Shown here: piece by piece, positions 1-48,877 of the stretch | Numbering within the stretch: the stretch's first letter is position 1 | Layout: each line of letters begins with the position of its first letter | NCBI RefSeq assembly: GCF_023150235.1 | Contig: NZ_JAKLLH010000023.1 | Coordinates: 1-48,877 of the forward strand | Origin: Azonexus sp. | GTDB taxonomy: Bacteria > Pseudomonadota > Gammaproteobacteria > Burkholderiales > Rhodocyclaceae | Direction: 5' to 3' | DNA length: 48,877 nt | The notes under the pieces: generated by a model | What the model was told of the DNA's origin: nothing | The model's input: the letters and a program-made list of their open reading frames with translations, nothing else | Databases searched by the model: none | Position numbers and translations under genes: made by a program

Positions 1-80
1 GCCAGTTCGGTGATCGGCTTGCCCGGCTGATACGGAGAAATCGCGCGGACGTAGGCAAGGGCTTGTTCGGCAAGGCTCAT
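1..80 (-). CDS. hisC: Histidinol-phosphate aminotransferase, N-terminal fragment
   Basis: Only the first 26 codons are in the window; the gene runs off the left edge. The start ATG is at 80-78 and the fragment begins MSLAEQALAYVRAISPYQPG, which is typical of the N terminus of betaproteobacterial HisC, the PLP enzyme converting imidazole-acetol phosphate to histidinol phosphate. The position just downstream of pheA fits the conserved order gyrA-serC-pheA-hisC-tyrA-aroA, in which HisC-like enzymes may also serve aromatic amino acid transamination. The identification rests on a short match plus synteny. Confidence 0.72.
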   Translation of the reverse strand, partial: MSLAEQALAYVRAISPYQPGKPITEL

Positions 81-126
81 GGAAACTCTCTCAATCAATT
101 CAACAAAGGCACGGCAAGCGCGCAGC

Positions 127-1245
127 TCAATAAACCGCCAACGGATACGAACCGAGCACCTTCAGGTAGGCGGCGCGCTGCCCCAGGTCGGCTAGCGCGG
201 TCTGGATGCCTGGCTCCTGGTAATGCCCCTCGACGTCGACGTAAAACACGTATTCCCACAAGGCATTACGCGCCGGACGGGATTCCAGCCGGCTCATCGA
301 CACCCCGGCCTGCGAGAACGGCAGCAGCAGTTCGTGCAGCGCACCGGTGCGGTTCGGCGCCGACATGATCAGCGAGGTCTTGTCACGTCCGGAGGGACCG
401 GCCTCGTGGCGGCCGACGACCAGGAAGCGGGTGGTGTTGTTCGGTTCGTCTTCGATGTTCTCGACCCGCTTCGGCAGCTTGTAACGCGCTGCTGCGGCTT
501 CGCCGGCAATCGCCGCGGTGCCCGGCTCCTCGGCCGCCTTCTGCGCGGCCTGGGCGTTGCTGCCAACCGAAATCCGCTGTGCGTCGGGCAGCATCCGGTT
601 CAGCCATTCGTGACACTGGGCCAGCGACTGGGCGTGCGAATAGACGCGGGTGATCTGGCTCAGGTCGCTTTCGTTGCTCAGCAGGTTCTGGTGGATGCGC
701 AGCACGACTTCGCCGCAGATCTTCAGCGAGGTGCCGAGCAGCAGGTCCATCGTCCGCCCGACCGCGCCTTCGGTCGAGTTTTCGACCGGCACCACGCCGT
801 AATGGGCATGCCCGGCCTCAACCTCGCGGAAGACGTCGTCAATCGACACCTGCGGCAGCAAACGGGCGGCATGACCGAAATGCTTGGTCGCCGCCGATTC
901 GGAAAAGGTGCCGAGCGGCCCGAGGAAGGCGATACCGAGCGGCTGTTCGAGCGACAGACAGGCCGACATCACTTCGCGGAAGAAGAAGGTGATGTTCTCG
1001 CCGGGCAGCGGCCCCGGATTGATTTCCTGCAAGCGGCGCAAGACCTGTGCCTCGCGCTCCGGCCGGTAGATGAAACCGGCGTCGCCGAACTCGGCCTTGA
1101 TCTCGCCGACCTTCTGCGCACAGCGGGCGCGCTCGTTGAGCAGACGCAGCAACTCGCTGTCGATATGGTCGATTTCGGCCCGCACCCCGGCCAACGCCGT
1201 CTGGATGTCGCCAGCCGGCGCGTTGTTGTTGGCTCCCTCGCTCAT
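127..1245 (-). CDS. pheA: Bifunctional chorismate mutase / prephenate dehydratase
   Basis: The 372-residue P-protein converts chorismate to prephenate and then to phenylpyruvate for phenylalanine synthesis in the cytoplasm. Three domains are visible in order: an AroQ-type chorismate mutase helix bundle (about 20-105, with the R-x-x-I-D-x-I-D-x-x-L-L-x-L-L pattern), the prephenate dehydratase domain (about 110-285, opening with GIAFLGPLGTFSE and containing the NTTRF signature), and a C-terminal ACT domain (about 295-370) with the ESRP motif that binds phenylalanine in known family members, so feedback inhibition is expected. An upstream in-frame start 13 codons earlier exists, but the ATG at 1245 has a good AGGGGA ribosome site and is preferred. 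It lies 19 bases downstream of serC, in one operon. Confidence 0.95.
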   Translation of the reverse strand: MSEGANNNAPAGDIQTALAGVRAEIDHIDSELLRLLNERARCAQKVGEIKAEFGDAGFIYRPEREAQVLRRLQEINPGPLPGENITFFFREVMSACLSLEQPLGIAFLGPLGTFSESAATKHFGHAARLLPQVSIDDVFREVEAGHAHYGVVPVENSTEGAVGRTMDLLLGTSLKICGEVVLRIHQNLLSNESDLSQITRVYSHAQSLAQCHEWLNRMLPDAQRISVGSNAQAAQKAAEEPGTAAIAGEAAAARYKLPKRVENIEDEPNNTTRFLVVGRHEAGPSGRDKTSLIMSAPNRTGALHELLLPFSQAGVSMSRLESRPARNALWEYVFYVDVEGHYQEPGIQTALADLGQRAAYLKVLGSYPLAVY

Positions 1246-1264
1246 GCTTCCCCTCGCCTCGTAC

Positions 1265-2350
1265 TCAGCCCTTGCGCCGGGCAAAATCGTTCATGAAATC
1301 GACCAGCGCCTGCACCGCCGCCAGCGGCACGGCGTTGTAGATCGACGCACGCATGCCGCCGACCGACTTGTGCCCCTTGAGCGCCAGCAGCCCGGCGGCC
1401 TTGGCTCCAGCCAGGAAGTCGGCGTCGAGCGCGGCGTCGCGCAGCACGAAAGGCACGTTCATCCGCGAACGGCAGTCGGGATCGACCGGGTTGGTGTAGA
1501 AACCGTCGGAACCGTCGATCGCGGCGTAGAGAATTTGTGCTTTTTCGCTGTTGACCGTGTCAATCGCACTCAAACCACCCTGGCGCTTGAGCCACTGGAA
1601 GACCAGCCCGGCCATGTAGATGCCGAAGGTCGGCGGCGTGTTCAGCATCGAGCCGTTTTCCGCCATCACCGCGTAGTCGAGCACGGTCGGGATATTCAGC
1701 GGCGCCATCCCGAGCAGGTCGCGGTGGATGATCACCAAAGTCAGGCCGGAAGGCCCGATGTTCTTCTGCGCTCCGGCGTAGATCAGGCCGAATTTCTCGA
1801 CATTGACCGGGCCGGAAAGGATGTGCGACGACATGTCGGCAACCAGCGGCACGCCGGTGTCGGCAATCCGTTGCGCCGGAATTTCGACGCCGTGGATGGT
1901 TTCATTGGTGCAGACGTGCAGGTAGGCGGCAAACGGGTCGAGCTTGATTTCCTCAGCCGTCGGCAGGCGGGTGAAGTTGCTCGCCTCGGTGGTCGCCGTA
2001 CAACGCACGTTACCGACCCGTTGCGCTTCCTTGAAGGCTTTTTTCGACCACGAACCGGTCACCACGTAGTCGGCCGAACGACCGGCGAGCAGGTTGAGCG
2101 GGATCTGCGCGAACTGCTGCGTCGCCCCGCCTTGCAGGAAGAGCACTGCATACTGTTCGGGAATGCCCATCAGCTCGCGCAGGTCGGCTTCCGCCTGCTC
2201 GATGATGCGGGTGAACTCCTTGCCGCGATGGCTCATTTCCATCACGCTGCAACCGGCACCATGCCAGTCGAGCAATTCGTCGCGGGCTTGCGCCAGCACT
2301 TCTTCCGGCAAGGCGGCCGGGCCGGCGCTGAAATTCCAGATACGGCTCAT
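1265..2350 (-). CDS. serC: Phosphoserine aminotransferase
   Basis: The 361-residue class V aminotransferase catalyses 3-phosphohydroxypyruvate to phosphoserine in serine synthesis and also acts in pyridoxal phosphate synthesis. The N terminus [19 protein letters not shown] is diagnostic of SerC. The PLP-binding lysine lies in YAGAQKNIGPSGLTLVII near residue 200, and the length matches the family. The start codon overlaps the gyrA stop by one base (TGATG), indicating translational coupling in a gyrA-serC-pheA-hisC operon, the usual betaproteobacterial arrangement. Confidence 0.96.
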   Translation of the reverse strand: MSRIWNFSAGPAALPEEVLAQARDELLDWHGAGCSVMEMSHRGKEFTRIIEQAEADLRELMGIPEQYAVLFLQGGATQQFAQIPLNLLAGRSADYVVTGSWSKKAFKEAQRVGNVRCTATTEASNFTRLPTAEEIKLDPFAAYLHVCTNETIHGVEIPAQRIADTGVPLVADMSSHILSGPVNVEKFGLIYAGAQKNIGPSGLTLVIIHRDLLGMAPLNIPTVLDYAVMAENGSMLNTPPTFGIYMAGLVFQWLKRQGGLSAIDTVNSEKAQILYAAIDGSDGFYTNPVDPDCRSRMNVPFVLRDAALDADFLAGAKAAGLLALKGHKSVGGMRASIYNAVPLAAVQALVDFMNDFARRKG

Positions 2351-5028
2351 CAGGCTTCTCCTTCTTCGCTGCTTTCCGCCGCGGCATCGGGAGCCAAGCC
2401 AGCGGCCGGATTTTGCGTATTTTCACCGTCGACCGTGGCAAGTGCATCGGTCTCGGCACCGGCTTCGCTCGCGATTTCGGCGACGGATTCGACCACCTTT
2501 TCCAGCCCGGCCAGCTTCTCGCCGTCGTCGAGCGCGATCAGGGTCACGCCCTGCGCCGCGCGGCCCATGCCACGGATTTCGGCAACACGGGTACGGATCA
2601 ACACGCCGCCGGTGGTGATCAGCATGATTTCGTCTTCGTCGCTGACCAGCTTGGCGCCAACCACGGTCCCGTTGCGTTCGCTTTCGGCAATCGCCTTGAC
2701 ACCCTGGGTGCCACGCCCGGAATGGCGGAAATCGGCGAGCACAGTGCGCTTGCCGAAACCATTTTCGGTCGCCACCAGCACCGACTGCTGATCGCTCTCG
2801 GCGACCAGCAGCGAAATCACGCTCTGGCCGTCCTGCAGCTTCATGCCGCGTACGCCGCGGGCGCCACGGCCCATCGGCCGGACATCGCCTTCGTCAAACC
2901 AGACCGCCTTGCCGGCATTCGATACCAACACGATATCGCTCTGGCCGGTGGTCAGCTCGACGCCGACCAGGTAATCGCCTTCATCCAGCGCGACGGCGAT
3001 GATGCCGGCCTTGCGCGGATTGGAGAAGTCGGACAGCGGCGTTTTCTTGACCGTACCCTGAATGGTGGCCATGAACACGTACTTGTCGTCGGCGAATTCC
3101 TTGACCGGCAGCACGGCATTGATCTTTTCGCCCTCTTCCAGCGGGAAGAGGTTGACGATCGGCTTGCCACGGCTGTTGCGACTGCCTTGCGGTGCTTCGT
3201 AGACCTTGAGCCAGTAGCAACGGCCGCGGTTCGAGAAGCACAGGATATAGTCGTGGGTATTGGCGACGAAGAGATGATCGACGAAATCCTCATCCTTGAT
3301 CGCCGCCGCCTGCTTGCCGCGGCCACCGCGGCGCTGGGCGCGGTAATCGGCGAGCGGCTGGGCCTTGACGTAACCGCCGTGCGACAAGGTCACGACCATG
3401 TCCTGCGGCGTGATGAAGTCCTCGATCCCGAGTTCCTGCGTATGCAGCACGATCTCGGACTTGCGCTCGTCGCCGTACTGCTCGCTGACCTGCTTGAGTT
3501 CCTCGACGATGATCGCGGTGATCCGTTCCGGCTTGGCCAGGATGTCGAGCAGGTCGACGATCTTGTCCATGATTTCCTTGTATTCGCCGACGATCTTGTC
3601 CTGCTCCAGGCCAGTCAGGCGCTGCAGGCGCAATTCCAGGATCGCCTGCGCCTGGGCGTCGGACAAGCGGTAGCCTTGTTCCGAGAGACCGAACTCGGGC
3701 AGCAAGCCTTCCGGCCGCGAGGCATCGGAAGAAGCCCGCACCAGCATTTCTTCGACCACCGGGCTGCGCCAGTCGCGCGCCATCAGGCTGCGCTTGGCAT
3801 CCGGCGGCGTCGGCGCGGCCTTGATCAGTGCGATGATTTCATCGACGTTGGACAGCGCGACAGCCAGACCTTCAAGGATATGGCCGCGCTCGCGCGCCTT
3901 GCGCAGCTCGAACACGGTGCGGCGGGTCACCACTTCGCGACGATGCGACAGGAAGCATTCGAGCGCCTGTTTCAGGTTCAGCAAACGCGGCTGGCCGTCG
4001 ACCAGTGCCACCATGTTCATGCCGAAGGTGTCCTGCAACTGCGTCTGCTTGTACAGATTGTTGAGGATCACCTCGCCGACTTCGCCGCGCTTCAGTTCGA
4101 TGACGATGCGCATACCCGACTTGTCGGACTCGTCGCGGATGTCAGAAATGCCTTCGATTTTCTTTTCGTTAACCAGCTCGGCAATCTTCTCGATCAGCGA
4201 CTTCTTGTTTACCTGATACGGGATTTCATCGACGATCAGCGCCTGGCGATCACCCTTACCGATGTCCTCGAAGTGAGTGCGGGCGCGCATGATGACGCGG
4301 CCACGACCGGTCTTGTAACCTTCGCGCACGCCCATCACGCCATAGATCAAGCCGGCGGTCGGGAAATCAGGCGCCGGAATCAGGTCAATCAGGTCATCAA
4401 TCGAAATTGCCGGGTTTTCGAGCAGGGCCAGACAGCCACGCACGACTTCGCGCAGGTTGTGCGGCGGGATGTTGGTCGCCATACCGACCGCGATCCCGGC
4501 CGAGCCGTTGATCAGCAGATTGGGAATCCGCGTCGGCAATACCGAAGGCTCCAGTTCCTTGCCGTCGTAGTTGGGCTCGAAATCGACCGTTTCCTTGTCG
4601 ATATCGGCCGTCAGGTCGGAGGCGATGCGGTCCAGGCGGCACTCGGTGTAACGCATCGCTGCCGCGTTGTCGCCGTCGATCGAGCCGAAGTTGCCCTGGC
4701 CATCAACCAGCGTGTAACGCAGCGAAAAATCCTGAGCCATGCGCACCAGAGTGTCGTAAATGGCAGAGTCGCCGTGCGGGTGGTACTTACCCATGACTTC
4801 GCCGACCACGCGGGCGCATTTGACGAAGGGGCGGTTCCAGACGTTATTGGTTTCGTGCATCGCGTACAGCACGCGCCGGTGCACCGGCTTCAGGCCGTCG
4901 CGCGCATCGGGCAGCGCACGGCCGACGATCACGCTCATCGCGTAATCGAGATAGGAACGCCGCATCTCGTCTTCAAGACTGATCGGCAGGGTTTCTTTGG
5001 CGAATTGATTGCTTACGGAATCCGTCAT
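2350..5028 (-). CDS. gyrA: DNA gyrase subunit A
   Basis: The 892-residue breakage-reunion subunit of gyrase works with GyrB (not in the window) to introduce negative supercoils. The N-terminal domain carries the quinolone region [12 protein letters not shown] with the sensitive-type Ser and Asp, and the catalytic tyrosine in AMRYTECRL. The GyrA box QRRGGRGK, which distinguishes GyrA from ParC, lies at the start of the C-terminal beta-pinwheel. The last 45 or so residues are an acidic Ala/Glu-rich tail. The ATG at 5028 is chosen over a start 19 codons upstream because the family begins about here. The tail region carries a copy of the dispersed GTCGACCGTG motif (2424-2438). Confidence 0.97.
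2424..2438. repeat. GTCGACCGTG motif copy inside the gyrA tail
   Basis: The 14-base palindrome reads CACCGTCGACCGTG here, one base off the perfect form seen at 10161 and 13133. It falls in the codons for the poorly conserved acidic C-terminal tail of GyrA (ATVDGEN on the minus strand), where an insertion would be tolerated. It is listed as one member of a dispersed family; the family assignment is inference. Confidence 0.55.
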
Positions 5029-5154
5029 GGGTCCTAGTTCCAGATATCCGCCGCAGCCGGGCAACGGCAGCCTTGGTGACTGCAAGCGTAATTTGCTATT
5101 TTATCATGCACCAGACACCGCACACGGCCCCGGCACCATTTTTAAGGGAGCACC
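5029..5154. promoter_or_regulatory. Divergent promoter region between gyrA and mtaD
   Basis: The 126-base gap between the two divergent starts must hold both promoters. On the plus strand TTGGTG (5073-5078) and TATTTT (5097-5102) are separated by 18 bases and could serve as a sigma-70 promoter for the deaminase. On the minus strand TAAAAT near 5104-5099 is a possible gyrA -10. The deaminase has a clear AAGGGAG ribosome site. The promoter calls are by eye and tentative. Confidence 0.35.
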
Positions 5155-6480
5155 ATGACTCAAACCCAGAAGATCGACCTCTTGATCGAAGCCCGCTGGA
5201 TCGCTCCGGTAGATAGCGACGCACTACTCGAACACCACGCCGTTGCCATCGACAACGGGCGCATCCTCGCCCTGCTTCCCAGTAACCAAGCACGCCGCCG
5301 CTTCCAACCGGCGAGGCAGCGAATACTGGACAAGCACCTGCTGATTCCCGGACTGGTCAACACTCACACCCACGCGGCCATGACCCTGCTGCGTGGCATT
5401 GCCGACGACCTGCCGTTGATGGAATGGCTGCAAAAACACATCTGGCCCGCCGAGGCGGCACACATGTCGCCGCAATTTGTCCTCGACGGCACCCGCCTGG
5501 CCTGTGTCGAAATGCTGCGCGGCGGCATCACCTGTTTCAATGACATGTATTTCTTTCCTGATGCCAGCGCACAGGCCGCCAGCGAGCTTGGCATGCGTGC
5601 CACCATCGGCATCACCACCCTGGAGTTCCCGACACCTTATGCCAGCGACGCCGACGACTATCTGGACAAGGGGCTGGCAGTGCGCGAGCGCTGGCTGGAA
5701 CACCCGCTCATCAACTTCAGCCTGGCACCGCACGCCCCATACACGGTCAACGACGCCAGCTTCGAACGCATCGCCACACTGGCCGGCCAACTGGCCCTGC
5801 CCATACACTGCCACATTCACGAAACGCAGCAGGAAATAGTCGACAGCCTGAAATTACACGGCAAGCGCCCGCTTGCACGCCTGCACGACCTCGGGCTAAC
5901 CGGACCGGGCCTGATTGCCGTACATGCCGTGCATCTCGACGATGGCGACATCCGCTTACTAGCCGAGAGCGGCAGCCATGTTGCCCACTGCCCAACCTCC
6001 AACCTCAAGCTGGCCAGCGGCATCGCGCCGCTCAAACGCCTGCTCGATGCCGGTATCAATATCGGACTGGGGACCGACGGCGCCGCCAGCAACAACCGGC
6101 TCGACCTACCCGGAGAAATGCGGCTGGCGTCGCTGCTGGCCAAGGGCAGCACGGGCGATGCCGCCGCCGTATCCGCACGCCATGCGCTGCGCATGGCAAC
6201 GCTCGGTGGCGCCCAAGCCCTCGGCCTTGCGACAAGGATCGGCTCGATCACGCCGGGAAAACAGGCCGATCTGTGCGCCATCGACCTATCGTCGAGCGAT
6301 TGCCGCCCCTGCTTCGACCCCGTTGCTCATCTGGTGCACGTGGCGGGACGAGAAGCGGTAAGCGATGTCTGGGTAGACGGAAAGTGTTGCATCGAGGCCA
6401 AAACACTGCTTGCAAATAGCCCAAACAACTTGGAAGCGGCACTTACCCTGTGGCAAAATAGACTGGAAGTCTGTCGGTAG
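5155..6480 (+). CDS. mtaD: MTA/SAH deaminase-type amidohydrolase (TRZ/ATZ family)
   Basis: The 441-residue amidohydrolase belongs to the TRZ/ATZ family, whose characterised members deaminate 5'-methylthioadenosine and S-adenosylhomocysteine. Metal-binding features are visible: the HTH of NTHTHAAMTLLRG (about residue 66), HCHIHET (about 220), the histidine in AVHAVHLDDGD, and the aspartate in GTDGAASNNRLDL. In many Betaproteobacteria a gene of this kind lies next to gyrA and upstream of ubiG/ompA, consistent with recycling of methylation products. Here ompA follows directly but ubiG does not. Start: ATG 5155 with AAGGGAG 6 bases upstream. The substrate is assigned by family and context, not proven. 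Confidence 0.85.
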   Translation: MTQTQKIDLLIEARWIAPVDSDALLEHHAVAIDNGRILALLPSNQARRRFQPARQRILDKHLLIPGLVNTHTHAAMTLLRGIADDLPLMEWLQKHIWPAEAAHMSPQFVLDGTRLACVEMLRGGITCFNDMYFFPDASAQAASELGMRATIGITTLEFPTPYASDADDYLDKGLAVRERWLEHPLINFSLAPHAPYTVNDASFERIATLAGQLALPIHCHIHETQQEIVDSLKLHGKRPLARLHDLGLTGPGLIAVHAVHLDDGDIRLLAESGSHVAHCPTSNLKLASGIAPLKRLLDAGINIGLGTDGAASNNRLDLPGEMRLASLLAKGSTGDAAAVSARHALRMATLGGAQALGLATRIGSITPGKQADLCAIDLSSSDCRPCFDPVAHLVHVAGREAVSDVWVDGKCCIEAKTLLANSPNNLEAALTLWQNRLEVCR

Positions 6481-6554
6481 CATCCGCAACTTGCATCCAG
6501 CATCGCAGACTGACAGGCCAAGAAATTCCAAACTTTCTTCAACGAGGGAAAACA

Positions 6555-7229
6555 ATGATCAACAACATCGCCAAGAAGTCTCTGGTTGTCGCCTTGCTGG
6601 CCGGCATCGGTTTTGGCGCCGCCGTCGCCCAGGCTCAGGAACGTGTCTACGTCATCGATCAGCGTGGCGTTGTCGCCAAGTCCGGTTTCGGCCTGTGCTG
6701 GCGTACTGGCTACTGGACCCCGGCTGCTGCCGCCAAGGACCCCGCAGGCTGCGAGTGCGACAAGGATCTGCTGCCGAAAGAAACCTGCGCGCCGCAGCAG
6801 GCGATGAAGCCGGCCGTTGCATCCGCTCCGGCTGCCGCCAAGCCGAGCAACGAGAAGATCACCGTTGCCGCCGATGCGCTGTTCGACTTCAACAAGGCCG
6901 TCCTGCGCCCTGAAGGCAAGGCCAAGCTCGACGAGCTGGTTTCCAAGGCCAAGGCCATCAAGCTGGAAGTCATTCTGGCCGTGGGCCACACCGACCGCAT
7001 CGGTGGCGATGCCTACAACCAGAAGCTGTCCGAGAAGCGCGCCGCCGCCGTCAAGGAATACCTGGTTTCCAAGGGTGTCGAAGCCAACCGCGTTTATACC
7101 GAAGGCAAGGGCAAGAAGCAGCCCGTGACCGGCGACAAGTGCGGCAAGAGCACCAAGAAGACCAAGACCCTGATCGACTGCCTGCAGCCGGATCGCCGCG
7201 TCGATATCGAAGTCATCGGCACCAAGTAA
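6555..7229 (+). CDS. OmpA-family peptidoglycan-binding outer membrane protein
   Basis: The 224-residue protein has a signal peptide (about 1-28, KKSLVVALLAGIGFGAAVAQAQ), a short Cys-containing middle (residues about 50-80, with C-W-R-T-G-Y-W-T-P and a C-E-C-D pair), an Ala/Pro linker, and a C-terminal OmpA domain (about 100-220) with the peptidoglycan-contact pattern GHTDRIGGDAYNQKLSEKRA. It lacks an 8-strand barrel, so it is probably a periplasmic or outer-membrane-associated anchor. A second Cys pair (DKCGKSTKKTKTLIDC) is inserted near the end of the domain, as in other betaproteobacterial homologues. It has its own strong terminator at 7251-7277 and a GAGGGAAAACA ribosome site. Confidence 0.88.
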   Translation: MINNIAKKSLVVALLAGIGFGAAVAQAQERVYVIDQRGVVAKSGFGLCWRTGYWTPAAAAKDPAGCECDKDLLPKETCAPQQAMKPAVASAPAAAKPSNEKITVAADALFDFNKAVLRPEGKAKLDELVSKAKAIKLEVILAVGHTDRIGGDAYNQKLSEKRAAAVKEYLVSKGVEANRVYTEGKGKKQPVTGDKCGKSTKKTKTLIDCLQPDRRVDIEVIGTK

Positions 7230-7250
7230 TCCGGCACCGCTTCGATCCTG

Positions 7251-7277
7251 AAAAAGCCCCGCTTGCCGGGGCTTTTT
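7251..7277 (+). terminator. Intrinsic terminator after the OmpA-like gene
   Basis: AAAAAGCCCC (7251-7260) pairs perfectly with GGGGCTTTTT (7268-7277) around a 7-base loop, giving a hairpin that ends in a T run. It begins 21 bases after the stop codon and could act in both directions because of its A and T tracts. Confidence 0.9.
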
Positions 7278-7380
7278 CATTGCCAGCTGGCAAGGCGGTT
7301 TTCAGGTAAGGAAATTGGCGGGACCAATCTGTTGCAAATTCACAACAGAGCAGGAAGATCGAAAACAGAGCGAATCGGGA

Positions 7381-7396
7381 TGTGACCCGGATCACA
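7381..7396. promoter_or_regulatory. CRP-type binding site
   Basis: TGTGACCCGGATCACA is a perfect TGTGA-N6-TCACA palindrome, the consensus of the CRP/Vfr branch of the CRP-FNR family. It lies 35 bases upstream of the small membrane-protein ORF at 7432 and about 255 bases upstream of the RTX-like gene. The match is seen directly; which protein binds it is not known. Confidence 0.6.
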
Positions 7397-7431
7397 GCCG
7401 TCTTTCTTCCGGCAGGAGAGAATTCACTGCC

Positions 7432-7542
7432 ATGAAAAATTTCCGTACCGCCACCCTTCTCGTCACCGCGCTGGTCGTCCCCGGCGGGCTTTTGCTCCTT
7501 TTCCCCATGGTGATGAAGGCCTATCGTCGCTGGCGGGGTTAA
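7432..7542 (+). CDS. Small single-span membrane protein (36 aa)
   Basis: The ORF starts at an ATG 14 bases after a GGAGAG purine tract and encodes 36 residues: a short basic N terminus, a hydrophobic stretch (about 7-27, TATLLVTALVVPGGLLLLFP) and a basic end (KAYRRWRG). This is the layout of a single-span inner membrane microprotein. It is transcribed behind the CRP-type site at 7381. No family was recognised. The wide ribosome-site spacing leaves doubt, so it could be non-coding leader sequence. Confidence 0.45.
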   Translation: MKNFRTATLLVTALVVPGGLLLLFPMVMKAYRRWRG

Positions 7543-7652
7543 AATAGCCACCGCCCGACCTGAGCGGCTACCCGACCCGGCCAGACCTCGCCGCATGACC
7601 CGGCCCGCTCCTTGCCACAGCCCGACGCATCAATCGCCGAGGATCAGACCAC

Positions 7653-9377
7653 ATGGATAGCAAACTCGCCGTACAGCGGCTCTTTCGCGGCATTTTGCTG
7701 CGTTCGGCAAGCAGTTCCGAAGAAAAACTCTTTGCACAGCTCTTCGACAACCGCTCCCTGAGCGAGGAGCAACTGGTGGTACTCGGCTGGCAATCAGAGG
7801 AGTTTCTCACCAAGGTGGCTCCGATAGCCCTGCTCGACTATGCCATTTCCGGCATTACCAATGGCGCGAGGGTGATTGGCTGGTACAACAGCCCCAGTGG
7901 AACGCCGCTTGCTCCCACCGGAAGCGACCGTACCCAGAACGCGATGCAGGTCATCCTTTCAGGTTACGGCCTGCTGCAACCGGGCAGTCAGTCCGAGTTG
8001 TCCCGGGCAATCCTCGATATTGGCATCCGCCTTGGCTTCTCGCTTTCTTCGGCCACTGCCGACAGCCTGGCCAGTCAGATTACGGCTGGCTCGATGAGCA
8101 TGCTCTCGCTGATGAACGATGCCGTCACGCTAGCCATCAGCCAGCGCCCGCAGTTGCTGACGCAAATAGGCAGCAGTCTGCTCGAATCCGTGCTTTCGGA
8201 AAACACGACGCTCCCCGGCGCCGCTGGCATGGCGCCGGTGGATCAGGCAGATGCGATTACCGAAAGCTATCTCGCTCCCAGCTTGATCGTACCGGTTGAC
8301 GGCCTGATCTACGAATCCACGGCCAACGATGGCAGCATTACAGCGACTGAGTTGCAGCTGATCGGAACCGCCTGGCGTGGCAAGGTAGGCGACACCATCC
8401 TGACGCTGACCGGTTTGCCGCTCGGCCTGAGTGGCAAGATTGTGGTCACCGGCTCGCAGACAGCCGAGATCCGCTTTACCGGCAAGGCCCGCAGCCACGA
8501 TGAGGCGGCCTCCAAGTCGATTACCCTGACCTTCACCGACGCGCACTTCCTCGGCTCCAAGGCAGCCGACGTTGCGCCACTGGTCAAGGGCGCCACCACC
8601 CTGGGGCTGCAATTTTTCAACAACGATCCCTGGTCGCTGGGCGGGTCGAGCATGAGTCTGTTCGGTTCCGCGGCAATCTCCATTGACCTTCTCGCCGCCA
8701 GCGGCACCATAGGTAGCACGGAAGTCAGTGCTGCCGATCTGACCGGCATCGCCAGTCTCGACGCACGCGCCGTCACGGCAGCCGTCACTCTGAGCGGCAA
8801 CACGGCAGCCAACACGCTCTATGCCGGCAGCGGCGGCAGCACGCTGCGGGGGCGGGACGGCAACGACACCCTGTACGCCGGCAAGGGCATCGACACCTTC
8901 GTTTTCGAGGCAACAGCGGACGTGGGAGCGAGCGGAATTGCCGGTAACGGGCTGGACAAGATTCATGGCTTCAAGATCGGCGAAGGCGGCGACAAGCTCG
9001 ATTTCCGTGAATTCCTCGGCACGCCGGCCATCGGCGCCACCATTTCCGGTGCCGGTGCGCTCAGCGCATGGAGTAACGGCGAAATCATCGTCGTTTATGA
9101 AAACGGCTCGCCGCTGACCACGGCAAGCCAAATTGCCGCTCTTTTCGGAACGGCCCTGGCCGCCCCCACCGCTCCCGCCCGCGTCGTCATCTTCACTGCC
9201 GGCGTCCCCGGACCGACCGATCCCGGAACGGCCTCGGCCTGGTTTGTCAGCAACCGCTCATCCAGCGGCAGCGTAAGCGCCATCGAGGCAGCCGACGAAG
9301 TGGTCAAGGTTGCGGAACTGGTCGGGATCAACAACCTCGGCCTGACTTCGCTGCATGCCGACAATCTGCTGATCTGA
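7653..9377 (+). CDS. Large secreted protein with hemolysin-type calcium-binding repeat
   Basis: The 574-residue protein has no Sec signal peptide. Residues about 1-60 resemble the short helical repeats often found at the start of bacterial DUF4214-type surface proteins (weak). The middle is Ser/Ala/Thr/Gly-rich and contains beta-rich segments. Near residues 385-415 there is a compact RTX block (GSGGSTLRGRDGNDTLYAGK, then GIDTFVFEAT) followed by KIHGFKIGEGGDKLDFREF, the pattern seen at the C-terminal secretion end of type I secreted proteins (serralysin/VCA0849 type). The C terminus ends in hydrophobic LLI, also typical of type I substrates. No ABC exporter is nearby. Surface or S-layer-like function is inference. 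Confidence 0.65.
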   Translation: MDSKLAVQRLFRGILLRSASSSEEKLFAQLFDNRSLSEEQLVVLGWQSEEFLTKVAPIALLDYAISGITNGARVIGWYNSPSGTPLAPTGSDRTQNAMQVILSGYGLLQPGSQSELSRAILDIGIRLGFSLSSATADSLASQITAGSMSMLSLMNDAVTLAISQRPQLLTQIGSSLLESVLSENTTLPGAAGMAPVDQADAITESYLAPSLIVPVDGLIYESTANDGSITATELQLIGTAWRGKVGDTILTLTGLPLGLSGKIVVTGSQTAEIRFTGKARSHDEAASKSITLTFTDAHFLGSKAADVAPLVKGATTLGLQFFNNDPWSLGGSSMSLFGSAAISIDLLAASGTIGSTEVSAADLTGIASLDARAVTAAVTLSGNTAANTLYAGSGGSTLRGRDGNDTLYAGKGIDTFVFEATADVGASGIAGNGLDKIHGFKIGEGGDKLDFREFLGTPAIGATISGAGALSAWSNGEIIVVYENGSPLTTASQIAALFGTALAAPTAPARVVIFTAGVPGPTDPGTASAWFVSNRSSSGSVSAIEAADEVVKVAELVGINNLGLTSLHADNLLI

Positions 9378-9485
9378 ACTCGACGCTTTCCGCTGGCGAA
9401 GTCGCCACCGTCATCGTCATGACCGGCAAACGTCATCCGGATGCGGGATAATGGCGCCCGCTTCCACTTCGCCCTAGACTCCGCC

Positions 9486-10139
9486 ATGCCCAGCCTGCCG
9501 CCGCTTGTCCGTACTGCCCTCGTTTCGACGCTGCTGATCGCCCTGCTCCCGTCGCTTTCCGGCTGCGCCACCGCCCTCGTCGCCACCGGCGGCGTCGGGG
9601 TGCTGGCGCTGCACGACCGGCGCAGTTTCGGCACCCAGACCGACGACGAAAGCACCGAATGGAAAGCCGCCGCGCGCTTGCCGGAAAAATATCGCGACAG
9701 CGCCCACCTCAACTTCACCTCGTATAACCGTAAGCTGCTGATCACCGGCGAAGTGCCGAGCGAGCAGGCGCGGCAGGAAATCCTCGCCATCGTCGGCCGG
9801 ATCGAGGGCCTCCGCCAGATCCACGACGAAAGCGCAACCATGCCGCCTGCGTCGCTGGCCTCGCGCAGCCGCGACTCGCTGACCGACGCCAAGGTCAAGA
9901 CGCGGCTGATCGAAGACAAACAGATTTCCGCCAACCACTTCAAGGTCGTCACCGAACGCGGCATCGTTTATCTGATGGGCATCGTCGGCGAGCGCGAAGG
10001 CAAGATCGCGATTGAAATCGCCCGTACCACCGACGGTGTCCGCCGCGTCGTCAGCCTGTTCGAAGTCCTTGGCGACGCCGAGCTGCGCCGCCTCAATCCC
10101 CCGGCGCCCAGCGCTCCGGCCCCGGTCGAGAACCGCTAA
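9486..10139 (+). CDS. BON-domain outer membrane lipoprotein (DolP/YraP-like)
   Basis: The 217-residue protein has a lipoprotein signal (LSGC at about residues 21-24) followed by two BON domains (about 55-120 and 130-195), the second containing the GIVYLMGIV core. The family includes E. coli DolP, which supports outer membrane integrity and binds anionic lipids at division sites. An upstream start 15 codons earlier is possible, but ATG 9486 sits directly before the hydrophobic signal and is preferred. It is monocistronic here, whereas in many proteobacteria dolP lies beside diaA/yraN, which are absent. It is convergent with the TRAP permease gene. Confidence 0.85.
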   Translation: MPSLPPLVRTALVSTLLIALLPSLSGCATALVATGGVGVLALHDRRSFGTQTDDESTEWKAAARLPEKYRDSAHLNFTSYNRKLLITGEVPSEQARQEILAIVGRIEGLRQIHDESATMPPASLASRSRDSLTDAKVKTRLIEDKQISANHFKVVTERGIVYLMGIVGEREGKIAIEIARTTDGVRRVVSLFEVLGDAELRRLNPPAPSAPAPVENR

Positions 10140-10150
10140 GCCGCGGTTTT

Positions 10151-10184
10151 CGGTCATGTTCACGGTCGACCGTGAATATGACCG
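10151..10184. repeat. 34-bp near-perfect palindrome with CACGGTCGACCGTG core
   Basis: The two 17-base arms, CGGTCATGTTCACGGTC and its partner, are complementary except at one position, so the whole 34 bases can form a hairpin or bind a dimer. The core TTCACGGTCGACCGTGAA (10159-10176) is identical to the copy at 13131. It sits in the 57-base gap between two convergent genes. There is no clean T run, so terminator function is possible but not obvious. Confidence 0.8.
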
Positions 10185-10196
10185 ATTTTGTCCCGC

Positions 10197-12098
10197 TTAC
10201 CCCGCCAGCAGCCCCGGCAGCCAGGTCGCGAGAAAGGGCAGCAGCGAAATCGCCAGCGCCCCGATGAAAATTGCGGCCAGCGCCGGCAGCACTGAAGCCG
10301 CCACCTCGCGCAGCGGCCGCCCGAACATCGCCGACGCAAAATAGAGATTCATCCCGGCCGGCGGACAGAGGAAGCCCATTTCGATATTGGCGAGGAAGAT
10401 GATCCCGAAATGCACCGGGTCGATGCCGTAGCTGGTGGCCACCGGCAGCAGCAGCGGCACCAGCACGACAATCGCCGCAAAAATTTCCATCAGCGCGCCG
10501 GCGAACAGCAGGAAGACGTTGAGCGCCAACAGGAAAGCCCACTTGTTGGGTAGCCAGGCCTGCGCGGTTTCAATCGCGGCATCGGGAATCCCGGCGTCGA
10601 CCAGGTAATTGGTCAGGCCCAGGGCCATGCCGAGGATCAGCATGATGCCGCCGATCACCTGCGCGCAGTCGGCCAGGCAGCGGCGCAGCAGCGCAGCATC
10701 GACTTCGCGCTGCGCCCAGGCCTGGGTCAGCAGCGCGTAGGCGGCGGTCAGCGCGGCGCTTTCGGTCGGCGTCGCCAGGCCGCCGGCAAGCGAGCCGATG
10801 GCGACCAGCGGCGCGGCGATTTCCCAGCGCGCGTGCCAGGCCGCGCTGCGTACCGCCGCCCAGTCGGTCGGGCAGGCAGCCACCGCCCTCGGCGCCAGGC
10901 CGTCGCGGCGCAAAAAGCCGCCGACCACGAGCAGGCAGACGACCATCAGCGCCGCCGGCAGCAGCCCGGCGAGGAACATGGTGTTGATCGGCACCCGGGC
11001 GATGATCGCGTACATGATCAGCGGTACCGACGGCGCCAGCAGCACGCCCAGGGCGCTGGCGCTGGTGACCAGGCCGATGCCGCGCCGCTGCGGCAGCCCG
11101 GCCTGGGTCAGCAAGGGCAGCAAGAGGCCGCCCAAGGCCAGGATGGTGACGCCGCTGCCGCCAGTGAAGGCAGTGAACACCGAACAGAGCACCGCCGCTG
11201 CAATCGCCGTGCCGCGCGCGCCGCCACCCGAGAGCGCGGTGAACAAGGCACCCAGCCGGGCGGCGGCGCCAGTGCGGGCAAAGATCAGCCCGGCCAGCGT
11301 GAATAGCGGCAGCGCCGGCAGCGACGGATTGACCGTGATCTGGTAATGACTGAGCGGAACCGCCGCCAGCGGCTGGCCCTCGGACCAGAACAGCGCCAGC
11401 GCCAGACCGCCGAGGACGGCGAAAATTGGCGCGCCGCAGAGCAATACCACGGTCAACAGCAATAACAGTGGCAAAAGCGGCAAGGTCTCGCCATCGAACT
11501 GTGCTGCCAGCCCCCAGCCGAGCACCGGCAGCAGCAGGCCGGCAATGCGTCGCACCAGGCTGCCGCTCGCACCTCCGCCGCCCTGGCCGCCGAGCTTGCT
11601 GCCATAGCGAACGCCGAGCACGGCGAAGCCGAGTGGCATCGCCAGCTGGATCAGCCAGCCGGGCAAGGCGTAGGCGAGCAGCCGGCCGCCGGTCATTTCG
11701 CTGGCGACGAAGGTCCAGCTGGCCTGCGCCAGCACGCCGCAGAGCAGCGCCGTGCCGCCCGCTCCGGCCCAGCCGGCAAAGGTTCTGAGCCAGGGCTGCG
11801 GCAAGGCGGCGAGGCCGGGACCGAGCGTGGTCAGGTGGCCGCCGCGCTCGGCGAGCACGGCGCCGGCCATTGCCAGGATCAGGCCAAGATGCTGCACCAG
11901 CAGCGGCTGGTTCTGGATGCCCTCGCCGAGTAGCGGCCGCACCACGATTTCGGCCAGCGGTAGCAGCAACATCAGGACCAGCGCACCGCTGGCCAAGCAT
12001 TCGGCGAGGCGCTCAGCGGCTCGGCCAAGCCGCCCGGCCAAACGCTCGCTGGGCAGCGGCGCGGGTGACGAAGCCCCCCCGGATTCGCGGGCCGCCAT
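10197..12098 (-). CDS. TRAP transporter permease, fused small and large subunits (DctQM)
   Basis: The 633-residue membrane protein joins a DctQ-like four-helix small subunit (about 25-170) to a DctM-like large subunit (about 190-633) of the tripartite ATP-independent periplasmic family, which uses ion gradients to import organic acids or other anions. The DctM part contains the TAFTGGSGVTILALGGLLLP signature region and the characteristic repeated hydrophobic hairpins. The start is 3 bases downstream of the dctP stop, so both are co-transcribed. Fusions of this type often accompany a TatT helper protein, found here further upstream in the operon. The substrate cannot be told from sequence. Confidence 0.9.
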   Translation of the reverse strand: MAARESGGASSPAPLPSERLAGRLGRAAERLAECLASGALVLMLLLPLAEIVVRPLLGEGIQNQPLLVQHLGLILAMAGAVLAERGGHLTTLGPGLAALPQPWLRTFAGWAGAGGTALLCGVLAQASWTFVASEMTGGRLLAYALPGWLIQLAMPLGFAVLGVRYGSKLGGQGGGGASGSLVRRIAGLLLPVLGWGLAAQFDGETLPLLPLLLLLTVVLLCGAPIFAVLGGLALALFWSEGQPLAAVPLSHYQITVNPSLPALPLFTLAGLIFARTGAAARLGALFTALSGGGARGTAIAAAVLCSVFTAFTGGSGVTILALGGLLLPLLTQAGLPQRRGIGLVTSASALGVLLAPSVPLIMYAIIARVPINTMFLAGLLPAALMVVCLLVVGGFLRRDGLAPRAVAACPTDWAAVRSAAWHARWEIAAPLVAIGSLAGGLATPTESAALTAAYALLTQAWAQREVDAALLRRCLADCAQVIGGIMLILGMALGLTNYLVDAGIPDAAIETAQAWLPNKWAFLLALNVFLLFAGALMEIFAAIVVLVPLLLPVATSYGIDPVHFGIIFLANIEMGFLCPPAGMNLYFASAMFGRPLREVAASVLPALAAIFIGALAISLLPFLATWLPGLLAG

Positions 12099-12101
12099 CG
12101 C

Positions 12102-13115
12102 TTACTTCGCCTTGCCGTTGCGGAAGTCCTTGAGATGGCCCATGACCTCGTCGAAGGTCTCGGCCGGCACCATCTTGCCCCGGATGCGCGGGTAAAGCTT
12201 CTCGGCCAGCGCCTGCCATTCCTGCATTTGTGCCGGATTCGGGGTGTTGACCGTGAGTCCGCGCTTTTTCATCGCCTCGACCGCCTCGTCGACTTCCTGC
12301 CGCGCCTTGGCCCGCATCTGCAGCCCGGCCTTGGCGCCGGCGCTGCGCAAGGCGGCCTGGGCCTCGGGGCTGCTCTCGTCCCAGGCTTTTTTGGTGATCA
12401 CCAAAGCCCCGACAATCGGCGCCCAATTGATGTCGAGCATGTGCGGCGCGCTGTTGTAGATCTGCGTCGCTAGCGCGAAATACGGCGTCGACGGCACGGC
12501 GTTAATCATCCCGGTCTGGATCGCCGGCAGGATGTCGCTGGTTTCCAGCGGTACCGGCGTGTAGCCCAGGCTCTTCATGATCTCCTGCTGCTCGTTTTCA
12601 CCGGCCCAGGCGAAGAACTTCATCCGCTTGTAGTCGTCCGGACGCAGCGCCGCTTCCTTCGAGAAGAAGCGGACCCAGCCGGCATCGCCCCAGGCGAGGA
12701 CGACGAAGCCCTTGTCGAGGAATTTCTTCTCCATCCCGCCGCGCATTTTCTCGCGCACGTAATCGACCTCTTCCCACGAGCGGAAGAGCAGCGGCAGCGC
12801 CTGCAAGGCGGCAATCGACGGCTCGATCTCGCGCAGCCCGACCACCGAGAGCAGCGCGCCCTGCAACTGGCCGATGCGCATCCGCCGCGCCATGTCGGTC
12901 TCGCCGCCCTGGCTGCCGTCGGGATAGACCAGGTACTTGCCGCTGCCACCCTGCGCCGCCCGCCAGGCCTCGCCGACTTCGAGCAATTGCCGGTGGTAGA
13001 GCGAACTCTTCGGCGCCAGCGTGCCGATCCGCAACTGCTTGTCGGCGGCGCCCGCCGTCCCATTGCCCAAAGCCAGACAAGCGCCGATCAGCAGCGGCCA
13101 AAGCTTCCTCAACAT
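12102..13115 (-). CDS. TRAP transporter substrate-binding protein (DctP family)
   Basis: The 337-residue periplasmic binding protein has a signal peptide (about 1-22, ending TAGAADK) and the DctP fold (LRIGTLAPKSSLYHRQL at the mature N terminus; ALPLLFRSWEEVDYVREKM around residue 115). It delivers substrate to the DctQM permease. It belongs to the branch found with TatT proteins (TRAP-TAtPT systems). The ATG at 13115 with GGGGGA 7 bases upstream is the start. The palindrome copy at 13131-13148 lies immediately upstream of this ribosome site, between tatT and dctP. Confidence 0.88.
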   Translation of the reverse strand: MLRKLWPLLIGACLALGNGTAGAADKQLRIGTLAPKSSLYHRQLLEVGEAWRAAQGGSGKYLVYPDGSQGGETDMARRMRIGQLQGALLSVVGLREIEPSIAALQALPLLFRSWEEVDYVREKMRGGMEKKFLDKGFVVLAWGDAGWVRFFSKEAALRPDDYKRMKFFAWAGENEQQEIMKSLGYTPVPLETSDILPAIQTGMINAVPSTPYFALATQIYNSAPHMLDINWAPIVGALVITKKAWDESSPEAQAALRSAGAKAGLQMRAKARQEVDEAVEAMKKRGLTVNTPNPAQMQEWQALAEKLYPRIRGKMVPAETFDEVMGHLKDFRNGKAK

Positions 13116-13130
13116 CGAAAATCCCCCAAA

Positions 13131-13148
13131 TTCACGGTCGACCGTGAA
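13131..13148. repeat. Perfect 18-bp palindrome TTCACGGTCGACCGTGAA
   Basis: The 18 bases are a perfect inverted repeat centred on GTCGAC, identical to the core of the element at 10151-10184. It lies between two genes of the same operon, 16 bases upstream of the dctP start. In mRNA it would form a stable hairpin just before the ribosome site, so it could influence dctP expression or mRNA stability. That role is inference. Confidence 0.8.
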
Positions 13149-13187
13149 AAAGACCAAAAAACGCCGCCCGGCGACTGCCGGTACGGC

Positions 13188-14117
13188 TCAGAACAGATCG
13201 TCGGCGCGCCCGAGCAGCCAGCGCGCGCGCCGACGCATGATTTCGTTGGCCAGCGCATCGCCCCCCTCGCTCCCCTCGCTCCCTTTGCCCCCCGCACTGC
13301 TGGCGGGCTCACGCACCGCCAGAGCCTGCTGGAGCAAGGCCTCGAAGCCGGCGCGGTCGCCGGCAGGGAGCGCAATCGCCTCGGCCTTGGCGACGTAGGG
13401 CGCGGCCAGCTGCCCTTGCGCCAGCGCAATCGCCCGCTCGAAGCCGGCAGCGGCGCGGCGTACATCGCCGCCCGGCCGCCCGGCCTCAAAGCTGGCGAGC
13501 AAGCCGTGCAAGGCACCGCGCCCCCAGTCCGGCTCGACCTGCGCCGCGCGTTCGGCGAGGCGGATCGCCAGCGGCAGGTCGGCGACGGTTTCGGGTTCAT
13601 CCTTGCTCACGGCGATCCGCGCGCCCCAGGCCGCAGCCGCCCAATAGGCCAGCCCGACCTGGGCCGGGGCTGGCTGCCAGTCGCCGGCGAGCAAAGCCGG
13701 CAACGCCTCGGGGGCGCCGGCCAGCGCCGTCGCCGCGTGCCGCCAGGCCCGCAGGTAGAGCGCCGCCGCCCGCCGGCGCAAGCGCTCGGCGGCAGCCGCG
13801 TCGCGTTCCTCGATCTGTTCGGCATCAAAGGCGACAAAGGCCCAGGCGTACTGGGTGAAGCCGGCAGCCACCGCCTGCGCCAGCGCCGCGTGTTGCGGCT
13901 GGCGGGCGAGCACGGCTTCGGAGAGTTTCAGGTGGTAAGGTGCGGCGTCGCGCGCCAGTTCCAGGTCCGACTCGGCACCCGCCCCCTGCGCCGCGAGTTC
14001 GTCGGCCAGGCTGCCGATGATCAGCTGGCGCGGCGAACAGGCGCCCAAGGAGATCAGCAGGGGAAGCGCGAACAGGAGCAGCCTCCCCGACCGCTGGAAA
14101 GAACGAGGGGTGCGCAT
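13188..14117 (-). CDS. TRAP-associated periplasmic lipoprotein (TatT-like)
   Basis: The 309-residue protein starts at ATG 14117, has a lipoprotein signal (LPLLISLGAC at about 15-24) and then an all-alpha, Ala-rich TPR-like body. This matches the TatT (TRAP-associated extracytoplasmic T) family, a trimeric alpha-helical protein that binds DctP in systems characterised from Treponema. Its place directly upstream of dctP and dctQM supports the call. The start overlaps the preceding 51-codon ORF (TGATG). The C terminus carries a Gly/Ser/Glu low-complexity patch before the final helix. Confidence 0.8.
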   Translation of the reverse strand: MRTPRSFQRSGRLLLFALPLLISLGACSPRQLIIGSLADELAAQGAGAESDLELARDAAPYHLKLSEAVLARQPQHAALAQAVAAGFTQYAWAFVAFDAEQIEERDAAAAERLRRRAAALYLRAWRHAATALAGAPEALPALLAGDWQPAPAQVGLAYWAAAAWGARIAVSKDEPETVADLPLAIRLAERAAQVEPDWGRGALHGLLASFEAGRPGGDVRRAAAGFERAIALAQGQLAAPYVAKAEAIALPAGDRAGFEALLQQALAVREPASSAGGKGSEGSEGGDALANEIMRRRARWLLGRADDLF

Positions 14118-14272
14118 CAGCCCGAACAACTGGCTGCGCTCAAGGCCAGTGCAATGAGTAGAACGACGCTGCTCCCCTTCAGCCAGCGGCTCGCCTGCTC
14201 GGCGACAAACTCGTCCAGCCCGGTAAACAGCTCGGGAAAGGCGGCAATATCGCTGCGATTCGGTTTTTGCAT
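14117..14272 (-). CDS. Small membrane protein at the head of the TRAP operon (51 aa)
   Basis: The ORF has an AGGAG ribosome site 6 bases before ATG 14272 and encodes a mixed-charge N-terminal half (about 1-33) and a hydrophobic C terminus (about 35-51, SSVVLLIALALSAASCSG). Its stop overlaps the tatT start as TGATG, a coupling signal that strongly suggests it is translated. The C-terminal tail could be a membrane anchor. No family was recognised; it may be a small accessory subunit or a translational leader for tatT. Confidence 0.55.
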   Translation of the reverse strand: MQKPNRSDIAAFPELFTGLDEFVAEQASRWLKGSSVVLLIALALSAASCSG

Positions 14273-14424
14273 GCCTGACTCCTGACAATAATGACGGGTT
14301 TGCAAACAATGGACCGGGAACGCCCTCGCACGCAGGTGACCAAGCGGACAACTCCATCCCGGCGGTGTTTCCGCACTATCGCCGTCCCGGATTTCACGCC
14401 GATGACACTTTTTTCGCAGTGCAC

Positions 14425-14459
14425 AAAAAATCGGCCGCTCTCCGGAGAGTAGCGGCCGA
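14425..14459 (-). terminator. Intrinsic terminator for the DNA-binding protein gene
   Basis: CGGCCGCT (14432-14439) pairs with AGCGGCCG (14451-14458), followed on the minus strand by a run of six T. It starts 20 bases past the stop of the minus-strand gene at 14479. Confidence 0.88.
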
Positions 14460-14478
14460 CAGTTCGCCGGAGCAGGAC

Positions 14479-15045
14479 TCAATCGCCCTTGCGCGGCCGC
14501 CCGGTCTTGATGACCTCGACACGTTCGATGGCGGCCCGGAAACCGATGTCATCGAGCGCATCGAGCACCAGGAGACCGGCACGCAGCAGTTCGCTCTTCT
14601 TGATGCCGACCCCATAGGCCAACGCCCGCGCCTTCATCGCATCCAGGCGCTGATGCTCATTCTGCGGAATGGTGTAGCTATCGCGGACAAGACGGGGCTT
14701 GCGCGGCTTTTCTGCCTTTTCCGGAGCTTTTTCCGGCTTGCCGCCTTTTTCGGAACGCTCTTTCCCGGCCTTGGCCCCCTTCCCCGCCTTGGCTGGCTTG
14801 CCTGCCGGCGTTACCGCTGCGGCCTGGGCCGGCGTGTCGCCCTTTTCGGGGGTTTCCGCGACGGCAGGCGCCTCGACCGGAGCGCCGACAGCTTCTCCAC
14901 CAGCGGGCACCGGCGCGGCAGCCTTGGCAGCTGGGCGCCGGGCCGGTTTGCGGCGGGCCGGTGCTTGCACCGCGGCGCTTGCCGGTGTCTCCGCGAGAGG
15001 CGCTGCTTCGTCGCGGGTCACAGTAGTCGTGTTCTGGTCGGCCAT
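14479..15045 (-). CDS. Putative DNA-binding protein with histone-H1-like Ala/Lys/Pro tail
   Basis: The 188-residue protein has a long low-complexity N-terminal part (about 1-115) rich in Ala, Pro, Lys and Glu, with repeated PAK, AGK and EKA units as in bacterial H1-like proteins, and a compact C-terminal region (about 118-188). The latter reads like a ribbon-helix-helix module (RDSYTIPQNEHQRLDAM, then GIKKSELLRAGLLVLDAL). The combination suggests a nucleoid-associated or chromatin-like DNA-binding protein, with the basic tail contacting DNA loosely. It has its own promoter region, an AT-rich inverted repeat upstream and its own terminator. Function is inference from composition. Confidence 0.6.
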   Translation of the reverse strand: MADQNTTTVTRDEAAPLAETPASAAVQAPARRKPARRPAAKAAAPVPAGGEAVGAPVEAPAVAETPEKGDTPAQAAAVTPAGKPAKAGKGAKAGKERSEKGGKPEKAPEKAEKPRKPRLVRDSYTIPQNEHQRLDAMKARALAYGVGIKKSELLRAGLLVLDALDDIGFRAAIERVEVIKTGRPRKGD

Positions 15046-15066
15046 GATTCATCCTTTCAAAAAAAC

Positions 15067-15081
15067 CGTATAAACAATATA
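15067..15081. promoter_or_regulatory. AT-rich inverted repeat upstream of the DNA-binding protein gene
   Basis: GTATAAACAATATAC consists of GTATA and TATAC arms around 5 bases, in a strikingly AT-rich patch within GC-rich DNA, 21 bases upstream of the minus-strand start at 15045. It is a plausible operator, possibly for autoregulation by the encoded RHH-like protein, and probably overlaps the promoter. Confidence 0.4.
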
Positions 15082-15158
15082 CACAGTTTCAAGGCATAAA
15101 ATGATGACCGGCGTATTACAACGGCGGAGAAGGCCCCCCGAACGCCCTCCGCCCCCTC

Positions 15159-16283
15159 TCAGGCACGCGCGATAACCGTGCGCAATACCCCCTCGAAGCG
15201 CTCGACAACATCGGGCCAACTGCGCTGCACCACACTCTCCCGCGCGGCCTCGCCGAGCTGCCGGCGGTGGAGCGGATCGAGCGCCAGCTCGCAAGCCGCG
15301 GCAATGAAGGCCGCACTATCGCCGGGCGGCACCACTCGGCCATTGACAGCATCGACGATCAGTTCCGCCGCCGCCGCGCTGCGGTAAGCCAGCACCGGCA
15401 AACCGGAGGCCATGGCCTCGCCGACGACGTTGCCCCAGGTTTCGCTCAGGCTGGCGAAAAGAAAGAGGTCGGCACTGGCAAAATGCGCCGCCAGCGCCTC
15501 GCCGCACTGCTCGCCGGCAAAGACGTGATGATCGCCCTGGGCACGCTCCAATGCCGTGCGGGCCGGGCCGTCGCCGACCCAGATCATGCGCGCTGTCGGT
15601 TGTCGGGCATGAATGGCGGCAAAAGCGCGCACCACGTCGTCCAGATTCTTCTCCGGCGCCAGGCGGCTGACAAAAAGGCAGACCAGATCGTCCGGCCCGG
15701 CGCCCCAGAGATGGCGCAGGCCGGCATTGCGGCGCTGCGGCCCGAAGAGGCCGCTATCGACGCCGCGCCCGACCACCTGCACGCCCGGCACGCCGCCACC
15801 GGCCAGTTCGGCCGCCAAGGTTGCCGTCGGCACCAAGGTTGCCGCCGTGCGGCGGTGGAATCCGCGCAGGTAGCTGGCCACCGCCGGCCGCAGCCAGCCG
15901 AGACGATAATGCTGGCTATAGCGGTCGAAATTGGTGTGGTAGCCGGAGGTGACGGGGATTCCCAGTCGCCGTGCCACGGATACCGCCGACCAGCCAAGCG
16001 GCCCCTCGGTCACGACGTGGACCAGGTCGGGGGGCGCCTCGCGCCAGCGCCGCAGCAGGGTTTGCCCCGCCGGCAGACCAAAGCGCAGGCCGGCATAGCC
16101 CGGTAGCGGCAAGCCCGCCACGGTCAATTCATCCTGTCCGCCACGATCCGCCCGATGCTGGCGCGGCCGCACCAGCTCGACCGCATGCCCGCGTCGCCGC
16201 AGGCCGCGCACCAGATGCCCCAGGGTCAGGGCCACGCCATTCACCTCCGGCGCACAGGTTTCGCTGACCATGACCAGACGCAT
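15159..16283 (-). CDS. Glycosyltransferase family 4 (mannosyltransferase-like)
   Basis: The protein (374 residues from ATG 16283; an alternative ATG at 16313 adds 10) has the GT-B fold of family GT4. The N-terminal domain starts MRLVMVSETCAPEVNGVALT, and the C-terminal nucleotide-sugar domain has SRLAPEKNLDDVVRAF and the E-x7-E region FASLSETWGNVVGEAMASG. It most resembles GDP-mannose-dependent alpha-mannosyltransferases of the MgtA/PimB type, which build glycolipids in the cytoplasmic leaflet. No other glycan gene is adjacent, so acceptor and product are unknown. It is divergent from the unknown gene at 16595. Confidence 0.85.
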   Translation of the reverse strand: MRLVMVSETCAPEVNGVALTLGHLVRGLRRRGHAVELVRPRQHRADRGGQDELTVAGLPLPGYAGLRFGLPAGQTLLRRWREAPPDLVHVVTEGPLGWSAVSVARRLGIPVTSGYHTNFDRYSQHYRLGWLRPAVASYLRGFHRRTAATLVPTATLAAELAGGGVPGVQVVGRGVDSGLFGPQRRNAGLRHLWGAGPDDLVCLFVSRLAPEKNLDDVVRAFAAIHARQPTARMIWVGDGPARTALERAQGDHHVFAGEQCGEALAAHFASADLFLFASLSETWGNVVGEAMASGLPVLAYRSAAAAELIVDAVNGRVVPPGDSAAFIAAACELALDPLHRRQLGEAARESVVQRSWPDVVERFEGVLRTVIARA

Positions 16284-16594
16284 TTTTTCGCCTACTTTTC
16301 CATTCTCCATCATTGCCCGCCCTCTCCCGTTCTAGTTCCGATTCCGGTTTTTGCCTTGCCTTGGCGATGCGGAAAGACTAGGCGCCGAGTGTTACCGGGC
16401 AAATACATGCTTCAATGGCGGCGCAATTTTTCCTCTGGCGCCGGTTGACCGTGACAGCGCCCTTTCCGGCCCGGACCACGGCGGAACCTTTGCCATTTGG
16501 CGGAATCCAAGGCCGTGTGTCTGCCAATTCGGCGGCCGCTTGCCGTTTCCCCGCCGCTGAAGCGGGCGACGCGGCCATCAGGGAGGGCTTGATC
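16284..16594. other. Non-coding gap between divergent genes
   Basis: This 311-base stretch separates the glycosyltransferase and the unknown gene at 16595. It holds a degenerate copy of the dispersed motif (GGTTGACCGTGACA, 16442-16455) and presumably both promoters. No RNA structure or convincing ORF was seen; the in-frame extension of the 16595 gene upstream to 16415 lacks a ribosome site and has unlikely composition. Confidence 0.4.
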
Positions 16595-17083
16595 ATGCTG
16601 CTGCTTGCCGCCACCGAATACGCTCGCCGCCAGCTCCGCCGGGAGGCGACGGAAAAACGACTACCGGTCCCCATCCCGCCCACGCCCGCTCTGCACGCTT
16701 GCCAGCCCCAGGCCGGAAAATATGCCATCGACGGCTTGCGCTACCAGGTACTCAATGCCTTGCGCGCCCTGGCCGGCGGCGAACCGATGCTGGTGGAACT
16801 GGACCGGAGCGACGCCTTTCTGCCTAGCCGGCGGCTGAATCGCGGACTCGTGCCACCACCGGAAGGCGAGATCGTTTTTGTCCCCGGCACCAGCCATGCC
16901 GCCATCGTCGGTCGCCTGCTGATCGCGGCCGGTTGCTGCGCTCCGGCTCGCCGGCCCCACTGGCTACCGCATCTGGCCGTTTTCGAGTTGACCGATATCG
17001 GCTACGCCTATTGCGAAAAACTGCAGGACTGGTGGGCCGCCCTGCCCTGGATCGAGCGCCTGCGCATCATGCTCCGCGAGTAA
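16595..17083 (+). CDS. Protein of unknown function (162 aa)
   Basis: From the ATG at 16595, preceded by GGGAGGG at 8 bases, the frame encodes 162 residues. No family was recognised. A helical N terminus (LLLAATEYARRQLRREATEK) is followed by a Pro-rich patch, an alpha/beta-like middle (GLRYQVLNALRALAGGEPML) and a C terminus with an aromatic-rich helix (GYAYCEKLQDWWAALPWIER). There is no signal peptide or membrane span of normal length, so it is probably cytoplasmic. It sits 58 bases upstream of the heptamer array. Confidence 0.6.
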   Translation: MLLLAATEYARRQLRREATEKRLPVPIPPTPALHACQPQAGKYAIDGLRYQVLNALRALAGGEPMLVELDRSDAFLPSRRLNRGLVPPPEGEIVFVPGTSHAAIVGRLLIAAGCCAPARRPHWLPHLAVFELTDIGYAYCEKLQDWWAALPWIERLRIMLRE

Positions 17084-17140
17084 AGGCGGGCAAGCCGGAC
17101 TGCTCGCCGGCTCCGGGCCGACATTCGGGCCGCGCGCAGC

Positions 17141-17287
17141 CCGCAGCCCGCAGCCCGCAGCCCGCAGCCCGCAGCCCGCAGCCCGCAGCCCGCAGCCCGC
17201 AATCCGCAATCCGCAATCCGCAATCCGCAATCCGCAATCCGCAATCCGCAATCCGCAATCCGCAATCCGCAATCCGCAATCCGCAAT
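17141..17287. repeat. Tandem heptanucleotide array, 8 x CCGCAGC then 13 x CCGCAAT
   Basis: Twenty-one perfect 7-base units fill 147 bases: eight CCGCAGC (17141-17196) then thirteen CCGCAAT (17197-17287), with one degenerate unit before. The block structure shows expansion of two variants from a common unit by slippage. Seven is not a multiple of three, so any read-through frame cycles every seven codons. The array ends 52 bases before the cupin gene start, so copy-number change would alter promoter or leader spacing. It is neither CRISPR-like nor protein coding. Confidence 0.97.
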
Positions 17288-17339
17288 CCGCGTCAGAATG
17301 GCGTTTTGACACCGATGCGCCGTTTGACGCCGATACGCC

Positions 17340-17768
17340 ATGACCGAATCGAAACGCCCCTCGCCGGATAGCCAGGCCACCCCGCGGCAGGCATCGCCGC
17401 AAAGCGGCTCGCTTTTTTCCCCGCACTTCGCGCCGCTTTTTGCCAAATTACCGGCGTTGACCGTGGCAAGCGAGGAATTCAGCCCATTGTTCGCCTGCGC
17501 CGGGATGCGGATCGAGCGCATTGTCTCGAGCGGGCAATGCAGTCCGCCCGGTTTTTGGTACGACCAGGCCGAAGGGGAATGGGTGATCGTGCTGGCGGGA
17601 GCAGCCGACCTGCGCTTTGCCGACGAAACAGCGCCTCGCCGCCTGTGCGCCGGCGATTATGTGTACATCGCACCGCACCGCCGTCACCGCGTGGACTGGA
17701 CCGCCACGGGAGAATCGACGATCTGGCTGGCCGTATTCCACACCCCGCAGGCAGGGGACGATGACTGA
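17340..17768 (+). CDS. Cupin-domain protein
   Basis: The 142-residue protein has a disordered Pro/Ser-rich start (about 1-45) and a single small cupin barrel (about 50-135). The first metal-site motif is eroded and the second is partly kept (CAGDYVYIAPHRRHRV, with an EGEWVIVLAGAADLRF strand pair before). Similar stand-alone cupins are often annotated as cupin 2 proteins of unknown substrate. The gene follows the heptamer array by 52 bases; no strong ribosome site is visible, which leaves the precise start uncertain. An in-frame later start is possible. Confidence 0.7.
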   Translation: MTESKRPSPDSQATPRQASPQSGSLFSPHFAPLFAKLPALTVASEEFSPLFACAGMRIERIVSSGQCSPPGFWYDQAEGEWVIVLAGAADLRFADETAPRRLCAGDYVYIAPHRRHRVDWTATGESTIWLAVFHTPQAGDDD

Positions 17769-17997
17769 AAACTCCCGTTCCGCCAACGTCAACCAGAAGA
17801 CGTTTTTCACCACCCGCGATCCCGGTCGCCACGATGCGCCTGTCCTTGGCGGCATGCTTTCGCAGTAAAATCGCCCCTCCCCAACGCTGGAGAATCCAGT
17901 CGATGCCTGCTCCATCCGTCCAGACCTCGTGCCGCCCGGACGTTCTTCCGTCCCCCCGCCCCGGCCCTGTCCGAAAGCAGCGGACAGCATCCCTGGA

Positions 17998-19185
17998 ATG
18001 CCGCTCGTGATCGATCCGCAGAGCATCTTCATCATCGGAATGCTCCTGATGCTGGCCAATGGCGGCATCCTCGGCGTGGTACACCGCGAAATCCTGCCGC
18101 AATTGCAGTCCAGCGCCTTGGTCTGGCGACGTGGAACCTTGCTCCTCGCCGGCGCCTGCATCTTTTTTGCCAGCATCAACAAGATCCCCGTGCGCCTGGG
18201 ATTGCTCAGTGCCGATGCCCTGCTGCTTGCCGGCACCACCTGCTACTGGTACGCCCTGCGGCAGTTCTTCCACCGGCGCCCGCACTGGCGCATCCACCTG
18301 CCGGCGCTGCTCGGCATCGCCGGTGTCGGCGTCAGCATTTTTCTGCTGCCTTCCTACAAGTGGCGGCAACTGGCGATCACCCTGGCGCTACTCGCCATCT
18401 TCGCCGGCTCGGCGATTACCCTCTGGCCACCGGCACAAGATCGCGGGCGCAGCCGGCGGGTACTACTCGGCATGTTCGTCGTCGCCACGCTCTTCGTGCT
18501 CCTGCGCCTGCTGGCGCTGCTCTACGCCGACTTGCCGCAAAACGGCGAACTTTTTGCCCCGCCGCAACCGGTCAACGCCCTGACGCCGCTGATCATCGTC
18601 CTTCTCCCCAGCATCGGCACCACCGCCTTTCTCCTGATGTGCGCCGAACGCCTGAAACGTCGGCTCGAGCGCGCCGCTTCGACCGATTACCTGACATCGC
18701 TGCCCAACCGCCGGACCCTGGCCGAGCAAGGCAAGCGCGGTTTCAGTACCGCCCGCGCCAGTGGTCGCGGCTACGCGGTCGCAGTCATCGATATCGATTA
18801 TTTCAAGAGAATCAACGACGCCCACGGTCATGAAATCGGCGATGAAGCGCTGAAGCATGTCGCCGGCCTGCTGCGCCGCCATTGTCGCGGCGACGAACTA
18901 CCCACCCGCCAGGGCGGTGAGGAATTCGTCGTTCTCCTCGACAATATCGACGCCCAGAATGCACTGCTCGCCGGTGAGCGCCTGCGCAGCTGTGTCGAGG
19001 CGCATCCCTATCGCCAGGGAGGGATAGAGTTGCCGATCACCGTCTCCATCGGCATTGCTCTCCGCGACGACGGCGACGACCATTTCGACCGCCTGCTCAG
19101 CCGTGCCGATGCGGCGCTTTATCAGGCCAAGGCGGGTGGGCGCAACCGGGTGATGCTCGCCGACACGCCCCGACATCCAGACTGA
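17998..19185 (+). CDS. Membrane-bound diguanylate cyclase (GGDEF)
   Basis: The 395-residue protein has about seven membrane spans in residues 1-215, then a GGDEF domain (about 225-390). The active site reads RQGGEEF, the loop AVAVIDIDYFKRINDAHGHEIGD is intact and the ending SRADAALYQAKAGGRN is typical, so it should make cyclic di-GMP. The RxxD inhibitory site that precedes the active site in many cyclases is not present (CRGD at that position), suggesting no classical product inhibition. The N-terminal multi-span part has no recognised sensory family name. Start: ATG 17998 with GGA nearby; an upstream start at 17929 would add a Pro-rich segment and is less likely. Confidence 0.88.
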   Translation: MPLVIDPQSIFIIGMLLMLANGGILGVVHREILPQLQSSALVWRRGTLLLAGACIFFASINKIPVRLGLLSADALLLAGTTCYWYALRQFFHRRPHWRIHLPALLGIAGVGVSIFLLPSYKWRQLAITLALLAIFAGSAITLWPPAQDRGRSRRVLLGMFVVATLFVLLRLLALLYADLPQNGELFAPPQPVNALTPLIIVLLPSIGTTAFLLMCAERLKRRLERAASTDYLTSLPNRRTLAEQGKRGFSTARASGRGYAVAVIDIDYFKRINDAHGHEIGDEALKHVAGLLRRHCRGDELPTRQGGEEFVVLLDNIDAQNALLAGERLRSCVEAHPYRQGGIELPITVSIGIALRDDGDDHFDRLLSRADAALYQAKAGGRNRVMLADTPRHPD

Positions 19186-19210
19186 AAGATGTCCTCCCGC
19201 CGCCGGCAAG

Positions 19211-19264
19211 ACCTGAAAAACCGGTGCGGAACCTGAAAAACCGGTTTTTCGACGGTCGACCGTG
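19211..19264. repeat. Duplicated ACCTGAAAAACCGGT, palindrome and GTCGACCGTG motif
   Basis: ACCTGAAAAACCGGT occurs twice, at 19211-19225 and 19231-19245. The second copy runs into a perfect 16-base palindrome GAAAAACCGGTTTTTC (19235-19250), directly followed by ACGGTCGACCGT (19252-19263). The region lies between convergent genes; the palindrome with T tract could terminate transcription from the cyclase gene. Confidence 0.7.
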
Positions 19265-19303
19265 ACAAGGCCACAGGTCCATCCTTCCAGGCGAGCGCTG
19301 CCC

Positions 19304-20662
19304 TCAGCCGATCACTCCGATCACGTTCAGGAAGATGACGACAATCGCCAGCGGGGAAAGGAAGCGCAGCACGTTGAACCAGAGGTGGAAGGCTCCGCCG
19401 CCAAGGCCGATTTCGTCCTCGACGTGCGCCCGCTTCATGACCCAGCCGGTGAACAGTGCAATCAGGAGCCCGGCCAGCGGCATCATGATCTTGGTTGTCA
19501 GGGTGTCGAGAAAGTCGAAGATATTGAGGCCGAAGAACCTGACCTCACTCCAGTCGTTGAACGACAGGGCGACCGCGATCCCCAGCAACCAGGTAGTCAG
19601 GCAGACGATCCAGACGGCGCGGGAGCGACGCAGGCCGAAACGCTCGATCAACCAGGCGGTCGCCGGTTCGATCAGCGAAATCGAGGAAGTCCACGCGGCA
19701 AACACCACCAGGAGGAAGAAAAGGACGCCGATGACGCCACCCCCCGGCATTTGCGAAAAGGCCAGCGGCAGGGTCTGCAGAATCAGGCCCGGACCGGCCG
19801 CCGGCTCCAGGCCCTGCGCGAAGACGATGGCAAAAATGGCCAGACCGGCCAGCAAGGCGATACCGGTATCCGCCACCGAGATATAGAGGCAGGTACGGGC
19901 AATCGAGGTGTCGCGCCCGAGGTAAGAACCGTAGGTCATGATCGCGCCCATGCCGAGACTGAGCGTGAAGAAGGAATGCCCCATCGCCGAGAGAATGACC
20001 TTGGACGAAATGGCCGAAAAATCGAAATGGAACATGAAGCGGAAGGCTGCTCCCATGTCGGCGGCAACAAAGCCGTAGCCGATGAGAACCAGGACGATAG
20101 CCAGCAGCGCCGGCATCATGATCTTGTTGGCACGCTCGATGCCGGCCGTGACGCCACCGGCGACCACCGCCACGTTGATGGCCATGAAGGCGGTGTGCCA
20201 GGCAATCAGTTTGACGGGATCGGCCAGCAGCTGGCTGAAGGTCTGGGCCAGGCTTTCCTTGCTTGCGCCGGCAAAGCCCTTCATCGCCAGAAAGGTGTAA
20301 TCGAGGATCCAGCCGGCAACCACGCTGTAAAACGAGAGAATGAACAAGGCGCCGAGAATGCCGATGTAGCCCACGATCTGCCACCATTGCGAGGCCCGGG
20401 CCTCGGCGGCGACGATACGCATGGTATCGGCCGGATTTTCCTGACCACGGCGACCAAGCAGGGTTTCCGCCATCAGCAGGGGAACACCGATACCGATGAT
20501 GCAAGCCAGGTAGACCAGCACGAAGGCGCTGCCGCCGTTGGTACCGGTCATGTAGGGAAATTTCCAGATATTGCCGAGGCCGATGGCCGAACCGGCCGTG
20601 ACCAGGATGAAGGCCCAGCGACTGGACCAGTGGGCGCGCCCGGCGGGTGCTGCATTGCTCAT
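19304..20662 (-). CDS. Sodium-dependent transporter of the NSS (SLC6) family
   Basis: The 452-residue protein has the LeuT fold with 11-12 membrane spans. The first span carries the diagnostic sodium and substrate site GSAIGLGNIWKFPYMTGTNGG. Bacterial relatives import amino acids or related amines with sodium. The start at ATG 20662 is chosen because it follows GGAGGCAACTC and lies just before the first span; 36 more codons upstream are open but unlikely. It appears monocistronic; the substrate is not predictable. Confidence 0.92.
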   Translation of the reverse strand: MSNAAPAGRAHWSSRWAFILVTAGSAIGLGNIWKFPYMTGTNGGSAFVLVYLACIIGIGVPLLMAETLLGRRGQENPADTMRIVAAEARASQWWQIVGYIGILGALFILSFYSVVAGWILDYTFLAMKGFAGASKESLAQTFSQLLADPVKLIAWHTAFMAINVAVVAGGVTAGIERANKIMMPALLAIVLVLIGYGFVAADMGAAFRFMFHFDFSAISSKVILSAMGHSFFTLSLGMGAIMTYGSYLGRDTSIARTCLYISVADTGIALLAGLAIFAIVFAQGLEPAAGPGLILQTLPLAFSQMPGGGVIGVLFFLLVVFAAWTSSISLIEPATAWLIERFGLRRSRAVWIVCLTTWLLGIAVALSFNDWSEVRFFGLNIFDFLDTLTTKIMMPLAGLLIALFTGWVMKRAHVEDEIGLGGGAFHLWFNVLRFLSPLAIVVIFLNVIGVIG

Positions 20663-20926
20663 GAGTTGCCTCCTTGACTCCGGTGCCAGCCCGTTCCTGC
20701 CGGGTCGTAGGGTCACCGCGCGCGCAGCCGGAAAAACGGAGCGCGCAAAAAAGCGCTGGATTGTAGCCATGAGCGCACGCAGGTTCTACTCGGGAAAACA
20801 CCTATCTTGATCGCACACCGTCCGGATGCCCTCGCTGGCGGAAATACGGAAGCCGCCCAGCTTTCGGAACGGCTTTCGGGTAACATCGCCGCGCCTTGAA
20901 CCTGCGCCGTATCCCGGCCGTTGATC

Positions 20927-23242
20927 ATGACCGACCAGCTCAAACTTTTCGCCCCGATCCCGGCGGAACAATCCGCCGGGGAACCGCCGCTGCCGCCGGC
21001 CGCTCTCGGCCCGGCAACGGACATCCCGGCTCCCGCCGACTACGCCGCCCGCCGTTACCTCGAATACGCGATGAGCGTGGTCACCGGCCGCGCCCTGCCC
21101 TCGGTTGCCGACGGTCAGAAGCCGGTGCAGCGGCGCATCCTTTATGCGATGCACCGGATGGGGCTGTACAAGAGCCCCAAGCACGTCAAATCGGCGCGCG
21201 TCGTCGGCGACGTGATCGGTAAATATCACCCGCACGGCGATTCGTCGGTGTACGACGCCATGGTGCGGATGGCGCAGAACTGGAGCCTGCGCTACCCGGT
21301 GGTCGACGGCCAGGGCAACTTCGGCTCGCGCGATGGCGACAACGCCGCTGCGATGCGCTACACCGAAGCCCGGCTGACGCCGATTGCCGAATTGCTGCTG
21401 GCCGAACTCGATGAAGGTACGGTCGACTGGAAGCCCAACTACGACGGGGTCAACGACGAGCCGGTGCTGCTGCCGGCGCGCCTGCCCTTCTGCCTGTTGA
21501 ATGGCGCTTCCGGGATCGCGGTCGGGATGGCCACCGAAATCCCGGCGCATAACCTGCGCGAAGTCGCCGCTGCCGCCGTCGCCCTGATCCGCGACCCGCA
21601 ACTCGGCGAAGACGCTGTCCTGCGCCTGATCCCCGGCCCCGACTATCCGGGCGGCGCCCAGATCATCTCGGCGCCCGAGGAAATCGCTGCGATCTACAAG
21701 GGCGGACGCGGCAGCCTGCGCGTGCGCGCCAAGTGGAAGATCGAAAATCTGGCGCGCGGCCAGTGGCGGCTGGCGATCACGCAACTGCCGCCGGGCGTGT
21801 CGACGGCAACGGTGATGGCCGAGATCGAAGCCTGCTCCAACCCGGTGCCCAAGGAAAAGGCCGGCAAGAAGGTATTCACGCCGGAACAGCAAAACCTCAA
21901 GGCAGCCTTCCTCTCGGCGATTTCCGAAAACGGCGTGCGCGACGAATCGGGCAAGGAACATGCCGTCCGCCTGGTGATCGAGCCGGCCAGTTCGCGCCAG
22001 GACCAGGACGACCTGATCCGCCTGCTGCTCGCCCACACCAGTCTGGAAACCAACGCCTCGATCAACCTGACCGTCCTCGGAGCCACTGGCGCCCCGCGTC
22101 AGGCCTCGCTCTATTCGATCATCGAGGAATGGTGCCGTTTCCGGCTGTCGACCGTGGAAAGGCGCACCCGCCACCGCCTGACAGCCGCCGAAAAACGCAT
22201 CCACATCCTCGAAGGCCGGCAGGCGATCCTGCTCGACATCGACCGGGTGATCAAGGTCATCCGCGAATCCGACGACCCCAAGGCCGACCTGATCGCCGCC
22301 TTCAAGCTCTCCGAAATCCAGGCCGAAGACATCCTGGAAATCCGCCTGCGCCAGCTGGCCCGCCTCGAAGGGCTCAAGATCGGTGAGGAATTGGCCAAAC
22401 TGCGCGCCGAAGCTGCCGGCCTCAATCACCTGCTGTCTTCCGACGCCGCCCTGCGCGCCTGCGTTGCCGGGGAAATCGAAGCCGACGCTGCCAAATATGG
22501 CGACGAGCGCCGCACCACCATCGAGGTCGCCGAACGGGTGACAATGGCCGACGCAAAGAACGTCTCGGTGCCCGACGAGCCGACCACCCTGATCGTCTCC
22601 CGCCATGGCTGGCTACGCGCCCGCAGCGGCCATAACGTCGATCCGGCGACGCTGACTTTCCGCTCCGGCGACAGCCTGCTCGCCTGCCTGCCCTGCCGCA
22701 CGGTCGACCAACTGATCTTGCTCGATTCCAAGGGCCGCGCTTACTCGATCCCGGCCGCCGACCTGCCCGGCGGCAAGGGCGATGGCGTTCCGGCGACCTC
22801 GCTGGTCGATTTCCAAGACGGCGGCAAAACCGTACTGGCGCTGGCGATCAAGCCCGAGCAGCACTACCTGGTCGCTGCCGACGGCGGCTACGGTTTCCGC
22901 GTCAAGGGCGAAGACCTGCTCTCGCGCGGCAAGGCCGGCAAGGCCTTCCTGACCCTGGGCGACGGCGAAGCCCCGGCGATCTTCCAGCCGGCTCCGGCCG
23001 ACGGCGAAATCGCGGTATTCACCAAGGACGGCCGGGCGCTGGTCTTCGCCCTCGACGAGATCCGCCAGTTGCCGAAAGGCCGTGGCCTCAAGCTGATCGA
23101 TGCGGCGCCAGGCAAGACGGCGCTGGAGGCGATCGAAGCGGTGCTCGACGGCGTTGCCGGCAAGCTCAAGGGCGAAAAGCTGGACAACTGCCGCGGCGCG
23201 CGCGGTGGCAAGGGCAAGCCGGCAAGAAGCACCAGGAAGTAA
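20927..23242 (+). CDS. parC: DNA topoisomerase IV subunit A
   Basis: The 771-residue protein is the breakage-reunion subunit of topoisomerase IV, which decatenates daughter chromosomes. The quinolone region reads [13 protein letters not shown] and the catalytic tyrosine is in AMRYTEARL. There is no GyrA box in the C-terminal domain, which separates it from GyrA in the same window. The C terminus ends in a basic tail ([15 protein letters not shown]). parE, the usual partner, is not adjacent within the window. No clear ribosome site precedes ATG 20927. Motif copies lie inside the coding region at 22147 and 22699. Confidence 0.95.
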
Positions 23243-23370
23243 AAAACACGACAGGGCAGGAAGACACGACAGGAAAGCAACGCGACGCACCGGGTTGGGG
23301 GGATACCCGAGCGGACCGATTCCGGCCAGGTGCGAGGTAAAAATCTCCGTGCCAGGCCGGCACTTCTCCC

Positions 23371-25336
<1,966 letters not shown>

Positions 25337-25355
25337 TAGCTTCAGCATTCTGCAG

Positions 25356-25379
25356 GGCGGCTCAGCGAGCCGCCTTTTT
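25356..25379 (+). terminator. Intrinsic terminator or attenuator between guaB and guaA
   Basis: GGCGGCTC (25356-25363) and GAGCCGCC (25367-25374) form an 8-bp perfect stem with a 3-base loop, followed by five T. It lies 19 bases after guaB and 33 bases before guaA, so guaA must rely on read-through or its own promoter. Confidence 0.88.
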
Positions 25380-25411
25380 CATTCAAGGATTCACCTTTCC
25401 GGATTTTTTCA

Positions 25412-27046
25412 ATGAGCCACCAGAAAATCCTCATCCTCGATTTCGGTTCCCAGGTGACCCAGCTGATCGCCCGTCGCGTGCGCGAAGCCAAGGTCTTCTG
25501 CGAGATTCACCCCTACGACGTCTCTGACGACTTCATCCGCAATTACGGCGCCCAGGGCATCATCCTGTCCGGCGGCCCGAACTCGGTCACCGAAGGCGAC
25601 ACCCCGCGCGCACCGAATGTCGTGTTTGAACTGGGTGTTCCGGTGCTCGGGATTTGCTATGGCATGCAAACCATGGCCCAGCAGCTGGGCGGCCAGGTGA
25701 TGACCGCCGAAGCCGCTGGCAAGGCCCGCGAATTCGGCTATTCCGAAGTCCGCGCCCACGGCCATACCGCACTGCTCAAGGACATCGCCGATTTCACCAC
25801 GGCCGAAGGCCACGGCATGCTCAAGGTCTGGATGAGTCACGGCGACTCGGTCATGGAACTGCCGCCCGGTTTCATCAAGATGGCCTCGACGCCGTCCTGC
25901 CCGATTGCCGGCATGGCCGACGAGGCGCGCAAGTTTTACGCCGTCCAGTTCCACCCGGAAGTCACCCACACCAAGCAGGGCCGCGCGCTGCTCGAACGTT
26001 TCGTGCATGGCATCTGCGGCTGCGGCACCGACTGGGTGATGGGCGACTACATCGCCGAAGCCGTCGAGGCGATCCGCCAGCAGGTCGGTGACGAAGAGGT
26101 CATCCTTGGTCTCTCCGGCGGCGTCGATTCTTCCGTAGCGGCTGCGCTGATCCATCGCGCCATCGGCGACCAGCTGACCTGCGTTTTCGTCGATCACGGC
26201 CTGCTACGCCTGAACGAAGGCGATATGGTGATGGACATGTTCGCCCGCAACCTCGGGGTCAAGGTCATCCGCGTCGATGCCGTCGGCGACTTCATGGGCA
26301 AGCTGGCCGGCGTTTCCGATCCGGAACAGAAGCGCAAGATCATCGGCAAGGAGTTTGTCGAAGTCTTCCAGGCCGAGTCGAAGAAGCTGTCTGCCGCCAA
26401 GTGGCTGGCCCAAGGCACCATCTACCCGGACGTGATCGAATCGGCCGGCAAGGGCAAGAAGGGCGCCCACACCATCAAGAGCCACCACAATGTTGGCGGC
26501 CTGCCCGAAGACATGCATCTCAAGCTGCTCGAGCCGCTGCGCGAACTGTTCAAGGACGAAGTCCGCGAACTCGGCGTCGCCCTCGGCCTGCCGCGCGAGA
26601 TGGTCTATCGTCACCCCTTCCCTGGCCCCGGCCTGGGCGTGCGCATCCTCGGCGAAGTCACCCTGAAAGCCGCGCACCTGCTGCAGCGTGCCGACGCCAT
26701 TTTCATCGATGAACTACGGTCGACCGTGGCTACGGCACAAAATGCTGTCGCCGGCCTGTGCAGCGAGGAAGACGTCGGCAAGAGCTGGTACGACCTGACC
26801 AGCCAGGCCTTTGCCGTATTCCTGCCGGTCAAGAGCGTTGGCGTGATGGGCGATGGCCGCACCTACGAAAACGTCGTTGCCTTGCGTGCTGTGGTCACCA
26901 GCGACTTCATGACCGCGCACTGGGCGCATTTGCCCTACGAACTGCTCGGCCGCGTGTCGAACCGCATCATCAACGAAGTGCGCGGTTTGAACCGGGTGGT
27001 GTACGACGTTTCCGGCAAGCCGCCCGCGACCATCGAGTGGGAATGA
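25412..27046 (+). CDS. guaA: GMP synthase (glutamine-hydrolysing)
   Basis: The 544-residue enzyme aminates XMP to GMP. The class I glutaminase domain has the nucleophile in [10 protein letters not shown]. The ATP pyrophosphatase P-loop is [12 protein letters not shown]. The C-terminal dimer domain ends PPATIEWE, as in E. coli. It is about 20 residues longer than E. coli GuaA. Most of the excess lies between IDELR and YDLTSQAF (positions about 26714-26790), where E. coli has only four residues. The extra segment starts exactly at a copy of the GTCGACCGTG palindrome. The 3' end of this gene is the attachment site of the integrated element and remains intact after integration. Confidence 0.96.
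26716..26727. repeat. ACGGTCGACCGT palindrome inside guaA
   Basis: A perfect 12-base palindrome identical to the core of the intergenic copies. It marks the 5' edge of the extra segment in GuaA relative to E. coli. Membership of the dispersed family is inference from identity. Confidence 0.55.
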
Positions 27047-27330
27047 TTCCTATGCCTTCGTGGTCTATTGGCATCTATTGATATGTTTGTGTAACATGTT
27101 GAAAGTAAATATAAAACATATCAATAGCTATCGTCATCTATCGCTGGTAAGCGGATCAAGATGACGGTAAATCCGACGGTAGCCAGAAGGCCTCCTGATG
27201 TACTACAATTTTTACCGTCAGCCCGTTTTTGACGTGTGACGGTAAAAATTCTGGCGAAACGCTAGATTTCATGCGGGTTTCAAGCGGGTGTGTAGTCTGA
27301 ATCGCGGGTGACGGTAAAAACGTTCCCGTA
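27031..27330. promoter_or_regulatory. Left attachment region with inverted repeats and iterated integrase-type sites
   Basis: The likely core is at the guaA end (CATCGAGTGG, 27031-27040, through the stop). Beyond it a 14-base perfect inverted repeat, CTATTGATATGTTT (27075-27088) and its partner (27114-27127), flanks 25 bases. TGACGGTAAA occurs directly at 27162-27171, 27237-27246 and 27309-27318 and inverted at 27211-27220. Two of these form a 14-base perfect inverted repeat (27207-27220 with 27237-27250). The abrupt fall in GC marks the junction. Such iterated sites are what tyrosine integrases and excisionases bind; which protein uses which repeat is inference. Confidence 0.65.
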
Positions 27331-27342
27331 CAGGAGAACGCC

Positions 27343-28596
27343 ATGCTTACCGATACCGCGCTGAAGAACCTCAAGCCTCAGGAAGCCATGTACAAGGTGG
27401 CCGACCGGGACGGGATGTACGTCACTGTTTCCCCGGCTGGAACCATCACTTTTCGCTACGACTACCGGCTCAACGGCCGCCGGGAAACACTCACAATCGG
27501 GCGCTACGGGCCAAGTGGCATTTCCCTGGCCAAGGCGCGGGAACGTTGCATCGAGGCTCGCCGTGCAGTTTCCGAGGGGGCTTCTCCCTCGCAGGAGAAG
27601 CAGCGACAGAAGCGTCGCGTAGCTGACGCAAAAACCTTCGGAGAATTTACCGTCAGGTGGGCGGAGGAGGCGCGTATGGCCGACAGTACGCGTTCGATGC
27701 GTCAGAGCATCTTGGATCGCGACATCCTCCCCGTCTTTCAGAATCGACTGCTGACCGAAATCACTGCAAACGATCTGCGTGACCTATGCAATAAGGTCAA
27801 GGCACGGGGCGCACCGGCTACGGCTGTTCATGTGCGCGACATTGTCAAACAAGTCTACGGCTTTGCCATTCTGCATGGTGAGAAAGTGGCCAACCCTGCG
27901 GACGATGTCGGGCCGTCGTCGATAGCCACCTTCGTGCCGAAGGATCGCGCGCTCTCACCCAGTGAGATTCGAATCATGTTCTCGCAGATGGAGCACGTTG
28001 CGTCCTATCCGACGATCAAACTTGGTCTGCGCCTGATACTGCTGACGCTGGTGCGCAAAGGCGAACTGATCCATGCTACGTGGGATGAAGTGGATTTTGA
28101 GAAGGCTGTCTGGAGCATTCCCAAGGAGCGCATGAAGACATCCAAGCCGCACAACATCTATCTCTCGCAGCAAGTCCTCGACATCATGGTGGCTTTGCGA
28201 ACCTGTGCCGGCGGATCACGCTACCTGATCCCATCGCGCTACGACGCAGATAAGTGCATGTCCAATGCCACGCTCAACCGCGTCACCCAGTTGATTGCCG
28301 AAAGGGCCCAGGCCAACGGACTGGCTCTTGATCCCTTCACGGTGCACGACCTCCGGCGCACTGGTTCGACGATTCTCAACGAATTGGGCTTCAATAGCGA
28401 CTGGATCGAGAAGTGTCTGGCTCACGAAGACGGCCGCTCCTCGCGCGGCATCTACAACAAAGCCGAGTATGCCGAGCAGCGGCGCCACATGCTTCAGGAG
28501 TGGGCTGACATGATCGATGCTTGGGTCGCGGGCAAGCCTCACACGCCGACGCTGCTACCGTCCTCAATGCCGGTCATGACGACACAGGCGATTTGA
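27343..28596 (+). CDS. int: P4-type tyrosine recombinase / integrase
   Basis: The 417-residue integrase starts with the DUF4102-like arm-binding domain (TDTALKNLKPQEAMYKVADR), followed by a core-binding SAM-like domain (about 105-190) and the catalytic domain. Catalytic residues are visible: Arg in LTLVRKGELIHATW, the HxxR box in HDLRRTGSTIL, the histidine in LAHEDG, and the nucleophilic Tyr in GIYNKAEY. It is the enzyme expected to integrate and excise the element at guaA. The start is supported by AGGAG 6 bases upstream. It is transcribed away from guaA, and its 3' end overlaps the convergent alpA gene by 23 bases. Confidence 0.94.
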   Translation: MLTDTALKNLKPQEAMYKVADRDGMYVTVSPAGTITFRYDYRLNGRRETLTIGRYGPSGISLAKARERCIEARRAVSEGASPSQEKQRQKRRVADAKTFGEFTVRWAEEARMADSTRSMRQSILDRDILPVFQNRLLTEITANDLRDLCNKVKARGAPATAVHVRDIVKQVYGFAILHGEKVANPADDVGPSSIATFVPKDRALSPSEIRIMFSQMEHVASYPTIKLGLRLILLTLVRKGELIHATWDEVDFEKAVWSIPKERMKTSKPHNIYLSQQVLDIMVALRTCAGGSRYLIPSRYDADKCMSNATLNRVTQLIAERAQANGLALDPFTVHDLRRTGSTILNELGFNSDWIEKCLAHEDGRSSRGIYNKAEYAEQRRHMLQEWADMIDAWVAGKPHTPTLLPSSMPVMTTQAI

Positions 28597-28924
28597 CGGG
28601 GCGAGTTTTTCGCTGGCGCACATCGGGGGAGGGCGCTCGTTTGATTTGCGCCTGCTCGGATGCTAGGCGGCGTTCGGCCAACCAGGTCTCCACCTCGGCC
28701 AAATCCCAGACAACGCAGCGAGCTGTCAAATTGAATCGCCTTGGGAAATCACCGCGACGCTCCATTTCATAAATGGTGGTGTCTGCCAGCGGCACCATTT
28801 GGCGCAGCTCGCTACGGCGAACTGTGCGCCGATATTGGGCCGAGACAGGCAATGGCTGTCGTACGGAAGTATCACAGCGTTCTGAGTTGGAAGAGGTCTT
28901 ACTCGTTCTGACGTCGCGATTCAT
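28574..28924 (-). CDS. AlpA-type transcriptional regulator / excisionase
   Basis: The 116-residue protein has an AlpA/MerR-like winged helix (about 30-88): RRSELRQMVPLADTTIYEME, then RRGDFPRRFNLTARCVVWDL and EVETWLAERR. AlpA proteins of P4-like islands activate int or act as recombination directionality factors. The flanks (1-30, 90-116) are disordered and basic. It is convergent with int with a 23-base 3' overlap, so each could produce antisense RNA to the other's end. GGGGAG precedes the ATG. Confidence 0.85.
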   Translation of the reverse strand: MNRDVRTSKTSSNSERCDTSVRQPLPVSAQYRRTVRRSELRQMVPLADTTIYEMERRGDFPRRFNLTARCVVWDLAEVETWLAERRLASEQAQIKRAPSPDVRQRKTRPVKSPVSS

Positions 28925-29018
28925 AATCGGCTCCCCATGCAGTCACCGTCCTGTGGTTGGCGACTTGTTGCCTACATGGTGCACTTACCAGCGTCTATCG
29001 AAAACTTGCACTGTCGCG

Positions 29019-29300
29019 TCAGGGCGTAGTTACGCCCGGATTTTCAGGCCTTTCGGTTTTTTGGAGTGAAGGAGACCGGGGGCGTGCTTGCGACGATTTG
29101 AATCCACGATCTCTTGCGATGAATGCCTCCAGCATGTGCGGGATCAGCGTCGCCGCATCCACCGTCTCGCCATAGGTCTGCGCGTGCAGCGCGGCGTAGC
29201 GATCAAGGTCCGCCTTCAGGCTGGCCGGGCATGAGAAGGTCAGCTTGATGCTTTCGGTCTTGGGCAGCGGTCCCAGCCGCAGCTTGCGCGTGGTGCTCAT
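29019..29300 (-). CDS. DUF2274-domain protein
   Basis: The 93-residue protein starts MSTTRKLRLGPLPKTESIKL and matches the DUF2274 family, small proteins regularly found after trbI in this type of conjugation cluster. The middle (TFSCPASLKADLDRYAALHA) looks like a ribbon-helix-helix core, so it may bind DNA. Its start overlaps the trbI stop (ATGA). It is the last gene of the long traG-trb transcription unit. The tail (after residue 70) is disordered. Confidence 0.8.
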   Translation of the reverse strand: MSTTRKLRLGPLPKTESIKLTFSCPASLKADLDRYAALHAQTYGETVDAATLIPHMLEAFIARDRGFKSSQARPRSPSLQKTERPENPGVTTP

Positions 29301-30574
29301 CGCGAAGTCCCTCGATTGAAGAACAGTGGCTGATAGGGCCGCAGCACCAGATCCCGATTGACGATGATGCGGACCGGCAGGCCCGGCCGCTCGGTCAATG
29401 TGGGCTGAATGTTGAGGTTGCGCCGAGTCATTTCCTGCCCGACCTGGTTCACGCTGTCCTGCAGGCTGTCGCGCCCGGCGATGACGACTCGATCGCCGTT
29501 CTGGCGGCTTTCCGGCGCGGCCAGCTCGGCACCGATCCCCAGCAGCGTCGTCAGCGCTGCGCCAGCGAAGATGCGGTCCCAGTGCCAATCGACGCCATCC
29601 TCCAAACCGGCGTAGCCGGCCGGGTCGGTGCCGGCCAGGTTGTCCAGCGCCAGCGAGGAAGTGTCGGGCAGGATGATCCGATTCCACACCACCTGCACCC
29701 GGCTCTGCCCGTAGCTCACCTGGCTGTTGTAGCGGCCGAGGATGCGCGAGCCTTGCGGGATCAGCAGAAACTTGCCGGTGGCCGTGTCGTAAATCGGTTC
29801 CGTCACCGTGGCGATCACGTCGCCCGGCAGATCGGACTTGATGCCCGTGACCAACGCGCCAGCGATCACCGTCCCAGCCATCACCTGGTACGGTGAAGCT
29901 GGCATTTTCAAGTTCCCGGAATTGCGAGTTTCCGTAGTTCCGGCTTTCAGGAATGCCTCTTTCTGGTCTTGCCGGTTCTGCACGGCGGTCGGATCAGCAG
30001 GCTGCGCTGCCGTCGAGGCCGGCCCGGCAGCCATCGGATCGAAGCCGGCAAGGCCTGACGCAGGACTGGCCGTGGCCATCTGCGTTGGCGCGGCGGCGGC
30101 GCGCTGGTTGCTGGAACGGAAGAACACCGATGCCCCTGCGGCCGCTTCCGCTTCCTTGCGCTGTGCGTCGTGCTCGGCATTAGCCGGAGCGTGGCCGGGC
30201 GGGGTGTAGCTGGGTGTTACTGGCTGCTGCGATTTCACGATGGCCGGACCCAAGTCCCCCGGCAGCGGCGGCCCAAGTTCAGGAACATGCGGCGGCAATT
30301 TGGAATAGTCGGTCGGAAGTTGCTCCAGTCCTTCCGAGCGCGAAACACGATCCACGTTGTAAAGCTCGGCTTGTTCGCTTGCACTGCGCTTGCGCGGTTG
30401 CAGCGACCACATCGTGGCGCCCAGCACGGCCACGGCGAGGCCTCCAGCCAAGATCGCCAATGTGCGCCTGTTCAAGCGTGTCACGGGGCGCGGCTGGGCG
30501 CGTAGCGCCACCGCCTCGGGGGCCTCCTTGGACGCCTGCGGCGCGCCAAGGTCGGGAGTGTCGTCCAGGCTCAT
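29297..30574 (-). CDS. trbI: Conjugal transfer protein TrbI (VirB10-like)
   Basis: The 425-residue protein has a cytoplasmic N terminus, one membrane span (about 38-58, LAILAGGLAVAVLGATMWSL), a Pro/Ala-rich periplasmic linker and a C-terminal VirB10 domain (about 225-400, with LLIPQGSRILGRYNSQVSYG and WNRIILPDTSSLALDNL). It bridges inner and outer membranes in the type IV secretion core complex with TrbG. It starts 2 bases after the trbG stop. Confidence 0.95.
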   Translation of the reverse strand: MSLDDTPDLGAPQASKEAPEAVALRAQPRPVTRLNRRTLAILAGGLAVAVLGATMWSLQPRKRSASEQAELYNVDRVSRSEGLEQLPTDYSKLPPHVPELGPPLPGDLGPAIVKSQQPVTPSYTPPGHAPANAEHDAQRKEAEAAAGASVFFRSSNQRAAAAPTQMATASPASGLAGFDPMAAGPASTAAQPADPTAVQNRQDQKEAFLKAGTTETRNSGNLKMPASPYQVMAGTVIAGALVTGIKSDLPGDVIATVTEPIYDTATGKFLLIPQGSRILGRYNSQVSYGQSRVQVVWNRIILPDTSSLALDNLAGTDPAGYAGLEDGVDWHWDRIFAGAALTTLLGIGAELAAPESRQNGDRVVIAGRDSLQDSVNQVGQEMTRRNLNIQPTLTERPGLPVRIIVNRDLVLRPYQPLFFNRGTSR

Positions 30575-30576
30575 AG

Positions 30577-31581
30577 TCAGTTCCCCCGTGCTACGCCATC
30601 CGTGCGCTCGATGCGCACCACTTCGCCCCTGTCACCGCCCAGGCGAAGTTCGGCCGCGCCGAACAGTCGATCCACGATGTAGTACGGCGAGCGGAAACGG
30701 TAGTTCACCAGTTTCCCATCGCCCTGAGCGCCAATCACGAACAGCGGCGGCAGCTCGCCTTGAGCAATGCCCGGGGGGAACTGGATATAGACCTTCTCGC
30801 CGTCGTCGAAGGCGCGCAGCGGTTTCCACGGCGGCGTGCTGCCGCTGATCGCATAGCGGAAGCGAATCTTCTCCAGCGACAGGCCGGTATCGACCGGCGC
30901 GGTCGCCTGTGCGACCTGTGCCTGGCGTTGCAGGGCCAGCATCCGATCTTTCGGGTATTCCCACGACACCGAAGCCATCCAGGCGCGTTCGGTCGAGGTC
31001 AGTTCGATCAGGTAGGTGCGCCGACTGGTGGTGATGACCAGATTGGTTTTGAGCCCCGAGCGGATCGGCTTGACCAATACGCTAACGCGCAATGCCTCAC
31101 CGGTGCCGCTGGACGTGTCACCGACAATCCAGCGCACGGTATCTCCGGCGGCGACCGTCACGAGTTCCTCGCCGGGTTGGAGAGAAATCACCGTTACCCG
31201 TCCCGGTGCCGCGTAGACCTGATACAGCGCACCATCGGTGAAGGGCCAGACCTGGATGGCGTTGACGTAGCCCTCACGCGTGGGCGCGATACGCGCCTCG
31301 GCATTGGCACGCGATACCCGCAGCTTTTCATCGGCGGGTTCAGGTGCCGCCTTGGCCTCGATGCTCTCGGGCAGAGGCTTCATTTGCGCCGGCATCGGCA
31401 GCACCTTCGGTACTTCGACCACTTCAACCGGCTTGGGCGGTTCGGGCAGCGGCTGGGCCTGCACCGGCTCATCGAGCGAGATAGCCGGTGGCGGCGTGCC
31501 CTTCGTGGCGCAGCCCTGCAACGACAGGGCTGAGGCTGCAAGCGTCAACACGAAAGCGTAAAAGCGGAAAGATTGGTTCAT
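30577..31581 (-). CDS. trbG: Conjugal transfer lipoprotein TrbG (VirB9-like)
   Basis: The 334-residue protein has a lipoprotein signal ending LSLQGC (about 15-20), a Pro-rich linker and a VirB9/CagX domain (about 85-330). It forms the outer ring of the core complex with TrbI. Start ATG 31581 overlaps the trbF stop (ATGA); a longer frame from 31620 overlaps trbF more and is rejected. Confidence 0.95.
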   Translation of the reverse strand: MNQSFRFYAFVLTLAASALSLQGCATKGTPPPAISLDEPVQAQPLPEPPKPVEVVEVPKVLPMPAQMKPLPESIEAKAAPEPADEKLRVSRANAEARIAPTREGYVNAIQVWPFTDGALYQVYAAPGRVTVISLQPGEELVTVAAGDTVRWIVGDTSSGTGEALRVSVLVKPIRSGLKTNLVITTSRRTYLIELTSTERAWMASVSWEYPKDRMLALQRQAQVAQATAPVDTGLSLEKIRFRYAISGSTPPWKPLRAFDDGEKVYIQFPPGIAQGELPPLFVIGAQGDGKLVNYRFRSPYYIVDRLFGAAELRLGGDRGEVVRIERTDGVARGN

Positions 31582-32282
31582 GGCTTGGCTCCTTCGGCGG
31601 CATCGAGTTCGCGGCTCCACGACAGTCCGTTGACGTAGATGCCCAGTGGGTTCTTGCGCAAACGCTGCTCGGTGCGCGGGGTTTGCAGGACGGTGGATAT
31701 CACGGCGTTCCAGCGCTCGGTGCCGGCCGGCGCACCATTGACGAAGCGCTGTTCGGTCCAGCGCACGTTGAAAGACGCATCGCTGGCACGCACGACGCTG
31801 GTGATCTGCACCGTGACCGACTCCTTGCCGACGCGCGCGAACGGGTCATGGGTACGCGCGTACTCGTTGAGCACGCCCGCGCCACGATCGGTGGTGTAGT
31901 CGTAGGCATCGAGCCAGTTCTGCCGCACGACGATGGGGTCGATGGACAGCGAACGAACCAGCACGACGAAGTGCGCCAGGTGATAGGCGATCTGCGCATC
32001 GTTCGGCCGGTACGGCGTGGCCGCTTCGCCGACAGCCCGAACCTGGCCGGCCTGATCCACTTCCACCACATAGGGCGTGACGATGGACTGCGCCGAGCGC
32101 CAGACCAGCCCACCTGCCATCAGCAGAGCGAGCACCAGACAACCAAAGGCCATCAGCCGCCAGTTCTTTGCCTGCACGCGGGCCGAACCGATGCGCTCGT
32201 CCCACACCTGCGCGGCGGATTGGTAGGGAGTGGCAGGCTGCGGCGTATCGGCATAGCGCACCTGCGGTCGTTTGAATCGCAT
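31578..32282 (-). CDS. trbF: Conjugal transfer protein TrbF (VirB8-like)
   Basis: The 234-residue inner membrane protein has one span (about 43-62, AFGCLVLALLMAGGLVW) and a periplasmic NTF2-like VirB8 domain (about 75-230). It nucleates assembly of the mating-pair channel. It starts 24 bases after trbL. Confidence 0.94.
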   Translation of the reverse strand: MRFKRPQVRYADTPQPATPYQSAAQVWDERIGSARVQAKNWRLMAFGCLVLALLMAGGLVWRSAQSIVTPYVVEVDQAGQVRAVGEAATPYRPNDAQIAYHLAHFVVLVRSLSIDPIVVRQNWLDAYDYTTDRGAGVLNEYARTHDPFARVGKESVTVQITSVVRASDASFNVRWTEQRFVNGAPAGTERWNAVISTVLQTPRTEQRLRKNPLGIYVNGLSWSRELDAAEGAKP

Positions 32283-32306
32283 GGTTTGTTCTCCTTATGA
32301 ATGGCT

Positions 32307-33686
32307 TCAATCGTCGGAACTGTGCAAACTCGGGCCGCTGCTCGAACCACCGCCATCGCCGCCGCGCAGCGAGTGGGCGGCGGTCGTGGCGGCATGGCTG
32401 ATCTGCTGGCGGCGATGCAGGCGCTTGGCCCAGGCGGGTTGTGCTTGTTGCTGCGGGTCCGCAGCGCGGGAACTGGCTTCGCTAGCGGTGGATTGGCCTG
32501 ATGACGCGGCGCCTCCGGATGCCGGCCCTGCCTCGTCGGAACGGAAGGCGGATGCCGCGCGTTCCTTGAGCGAGCGCATCCCGGCAGCGGCCTTTTGCCC
32601 GACGGCTTGCGCACCGGTCTTGGCGACATTGCCCACGCCGGCAGCGGCCCCCTTGAGGCCACCGCCGGCCGCTGCGGAACCGGCTTGATAGGCCGAGCGC
32701 GCGCTGCCTGCGGTCGAGGCCGCAGCACGCGCACCGCTGGCAGCCATCCTGGCGGCGGCGGGTGCCATGCGCGCCCCAGCCACCACTGCGCTGCCCACAC
32801 CGGTCGCGGCAGCGCCGAGCGCGACAGCCGTACCGGCTGCGCCCATCGCGGCCCCGGCCATCGCACCCGCACCAAGCTGCGGCGCACCGGACACGAGGCC
32901 GGTGGCGATACCGGGACCGAAGATGCCGAGTGCCAGCATGGCGAGCGAGGCCAGCATCACCACCAGCGCGTGATCGACGGACGGTTCACTGGGCGTGACC
33001 TGGAATTCGGCAAACAACCCGGTACCAATACCCACGATCACGGCCAGTACCAGCACTTTGATGCCCGAGGACACCACGTTGCCGAGCACCTTTTCGGCGA
33101 GAAAGGCGGTCTTGTTCCAGAGTGCGAACGGCACCAGTACGAAGCCGGCGAGCGTGGTCAGCTTGAACTCGATCAGCGTGACGAAGAGCTGCACCGCCAG
33201 CACAAAGAAGCTGATGATGACGATCAGCCAGGCGAGGAACATCACCACGATGGGTGCGATGTTGATGAACACCTCCGGGAAGCCGGCCATCTCGCTGATC
33301 TGCTGCAGGATGGGCGCAGCGGCATCGATGCCGGTCTTGGCGAGGCGCCCCGGCTGCAGGAAGGTCGCCATCGTCAACGTCGAACCGGAAGCCGTCAGGC
33401 CAAGGCCGGCGAAGGACCGGAACACGATGCCGGAGAGCCAGTTGAAGTTGCCGATGATGTAGGCGAAGGCGCCGACGTAGAGCACCTTGCGCAGGAGCTT
33501 GGCCATCACGTCTTCGCCCTGGCCGGTGGCATGGCCCAGTGCCCAGTAGAGGCCGGCCAGGGTCATGTCGATCGCCACCAGCGTCGCGGTCAGGAAAGCG
33601 ACTTCACCGTGCAGCAGACCGAACCCCGAATCGATGTAGGTGGAGAAGACATTGAGGAAACGGTCGATGACGGAGACGTCGTTCAT
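32307..33686 (-). CDS. trbL: Conjugal transfer protein TrbL (VirB6-like)
   Basis: The 459-residue polytopic inner membrane protein has about 6-7 hydrophobic spans in residues 25-285 and a long Ala/Gly/Ser-rich soluble tail (about 290-459) of low complexity. The N terminus MNDVSVIDRFLNVFSTYIDS is typical. It is the VirB6-type channel component. It starts 11 bases after trbJ. The repetitive Ala-rich tail varies most among relatives. No TrbK gene lies between trbJ and trbL, unlike RP4. Confidence 0.95.
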   Translation of the reverse strand: MNDVSVIDRFLNVFSTYIDSGFGLLHGEVAFLTATLVAIDMTLAGLYWALGHATGQGEDVMAKLLRKVLYVGAFAYIIGNFNWLSGIVFRSFAGLGLTASGSTLTMATFLQPGRLAKTGIDAAAPILQQISEMAGFPEVFINIAPIVVMFLAWLIVIISFFVLAVQLFVTLIEFKLTTLAGFVLVPFALWNKTAFLAEKVLGNVVSSGIKVLVLAVIVGIGTGLFAEFQVTPSEPSVDHALVVMLASLAMLALGIFGPGIATGLVSGAPQLGAGAMAGAAMGAAGTAVALGAAATGVGSAVVAGARMAPAAARMAASGARAAASTAGSARSAYQAGSAAAGGGLKGAAAGVGNVAKTGAQAVGQKAAAGMRSLKERAASAFRSDEAGPASGGAASSGQSTASEASSRAADPQQQAQPAWAKRLHRRQQISHAATTAAHSLRGGDGGGSSSGPSLHSSDD

Positions 33687-33697
33687 GGCCGCATCCG

Positions 33698-34426
33698 TCA
33701 GTTGCCGTAGAAATTCACGGATTGCGGCGTGTACGCCGTGCCGCTGCCGATGAAGCGGCGCGTCACCTCGCGTCCACGCTCAACAGCGGCCGCCTGCCGA
33801 GCCAGTTCCAACGAGGCCGCGCGACCTTGCGTGAGCTGGAGCTGCTGGGTCTGGATGGACTGCTTGGCTTGCAGGGCCAGAAGCTGATTGGTGGCCTGCA
33901 TGGCCTGCAAGGCGCCGGTGGCCGATTGACTCTGGTCGACCAGATCGGCCAATACGCCCTCATCCTGGTTCAGGTTCTGCGACACCTGCGCCTGCATGCG
34001 CATGGCAGTCTGCAAGCCCTGGAGCGTGTTTTGCCAGCGCTGATGCGCATCCTGGAACATCTGGTTGCCGCTCACGCTGGCGGCGTACTGCTCCGGGTAG
34101 AGTTGCGCGAATTGCTGGTCCATATTCTGGATGTCGAAGGCCAGCCCTCGCGCCTGGGAGATCAGTTGCCGTGTCGTATCCAGATTGGCCCGCAGGCGAT
34201 TGACCACGTTGAAAGGCAGGCTTGCGAGGTTGCGAGCCTCGTTCATCAAGGACTGCGCTTCGTTCTGAAGCTGCTTGATCTGGTTGTTGATCTGCTCCAG
34301 CGTGTGCGCGGCAGTCAGGATGTTCTGGGCCAGATTCGTGGGGTCGATGACGACCCATTGCGCGTGTGCGACGGGCATGGCACCGATCAAGGCGGCAACA
34401 GCGACGGCAAGAAGACGTTTTTTCAT
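33698..34426 (-). CDS. trbJ: Conjugal transfer protein TrbJ (VirB5-like)
   Basis: The 242-residue protein has a signal peptide (about 1-23, KKRLLAVAVAALIGAMPVAHAQ) and a long alpha-helical, Gln-rich body containing QWVVIDPTNLAQNILTAAHT, the TrbJ N-terminal signature. It is a minor pilus-tip or adhesion component. ATG 34426 overlaps the trbE stop (ATGA); the longer frame from 34513 lacks support. Confidence 0.93.
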   Translation of the reverse strand: MKKRLLAVAVAALIGAMPVAHAQWVVIDPTNLAQNILTAAHTLEQINNQIKQLQNEAQSLMNEARNLASLPFNVVNRLRANLDTTRQLISQARGLAFDIQNMDQQFAQLYPEQYAASVSGNQMFQDAHQRWQNTLQGLQTAMRMQAQVSQNLNQDEGVLADLVDQSQSATGALQAMQATNQLLALQAKQSIQTQQLQLTQGRAASLELARQAAAVERGREVTRRFIGSGTAYTPQSVNFYGN

Positions 34427-36873
34427 GGGGAAACCTCCAGAGGTTGGGAAGCGAGGAAGGACGCGGCCGAGGGAGCGGACGGCAACAGGTCGGCCGCCCA
34501 ATCGAGGCCGCAATGGCGCAGCCAGGCACCCGCGAAGCCCGGTGTTCCGGCATCGCGCAGCACGCTGTCGATTGCGCGCTGATCCTGGGGTGTCGAAGCG
34601 CCCGCAAAGGCGAGCGTGACTGGCCCAAGGTCAAGATCGAACAGGCGGTTGCCCTGACGCGACTGGTAGTAGTAGTCGTGCTTGGGCTGGGCGGTGGCGA
34701 CGATCTCGATTTGCCGGGAATTCAGCCCAAAGCCCTCGTAGATCGTGCGGATCTGCGGCTCGGTGGCCTGCGGGTTGGGCAGGAAGATGCGGCTCGCGCA
34801 GCTCTCGATGATCGCGGGTGCGATGGTCGAGTCCTTGATGTCGGCGAGCGACTGCGTGGCAAAGATGACGCTGACGTTCTTCTTGCGCAGTGTCTTGAGC
34901 CATTGGCGGATGCGCGCCGCGAACACCGGGTCGTCCAGGAACAGCCAGGCTTCATCGAGGATCAGCAGTGTTGGCGCGCCGTCGAAACGCTCGTCGAAGC
35001 GTGCGAACAAATAGCCCAGCACGGCCAGCACTGCGGCCTTGCTGTGCATCAGTTCCTCCATCTCGAAGCCCTGAACGTCGCCCACGCCCAGCCGGTCGCT
35101 GTCGGCATCCAGCAGCTTGCCGTGCGCGCCGCCGAGCACGTAGGGCGCGAGCGCTTGGCGCAGCACGTTGGATTGCAGCAGCACCGACAGGCCGGTGAGC
35201 GTGCGTTGCTCGACGGGGGCACCCGCGAGACTGCCGAGTGCCGACCAGATGGCCACCTTCTCGTCCGGGCCGACCGCAATGCCTTCGTGCCGCAGGCGGC
35301 CTTCGACCCACTCGGCCGCCCAGGTGCGATAGCCCTCCCGGTCGATACTGGCGAGAGGCTGGAAAGCGATTGTGCCATCAGCGCCCAGGTCATAGTGCTC
35401 ACCGCCCAGGCCGAGAATGGTGGCGCGCATCGAGCGCCCCATGTCGAAGGCGAAGATGCGGGAGCCGGGGTAGCGGCGGAACTGCATCGCCAGCGTGGCG
35501 AGCAGAACCGATTTGCCCATGCCGGTCGGCCCGGCCACCAGCGTATGCCCCACGTCGCCGATGTGCGTCACCAGCCGGAATGGCGTCGCGCCTTCGGTGC
35601 GCGTGACGATCAGCGGCGGTCCGTCGAGGTGATCGTTCTTCTCCGGCCCGGCCCACACCGCCGACACCGGCATCAGGTGCGCGAGATTCAGCGTCGAGAC
35701 GATGGGCTGGCGGACATTGGCATAGGCATTGCCCGGCACCGACGACAGCCAGGCCTCCACAGCGTTCAGCGTCTCCGGGATCGTCACGAAGCCACGGCCC
35801 TGAATGACGCGCTCCACCCTGCGCAGCTTTTCGTCGGCCGTGTTGGCGTCGGCATCCAGCACGGTTACGGTCGCGGTGACGTAACCGAAAGCGACCTGAT
35901 CGCTGCCCAGTTCCTGCAATGCCGCGTCCGCGTCGGCGGACTTGTTGCTGGCGTCGGTATCGACCAACGGGCTTTCCTGTTGAAAGATGGTTTCGCGCAG
36001 CAGCGCGAGGACGTTCTTGCGCTTGGCAAACCACTGTCGGCGCAGGCGGCCCAGTTCCTTCTCAGCCTCAGCCTTGTCCATGCACAGGAAGCGCGTGCTC
36101 CAGCGGTAAGCGAAGCCGAGCCGGTTGAGGTCGTCCAGAATCCCAGGCCAGGTCGAGGTCGGGAAGCCACGCACCGTCACCACGCGCAGGTGCTGGTCGC
36201 CCAGCATGGGCACGAGGCCGCCGACCAGCGGCGCGTCGGCCAGTAGCGCATCGAGATGGAACGGCACTTCCGGCACGCCGATGCGGTAGCGGTGTATCGA
36301 AACGGTCGCATGCAGGTAGGTCAGCGTCTGGCTGTCGTCGAGCCAGTCGATCTCCGGCATCACACCATCCAGCAAGTCATAAATGCGATCGGTTTCCGCG
36401 ACGAAGGCCGATAGGCGTTCGCGCCAGTCCACGCCTTGCGTGGGCGTGTTCTCGTAGAGCATCTTGGCCGCCCGTGCGCGGGACTCCTCGGGCGGCAGGT
36501 ATTGCAGCGTGAGGTGATAGCCGCTCTCGAAGTGGTTCCCCGACTCTTCGAAGGTCGCACGCCGCTCCTCGTCCACCAGCCAGGACAAGGGCTCCGGGAA
36601 ATCCGAGTGCGGATAGCCTGCCGCTGGCCTGCGTTCGGCTTCGACGAACAGCGCCCAGCCAGAGCCGAGCCGGCGCAGCGCATTGTTCAGCCGTGCCGTC
36701 GTGGCGATCAGCTCGCCTTGCGTCGCGCTGTCCAGGTCCGGCCCACGAAAGCGCGCCGTGCGCTGGAAACTGCCATCCTTGTTGAGCACGACACCCGGCG
36801 CGACCAGACCGGCCCAGGGCAGCCAGTCGGCAAGCAAGGCCGGGCGCTGGCGGTATTCGGCGAGGTTCAGCAT
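34423..36873 (-). CDS. trbE: Conjugal transfer ATPase TrbE (VirB4-like)
   Basis: The 816-residue AAA+ ATPase energises pilus biogenesis at the inner membrane. It has the CagE/VirB4 N-terminal domain (about 1-400), Walker A VAGPTGMGKSVLLATLAM (about 450), and Walker B TLLILDEAWLFLDD (about 640). Length is normal for TrbE. It starts 10 bases after trbD. Confidence 0.96.
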   Translation of the reverse strand: MLNLAEYRQRPALLADWLPWAGLVAPGVVLNKDGSFQRTARFRGPDLDSATQGELIATTARLNNALRRLGSGWALFVEAERRPAAGYPHSDFPEPLSWLVDEERRATFEESGNHFESGYHLTLQYLPPEESRARAAKMLYENTPTQGVDWRERLSAFVAETDRIYDLLDGVMPEIDWLDDSQTLTYLHATVSIHRYRIGVPEVPFHLDALLADAPLVGGLVPMLGDQHLRVVTVRGFPTSTWPGILDDLNRLGFAYRWSTRFLCMDKAEAEKELGRLRRQWFAKRKNVLALLRETIFQQESPLVDTDASNKSADADAALQELGSDQVAFGYVTATVTVLDADANTADEKLRRVERVIQGRGFVTIPETLNAVEAWLSSVPGNAYANVRQPIVSTLNLAHLMPVSAVWAGPEKNDHLDGPPLIVTRTEGATPFRLVTHIGDVGHTLVAGPTGMGKSVLLATLAMQFRRYPGSRIFAFDMGRSMRATILGLGGEHYDLGADGTIAFQPLASIDREGYRTWAAEWVEGRLRHEGIAVGPDEKVAIWSALGSLAGAPVEQRTLTGLSVLLQSNVLRQALAPYVLGGAHGKLLDADSDRLGVGDVQGFEMEELMHSKAAVLAVLGYLFARFDERFDGAPTLLILDEAWLFLDDPVFAARIRQWLKTLRKKNVSVIFATQSLADIKDSTIAPAIIESCASRIFLPNPQATEPQIRTIYEGFGLNSRQIEIVATAQPKHDYYYQSRQGNRLFDLDLGPVTLAFAGASTPQDQRAIDSVLRDAGTPGFAGAWLRHCGLDWAADLLPSAPSAASFLASQPLEVSP

Positions 36874-36883
36874 GGCATGGCCC

Positions 36884-37153
36884 TCACACGTCCAGCAGCG
36901 GTTTGTGTTTCAGGTGGGTGGCAAACACCTGCATGAACTGCGGATCGACGCGCGCGCCCCACATCGCCAGCGAGTGGCCGACGATCCAGAGCACCAGGCC
37001 CGGAATCCATAGTTGCAGACCCAGGCCCACGGCGGCGGCCAACGTGCCGTTGGCAATCGCCACGGTGCGCGGCGCACCGCCCAGCAGGATCGGTTCGGTC
37101 AGCGAGCGATGCAGCGGAATCTCGAAGCCCGGCAGGTCGTTGGCCGTGCTCAT
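36884..37153 (-). CDS. trbD: Conjugal transfer protein TrbD (VirB3-like)
   Basis: The 89-residue inner membrane protein begins with the family motif GFEIPLHRSLTEPILLGGAP and has two close hydrophobic segments (about 30-65). It partners TrbE in pilus assembly. Its start overlaps the trbC stop by ATGA. Confidence 0.92.
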   Translation of the reverse strand: MSTANDLPGFEIPLHRSLTEPILLGGAPRTVAIANGTLAAAVGLGLQLWIPGLVLWIVGHSLAMWGARVDPQFMQVFATHLKHKPLLDV

Positions 37154-37527
37154 ACGACGGCCCCGCCGGAGAAGCTGAAGAACGACAGGAAGAATGAGGA
37201 CGCGGCGAAGGCAATGGACAGGCCGAACACGATCTGGATCAGCTTGCGAAAGCCCCCTGACGTATCACCGAAGGCCAGCGCCAGGCCCGTCGAAATGATG
37301 ATGATGACCGCGATGATCCGAGCCACCGGCCCTTGGATGGAGTCGAGGATGGATTGCAGCGGCCCTTCCCAGGGCATTGAGGAGCCGGCCGCCTTCGCGG
37401 TGCCGGCCATCGTCAGCATCGCGGCGGCCAGCAGCAGTCCGTGATGGGCGGGCTCGGCCAGACGACGCAGGCGAGCGAGGATCGAAGCGGGATTTACGGA
37501 AAAGCGGAAAGCATGGGCGTGCGTCAT
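37150..37527 (-). CDS. trbC: Conjugal transfer pilin TrbC (VirB2-like)
   Basis: The 125-residue prepilin has a long signal-type segment (about 25-47, ending AGTAKAAG) and two hydrophobic helices (about 68-88 and 97-120) with the linker FGDTSGGFRKLIQ. It is the pilus subunit; in RP4 the homologue is cyclised. ATG 37527 overlaps the trbB stop. A longer frame covering this region is a shadow. Confidence 0.92.
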   Translation of the reverse strand: MTHAHAFRFSVNPASILARLRRLAEPAHHGLLLAAAMLTMAGTAKAAGSSMPWEGPLQSILDSIQGPVARIIAVIIIISTGLALAFGDTSGGFRKLIQIVFGLSIAFAASSFFLSFFSFSGGAVV

Positions 37528-38564
37528 GGCAGTTCTCCAGAGTGGTTGAGGGACAGGGAAGGAACGACGGAAGAAGGTGGCAACAGCTCTGGAAACGGCG
37601 TTTCCAGCACGTCCGCCAGGCGATAGCCCACACCGTCGAAGCCCGCGACACGGGCGATGGTTTCGATGCGGCGCTTGCGGCCACGGCCGACGATGAATAC
37701 GACGACGTTCACCGCCTCGGCGATCAGTGCACGCGGCGGATTCACCGCGACTTCGAGAACCAACTGTTCCAGGCGCAGCAGCGCGCCCAGTGCGGAACCG
37801 GCGTGGATGGTGGCAATGCCACCGGGGTGGCCGGTACCCCAGACCTTGATGAGATCCAGCGCCTCGCCGCCGCGTACTTCGCCGACAACCACACGGTCGG
37901 GGCGCAGCCGCATCGTGGCGCGCACCAGTTCGGTCATGGACACGACGCCCGTGCGCGTGCGCAGCGGCACATGGTCGCGGGCGGCGCATTGCAATTCGAT
38001 GGTGTCTTCGAGCACCAGCACGCGGTCGCCGGTGACGGCGGTCTCGGCGAGCAAGGCGTTCGCCAGCGTCGTCTTGCCAGTGCAGGTGCCGCCGGCGATC
38101 AGGATGTTCTGCCGCTCGCACACCGCATGGCGCAGGAACTCGGCCTGTGGGGCGGACAGGATGCCGTCGGCCACGTAGCGATCCAGGCCGATGATGTTCA
38201 CGGCCCGCTTGCGCAGCGCGAAGGCTGGCCCCGGTGCGGCAGGCGGCAGAATGCCTTCGAAGCGTTCGCCCGTCTCGGGTAGCTCGGCGGTCAGGAGCGG
38301 TTGGCCGCGATGGACTTCCGCACCGACGTGGGCTGCGACCAGCCGGATGATCCGCTCGCCATCCTCCTCGGGCAGCTCCACGCCCAGCGGTGCGCGACCG
38401 GACGACAGGCGATCGACCCACAGTGACCGGTCGGGGTTGAGCATGATTTCCACCACGTCGGGGTCTTCGAGGGCGGCGGCAATCACTGGCCCCATGGCCG
38501 TGCGCAGCATGCGAATGCGGCGGTCCAGCGACGTGGCGGTGAAGGACTCGGGTTGCGCGCTCAT
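37524..38564 (-). CDS. trbB: Conjugal transfer ATPase TrbB (VirB11-like)
   Basis: The 346-residue hexameric traffic ATPase has Walker A ILIAGGTCTGKTTLANALL (about 150), an Asp box (VLVLEDTIELQCAA), a Walker B-like region (LRPDRVVVGEVRGGEALDLI) and the His box (GHPGGIATIHAGSALGAL). It powers assembly and substrate transfer. Start overlaps the stop of the CopG-like gene (ATGA). Confidence 0.96.
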   Translation of the reverse strand: MSAQPESFTATSLDRRIRMLRTAMGPVIAAALEDPDVVEIMLNPDRSLWVDRLSSGRAPLGVELPEEDGERIIRLVAAHVGAEVHRGQPLLTAELPETGERFEGILPPAAPGPAFALRKRAVNIIGLDRYVADGILSAPQAEFLRHAVCERQNILIAGGTCTGKTTLANALLAETAVTGDRVLVLEDTIELQCAARDHVPLRTRTGVVSMTELVRATMRLRPDRVVVGEVRGGEALDLIKVWGTGHPGGIATIHAGSALGALLRLEQLVLEVAVNPPRALIAEAVNVVVFIVGRGRKRRIETIARVAGFDGVGYRLADVLETPFPELLPPSSVVPSLSLNHSGELP

Positions 38565-39025
38565 GAGGCACGCTCCTGGGCTTCGGCCAACGCCGCCGCT
38601 TCGTCCAGCCGCGCAGAGTCGGGCTGAAGTTCTTCCACCACGTCACGCACCAGACTGCGCCCACGCAACAGATGACGGCCAAGCTGTTCGACGAACTGCT
38701 CGAAGCACGCCTTGCCTTGGGCGCGGGCCGCTTCCTGGTGTGTCTCGGGAACCGGGGTGCTGACGGTCAGGAAGTAGCGAACGAATAGCGCCAGCGTCTC
38801 GATCTCGATGTTCTGGTCGCGCTCCAGCCGCTCGAACTGGCGTGACAGTCGATCAAGCCGCTTGGCGATGGCCGCCTCGCGCTGGTCGCCTGCATCCGGC
38901 GACAGCCAGGACGCCAGTGCCGCCGCGACGATGGACGACTTGGACACGCCTTTCTTGGCGGCCAGTTCGTCCAGACGCTTGGCATGTTCGGGCGGAATGA
39001 ACAGGTTGAGGCGGTATTGGCTCAT
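38561..39025 (-). CDS. CopG-family ribbon-helix-helix regulator
   Basis: The 154-residue protein has an N-terminal ribbon-helix-helix (about 1-45: RLNLFIPPEHAKRLDELAAK and GVSKSSIVAAALASWL) followed by a helical extension. Such CopG proteins lie between traG and trbB in Tn4371-like elements and are likely to regulate transfer genes. It overlaps both neighbours by ATGA, so it is embedded in the operon it may control. Confidence 0.88.
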   Translation of the reverse strand: MSQYRLNLFIPPEHAKRLDELAAKKGVSKSSIVAAALASWLSPDAGDQREAAIAKRLDRLSRQFERLERDQNIEIETLALFVRYFLTVSTPVPETHQEAARAQGKACFEQFVEQLGRHLLRGRSLVRDVVEELQPDSARLDEAAALAEAQERAS

Positions 39026-41037
39026 AGCTGGATTCCGTCGTCGGGATCGAGGGATGCCAGCCGGGCCGTGCGTTGCATGGCCGGGTCGAGCTGGCGGGGA
39101 AATAAGGCAGAGGCAGGCAGTGGCAAGTCGTCGTCATCGAGCAGTGCCAGGTCGTTGCTGACAGGTTCCTGTTCGGGGTGGTACTCGGCGACTTCGGATT
39201 GCTCTGGCTGACGGCGCGGTCCACCGTCATCGGCGGTGCCGGCTTCGCTGTCGGTCAAAGCCGTAGCGGCAGGTGCGGTTGGTGCCGTGGGGATCGCCAA
39301 AGCACTCCAGTCGTCGGGCTGCCGAGGCGGCGCGTCGGCGTAGCGACTGGCTGCGAGTGCGGGCGGTGGCAGTACGCGCCGCTTGAAGTTCGCATCGGCG
39401 TAGTAGCGCAGCTTCTTCGCCTTGATCGGCGCCACGCTGGACACCATCACGACGGCCTCATCCGGCGGGAGTTGCATCACCTCGCCAGGCGTCAGCAATG
39501 GCCGCGCCGTTTCCTGGCGCGACACCATCAGGTGGCCCAGCCACGGTGCAAGCCGGTGTCCCGCGTAGTTGCGCTGCGCGCGCAGCTCAGTGGCCGTGCC
39601 CAGCGTCTCGGAGATGCGCTTGGCGGTGCGTTCGTCGTTGGTGGCGAACGTCACCCGGACGTGGCAGTTGTCGAGGATGGAATGGTTCTGGCCGTAGGCT
39701 TTGTCGATCTGGTTGAGCGACTGGGCGATCAGGAAGCTGCGGATGCCGTAACCGGCCATGAACGCCAAGGCCGTCTCGAAGAAATCGAGTCGGCCCAGCG
39801 CTGGGAACTCGTCGAGCATCAACAGCAGCTTGTGGCGGCGCGCGATGCCATCTGAGCCGTCCAGCGATTCGGTCAGGCGCCGGCCGATCTGGTTGAGGAT
39901 CAGCCGCACCAGCGGCTTGGTGCGGCTGATGTCGGATGGCGGCACGACCAGATACAGCGATACCGGATGCTCTGCCGAAATCAGGTCGGCGATGCGCCAG
40001 TCGCAGCGCGAGGTGACTTCGGCCACCGTGGGGTCGCGGTACAGGCCGAGAAAGGACATGGCCGTGGACAGCACGCCCGAACGCTCGTTGTCGCTCTTGT
40101 TGAGCACTTCGCGCGCTGCTGAGGCAACGACAGGATGAGGCGTGTCACCGAGATGCCGTGTCGTCATCATCCGATGCAGCGTCAGCTCGAACGGGCATGC
40201 TGGGTCGGACAAGAAATTGGCAACGCCGCGCAGGGTCTTGTCCTCACCTGCGTAGAGAACGTGCAGGATGGCGCCGACCAGCAGCGCGTGCGAAGTCTTT
40301 TCCCAATGGTTGCGGCGCTCCAGTGCGCCTTCAGGATCAACCAGGATGTCGGCGATGTTCTGCACGTCGCGCACTTCATGCGCACCACGCCGAACCTCCA
40401 GCAGCGGGTTGTAGGCTGCTGATTTGGGATCGGTGGGGTTGAACAGCAGGCAGTGCGAGAAGCGCGAGCGCCAGCCCGCGGTGATCTGCCAGTTCTCGCC
40501 TTTGATGTCGTGGATGACTGCGGACGCTGGCCAAGAAAGAAGCGTTGGCACCACGAGACCAACGCCCTTGCCTGAGCGTGTCGGTGCAAAGGTCAGGACG
40601 TGTTCCGGTCCTTCGTGCCGCAGGTACTGGCCGTCATGCAGCCCGAGAAAAACGCCGACGGGCTGATTCAGCCCGGCTTTGCGGATGTCGGTGGCATCGG
40701 CCCAGCGCGCGGAGCCATAGGTCGTGACCAGCTTCGATTGCCGTGAACGCCACACCGACATGCCGATAGCGACCACGACGGCGACTAGCCCGCTGCCGCC
40801 TGCGATTGCGCCGCCGATGTCGAAGACATGCGGCGCGTAGGCATCGAAGAAGAACCACCACTCGAACAGCCGCCAAGGGTGATAGACCGGCGTGCCGAAG
40901 AAATCGAACCAGGGCGAACCTAGGCGTAGTTGGTAGCCCAGAGCGGCGGCTGTCCATTGTGTGGCGCCCCACACACCGGCGATCACAATGCCGAAAACTA
41001 CGGCGATCTGCCCGAACAGCACACCTTGACCTTGCAT
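39022..41037 (-). CDS. traG: Type IV coupling protein TraG (VirD4-like)
   Basis: The 671-residue coupling ATPase links the relaxosome to the mating channel. It has N-terminal membrane spans (about 5-30 and 75-100), Walker A FAPTRSGKGVGLVVPTLLSW (about 170) and Walker B KLLLMLDEFPALG (about 410). The C terminus is acidic and disordered. Start ATG 41037 is preferred over a frame from 41073. It is the first gene of the traG-trb unit, so the promoter should lie in 41038-41180. Confidence 0.95.
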   Translation of the reverse strand: MQGQGVLFGQIAVVFGIVIAGVWGATQWTAAALGYQLRLGSPWFDFFGTPVYHPWRLFEWWFFFDAYAPHVFDIGGAIAGGSGLVAVVVAIGMSVWRSRQSKLVTTYGSARWADATDIRKAGLNQPVGVFLGLHDGQYLRHEGPEHVLTFAPTRSGKGVGLVVPTLLSWPASAVIHDIKGENWQITAGWRSRFSHCLLFNPTDPKSAAYNPLLEVRRGAHEVRDVQNIADILVDPEGALERRNHWEKTSHALLVGAILHVLYAGEDKTLRGVANFLSDPACPFELTLHRMMTTRHLGDTPHPVVASAAREVLNKSDNERSGVLSTAMSFLGLYRDPTVAEVTSRCDWRIADLISAEHPVSLYLVVPPSDISRTKPLVRLILNQIGRRLTESLDGSDGIARRHKLLLMLDEFPALGRLDFFETALAFMAGYGIRSFLIAQSLNQIDKAYGQNHSILDNCHVRVTFATNDERTAKRISETLGTATELRAQRNYAGHRLAPWLGHLMVSRQETARPLLTPGEVMQLPPDEAVVMVSSVAPIKAKKLRYYADANFKRRVLPPPALAASRYADAPPRQPDDWSALAIPTAPTAPAATALTDSEAGTADDGGPRRQPEQSEVAEYHPEQEPVSNDLALLDDDDLPLPASALFPRQLDPAMQRTARLASLDPDDGIQL

Positions 41038-41180
41038 TCTGGCCTCCGATTTCTCCCATGTGGCAAGTGGCACGAAGACGTGCCGCAGCCATCAGGATCG
41101 GAGTCAGAACAAGGCCGGTCAAAGACCGTTATCGGGACAAAGATGCCTCAAAAAGCATCAATTCATGCAGGGGGAAAACC

Positions 41181-41214
41181 AATAAAAATGCCGCAAGCGA
41201 AAGCGCGTTGCGGC
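41181..41214 (-). terminator. Terminator between the exclusion lipoprotein and traG
   Basis: GCCGCAA (41190-41196) and TTGCGGC (41208-41214) form a perfect 7-bp stem with an 11-base loop; the minus-strand sequence after it is ATTTTTATT. It separates the LysR-eexN unit from the traG operon. Confidence 0.7.
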
Positions 41215-41257
41215 GTGTTGAGAAAACAAGCGAAGTCTTGCTTCAAATCGGCCGCGG

Positions 41258-41533
41258 TTAGAACTTGGGCTGCTCCTTCGGCGGCGTGTAGGGCGTTTTG
41301 CCTTCTCCGAAAAAACGTCGGTTCGTCGCCTCGGCCACTCGGTTACAGAGTTCATCGCCGAGCCTCGCGCGGTCCGTCTTGCATTGCTGGCGCAGTGCCT
41401 TCAACCGTTCAGGATTGGCAGCGAGTGATTCGACCGTTTCGATTGGCGCTGAGTTGTTGCTCGTCGCGGGTGGTTCGGATTTGCCGCAAGCCACCAGCGT
41501 TGCAGCTAGCAGAAGCGGGATGATCTTCTTCAT
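41258..41533 (-). CDS. EexN-like entry-exclusion lipoprotein
   Basis: The 91-residue protein has a short lipoprotein signal (KKIIPLLLAATLVACGKSEP, Cys 16) and a small domain with two further cysteines (ALRQQCKTDRARLGDELCNR). It matches EexN/TrbK-type lipoproteins, which block redundant entry of the same element into a cell already carrying it. Start overlaps the LysR stop (ATGA), so it is translated with that regulator. A terminator follows at 41181-41214. Confidence 0.75.
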   Translation of the reverse strand: MKKIIPLLLAATLVACGKSEPPATSNNSAPIETVESLAANPERLKALRQQCKTDRARLGDELCNRVAEATNRRFFGEGKTPYTPPKEQPKF

Positions 41534-42474
41534 GGCTCGATTTCCTCCGGTGGATCAGTTCGTTCAAGTGCAGCAGAGGTCTTTCCTCTTGGGGGATCAA
41601 TGGCAAGGACTCGTTCGATGAAACGAGCCAAGGCATCTGACGGTTCGCTATCCACGCGTAACAGGTAAGTCGTGAGCATGTGCGAACGGCCAGCCAGCGG
41701 CCGAGCCACCACGCTGGGTTCACGGCTGGCGGCAATCTGCGATGCGCCCGCCAGCCCGAGTGCAAAACCGGCCGACACCAGGGTCATCATGAGATCGAAG
41801 GATGCAACTCGTTCGGCGATCAACGGTTCCAGGCTCGATTGGCGCAAAGCACGATCAATTTGGCGAGCGTGTCCTTCACATGCATGCGCATCGCCGAGTG
41901 CCAGGGGATAGCGCAACACCTCGTCCAGCGGTACACGCTTGTAGGCGAGCAAGGGGTGGCGTGTCGGAACCGCCACCATCAATGGATCGTGCCAAATGGG
42001 TTCGGCAACAAGTCCGTCACCAGCTTCATCCAACTGAGCAAACCCTACGTCGTAGAGATCGTCGTGCAACCCCTTGATCTGCTGGCACAGGGGTACCTCG
42101 ATCAGGCGAATCTCGATTTCAGGCTCTTCCTGCCGGCAGAGTGCCAAGAGAGCTGAGAAGCAAGTCGGCGTGATGCCATCAGACAACGCAATGCGCAACT
42201 GGCCGTGAAAGCCGTTGGCGACGGCCTTTACGCTGTCGCAGGCCTGTTTCAAGGAGGCGAAGACGCGGGGCACATGTTCGAAGAACATCCGACCCGCGCG
42301 CGTCAGTCGGGTGCTGCGGGTGGTGCGGGAGAATAGTTGAGTACCCAGTTCCTCTTCGAGTTCTTTTATGGCGCGCGAAAGTGGAGACTGCTCGATATGC
42401 AGTTTTTCCGCCGCACGGGCGAAGTGAAGCTCTTCGGCTACGGCCAGGAAGCATCGAAGATGTCGCAGGTCCAT
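41530..42474 (-). CDS. LysR-family transcriptional regulator
   Basis: The 314-residue protein starts MDLRHLRCFLAVAEELHFAR, a standard LysR winged helix-turn-helix (about 1-60), followed by the two-lobed effector domain (about 90-295). The effector is unknown. It is coupled to the exclusion lipoprotein downstream by ATGA and lies between the transfer genes and the cargo. An alternative start at 42492 adds six residues. It could control exclusion or transfer in response to a small molecule; this is inference. Confidence 0.9.
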   Translation of the reverse strand: MDLRHLRCFLAVAEELHFARAAEKLHIEQSPLSRAIKELEEELGTQLFSRTTRSTRLTRAGRMFFEHVPRVFASLKQACDSVKAVANGFHGQLRIALSDGITPTCFSALLALCRQEEPEIEIRLIEVPLCQQIKGLHDDLYDVGFAQLDEAGDGLVAEPIWHDPLMVAVPTRHPLLAYKRVPLDEVLRYPLALGDAHACEGHARQIDRALRQSSLEPLIAERVASFDLMMTLVSAGFALGLAGASQIAASREPSVVARPLAGRSHMLTTYLLRVDSEPSDALARFIERVLAIDPPRGKTSAALERTDPPEEIEP

Positions 42475-42593
42475 CCAACCTTCCCTCGTCAAGTCTCCTA
42501 GTGCGGACTAACAGCGAGTCTTCCGGAGCCCTCCGTGCATTGCTAAGCGTCGGCTCTGGCAGGACGGTGCACAGCCGCCTTCCTCCGCATGTC

Positions 42594-43058
42594 TCAATGC
42601 TCGGCCAGCTTTCGCAGAAGCGCATACTGTTCCAGCGAAAGAATGCCGCGCAGTCGATTCACGAAATCGACGTGAATTTCCGCGATTTCCCGCTTGACCT
42701 GCTGCAGGCGGCCGAAGCGCTCCGTTTGCGCACGGCTGTCCTGACCGTCGAATGCGGCGATGGAGATTTCTCTCTCCAGCCTGGCGGCTTCGGCCTGCCG
42801 GGTTTGCGTCGGGCCGCGCACCTCGGCGGTGAGCCGATCGATCGCCTGCTGCTGTTCGCCGTCGATACGGAAGGCAGCCGCATTGTCCTTGATGAAGCGC
42901 AGTACGTGCGGCAGGTGGAAGGGATGGATCAGAGAGTACTGCGCCGGACCCGGTTCGATGCGGGCGCATTGCTCGGCCTTGGGGCGTTCGTCGGCGGCGG
43001 TCGGCAAAGCCAGCAAGGACAGCACCGACAGGGCGGCAAGGCGTCGTTTCGAGATCAT
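42594..43058 (-). CDS. Spy/CpxP-like periplasmic protein
   Basis: The 154-residue protein has a signal peptide (about 1-22, RRLAALSVLSLLALPTAADE) and an all-helical body with two LTxxQ-like motifs (RIDGEQQQAIDRL and ILSLEQYALLRKL), the hallmark of the Spy/CpxP/heavy-metal-sensor superfamily. Such proteins act as periplasmic chaperones or metal sensors. Start ATG 43058 overlaps the MFS stop (ATGA), so it is the last gene of the receptor operon. The longer frame from 43100 is not supported. Confidence 0.72.
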   Translation of the reverse strand: MISKRRLAALSVLSLLALPTAADERPKAEQCARIEPGPAQYSLIHPFHLPHVLRFIKDNAAAFRIDGEQQQAIDRLTAEVRGPTQTRQAEAARLEREISIAAFDGQDSRAQTERFGRLQQVKREIAEIHVDFVNRLRGILSLEQYALLRKLAEH

Positions 43059-44266
43059 TGGGCGGCTCCTTTCGATAGTAAAATACCTGATCCCCGCCAT
43101 GCGGCGATCAACAGGGCAACCGGCAGCGCGGCAAGCGCGAGCGCGGCCAGCATGCCGGGGTAGCCAAACCGGTCGAGCAGCAGCCCGGCCAAGGGGGCGG
43201 TCGCGATACGGCCGAATGTGAACAGACTGGCCTGCAGCCCGTAGTCGGCGGCTCGCCAGCCGTCACGGGCGAATTCCATCATCAGCGCGAAGGCCAGCGA
43301 GGAGGCCACGCCCATGGCGATGGCCAACAGCGCGGCGGCGGCGAGCAACAAGGGACCGGACCCATGCGCCGTCGCCACGGCCAGCAAGGCGAGGGCGACG
43401 ACATTGGCGCCGGCGGACAGCGGCAGGATGCCCGACACGCGGCCGCGCGGCGCGAAGCCGGCGGCCAGACTCGCCGCTGCTCCGAGTGCCCCGCCGCCGA
43501 CACCGGCAATCAAGGCGACCTCGCTGGCGGGAAAGCCGCGGTCGAGGAACAGGGGTTTGAGGTAGAGCCAGGCGGCGGCCACGAAGGGGAAGTAACCGAG
43601 CAGCGCCACCGTCCATGTTCCCGCGCCGGCCTGTTGGAAAAAACCGCGCCAGACGGCGAGTGGCGGCAAGCTATGCATGCTCTGCGCATGGGTGTCTTCC
43701 CGCACGAGTCCGAGCAGCGCAAGCGCCGCCAGCAGGCAGGCGCCCAGGATTAGGAAGGGCGCGGCCCAGCCGAACGCCTGCTGGACCAGCAGCATGAAGC
43801 CGCCGCCCACCACGGCGCCAGCGAAAGTGACCGCCGAGCGAACGCCACCCGCGAGCGGGCGTTCCTCGGGCCGGAACAATTGGATCGCCAGCGCATTGAC
43901 CGGGATGTCCACCCAGGTGGCGCACAGGGCTGCGAGGAAGGTCAGCGCGAAGAGAGCGCCCTTGTGGGTGTCGGCACCCAGGGCGGCCAGACCGAGGAGC
44001 GCCAGAAGGTAGCCGGCACCGGTCAGCCATGCCCAGTGCAGTTCGGGGCGGCGCCCCGGCCGCCAGCGCTGGACGGTCAGGGCGAGGAACAGTTTGAACA
44101 CCGCCGGCAGACTGGCGAGTTGAAATAGACCGATCTCGGTACCCGACCAGCCGTGCTGCCGCATGACCAGCGGCAGTCCCACCCAGAGATAGATGCCCGG
44201 AGCCGTCAGGGCGAAGTTGACCCAGCCGAACAGCGCCTGGCGCATGAGGGATCGCGGCCTACTCAT
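43055..44266 (-). CDS. MFS permease (AmpG/YbtX-like)
   Basis: The 403-residue protein has about 12 membrane spans and opens LMRQALFGWVNFALTAPGIY. It resembles the AmpG-like branch of the major facilitator family, which includes YbtX of the yersiniabactin locus and permeases for uptake of siderophores or muropeptides. In this operon it follows the TonB-dependent receptor and a methyltransferase, which suggests inner-membrane transport of the receptor's ligand or a product of it. Starts with an ATGA overlap to the methyltransferase. Confidence 0.82.
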   Translation of the reverse strand: MSRPRSLMRQALFGWVNFALTAPGIYLWVGLPLVMRQHGWSGTEIGLFQLASLPAVFKLFLALTVQRWRPGRRPELHWAWLTGAGYLLALLGLAALGADTHKGALFALTFLAALCATWVDIPVNALAIQLFRPEERPLAGGVRSAVTFAGAVVGGGFMLLVQQAFGWAAPFLILGACLLAALALLGLVREDTHAQSMHSLPPLAVWRGFFQQAGAGTWTVALLGYFPFVAAAWLYLKPLFLDRGFPASEVALIAGVGGGALGAAASLAAGFAPRGRVSGILPLSAGANVVALALLAVATAHGSGPLLLAAAALLAIAMGVASSLAFALMMEFARDGWRAADYGLQASLFTFGRIATAPLAGLLLDRFGYPGMLAALALAALPVALLIAAWRGSGILLSKGAAQ

Positions 44267-45306
44267 GCGTCCTTGCGCCCGACGACGACAGGGAGCGGTG
44301 CCATCGGAAACATGCCGCAGGCAAAGCTCTCGATGCGGACAAAGCCGCCGCGCGCCATCACCGCCGCCACGTCCCCCTGTCGTCCGACATACCGCCCCTG
44401 CATCAGCATCGGCAGGTAATACTGCAACACTTGGGCGGCAGCGGAAGGATCATTGCCGATTTCCGCATGTGCGCAGACCAGCGTGCCGCCCGGCCGCAGT
44501 GCCGCGTGCATCTTGCGCAGCGCGGCTTCGACATCGGGCACGAAGTGAAGCACCGAGGAACACCAGATGAGGTCGTAGCCGCTGCCGATATCATCCCTCC
44601 CCAGGTCGCCGCCCAGCACCTCGATACGCTGCGCCAGCCCCGCAGTGGCGATGTTCTCTTTCGCGACGGCGACGGCCTCCGGAAAATCGAAAACCACGCC
44701 GGAGAGTCCATCCTGCCGGCGCGCCAGTTCGATGGCCACCCACCCCGGCCCGCCGCCCAGGTCGAGCAGCCGGGTCGCCGATGCGAACTCCGGCACCCGG
44801 GACATGACCTCCAGCGCTGCCGGCACGGTGGCCGCGTGCTGATCCTGGGCCAGTTGCCCGCGCGCGGCGGCGGCCCACTGCTCGGCAAAGCGCTCGAGGG
44901 CCTGCCCGCCTTCGGCTTGCGTACCCTGCCGCACCTGATCCCGCAGCAGTCCGGCAGCTTGCCTGAGCCGGCTTTCGCGATAGAACCAGGCGTCTCCGTA
45001 CCACTGCGGCGACGCGCGCAGGAAGTAGGTGCGGGCGGTGGTACCGAGCCGATAGGTCGGCTCGGCGGATTCAAGGTGGTCCAGAGCGGGCCGGACGGAT
45101 CGCTCCAGCAGGCCCATGCCCCACAGCAGATCGAGTAGGTGGGCGGTGTTCCCGGCGTGCAAGCCAAGCCGGGCAGCCAGTTCGTCGGCAGTCAGGGGGG
45201 CGACCAGTGGTTCGAAGATGCCCAGCGTCAGGGCGCTCGAGAGCGCCTCGGTCTGGATAGCGGCGGCGGCCAGATTCCAATAGGCCTTCAAGGGATGGGT
45301 CTTCAT
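44263..45306 (-). CDS. SAM-dependent methyltransferase (O-methyltransferase fold with winged-helix domain)
   Basis: The 347-residue enzyme has an N-terminal helical dimerisation/winged-helix domain (about 10-95, with TADELAARLGLHAGNTAHLL), and a class I Rossmann methyltransferase domain with the SAM motif RLLDLGGGPGWVAIELAR (about 185), acidic loop VVFDFPEAV and post-motif YDLIWCSSVLHFV. It belongs to the methyltransferase-2-like group that methylates small aromatic or polyketide-type molecules. Its place between a TonB-dependent receptor and a permease is unusual. It starts 12 bases after the receptor with GGGAGC upstream. Confidence 0.85.
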   Translation of the reverse strand: MKTHPLKAYWNLAAAAIQTEALSSALTLGIFEPLVAPLTADELAARLGLHAGNTAHLLDLLWGMGLLERSVRPALDHLESAEPTYRLGTTARTYFLRASPQWYGDAWFYRESRLRQAAGLLRDQVRQGTQAEGGQALERFAEQWAAAARGQLAQDQHAATVPAALEVMSRVPEFASATRLLDLGGGPGWVAIELARRQDGLSGVVFDFPEAVAVAKENIATAGLAQRIEVLGGDLGRDDIGSGYDLIWCSSVLHFVPDVEAALRKMHAALRPGGTLVCAHAEIGNDPSAAAQVLQYYLPMLMQGRYVGRQGDVAAVMARGGFVRIESFACGMFPMAPLPVVVGRKDA

Positions 45307-45318
45307 GTCGCTCCCGTT

Positions 45319-47316
45319 TCAAAGACGCCAATTCAGCCGCAATCCGAATTCGCGCGGCGGACTGTAGATGGTGATGGTGCCGCTCGGGAATCCGACGGTG
45401 TCGTACTGTTTGTCGGCGGCGTTGTTGACGTAGGCGGTCAGCTCCGTGTGCCCCCACGCATAGCCGGCGGCCAGGTTGATGACGCCGTAACCGGGCCGCC
45501 GGTAGGCTGCCGTGTTGGCGGCGTCCACATAGACCTTGCCGTAACCGGCGACCTGCGCCTGCGCGTACCAGCCCTGTGGGGCGTCGTAGCGCAGGCCAAG
45601 GTGTCCGTTGATGTCCGGCGCGAACGGATTTCGGTTTCCGGCGTAATCGTTGCCGCCATCCTTGAATTGGCGGAAACGGGTGTGGTTCAGCCCAAGCGCC
45701 GCCTGAAGCTGCCAGCCCGCGCCGAGCAGCCAGCGCAGCTCGGCCTCCGCGCCGGTCGATCGCGCCGTGGCGGCATTGGTAATGAATATTTGCCCAAGCA
45801 CCGGACCCATCTGCTGCACCTGCATGTCGTCGATGTCCATGCGATACACGGCGGCGCTGTAGCGCAGGCGGCGGCTCAGGAGCGTGCCCTTGATGCCCAG
45901 TTCGTAGGCACGCAGCTTTTCCGGCTCGTAGCTCCGGTAGGTTTCGGACGCGAAGGTATTGAAGCCGCCGGCACGGAAACCATCCGCCACGCTGGCGTAG
46001 ACCTGCGTCTGGGGCTGCCATTGGTACTGCACGGCCAGCTTGGGTGTGAAACGCGTCCAGTCGCGCGTCTGCTCGTTCCCTTCGGTCAGCCTGAAGCGGA
46101 TTTCGTCGCGCTCGATGCGGGCGCCGGCCTCCAGCGACCAGCGTTCGGCGAGCGGAATCTCCCAATGGGTGAACAACGCACCCGAACTTCCCTTCTGCGT
46201 CGAGGCGGTGCGAGTCAGGGCAAGCGGTGTCTTGTTCTCGAAATTGAGCTCGTTGTCGTCTCGGTCGAGGTAAAGGCCAGCGAGCCAAGTGCTGGCGCCC
46301 AGCTTTCCTTCAAGCCGGAACTCCTGGGAGAGGGTCTGGAATCGGTGGTCGCGGCCCAGGTGCATCCGGTCCGCGGGCTGGAAATCATAGTCCTGCAGAA
46401 TTCGATCGAAGTGCTCGTTGTTGGCCGTGATCGAACGCAGGCGCAGGCCGGAGGCGAGTTCATGGGAAACATCCAGCGACTCGGTACGCGACTTGGTCCG
46501 GTTCCAGCTCTGCGCTCCGGAGCGGACCGTTTCGCGCGGGCCGCCCGTGGGTCCCCAGTTCGAACCGCCGTCGTCGTATTCGCGCTGGGTAAGGCGCAGC
46601 GCGATGTCGGTGCGCGCATCCGGCGTCCAGCGCAGCACGAGCCTGCCGCTGTGGCGCTCGCGATCGTCCTCAGTCTTGCCGGTATAGGTGTTGTCGATGA
46701 ACCCGTCCTGCCGGGCGAACTCACCGGCCACGCCGAGATAAAGCGTGTCCGGCACCAGGGCGCGACTGGCGTCGAAGCGCAGCGCCTGCTTGTCGCGGCT
46801 GCCCAGGTCGAGCGAGACCTGGGCGTACGGGTCGTTGCCCGGCTTGCGCGTGACGATGTTGACCACGCCGGCCTCCGCATTGCGCCCATAGAGCGTGGAC
46901 TGTGGTCCGCGCAGGATCTCGACGCGCTCGACACCGAGCAGGCTGTCATCGAAGCCCTGGCCGCGGAGCGTCGCCACGCCATCCACCGCGAGCACGGCCG
47001 ACGACGAAAACGAGATGACGTTGGCGGTCAGGCCGCGAACTACCGGCGGCTGCACGCCGGACTGGCCCAATATCGGCTGGGCTGCGAAGCCGGGTGTCAT
47101 CGCGGTGACGTCGGACAGGCCGCGCGCTCCTGCCATCTCCAGCTCGTCGCCATCGAAGGCGGTGACGCTGGCCGGCACGCGCTCCAGCGCCTGGGACTGT
47201 TTGTTGACCGTCACGGTGACGGCTGGGAGTTCGACAGCATCCTGCGGCCAGGCGGTCTGACTAGCCCCAAGCAGGAGCGACAACAGGCCGACATCGCAAC
47301 GGAGAGTTCTGCGCAT
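45319..47316 (-). CDS. TonB-dependent outer membrane receptor (metallophore type)
   Basis: The 665-residue receptor has a signal peptide (about 1-24), a plug domain (about 40-155, with VERVEILRGPQSTLYGRNAE followed by GVVNIVTRKPG) and a 22-strand barrel ending in GLRLNWRL, a normal C-terminal insertion signal. No clear separate signalling domain is present, so it is not a transducer type. It resembles iron-complex receptors, including the pesticin/yersiniabactin receptor FyuA group. ATG 47316 with GAGGAA upstream is the start; a TTG at 47331 is less likely. It is divergent from the AraC-type regulator, whose family (PchR/YbtA) often controls such receptors. Confidence 0.88.
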   Translation of the reverse strand: MRRTLRCDVGLLSLLLGASQTAWPQDAVELPAVTVTVNKQSQALERVPASVTAFDGDELEMAGARGLSDVTAMTPGFAAQPILGQSGVQPPVVRGLTANVISFSSSAVLAVDGVATLRGQGFDDSLLGVERVEILRGPQSTLYGRNAEAGVVNIVTRKPGNDPYAQVSLDLGSRDKQALRFDASRALVPDTLYLGVAGEFARQDGFIDNTYTGKTEDDRERHSGRLVLRWTPDARTDIALRLTQREYDDGGSNWGPTGGPRETVRSGAQSWNRTKSRTESLDVSHELASGLRLRSITANNEHFDRILQDYDFQPADRMHLGRDHRFQTLSQEFRLEGKLGASTWLAGLYLDRDDNELNFENKTPLALTRTASTQKGSSGALFTHWEIPLAERWSLEAGARIERDEIRFRLTEGNEQTRDWTRFTPKLAVQYQWQPQTQVYASVADGFRAGGFNTFASETYRSYEPEKLRAYELGIKGTLLSRRLRYSAAVYRMDIDDMQVQQMGPVLGQIFITNAATARSTGAEAELRWLLGAGWQLQAALGLNHTRFRQFKDGGNDYAGNRNPFAPDINGHLGLRYDAPQGWYAQAQVAGYGKVYVDAANTAAYRRPGYGVINLAAGYAWGHTELTAYVNNAADKQYDTVGFPSGTITIYSPPREFGLRLNWRL

Positions 47317-47411
47317 TGTTCGATTCCTCAAAGCATTTGCAATGACAGAAATACTATGGCCAAATAAGAATTAATCTCATGTAGAGTTGAATGAAATCGG
47401 GAGGAATCAAT
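47317..47411. promoter_or_regulatory. Divergent control region between receptor operon and AraC regulator
   Basis: The 95 bases between the receptor start and the first plus-strand ATG are AT-rich compared with their surroundings and must contain both promoters. AATAAGAATTAATCTCAT (47363-47380) vaguely resembles a Fur-type site; the match is too loose to claim. GGGAGGA (47399-47405) is a strong ribosome site. Confidence 0.4.
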
Positions 47412-47468
47412 ATGCGATCGGGAGTACCAGAGGAGTCGGACGATGCTTTGCCGGGCGTGTATCGATGA
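47412..47468 (+). CDS. 18-codon leader-like ORF overlapping the AraC gene start
   Basis: ATG 47412 stands 6 bases after GGGAGGA, the best ribosome site in the region, and reads MRSGVPEESDDALPGVYR before TGA at 47466-47468. It overlaps the first 26 bases of the AraC-type gene in another frame. It could be a translated leader that tunes regulator synthesis, or a sign that the annotated regulator start is displaced by a frameshift. No family was recognised. Confidence 0.35.
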   Translation: MRSGVPEESDDALPGVYR

Positions 47469-48411
47469 GGCAGCGTGCACCCCGACTGCGATAGCAGGGG
47501 GGAGCCGCGTGACCTTGCCCGCCGGTTACGGGACGTGCTGGGCGGACCGCACTCCCTTGGGCGACGGGCTGACCGTGGTGCGATCCGAGTACCGCCCGCA
47601 CCACGACCTGGCCGAGGAGGCTGCGCAAAGCGGTTCCGGAACGGCGCTCGTGGCCACCTTCGCCCTGGCCGGGGAATCCGGCTATATGGCGCGCAAGGGG
47701 CCGGTGCTGAAGTTTCGTGCCGGCCGGGCGACACTCACGGCATTCGCTTCAAGTGCGGGCGAGCGGCGTTTTCTGGCGGGCGTGACTGCCCGGCAGTTGC
47801 GCCTGGTGTTCTCTGCGCAGGCCCTCGAACGTTATCTGGGGGAGGACGCTGCGGGCAGGCTCGTCAGCGGGGACGGCGTTGCCTTTCTTGGTGAGCGGCC
47901 GATTGAACCGTGGTGCCGCGTCTTGCTCCATCCCTTGCTTGCGCTTGAGGCCATGTCTCCCATGGATCGCCAGATCGCGGCGCTGACCTTGGCGGCCGAG
48001 GTTCTGCGTCCGCTGTCGGCCGGGGCGGTATCCGCATCTGCCGGTCTTGACAGCACAAGCGTCGGAAAATTGACCAGTGCCCGCGACTTGATGCATACGC
48101 ACATGGACCGTCGCCTGACGATTCCCTACCTATGCATGACCGTCGGGCTCAACGAACATGCCTTCAAACATGGGTTCCGGAAGCTGTTCGGGATCACGCC
48201 AGCACGGTATCTGCTGCAACTGCGCATGCAACGGGCGTGGGTGCTGCTGGAGTCCGGTGCAAGGGTCTCCCAAACCGCGTATGCGGTCGGCTATGAGCAT
48301 CCGACAAACTTCAGCGCCGCGTTTGCTCGGTATTTCGGGCGTACGCCGAAGTCGTTTCGTGGAGCGGGGAGCGATGATGCCGATCCCGAATCAACCAGCC
48401 ATCTCTGCTGA
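47443..48411 (+). CDS. AraC-family regulator (PchR/YbtA-like)
   Basis: The 322-residue regulator has an N-terminal ligand domain (about 20-210) and a C-terminal pair of helix-turn-helix motifs (about 215-312: YLCMTVGLNEHAFKHGFRKL, then GITPARYLLQLRMQRAWVLL and AVGYEHPTNFSAAFARYFGR). This is the PchR/YbtA style, whose members sense a ferri-siderophore and activate the receptor and related genes. It is divergent from the receptor operon. ATG 47443 has AGGAG 7 bases upstream. Confidence 0.85.
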   Translation: MLCRACIDEAACTPTAIAGGSRVTLPAGYGTCWADRTPLGDGLTVVRSEYRPHHDLAEEAAQSGSGTALVATFALAGESGYMARKGPVLKFRAGRATLTAFASSAGERRFLAGVTARQLRLVFSAQALERYLGEDAAGRLVSGDGVAFLGERPIEPWCRVLLHPLLALEAMSPMDRQIAALTLAAEVLRPLSAGAVSASAGLDSTSVGKLTSARDLMHTHMDRRLTIPYLCMTVGLNEHAFKHGFRKLFGITPARYLLQLRMQRAWVLLESGARVSQTAYAVGYEHPTNFSAAFARYFGRTPKSFRGAGSDDADPESTSHLC

Positions 48412-48602
48412 AGAGCGCCCACGAGCATGGACGTTTCGTCACATCTACTCGAACCAAATCATCGAGTGGTAAGCGTCTTCCTGTGCCGCCTGATCTCGTG
48501 AATTTCTTGCTCGCGTATTTCTGAGGCGTAAGAGTCAATCATAGGTCGCTCAAATCAATCAGAATTCGATGCCTGATGGACCGGGGAAGTCCGTAGAGTT
48601 GG

Positions 48603-48734
48603 TTAGGGGCAAATGACCAAGACAACAGCATAGATGCTTGAACCTCCCAAGAAAGCGCCAAGAAAAACCCAAGACGCCCAATGCCGCAGCCGAAAAAAGG
48701 CAACTTGCTCCATAGCCCGCAATAGCCAGAACAC
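48603..48734 (-). CDS. Possible small membrane protein
   Basis: A minus-strand frame from GTG 48734 (or ATG 48710) encodes about 36-43 residues with a hydrophobic stretch (WASWVFLGAFLGGSSIYAVV). It follows the partial gene at 48766 closely. No ribosome site or family was recognised, so it may be spurious. Confidence 0.25.
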   Translation of the reverse strand: MFWLLRAMEQVAFFRLRHWASWVFLGAFLGGSSIYAVVLVICP

Positions 48735-48765
48735 GGCGATTAGTTCTACTTTGTCAGATTCGGCA

Positions 48766-48876
48766 TCAGTTTGATGCCCCGAGGGTTTTGGCCTGATTTT
48801 CGTAAGCAGATTGCATGGCTTCAAGTCGTCGTCGATGGCGTTCTGTGATCATCTCCGCCATATCGTCGTCGGTTTT
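48766..48876 (-). CDS. C-terminal end of an unidentified element gene
   Basis: A minus-strand frame enters from the right edge and ends at TGA 48768-48766. The 36 visible residues are charged and helical (MAEMITERHRRRLEAMQSAY). The position upstream of the transfer genes would suit a mobilisation or regulatory protein, but too little is visible to name it. Confidence 0.5.
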   Translation of the reverse strand, partial: KTDDDMAEMITERHRRRLEAMQSAYENQAKTLGASN

Positions 48877-48877
48877 G

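Follow-up and report, generated by a model that had tools for sequence, protein, structure and literature searches.

The window analysed here, i.e. the whole stretch of 48,877 nucleotides of an Azonexus sp. contig, comprises a chromosomal part including gyrA and guaA, followed by a conjugative element. Genes of this element encode a tyrosine integrase (adjoining guaA), TrbI, CagX, TrbL, a CagE/TrbE/VirB-like protein, TrbC, and a coupling protein; further element genes are of the LysR, MFS, O-methyltransferase, and AraC kinds. A sequence-only reading had noticed the decamer GTCGACCGTG at eight loci in the window. All eight were present (10 matches, two of the loci being perfect palindromes matched on both strands), compared with 0.16 matches expected by shuffling; none of 100 shuffles reached 10. 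The full 14-mer, CACGGTCGACCGTG, was exact at 10161-10174 and 13133-13146, as had been claimed, and had one mismatch at 2424, likewise as claimed, and also at 19251 and 26715. Allowing three mismatches gave 14 window matches (4.41 expected), five of which lie in the conjugative element, near the chance rate. What had been described as degenerate forms near 16442 and 17459 proved to be a regular variant, GTTGACCGTG, seen 45 times in a 400 kb sample against 0.85 expected.

The full site is longer than the decamer. It consists of an A/T tract at positions -19 to -16, a 15 bp interval, the core GTYGACCG, and a variable 3′ end, which is TG in this genome, CA in others, and mixed or without clear preference in still others. 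The tract is 4-5 bp long (consensus AWWT), and its centre lies about 21 bp, i.e. two helical turns, from that of the core. Among 128 extended-core copies that are not palindromic, 118 had A/T at both -18 and -17; the corresponding frequencies at these two positions were 97% and 99% in 76 CA-dialect sites, and 96% and 86% in 140 sites of the closed genome G029. Weaker A/T stretches occur about one turn to either side (-9 to -5 and +10 to +14), although they match helical phasing loosely (R2 0.24-0.53 at a best period of 9.75 bp). The inner GTCGAC of the commoner core form is a palindrome, and 55 of 183 extended-core copies had a palindromic core. Core and tracts are all that the sites have in common; no longer repeat is shared. 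In 64 loci from other named genomes, the tract accompanied 6 of 85 cores (10 of 98 after adding one Dechloromonas locus, 7.8 being expected). A free EM motif search (56 columns) returned a clean motif in the sample of this genome. Applied to 12 sets, the same search strayed in seven, picking up a gene repeat or codon periodicity, and found nothing in one; it was replaced by exact cores and flank counts.

In the window, GTYGACCG was matched 22 times. Sites were accepted when all three positions from -18 to -16 were A/T, or two of the three together with TG or TA after the core. By this definition 16 matches (13 loci) carry the tract, and six (5744, 16987, 18569, 19253, 21420, and 47203) were left out. 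The sites with cores at 1550, 11450, and 12246, all with a tract, had been overlooked in the earlier reading.

Table. Bipartite sites and the conjugative element in the window
Position	Strand	Feature	Basis
1531..1560	+	site: A/T tract, GTTGACCG, TGT	core at 1550; 3/3 A/T at -18..-16
2409..2438	+	site on the antisense strand of gyrA: A/T tract, GTCGACCG, TGG	gyrA by Pfam
10146..10189	.	overlapping inverted site pair on CACGGTCGACCGTG, A/T tract on each side	14-mer match and tract count
11447..11476	-	site: A/T tract, GTTGACCG, TGG	core and tract count
12227..12256	+	site: 2/3 A/T, GTTGACCG, TGA	core and tract count
13118..13161	.	overlapping inverted site pair on CACGGTCGACCGTG, A/T tract on each side	14-mer match and tract count
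16425..16454	+	site: A/T tract, GTTGACCG, TGA	core and tract count
17437..17466	+	site: A/T tract, GTTGACCG, TGG	core and tract count
19236..19265	+	site: A/T tract, GTCGACCG, TGA; core near-palindromic (GACGGTCGACCGTG), opposite orientation without tract (1/3)	
22128..22157	+	site: 2/3 A/T, GTCGACCG, TGG	decamer and tract count
22698..22727	-	site: 2/3 A/T, GTCGACCG, TGC	decamer and tract count
23763..23792	-	site: A/T tract, GTCGACCG, TGT	decamer and tract count
26700..26743	.	overlapping inverted site pair within guaA (TACGGTCGACCGTG), A/T tract on each side	GMP synthase by Pfam
27343..48877	.	conjugative element (right limit provisional), no site	gene content

Overrepresentation was genome-wide. 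In the whole genome of 3.42 Mb, the decamer occurred 943 times (276 per Mb), and its reversed string 20 times. Bipartite sites numbered 1451 (723 forward, 728 reverse), with 47 for the reversed-pattern control. The excess also stood against a codon-aware null: when synonymous codons were shuffled within 374 predicted genes (60 shuffles), 6.25 ± 2.58 decamers (maximum 13) and 7.90 ± 2.99 bipartite sites (maximum 14) were obtained, compared with 81 and 123 seen, i.e. the null was surpassed 13-fold and 16-fold, respectively. Two other words raised by Markov k-mer counts were rejected: (i) TGGACGGGTTGAATCTGCTGGAC, from the sample of this genome, whose 16-mer has all of its 20 copies together in a single 18 bp tandem repeat in L019; and (ii) CTGACGACGG, from G029, with 61 of 64 copies in a single repetitive stretch (L140), home of an ALTTAQ-repeat gene.

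A chromosomal sample of 434,269 bp contained 171 site loci (about one per 2.5 kb), 138 of them within predicted genes, with both strands and three main frames in use. At 24 of the 171 loci, two sites formed an inverted pair flanked by a tract at either end; 13 of these 24 were intergenic, intergenic DNA being 12.3% of the sample. Gaps between convergent genes were the richest (11 sites in 7353 bp), and those between divergent genes held three sites in 10,268 bp. There was no overall bias with respect to gene strand (60/67), whereas an orientation bias inside genes has been reported for known uptake sequences (PMC2346458). In G029, 21 stretches compared with GC skew showed no orientation bias either (63 vs 81, p = 0.16). 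Forward and reverse counts were close in motif-rich genomes, wide gaps being e.g. 562/629 in G073 and 650/713 in G008.

The repeat had been claimed to be absent from the integrated element, and this held up: the 21.8 kb element contains no bipartite site, where the chromosomal sample, with its 171 loci in 434,269 bp, would predict 8.6 loci (probability of none, 1.8 × 10−4), and its sole GTYGACCG core, at 47203, lacks the tract. One TniQ-bearing stretch of 20 kb in G029 was likewise free of sites, so that absence from mobile DNA is based on these two stretches. Site-free runs of 11-12 kb in this genome contain ordinary genes, and one of 13 kb in G029 contains a long repeat protein.

Among 76 Azonexus/Dechloromonas genomes, 40 carried 473-2047 sites, 10 carried 93-196, and 26 carried 20-88, with at most 64 for the reversed-pattern control. 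At most 63 sites were found in 198 other genomes of the order, evenly drawn from a larger group. Among the carriers is Azonexus hydrophilus, a cultured laboratory strain. The core is common to the carriers, and the 3′ end, which is TG, CA, mixed, or neither depending on the genome, differs between species in the manner of dialects. TG followed 1132 of 1451 sites in G000 and 1094 of 1500 in G061; CA followed 984 of 1363 in G008 and 915 of 1167 in G093. Many carriers are mixed, e.g. G029 (185 TG and 438 CA of 1245 sites) and G003 (197 and 408 of 790). In a GyrA tree, the first three branches inside the genus carry the motif, and at least seven changes are required; this one-gene tree suggests early presence followed by repeated loss. 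G087 and G021 are placed next to each other in it. In three genomes with few sites (G015, G017, and G021; 80-100 kb each), none of the nine best-scoring 9-mers and 10-mers listed stood out as the motif does in carriers; at this depth, these genomes thus gave no sign of an entirely different tag.

DNA-uptake machinery is represented in this genome by an open comEC frame of 870 aa and a minor-pilin operon that includes a pilin matching ComP_DUS. comEC was found in all 51 good genomes of the genus, with or without the motif; it was missed in five of the 76, four non-carriers and a single carrier, whose genomes are 70-89% complete, and the comEC frame was short or split in the carriers G002, G008, and G018 and the non-carriers G017, G034, and G089. 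PF16732 and PF12019 occurred in 70 and 71 of the 76 genomes, respectively, and were nearly as common without the motif. Neither ComP_DUS, GspH/FimT, nor comEC tracked the motif across the 76 genomes, all of them occurring with and without it. The minor-pilin operon came in two unlike types, which matched neither motif presence nor dialect in 19 genomes. As pilin families and operon types do not follow the motif, they single out no receptor. For the FimT-like pilin of this genome, the top-scoring NCBIfam model was NF007800/PRK10506 (39 bits against a cut-off of 158), the PpdA family. PpdA has been proposed as the USS receptor (PMC12616744), and the sub-cut-off match is a lead only.

Taken together, this genome contains more than 1000 copies of a short DNA word accompanied, some two helical turns away, by a run rich in A/T, and none of these copies lies in its mobile element; the pattern resembles a tag by which cells would recognise their own DNA for uptake. 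Judged from sequence, we consider it likely that naturally competent Azonexus use a bipartite DNA uptake sequence with the repeated word as its core. Of the three readings suggested earlier (uptake sequence, HIP1-like palindrome, and chromosome-organisation motif), this one fits best and is supported by copy number, spread over the whole genome, lack of strand or replichore bias, dialects, overlapping inverted pairs enriched in intergenic DNA, the distant A/T tract, and the lack of sites in the conjugative element. On this reading, a type IV (minor) pilin at the cell surface, or an associated receptor, would bind core and tract on free DNA, the pilus machine would draw the bound DNA in, ComEC would pass one strand inward, and homologous recombination would spread site-carrying alleles. 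Such uptake bias would make copies accumulate in shared chromosomal DNA, and mobile DNA of recent arrival would lack sites; receptor change would shift the dialect, and receptor loss would let the sites decay.

The best reading is an uptake sequence apparently built like the Haemophilus USS, with unrelated letters. The A/T tracts of the USS are spaced by helical turns; the strongest tract of the Azonexus site differs in lying about two turns from the core. Both combine a short strict core with A/T tracts, which influence uptake in Haemophilus influenzae, where 1465 core copies, or 2206 by motif search, are reported (PMC7811141). USS of Pasteurellaceae vary between species (PMC3630211), as does the Azonexus site, and form inverted pairs in terminators (PMC1852404), comparable to the intergenic pairs seen here. 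In contrast, the USS core AAGTGCGGT bears no relation to GTYGACCG and was not over-represented in 434,269 bp of this genome (6 copies, 3 for the reversed string), and Azonexus, unlike Haemophilus, is a betaproteobacterium. The DUS of Neisseriaceae resembles the Azonexus site in its hundreds to thousands of copies and its clade-following dialects around a conserved inner core; five Neisseriaceae genomes without obvious DUS and the overlapping dyad pairs of Simonsiella recall the Azonexus non-carriers and overlapping inverted pairs (PMC3630211). ICEs have been recognised by atypical DUS distribution (PMC7371117), which parallels the site-free conjugative element. The DUS, ATGCCGTCTGAA (PMC5031613), nevertheless differs from the Azonexus core. 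DUS letters were not over-represented either, with no copy of GCCGTCTGAA in 434,269 bp of this genome (one for the reversed string). To our knowledge, the DUS has no A/T tract. ComP-type specificity is a DUS feature; in Azonexus/Dechloromonas, ComP_DUS matches occur with and without the motif. The hosts also differ (Neisseriales vs Rhodocyclales, NCBI taxonomy).

As to the chromosome-organisation motif, its strand-directed kind fits poorly with the GC skew result. A site that is bound by a nucleoid-associated protein or chromosome organiser needing bent DNA, and is kept by selection on chromosome structure, is a rival that we regard as unlikely. Such a site would yield several of the observed patterns: a protein that wraps DNA or acts as a dimer would account for the A/T stretches around the core and the tendency towards inverted repeats, and sites are spread across the sample. 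However, repeated loss in relatives is not expected of an organising site selected in each cell, and neither are a dialect change at one end, sites mostly inside genes without strand preference, or absence from a conjugative element. Very unlikely is an iterated sequence like the cyanobacterial HIP1, whose upkeep would depend on a DNA methyltransferase together with repair. HIP1 too is a highly iterated word that is low or replaced in some relatives (PMC4390886), and the inner GTCGAC is palindromic. Yet HIP sites are short palindromes, and HIP1 is a strict one tied to methyltransferases. HIP sites reach 1000-2000 per Mb (PMC4390886), several times the decamer density here, whereas the Azonexus site is mostly asymmetric, given the counts of inverted pairs and palindromic cores above, with its A/T tract 15 bp from the core. 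That the word is over-represented and mostly non-palindromic would suit a strand-directed signal for replication or segregation, such as Chi or KOPS, but the balanced strand counts and lack of skew bias leave this reading hardly any likelihood. A by-product of codon usage or a dispersed REP-like repeat, with no recognised site, is just as improbable: GTC GAC CGT encodes an ordinary tripeptide (VDR) and most sites lie in genes, but codon usage is refuted by the synonymous shuffles, and the use of both strands and several frames and the lack of any longer repeat speak against the rest.

Sequence-specific DNA uptake has been described in two families (PMC5031613, PMC7811141), and the function that shaped it has been called inconclusive (PMC1939737). 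Among the matches listed from open-licence PMC papers, none ties an uptake sequence or the GTYGACCG motif to Azonexus/Dechloromonas, or an uptake sequence to their family, and Dechloromonas goes unnamed in the main text of PMC1852404, PMC1939737, and PMC3497702. We think it rather probable that this is a third, independently evolved uptake-sequence system, which Azonexus/Dechloromonas (Azonexaceae, Rhodocyclales) already had at their base or close to it. It would combine the Haemophilus plan of a core and a distant A/T tract with a betaproteobacterial host, two or more 3′ dialects, and losses that recurred inside one genus. If this is true, the 76 genomes of this one genus (40 carriers, 10 intermediates, and 26 in which sites are few or lacking) would form a natural series for testing the origin, dialect change, and decay of uptake sequences. 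The receptor would then be findable by genome comparison within the genus, and the site would serve as a marker for foreign DNA in Azonexus/Dechloromonas and as a handle for their transformation.

The sequence-only reading had listed eight loci of the decamer GTCGACCGTG within 27 kb of the window, and this was confirmed, with 10 matches where dinucleotide shuffles of the window gave 0.16. In the whole genome carrying the window (G000; 3,416,561 bases in 50 contigs), it occurred 466 times on the forward and 477 times on the reverse strand, and the backwards string 7 and 13 times. In a 400 kb sample (20 fetched stretches plus window positions 1-27,000), the over-represented 10-mers were headed by GTCGACCGTG (105 seen vs. 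2.7 expected) and GTTGACCGTG (45 vs. 0.85). Codon usage was ruled out as the cause, because synonymous shuffling within each of 374 predicted genes left 6.25 ± 2.58 decamers of the 81 present. Two further repeats, in G000 and G029 (a closed genome of the genus), are listed in the table.

Alignment of the sites revealed that positions -19 to -16 relative to the core are conserved as well, as A or T. Among 128 GTYGACCGTR copies, picked by core alone with palindromic cores excluded, A/T was found at -18 and at -17 in 95% each (background 35% per position) and at both in 118. The full site therefore is AWWT-N15-GTYGACCG plus a 3′ end. Weaker A/T stretches were located at -9 to -5 and +10 to +14; the best period of A/T around the core was 9.75 bp, with a loose fit (R2 0.24-0.53). 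Three A/T at -18 to -16 preceded 161 of 260 exact cores in the G000 sample (13.7 expected) and 10 of 98 at 65 loci from other named genomes (7.8 expected), or 6 of 85 when a Dechloromonas locus (L049) was left out. Genome-wide, G000 contained 723 + 728 bipartite sites; the same pattern reversed, taken as control, gave 26 + 21.

By its GyrA protein, the window falls beside Azonexus and Dechloromonas (Azonexus sp. R2A61, 93%); NCBI taxonomy places Azonexus in Azonexaceae, Rhodocyclales, Betaproteobacteria. Site counts among 76 genus genomes were bimodal: 40 had 473-2047 sites, 26 had 20-88, and 10 had 93-196, with the control at 64 or fewer in all. The low-count genomes were not all at zero, since some exceeded their own control 2-4 times (G006, 81 vs. 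26; G072, 68 vs. 18; G083, 85 vs. 31). The ten intermediates (G062, G066, G068, G069, G084, G005, G007, G024, G095, and G097), also above control, may be lineages with a decaying motif; the sites listed for G062 still appeared well formed. In a sample of 200 genomes from an order-level group possibly wider than Rhodocyclales, the 198 besides G000 and G065 had at most 63 sites, four same-family genomes from other genera had 10-13 each, and a few low-count genomes were several-fold over their own control (G218, 37 vs. 9; G140, 31 vs. 6).

The 3′ end after GTYGACCG differed between genomes. TG was preferred in G000 (1132 of 1451), G061 (1094 of 1500), and G002 (678 of 868); CA in G008 (984 of 1363), G010 (926 of 1479), G019 (595 of 848), G087 (1290 of 2047), and G093 (915 of 1167). 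Many genomes were mixed, e.g. G029 (185 TG and 438 CA of 1245) and G003 (197 and 408 of 790). In G063 and G064, TG and CA jointly made up 189 of 1848 and 166 of 1749, and no clear 3′ end was found among the sites read. Of 14 named genus loci, 6 had a site followed by TGG or CAG upstream of gyrA, with a shared offset of -168 to -163; one of the six had a single A/T at -18 to -16, and that of the CA-preferring G008 ended in TGG.

In 434 kb, with genes predicted by a simple gene caller, 171 site loci were found (one per 2.5 kb), 33 of them between genes (19%, where intergenic DNA makes up 12.3%; p = 0.01). At 24 loci, 13 of them intergenic, two inverted sites overlapped and each side carried a tract. 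Convergent gaps held 11 sites in 7353 bp, tandem gaps 17 in 25,326, and divergent gaps 3 in 10,268. Unpaired genic sites displayed no coding-strand preference in the 434 kb (60 cores on the coding strand, 67 opposite), nor was a replichore bias by GC skew detected in 21 stretches of G029 (63 follow, 81 oppose, p = 0.16). Spacing seemed slightly even (CV 0.81), but no inference was drawn because the 20 kb stretches truncate the gaps.

The motif had been reported missing from the conjugative element of the window, and indeed 0 sites were present where 8.6 were expected (P = 1.8 × 10−4). The element, whose right end was not found within the window, presumably resembles Tn4371-family ICEs. Elsewhere in G000 (four other contigs, 369 kb), the longest site-free run was 12.4 kb. 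Absence of sites alone does not mark foreign DNA, because the runs inspected contain a TonB receptor, a cytochrome oxidase subunit, and a chemotaxis receptor. A site-free stretch of G029 (L143) is probably a transposon or island.

Coordinates and content of features in the window and in genus genomes
Feature	Location	Content
Conjugative element	window 27343-48877	integrase adjoining guaA; Trb-type conjugation set; LysR, MFS, O-methyltransferase, AraC genes
G000 minor-pilin operon	contig C12	pilin matching ComP_DUS, 39.8 bits (cut-off 27.3)
G000 minor-pilin operon	contig C12	GspH/FimT-like pilin
G000 minor-pilin operon	contig C12	PilW-matching and PilY1-matching proteins
G000 minor-pilin operon	contig C12	PilV-like protein, below cut-off (40.2 vs. 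52.2)
G000 minor-pilin operon	contig C12	PilX, named by position only
Minor-pilin operons in the genus	L241 6605-13411; L243-L260	two unlike types
Split comEC match, G002	contig C33 109525-144033
Split comEC match, G089	contig C1 2218607-2251879
Tandem repeat array, G000	L019 2207-2654 (contig C5)	18 bp repeats; 20 exact copies of a 16-mer
Repeat protein, G029	L140 2463-10280	2605 aa, largely ALTTAQ repeats (86 stretches, PF20080)
Site-free stretch, G029	L143 (3060001-3080000)	20 kb, zero sites; GC 0.51 vs. 0.57 in genome sample; TniQ and AAA_22 protein

As for uptake machinery, comEC of G000 is an open frame of 870 aa, and 71 of the 76 genus genomes, including all 51 of good quality, have a match, motif-rich and motif-poor genomes alike. 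In G002 and G089 an interval of ~33-34 kb interrupts the match, in both at a profile position of about 26-29, which looks like insertion of a large element into the competence gene; in G018 and G017 the main match begins at about that position. G002 and G018 are motif-rich, G089 and G017 are not. A PDB sequence search with the ComP_DUS-matching pilin returned 16 pilin sequences at E ≤ 0.01, none named ComP. Minor-pilin operons of the genus are either compact pilE-fimT operons or have these pilins kilobases apart, which suggests that the whole set may have been replaced. Among 18 relatives, operon type did not sort with motif presence or dialect.

A GyrA tree was built from 32 genomes of the genus (G008, G023, and the 30 that best matched the window) with three outgroups. 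In this tree the motif-rich G023, G078, and G063 branched first (supports 98-100 / 95-99), and at least seven rich/poor changes were required with the intermediates G062 and G095 left out. Presence near the genus base followed by repeated loss is thus the simplest reading, although the tree covers a single gene from 32 of the 76 genomes and has several weak inner forks.

The resemblance to DNA uptake sequences proposed earlier held up, the motif's features matching those described for Haemophilus influenzae and Neisseriaceae. In H. influenzae, 1465 USS core copies are counted, 2206 by motif search, and A/T tracts influence uptake (PMC7811141). Among Neisseriaceae, eight dialects of the DUS are described, some members lack it, and overlapping dyad pairs occur (PMC3630211). 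Terminator hairpins built from uptake signals are present in each of the two families (PMC1852404), and atypical DUS distribution has revealed ICEs (PMC7371117). The main rival, a binding site of a nucleoid protein, is improbable in our judgment. Given the features common to known uptake sequences, we regard a DNA uptake sequence as the most likely explanation, and a quite probable one. What the analysis shows is the sequence pattern, from which we infer uptake, a receptor, and competence of these bacteria. Two families are named with such uptake in a review (PMC5031613); the motif would be a third, unrelated uptake sequence.
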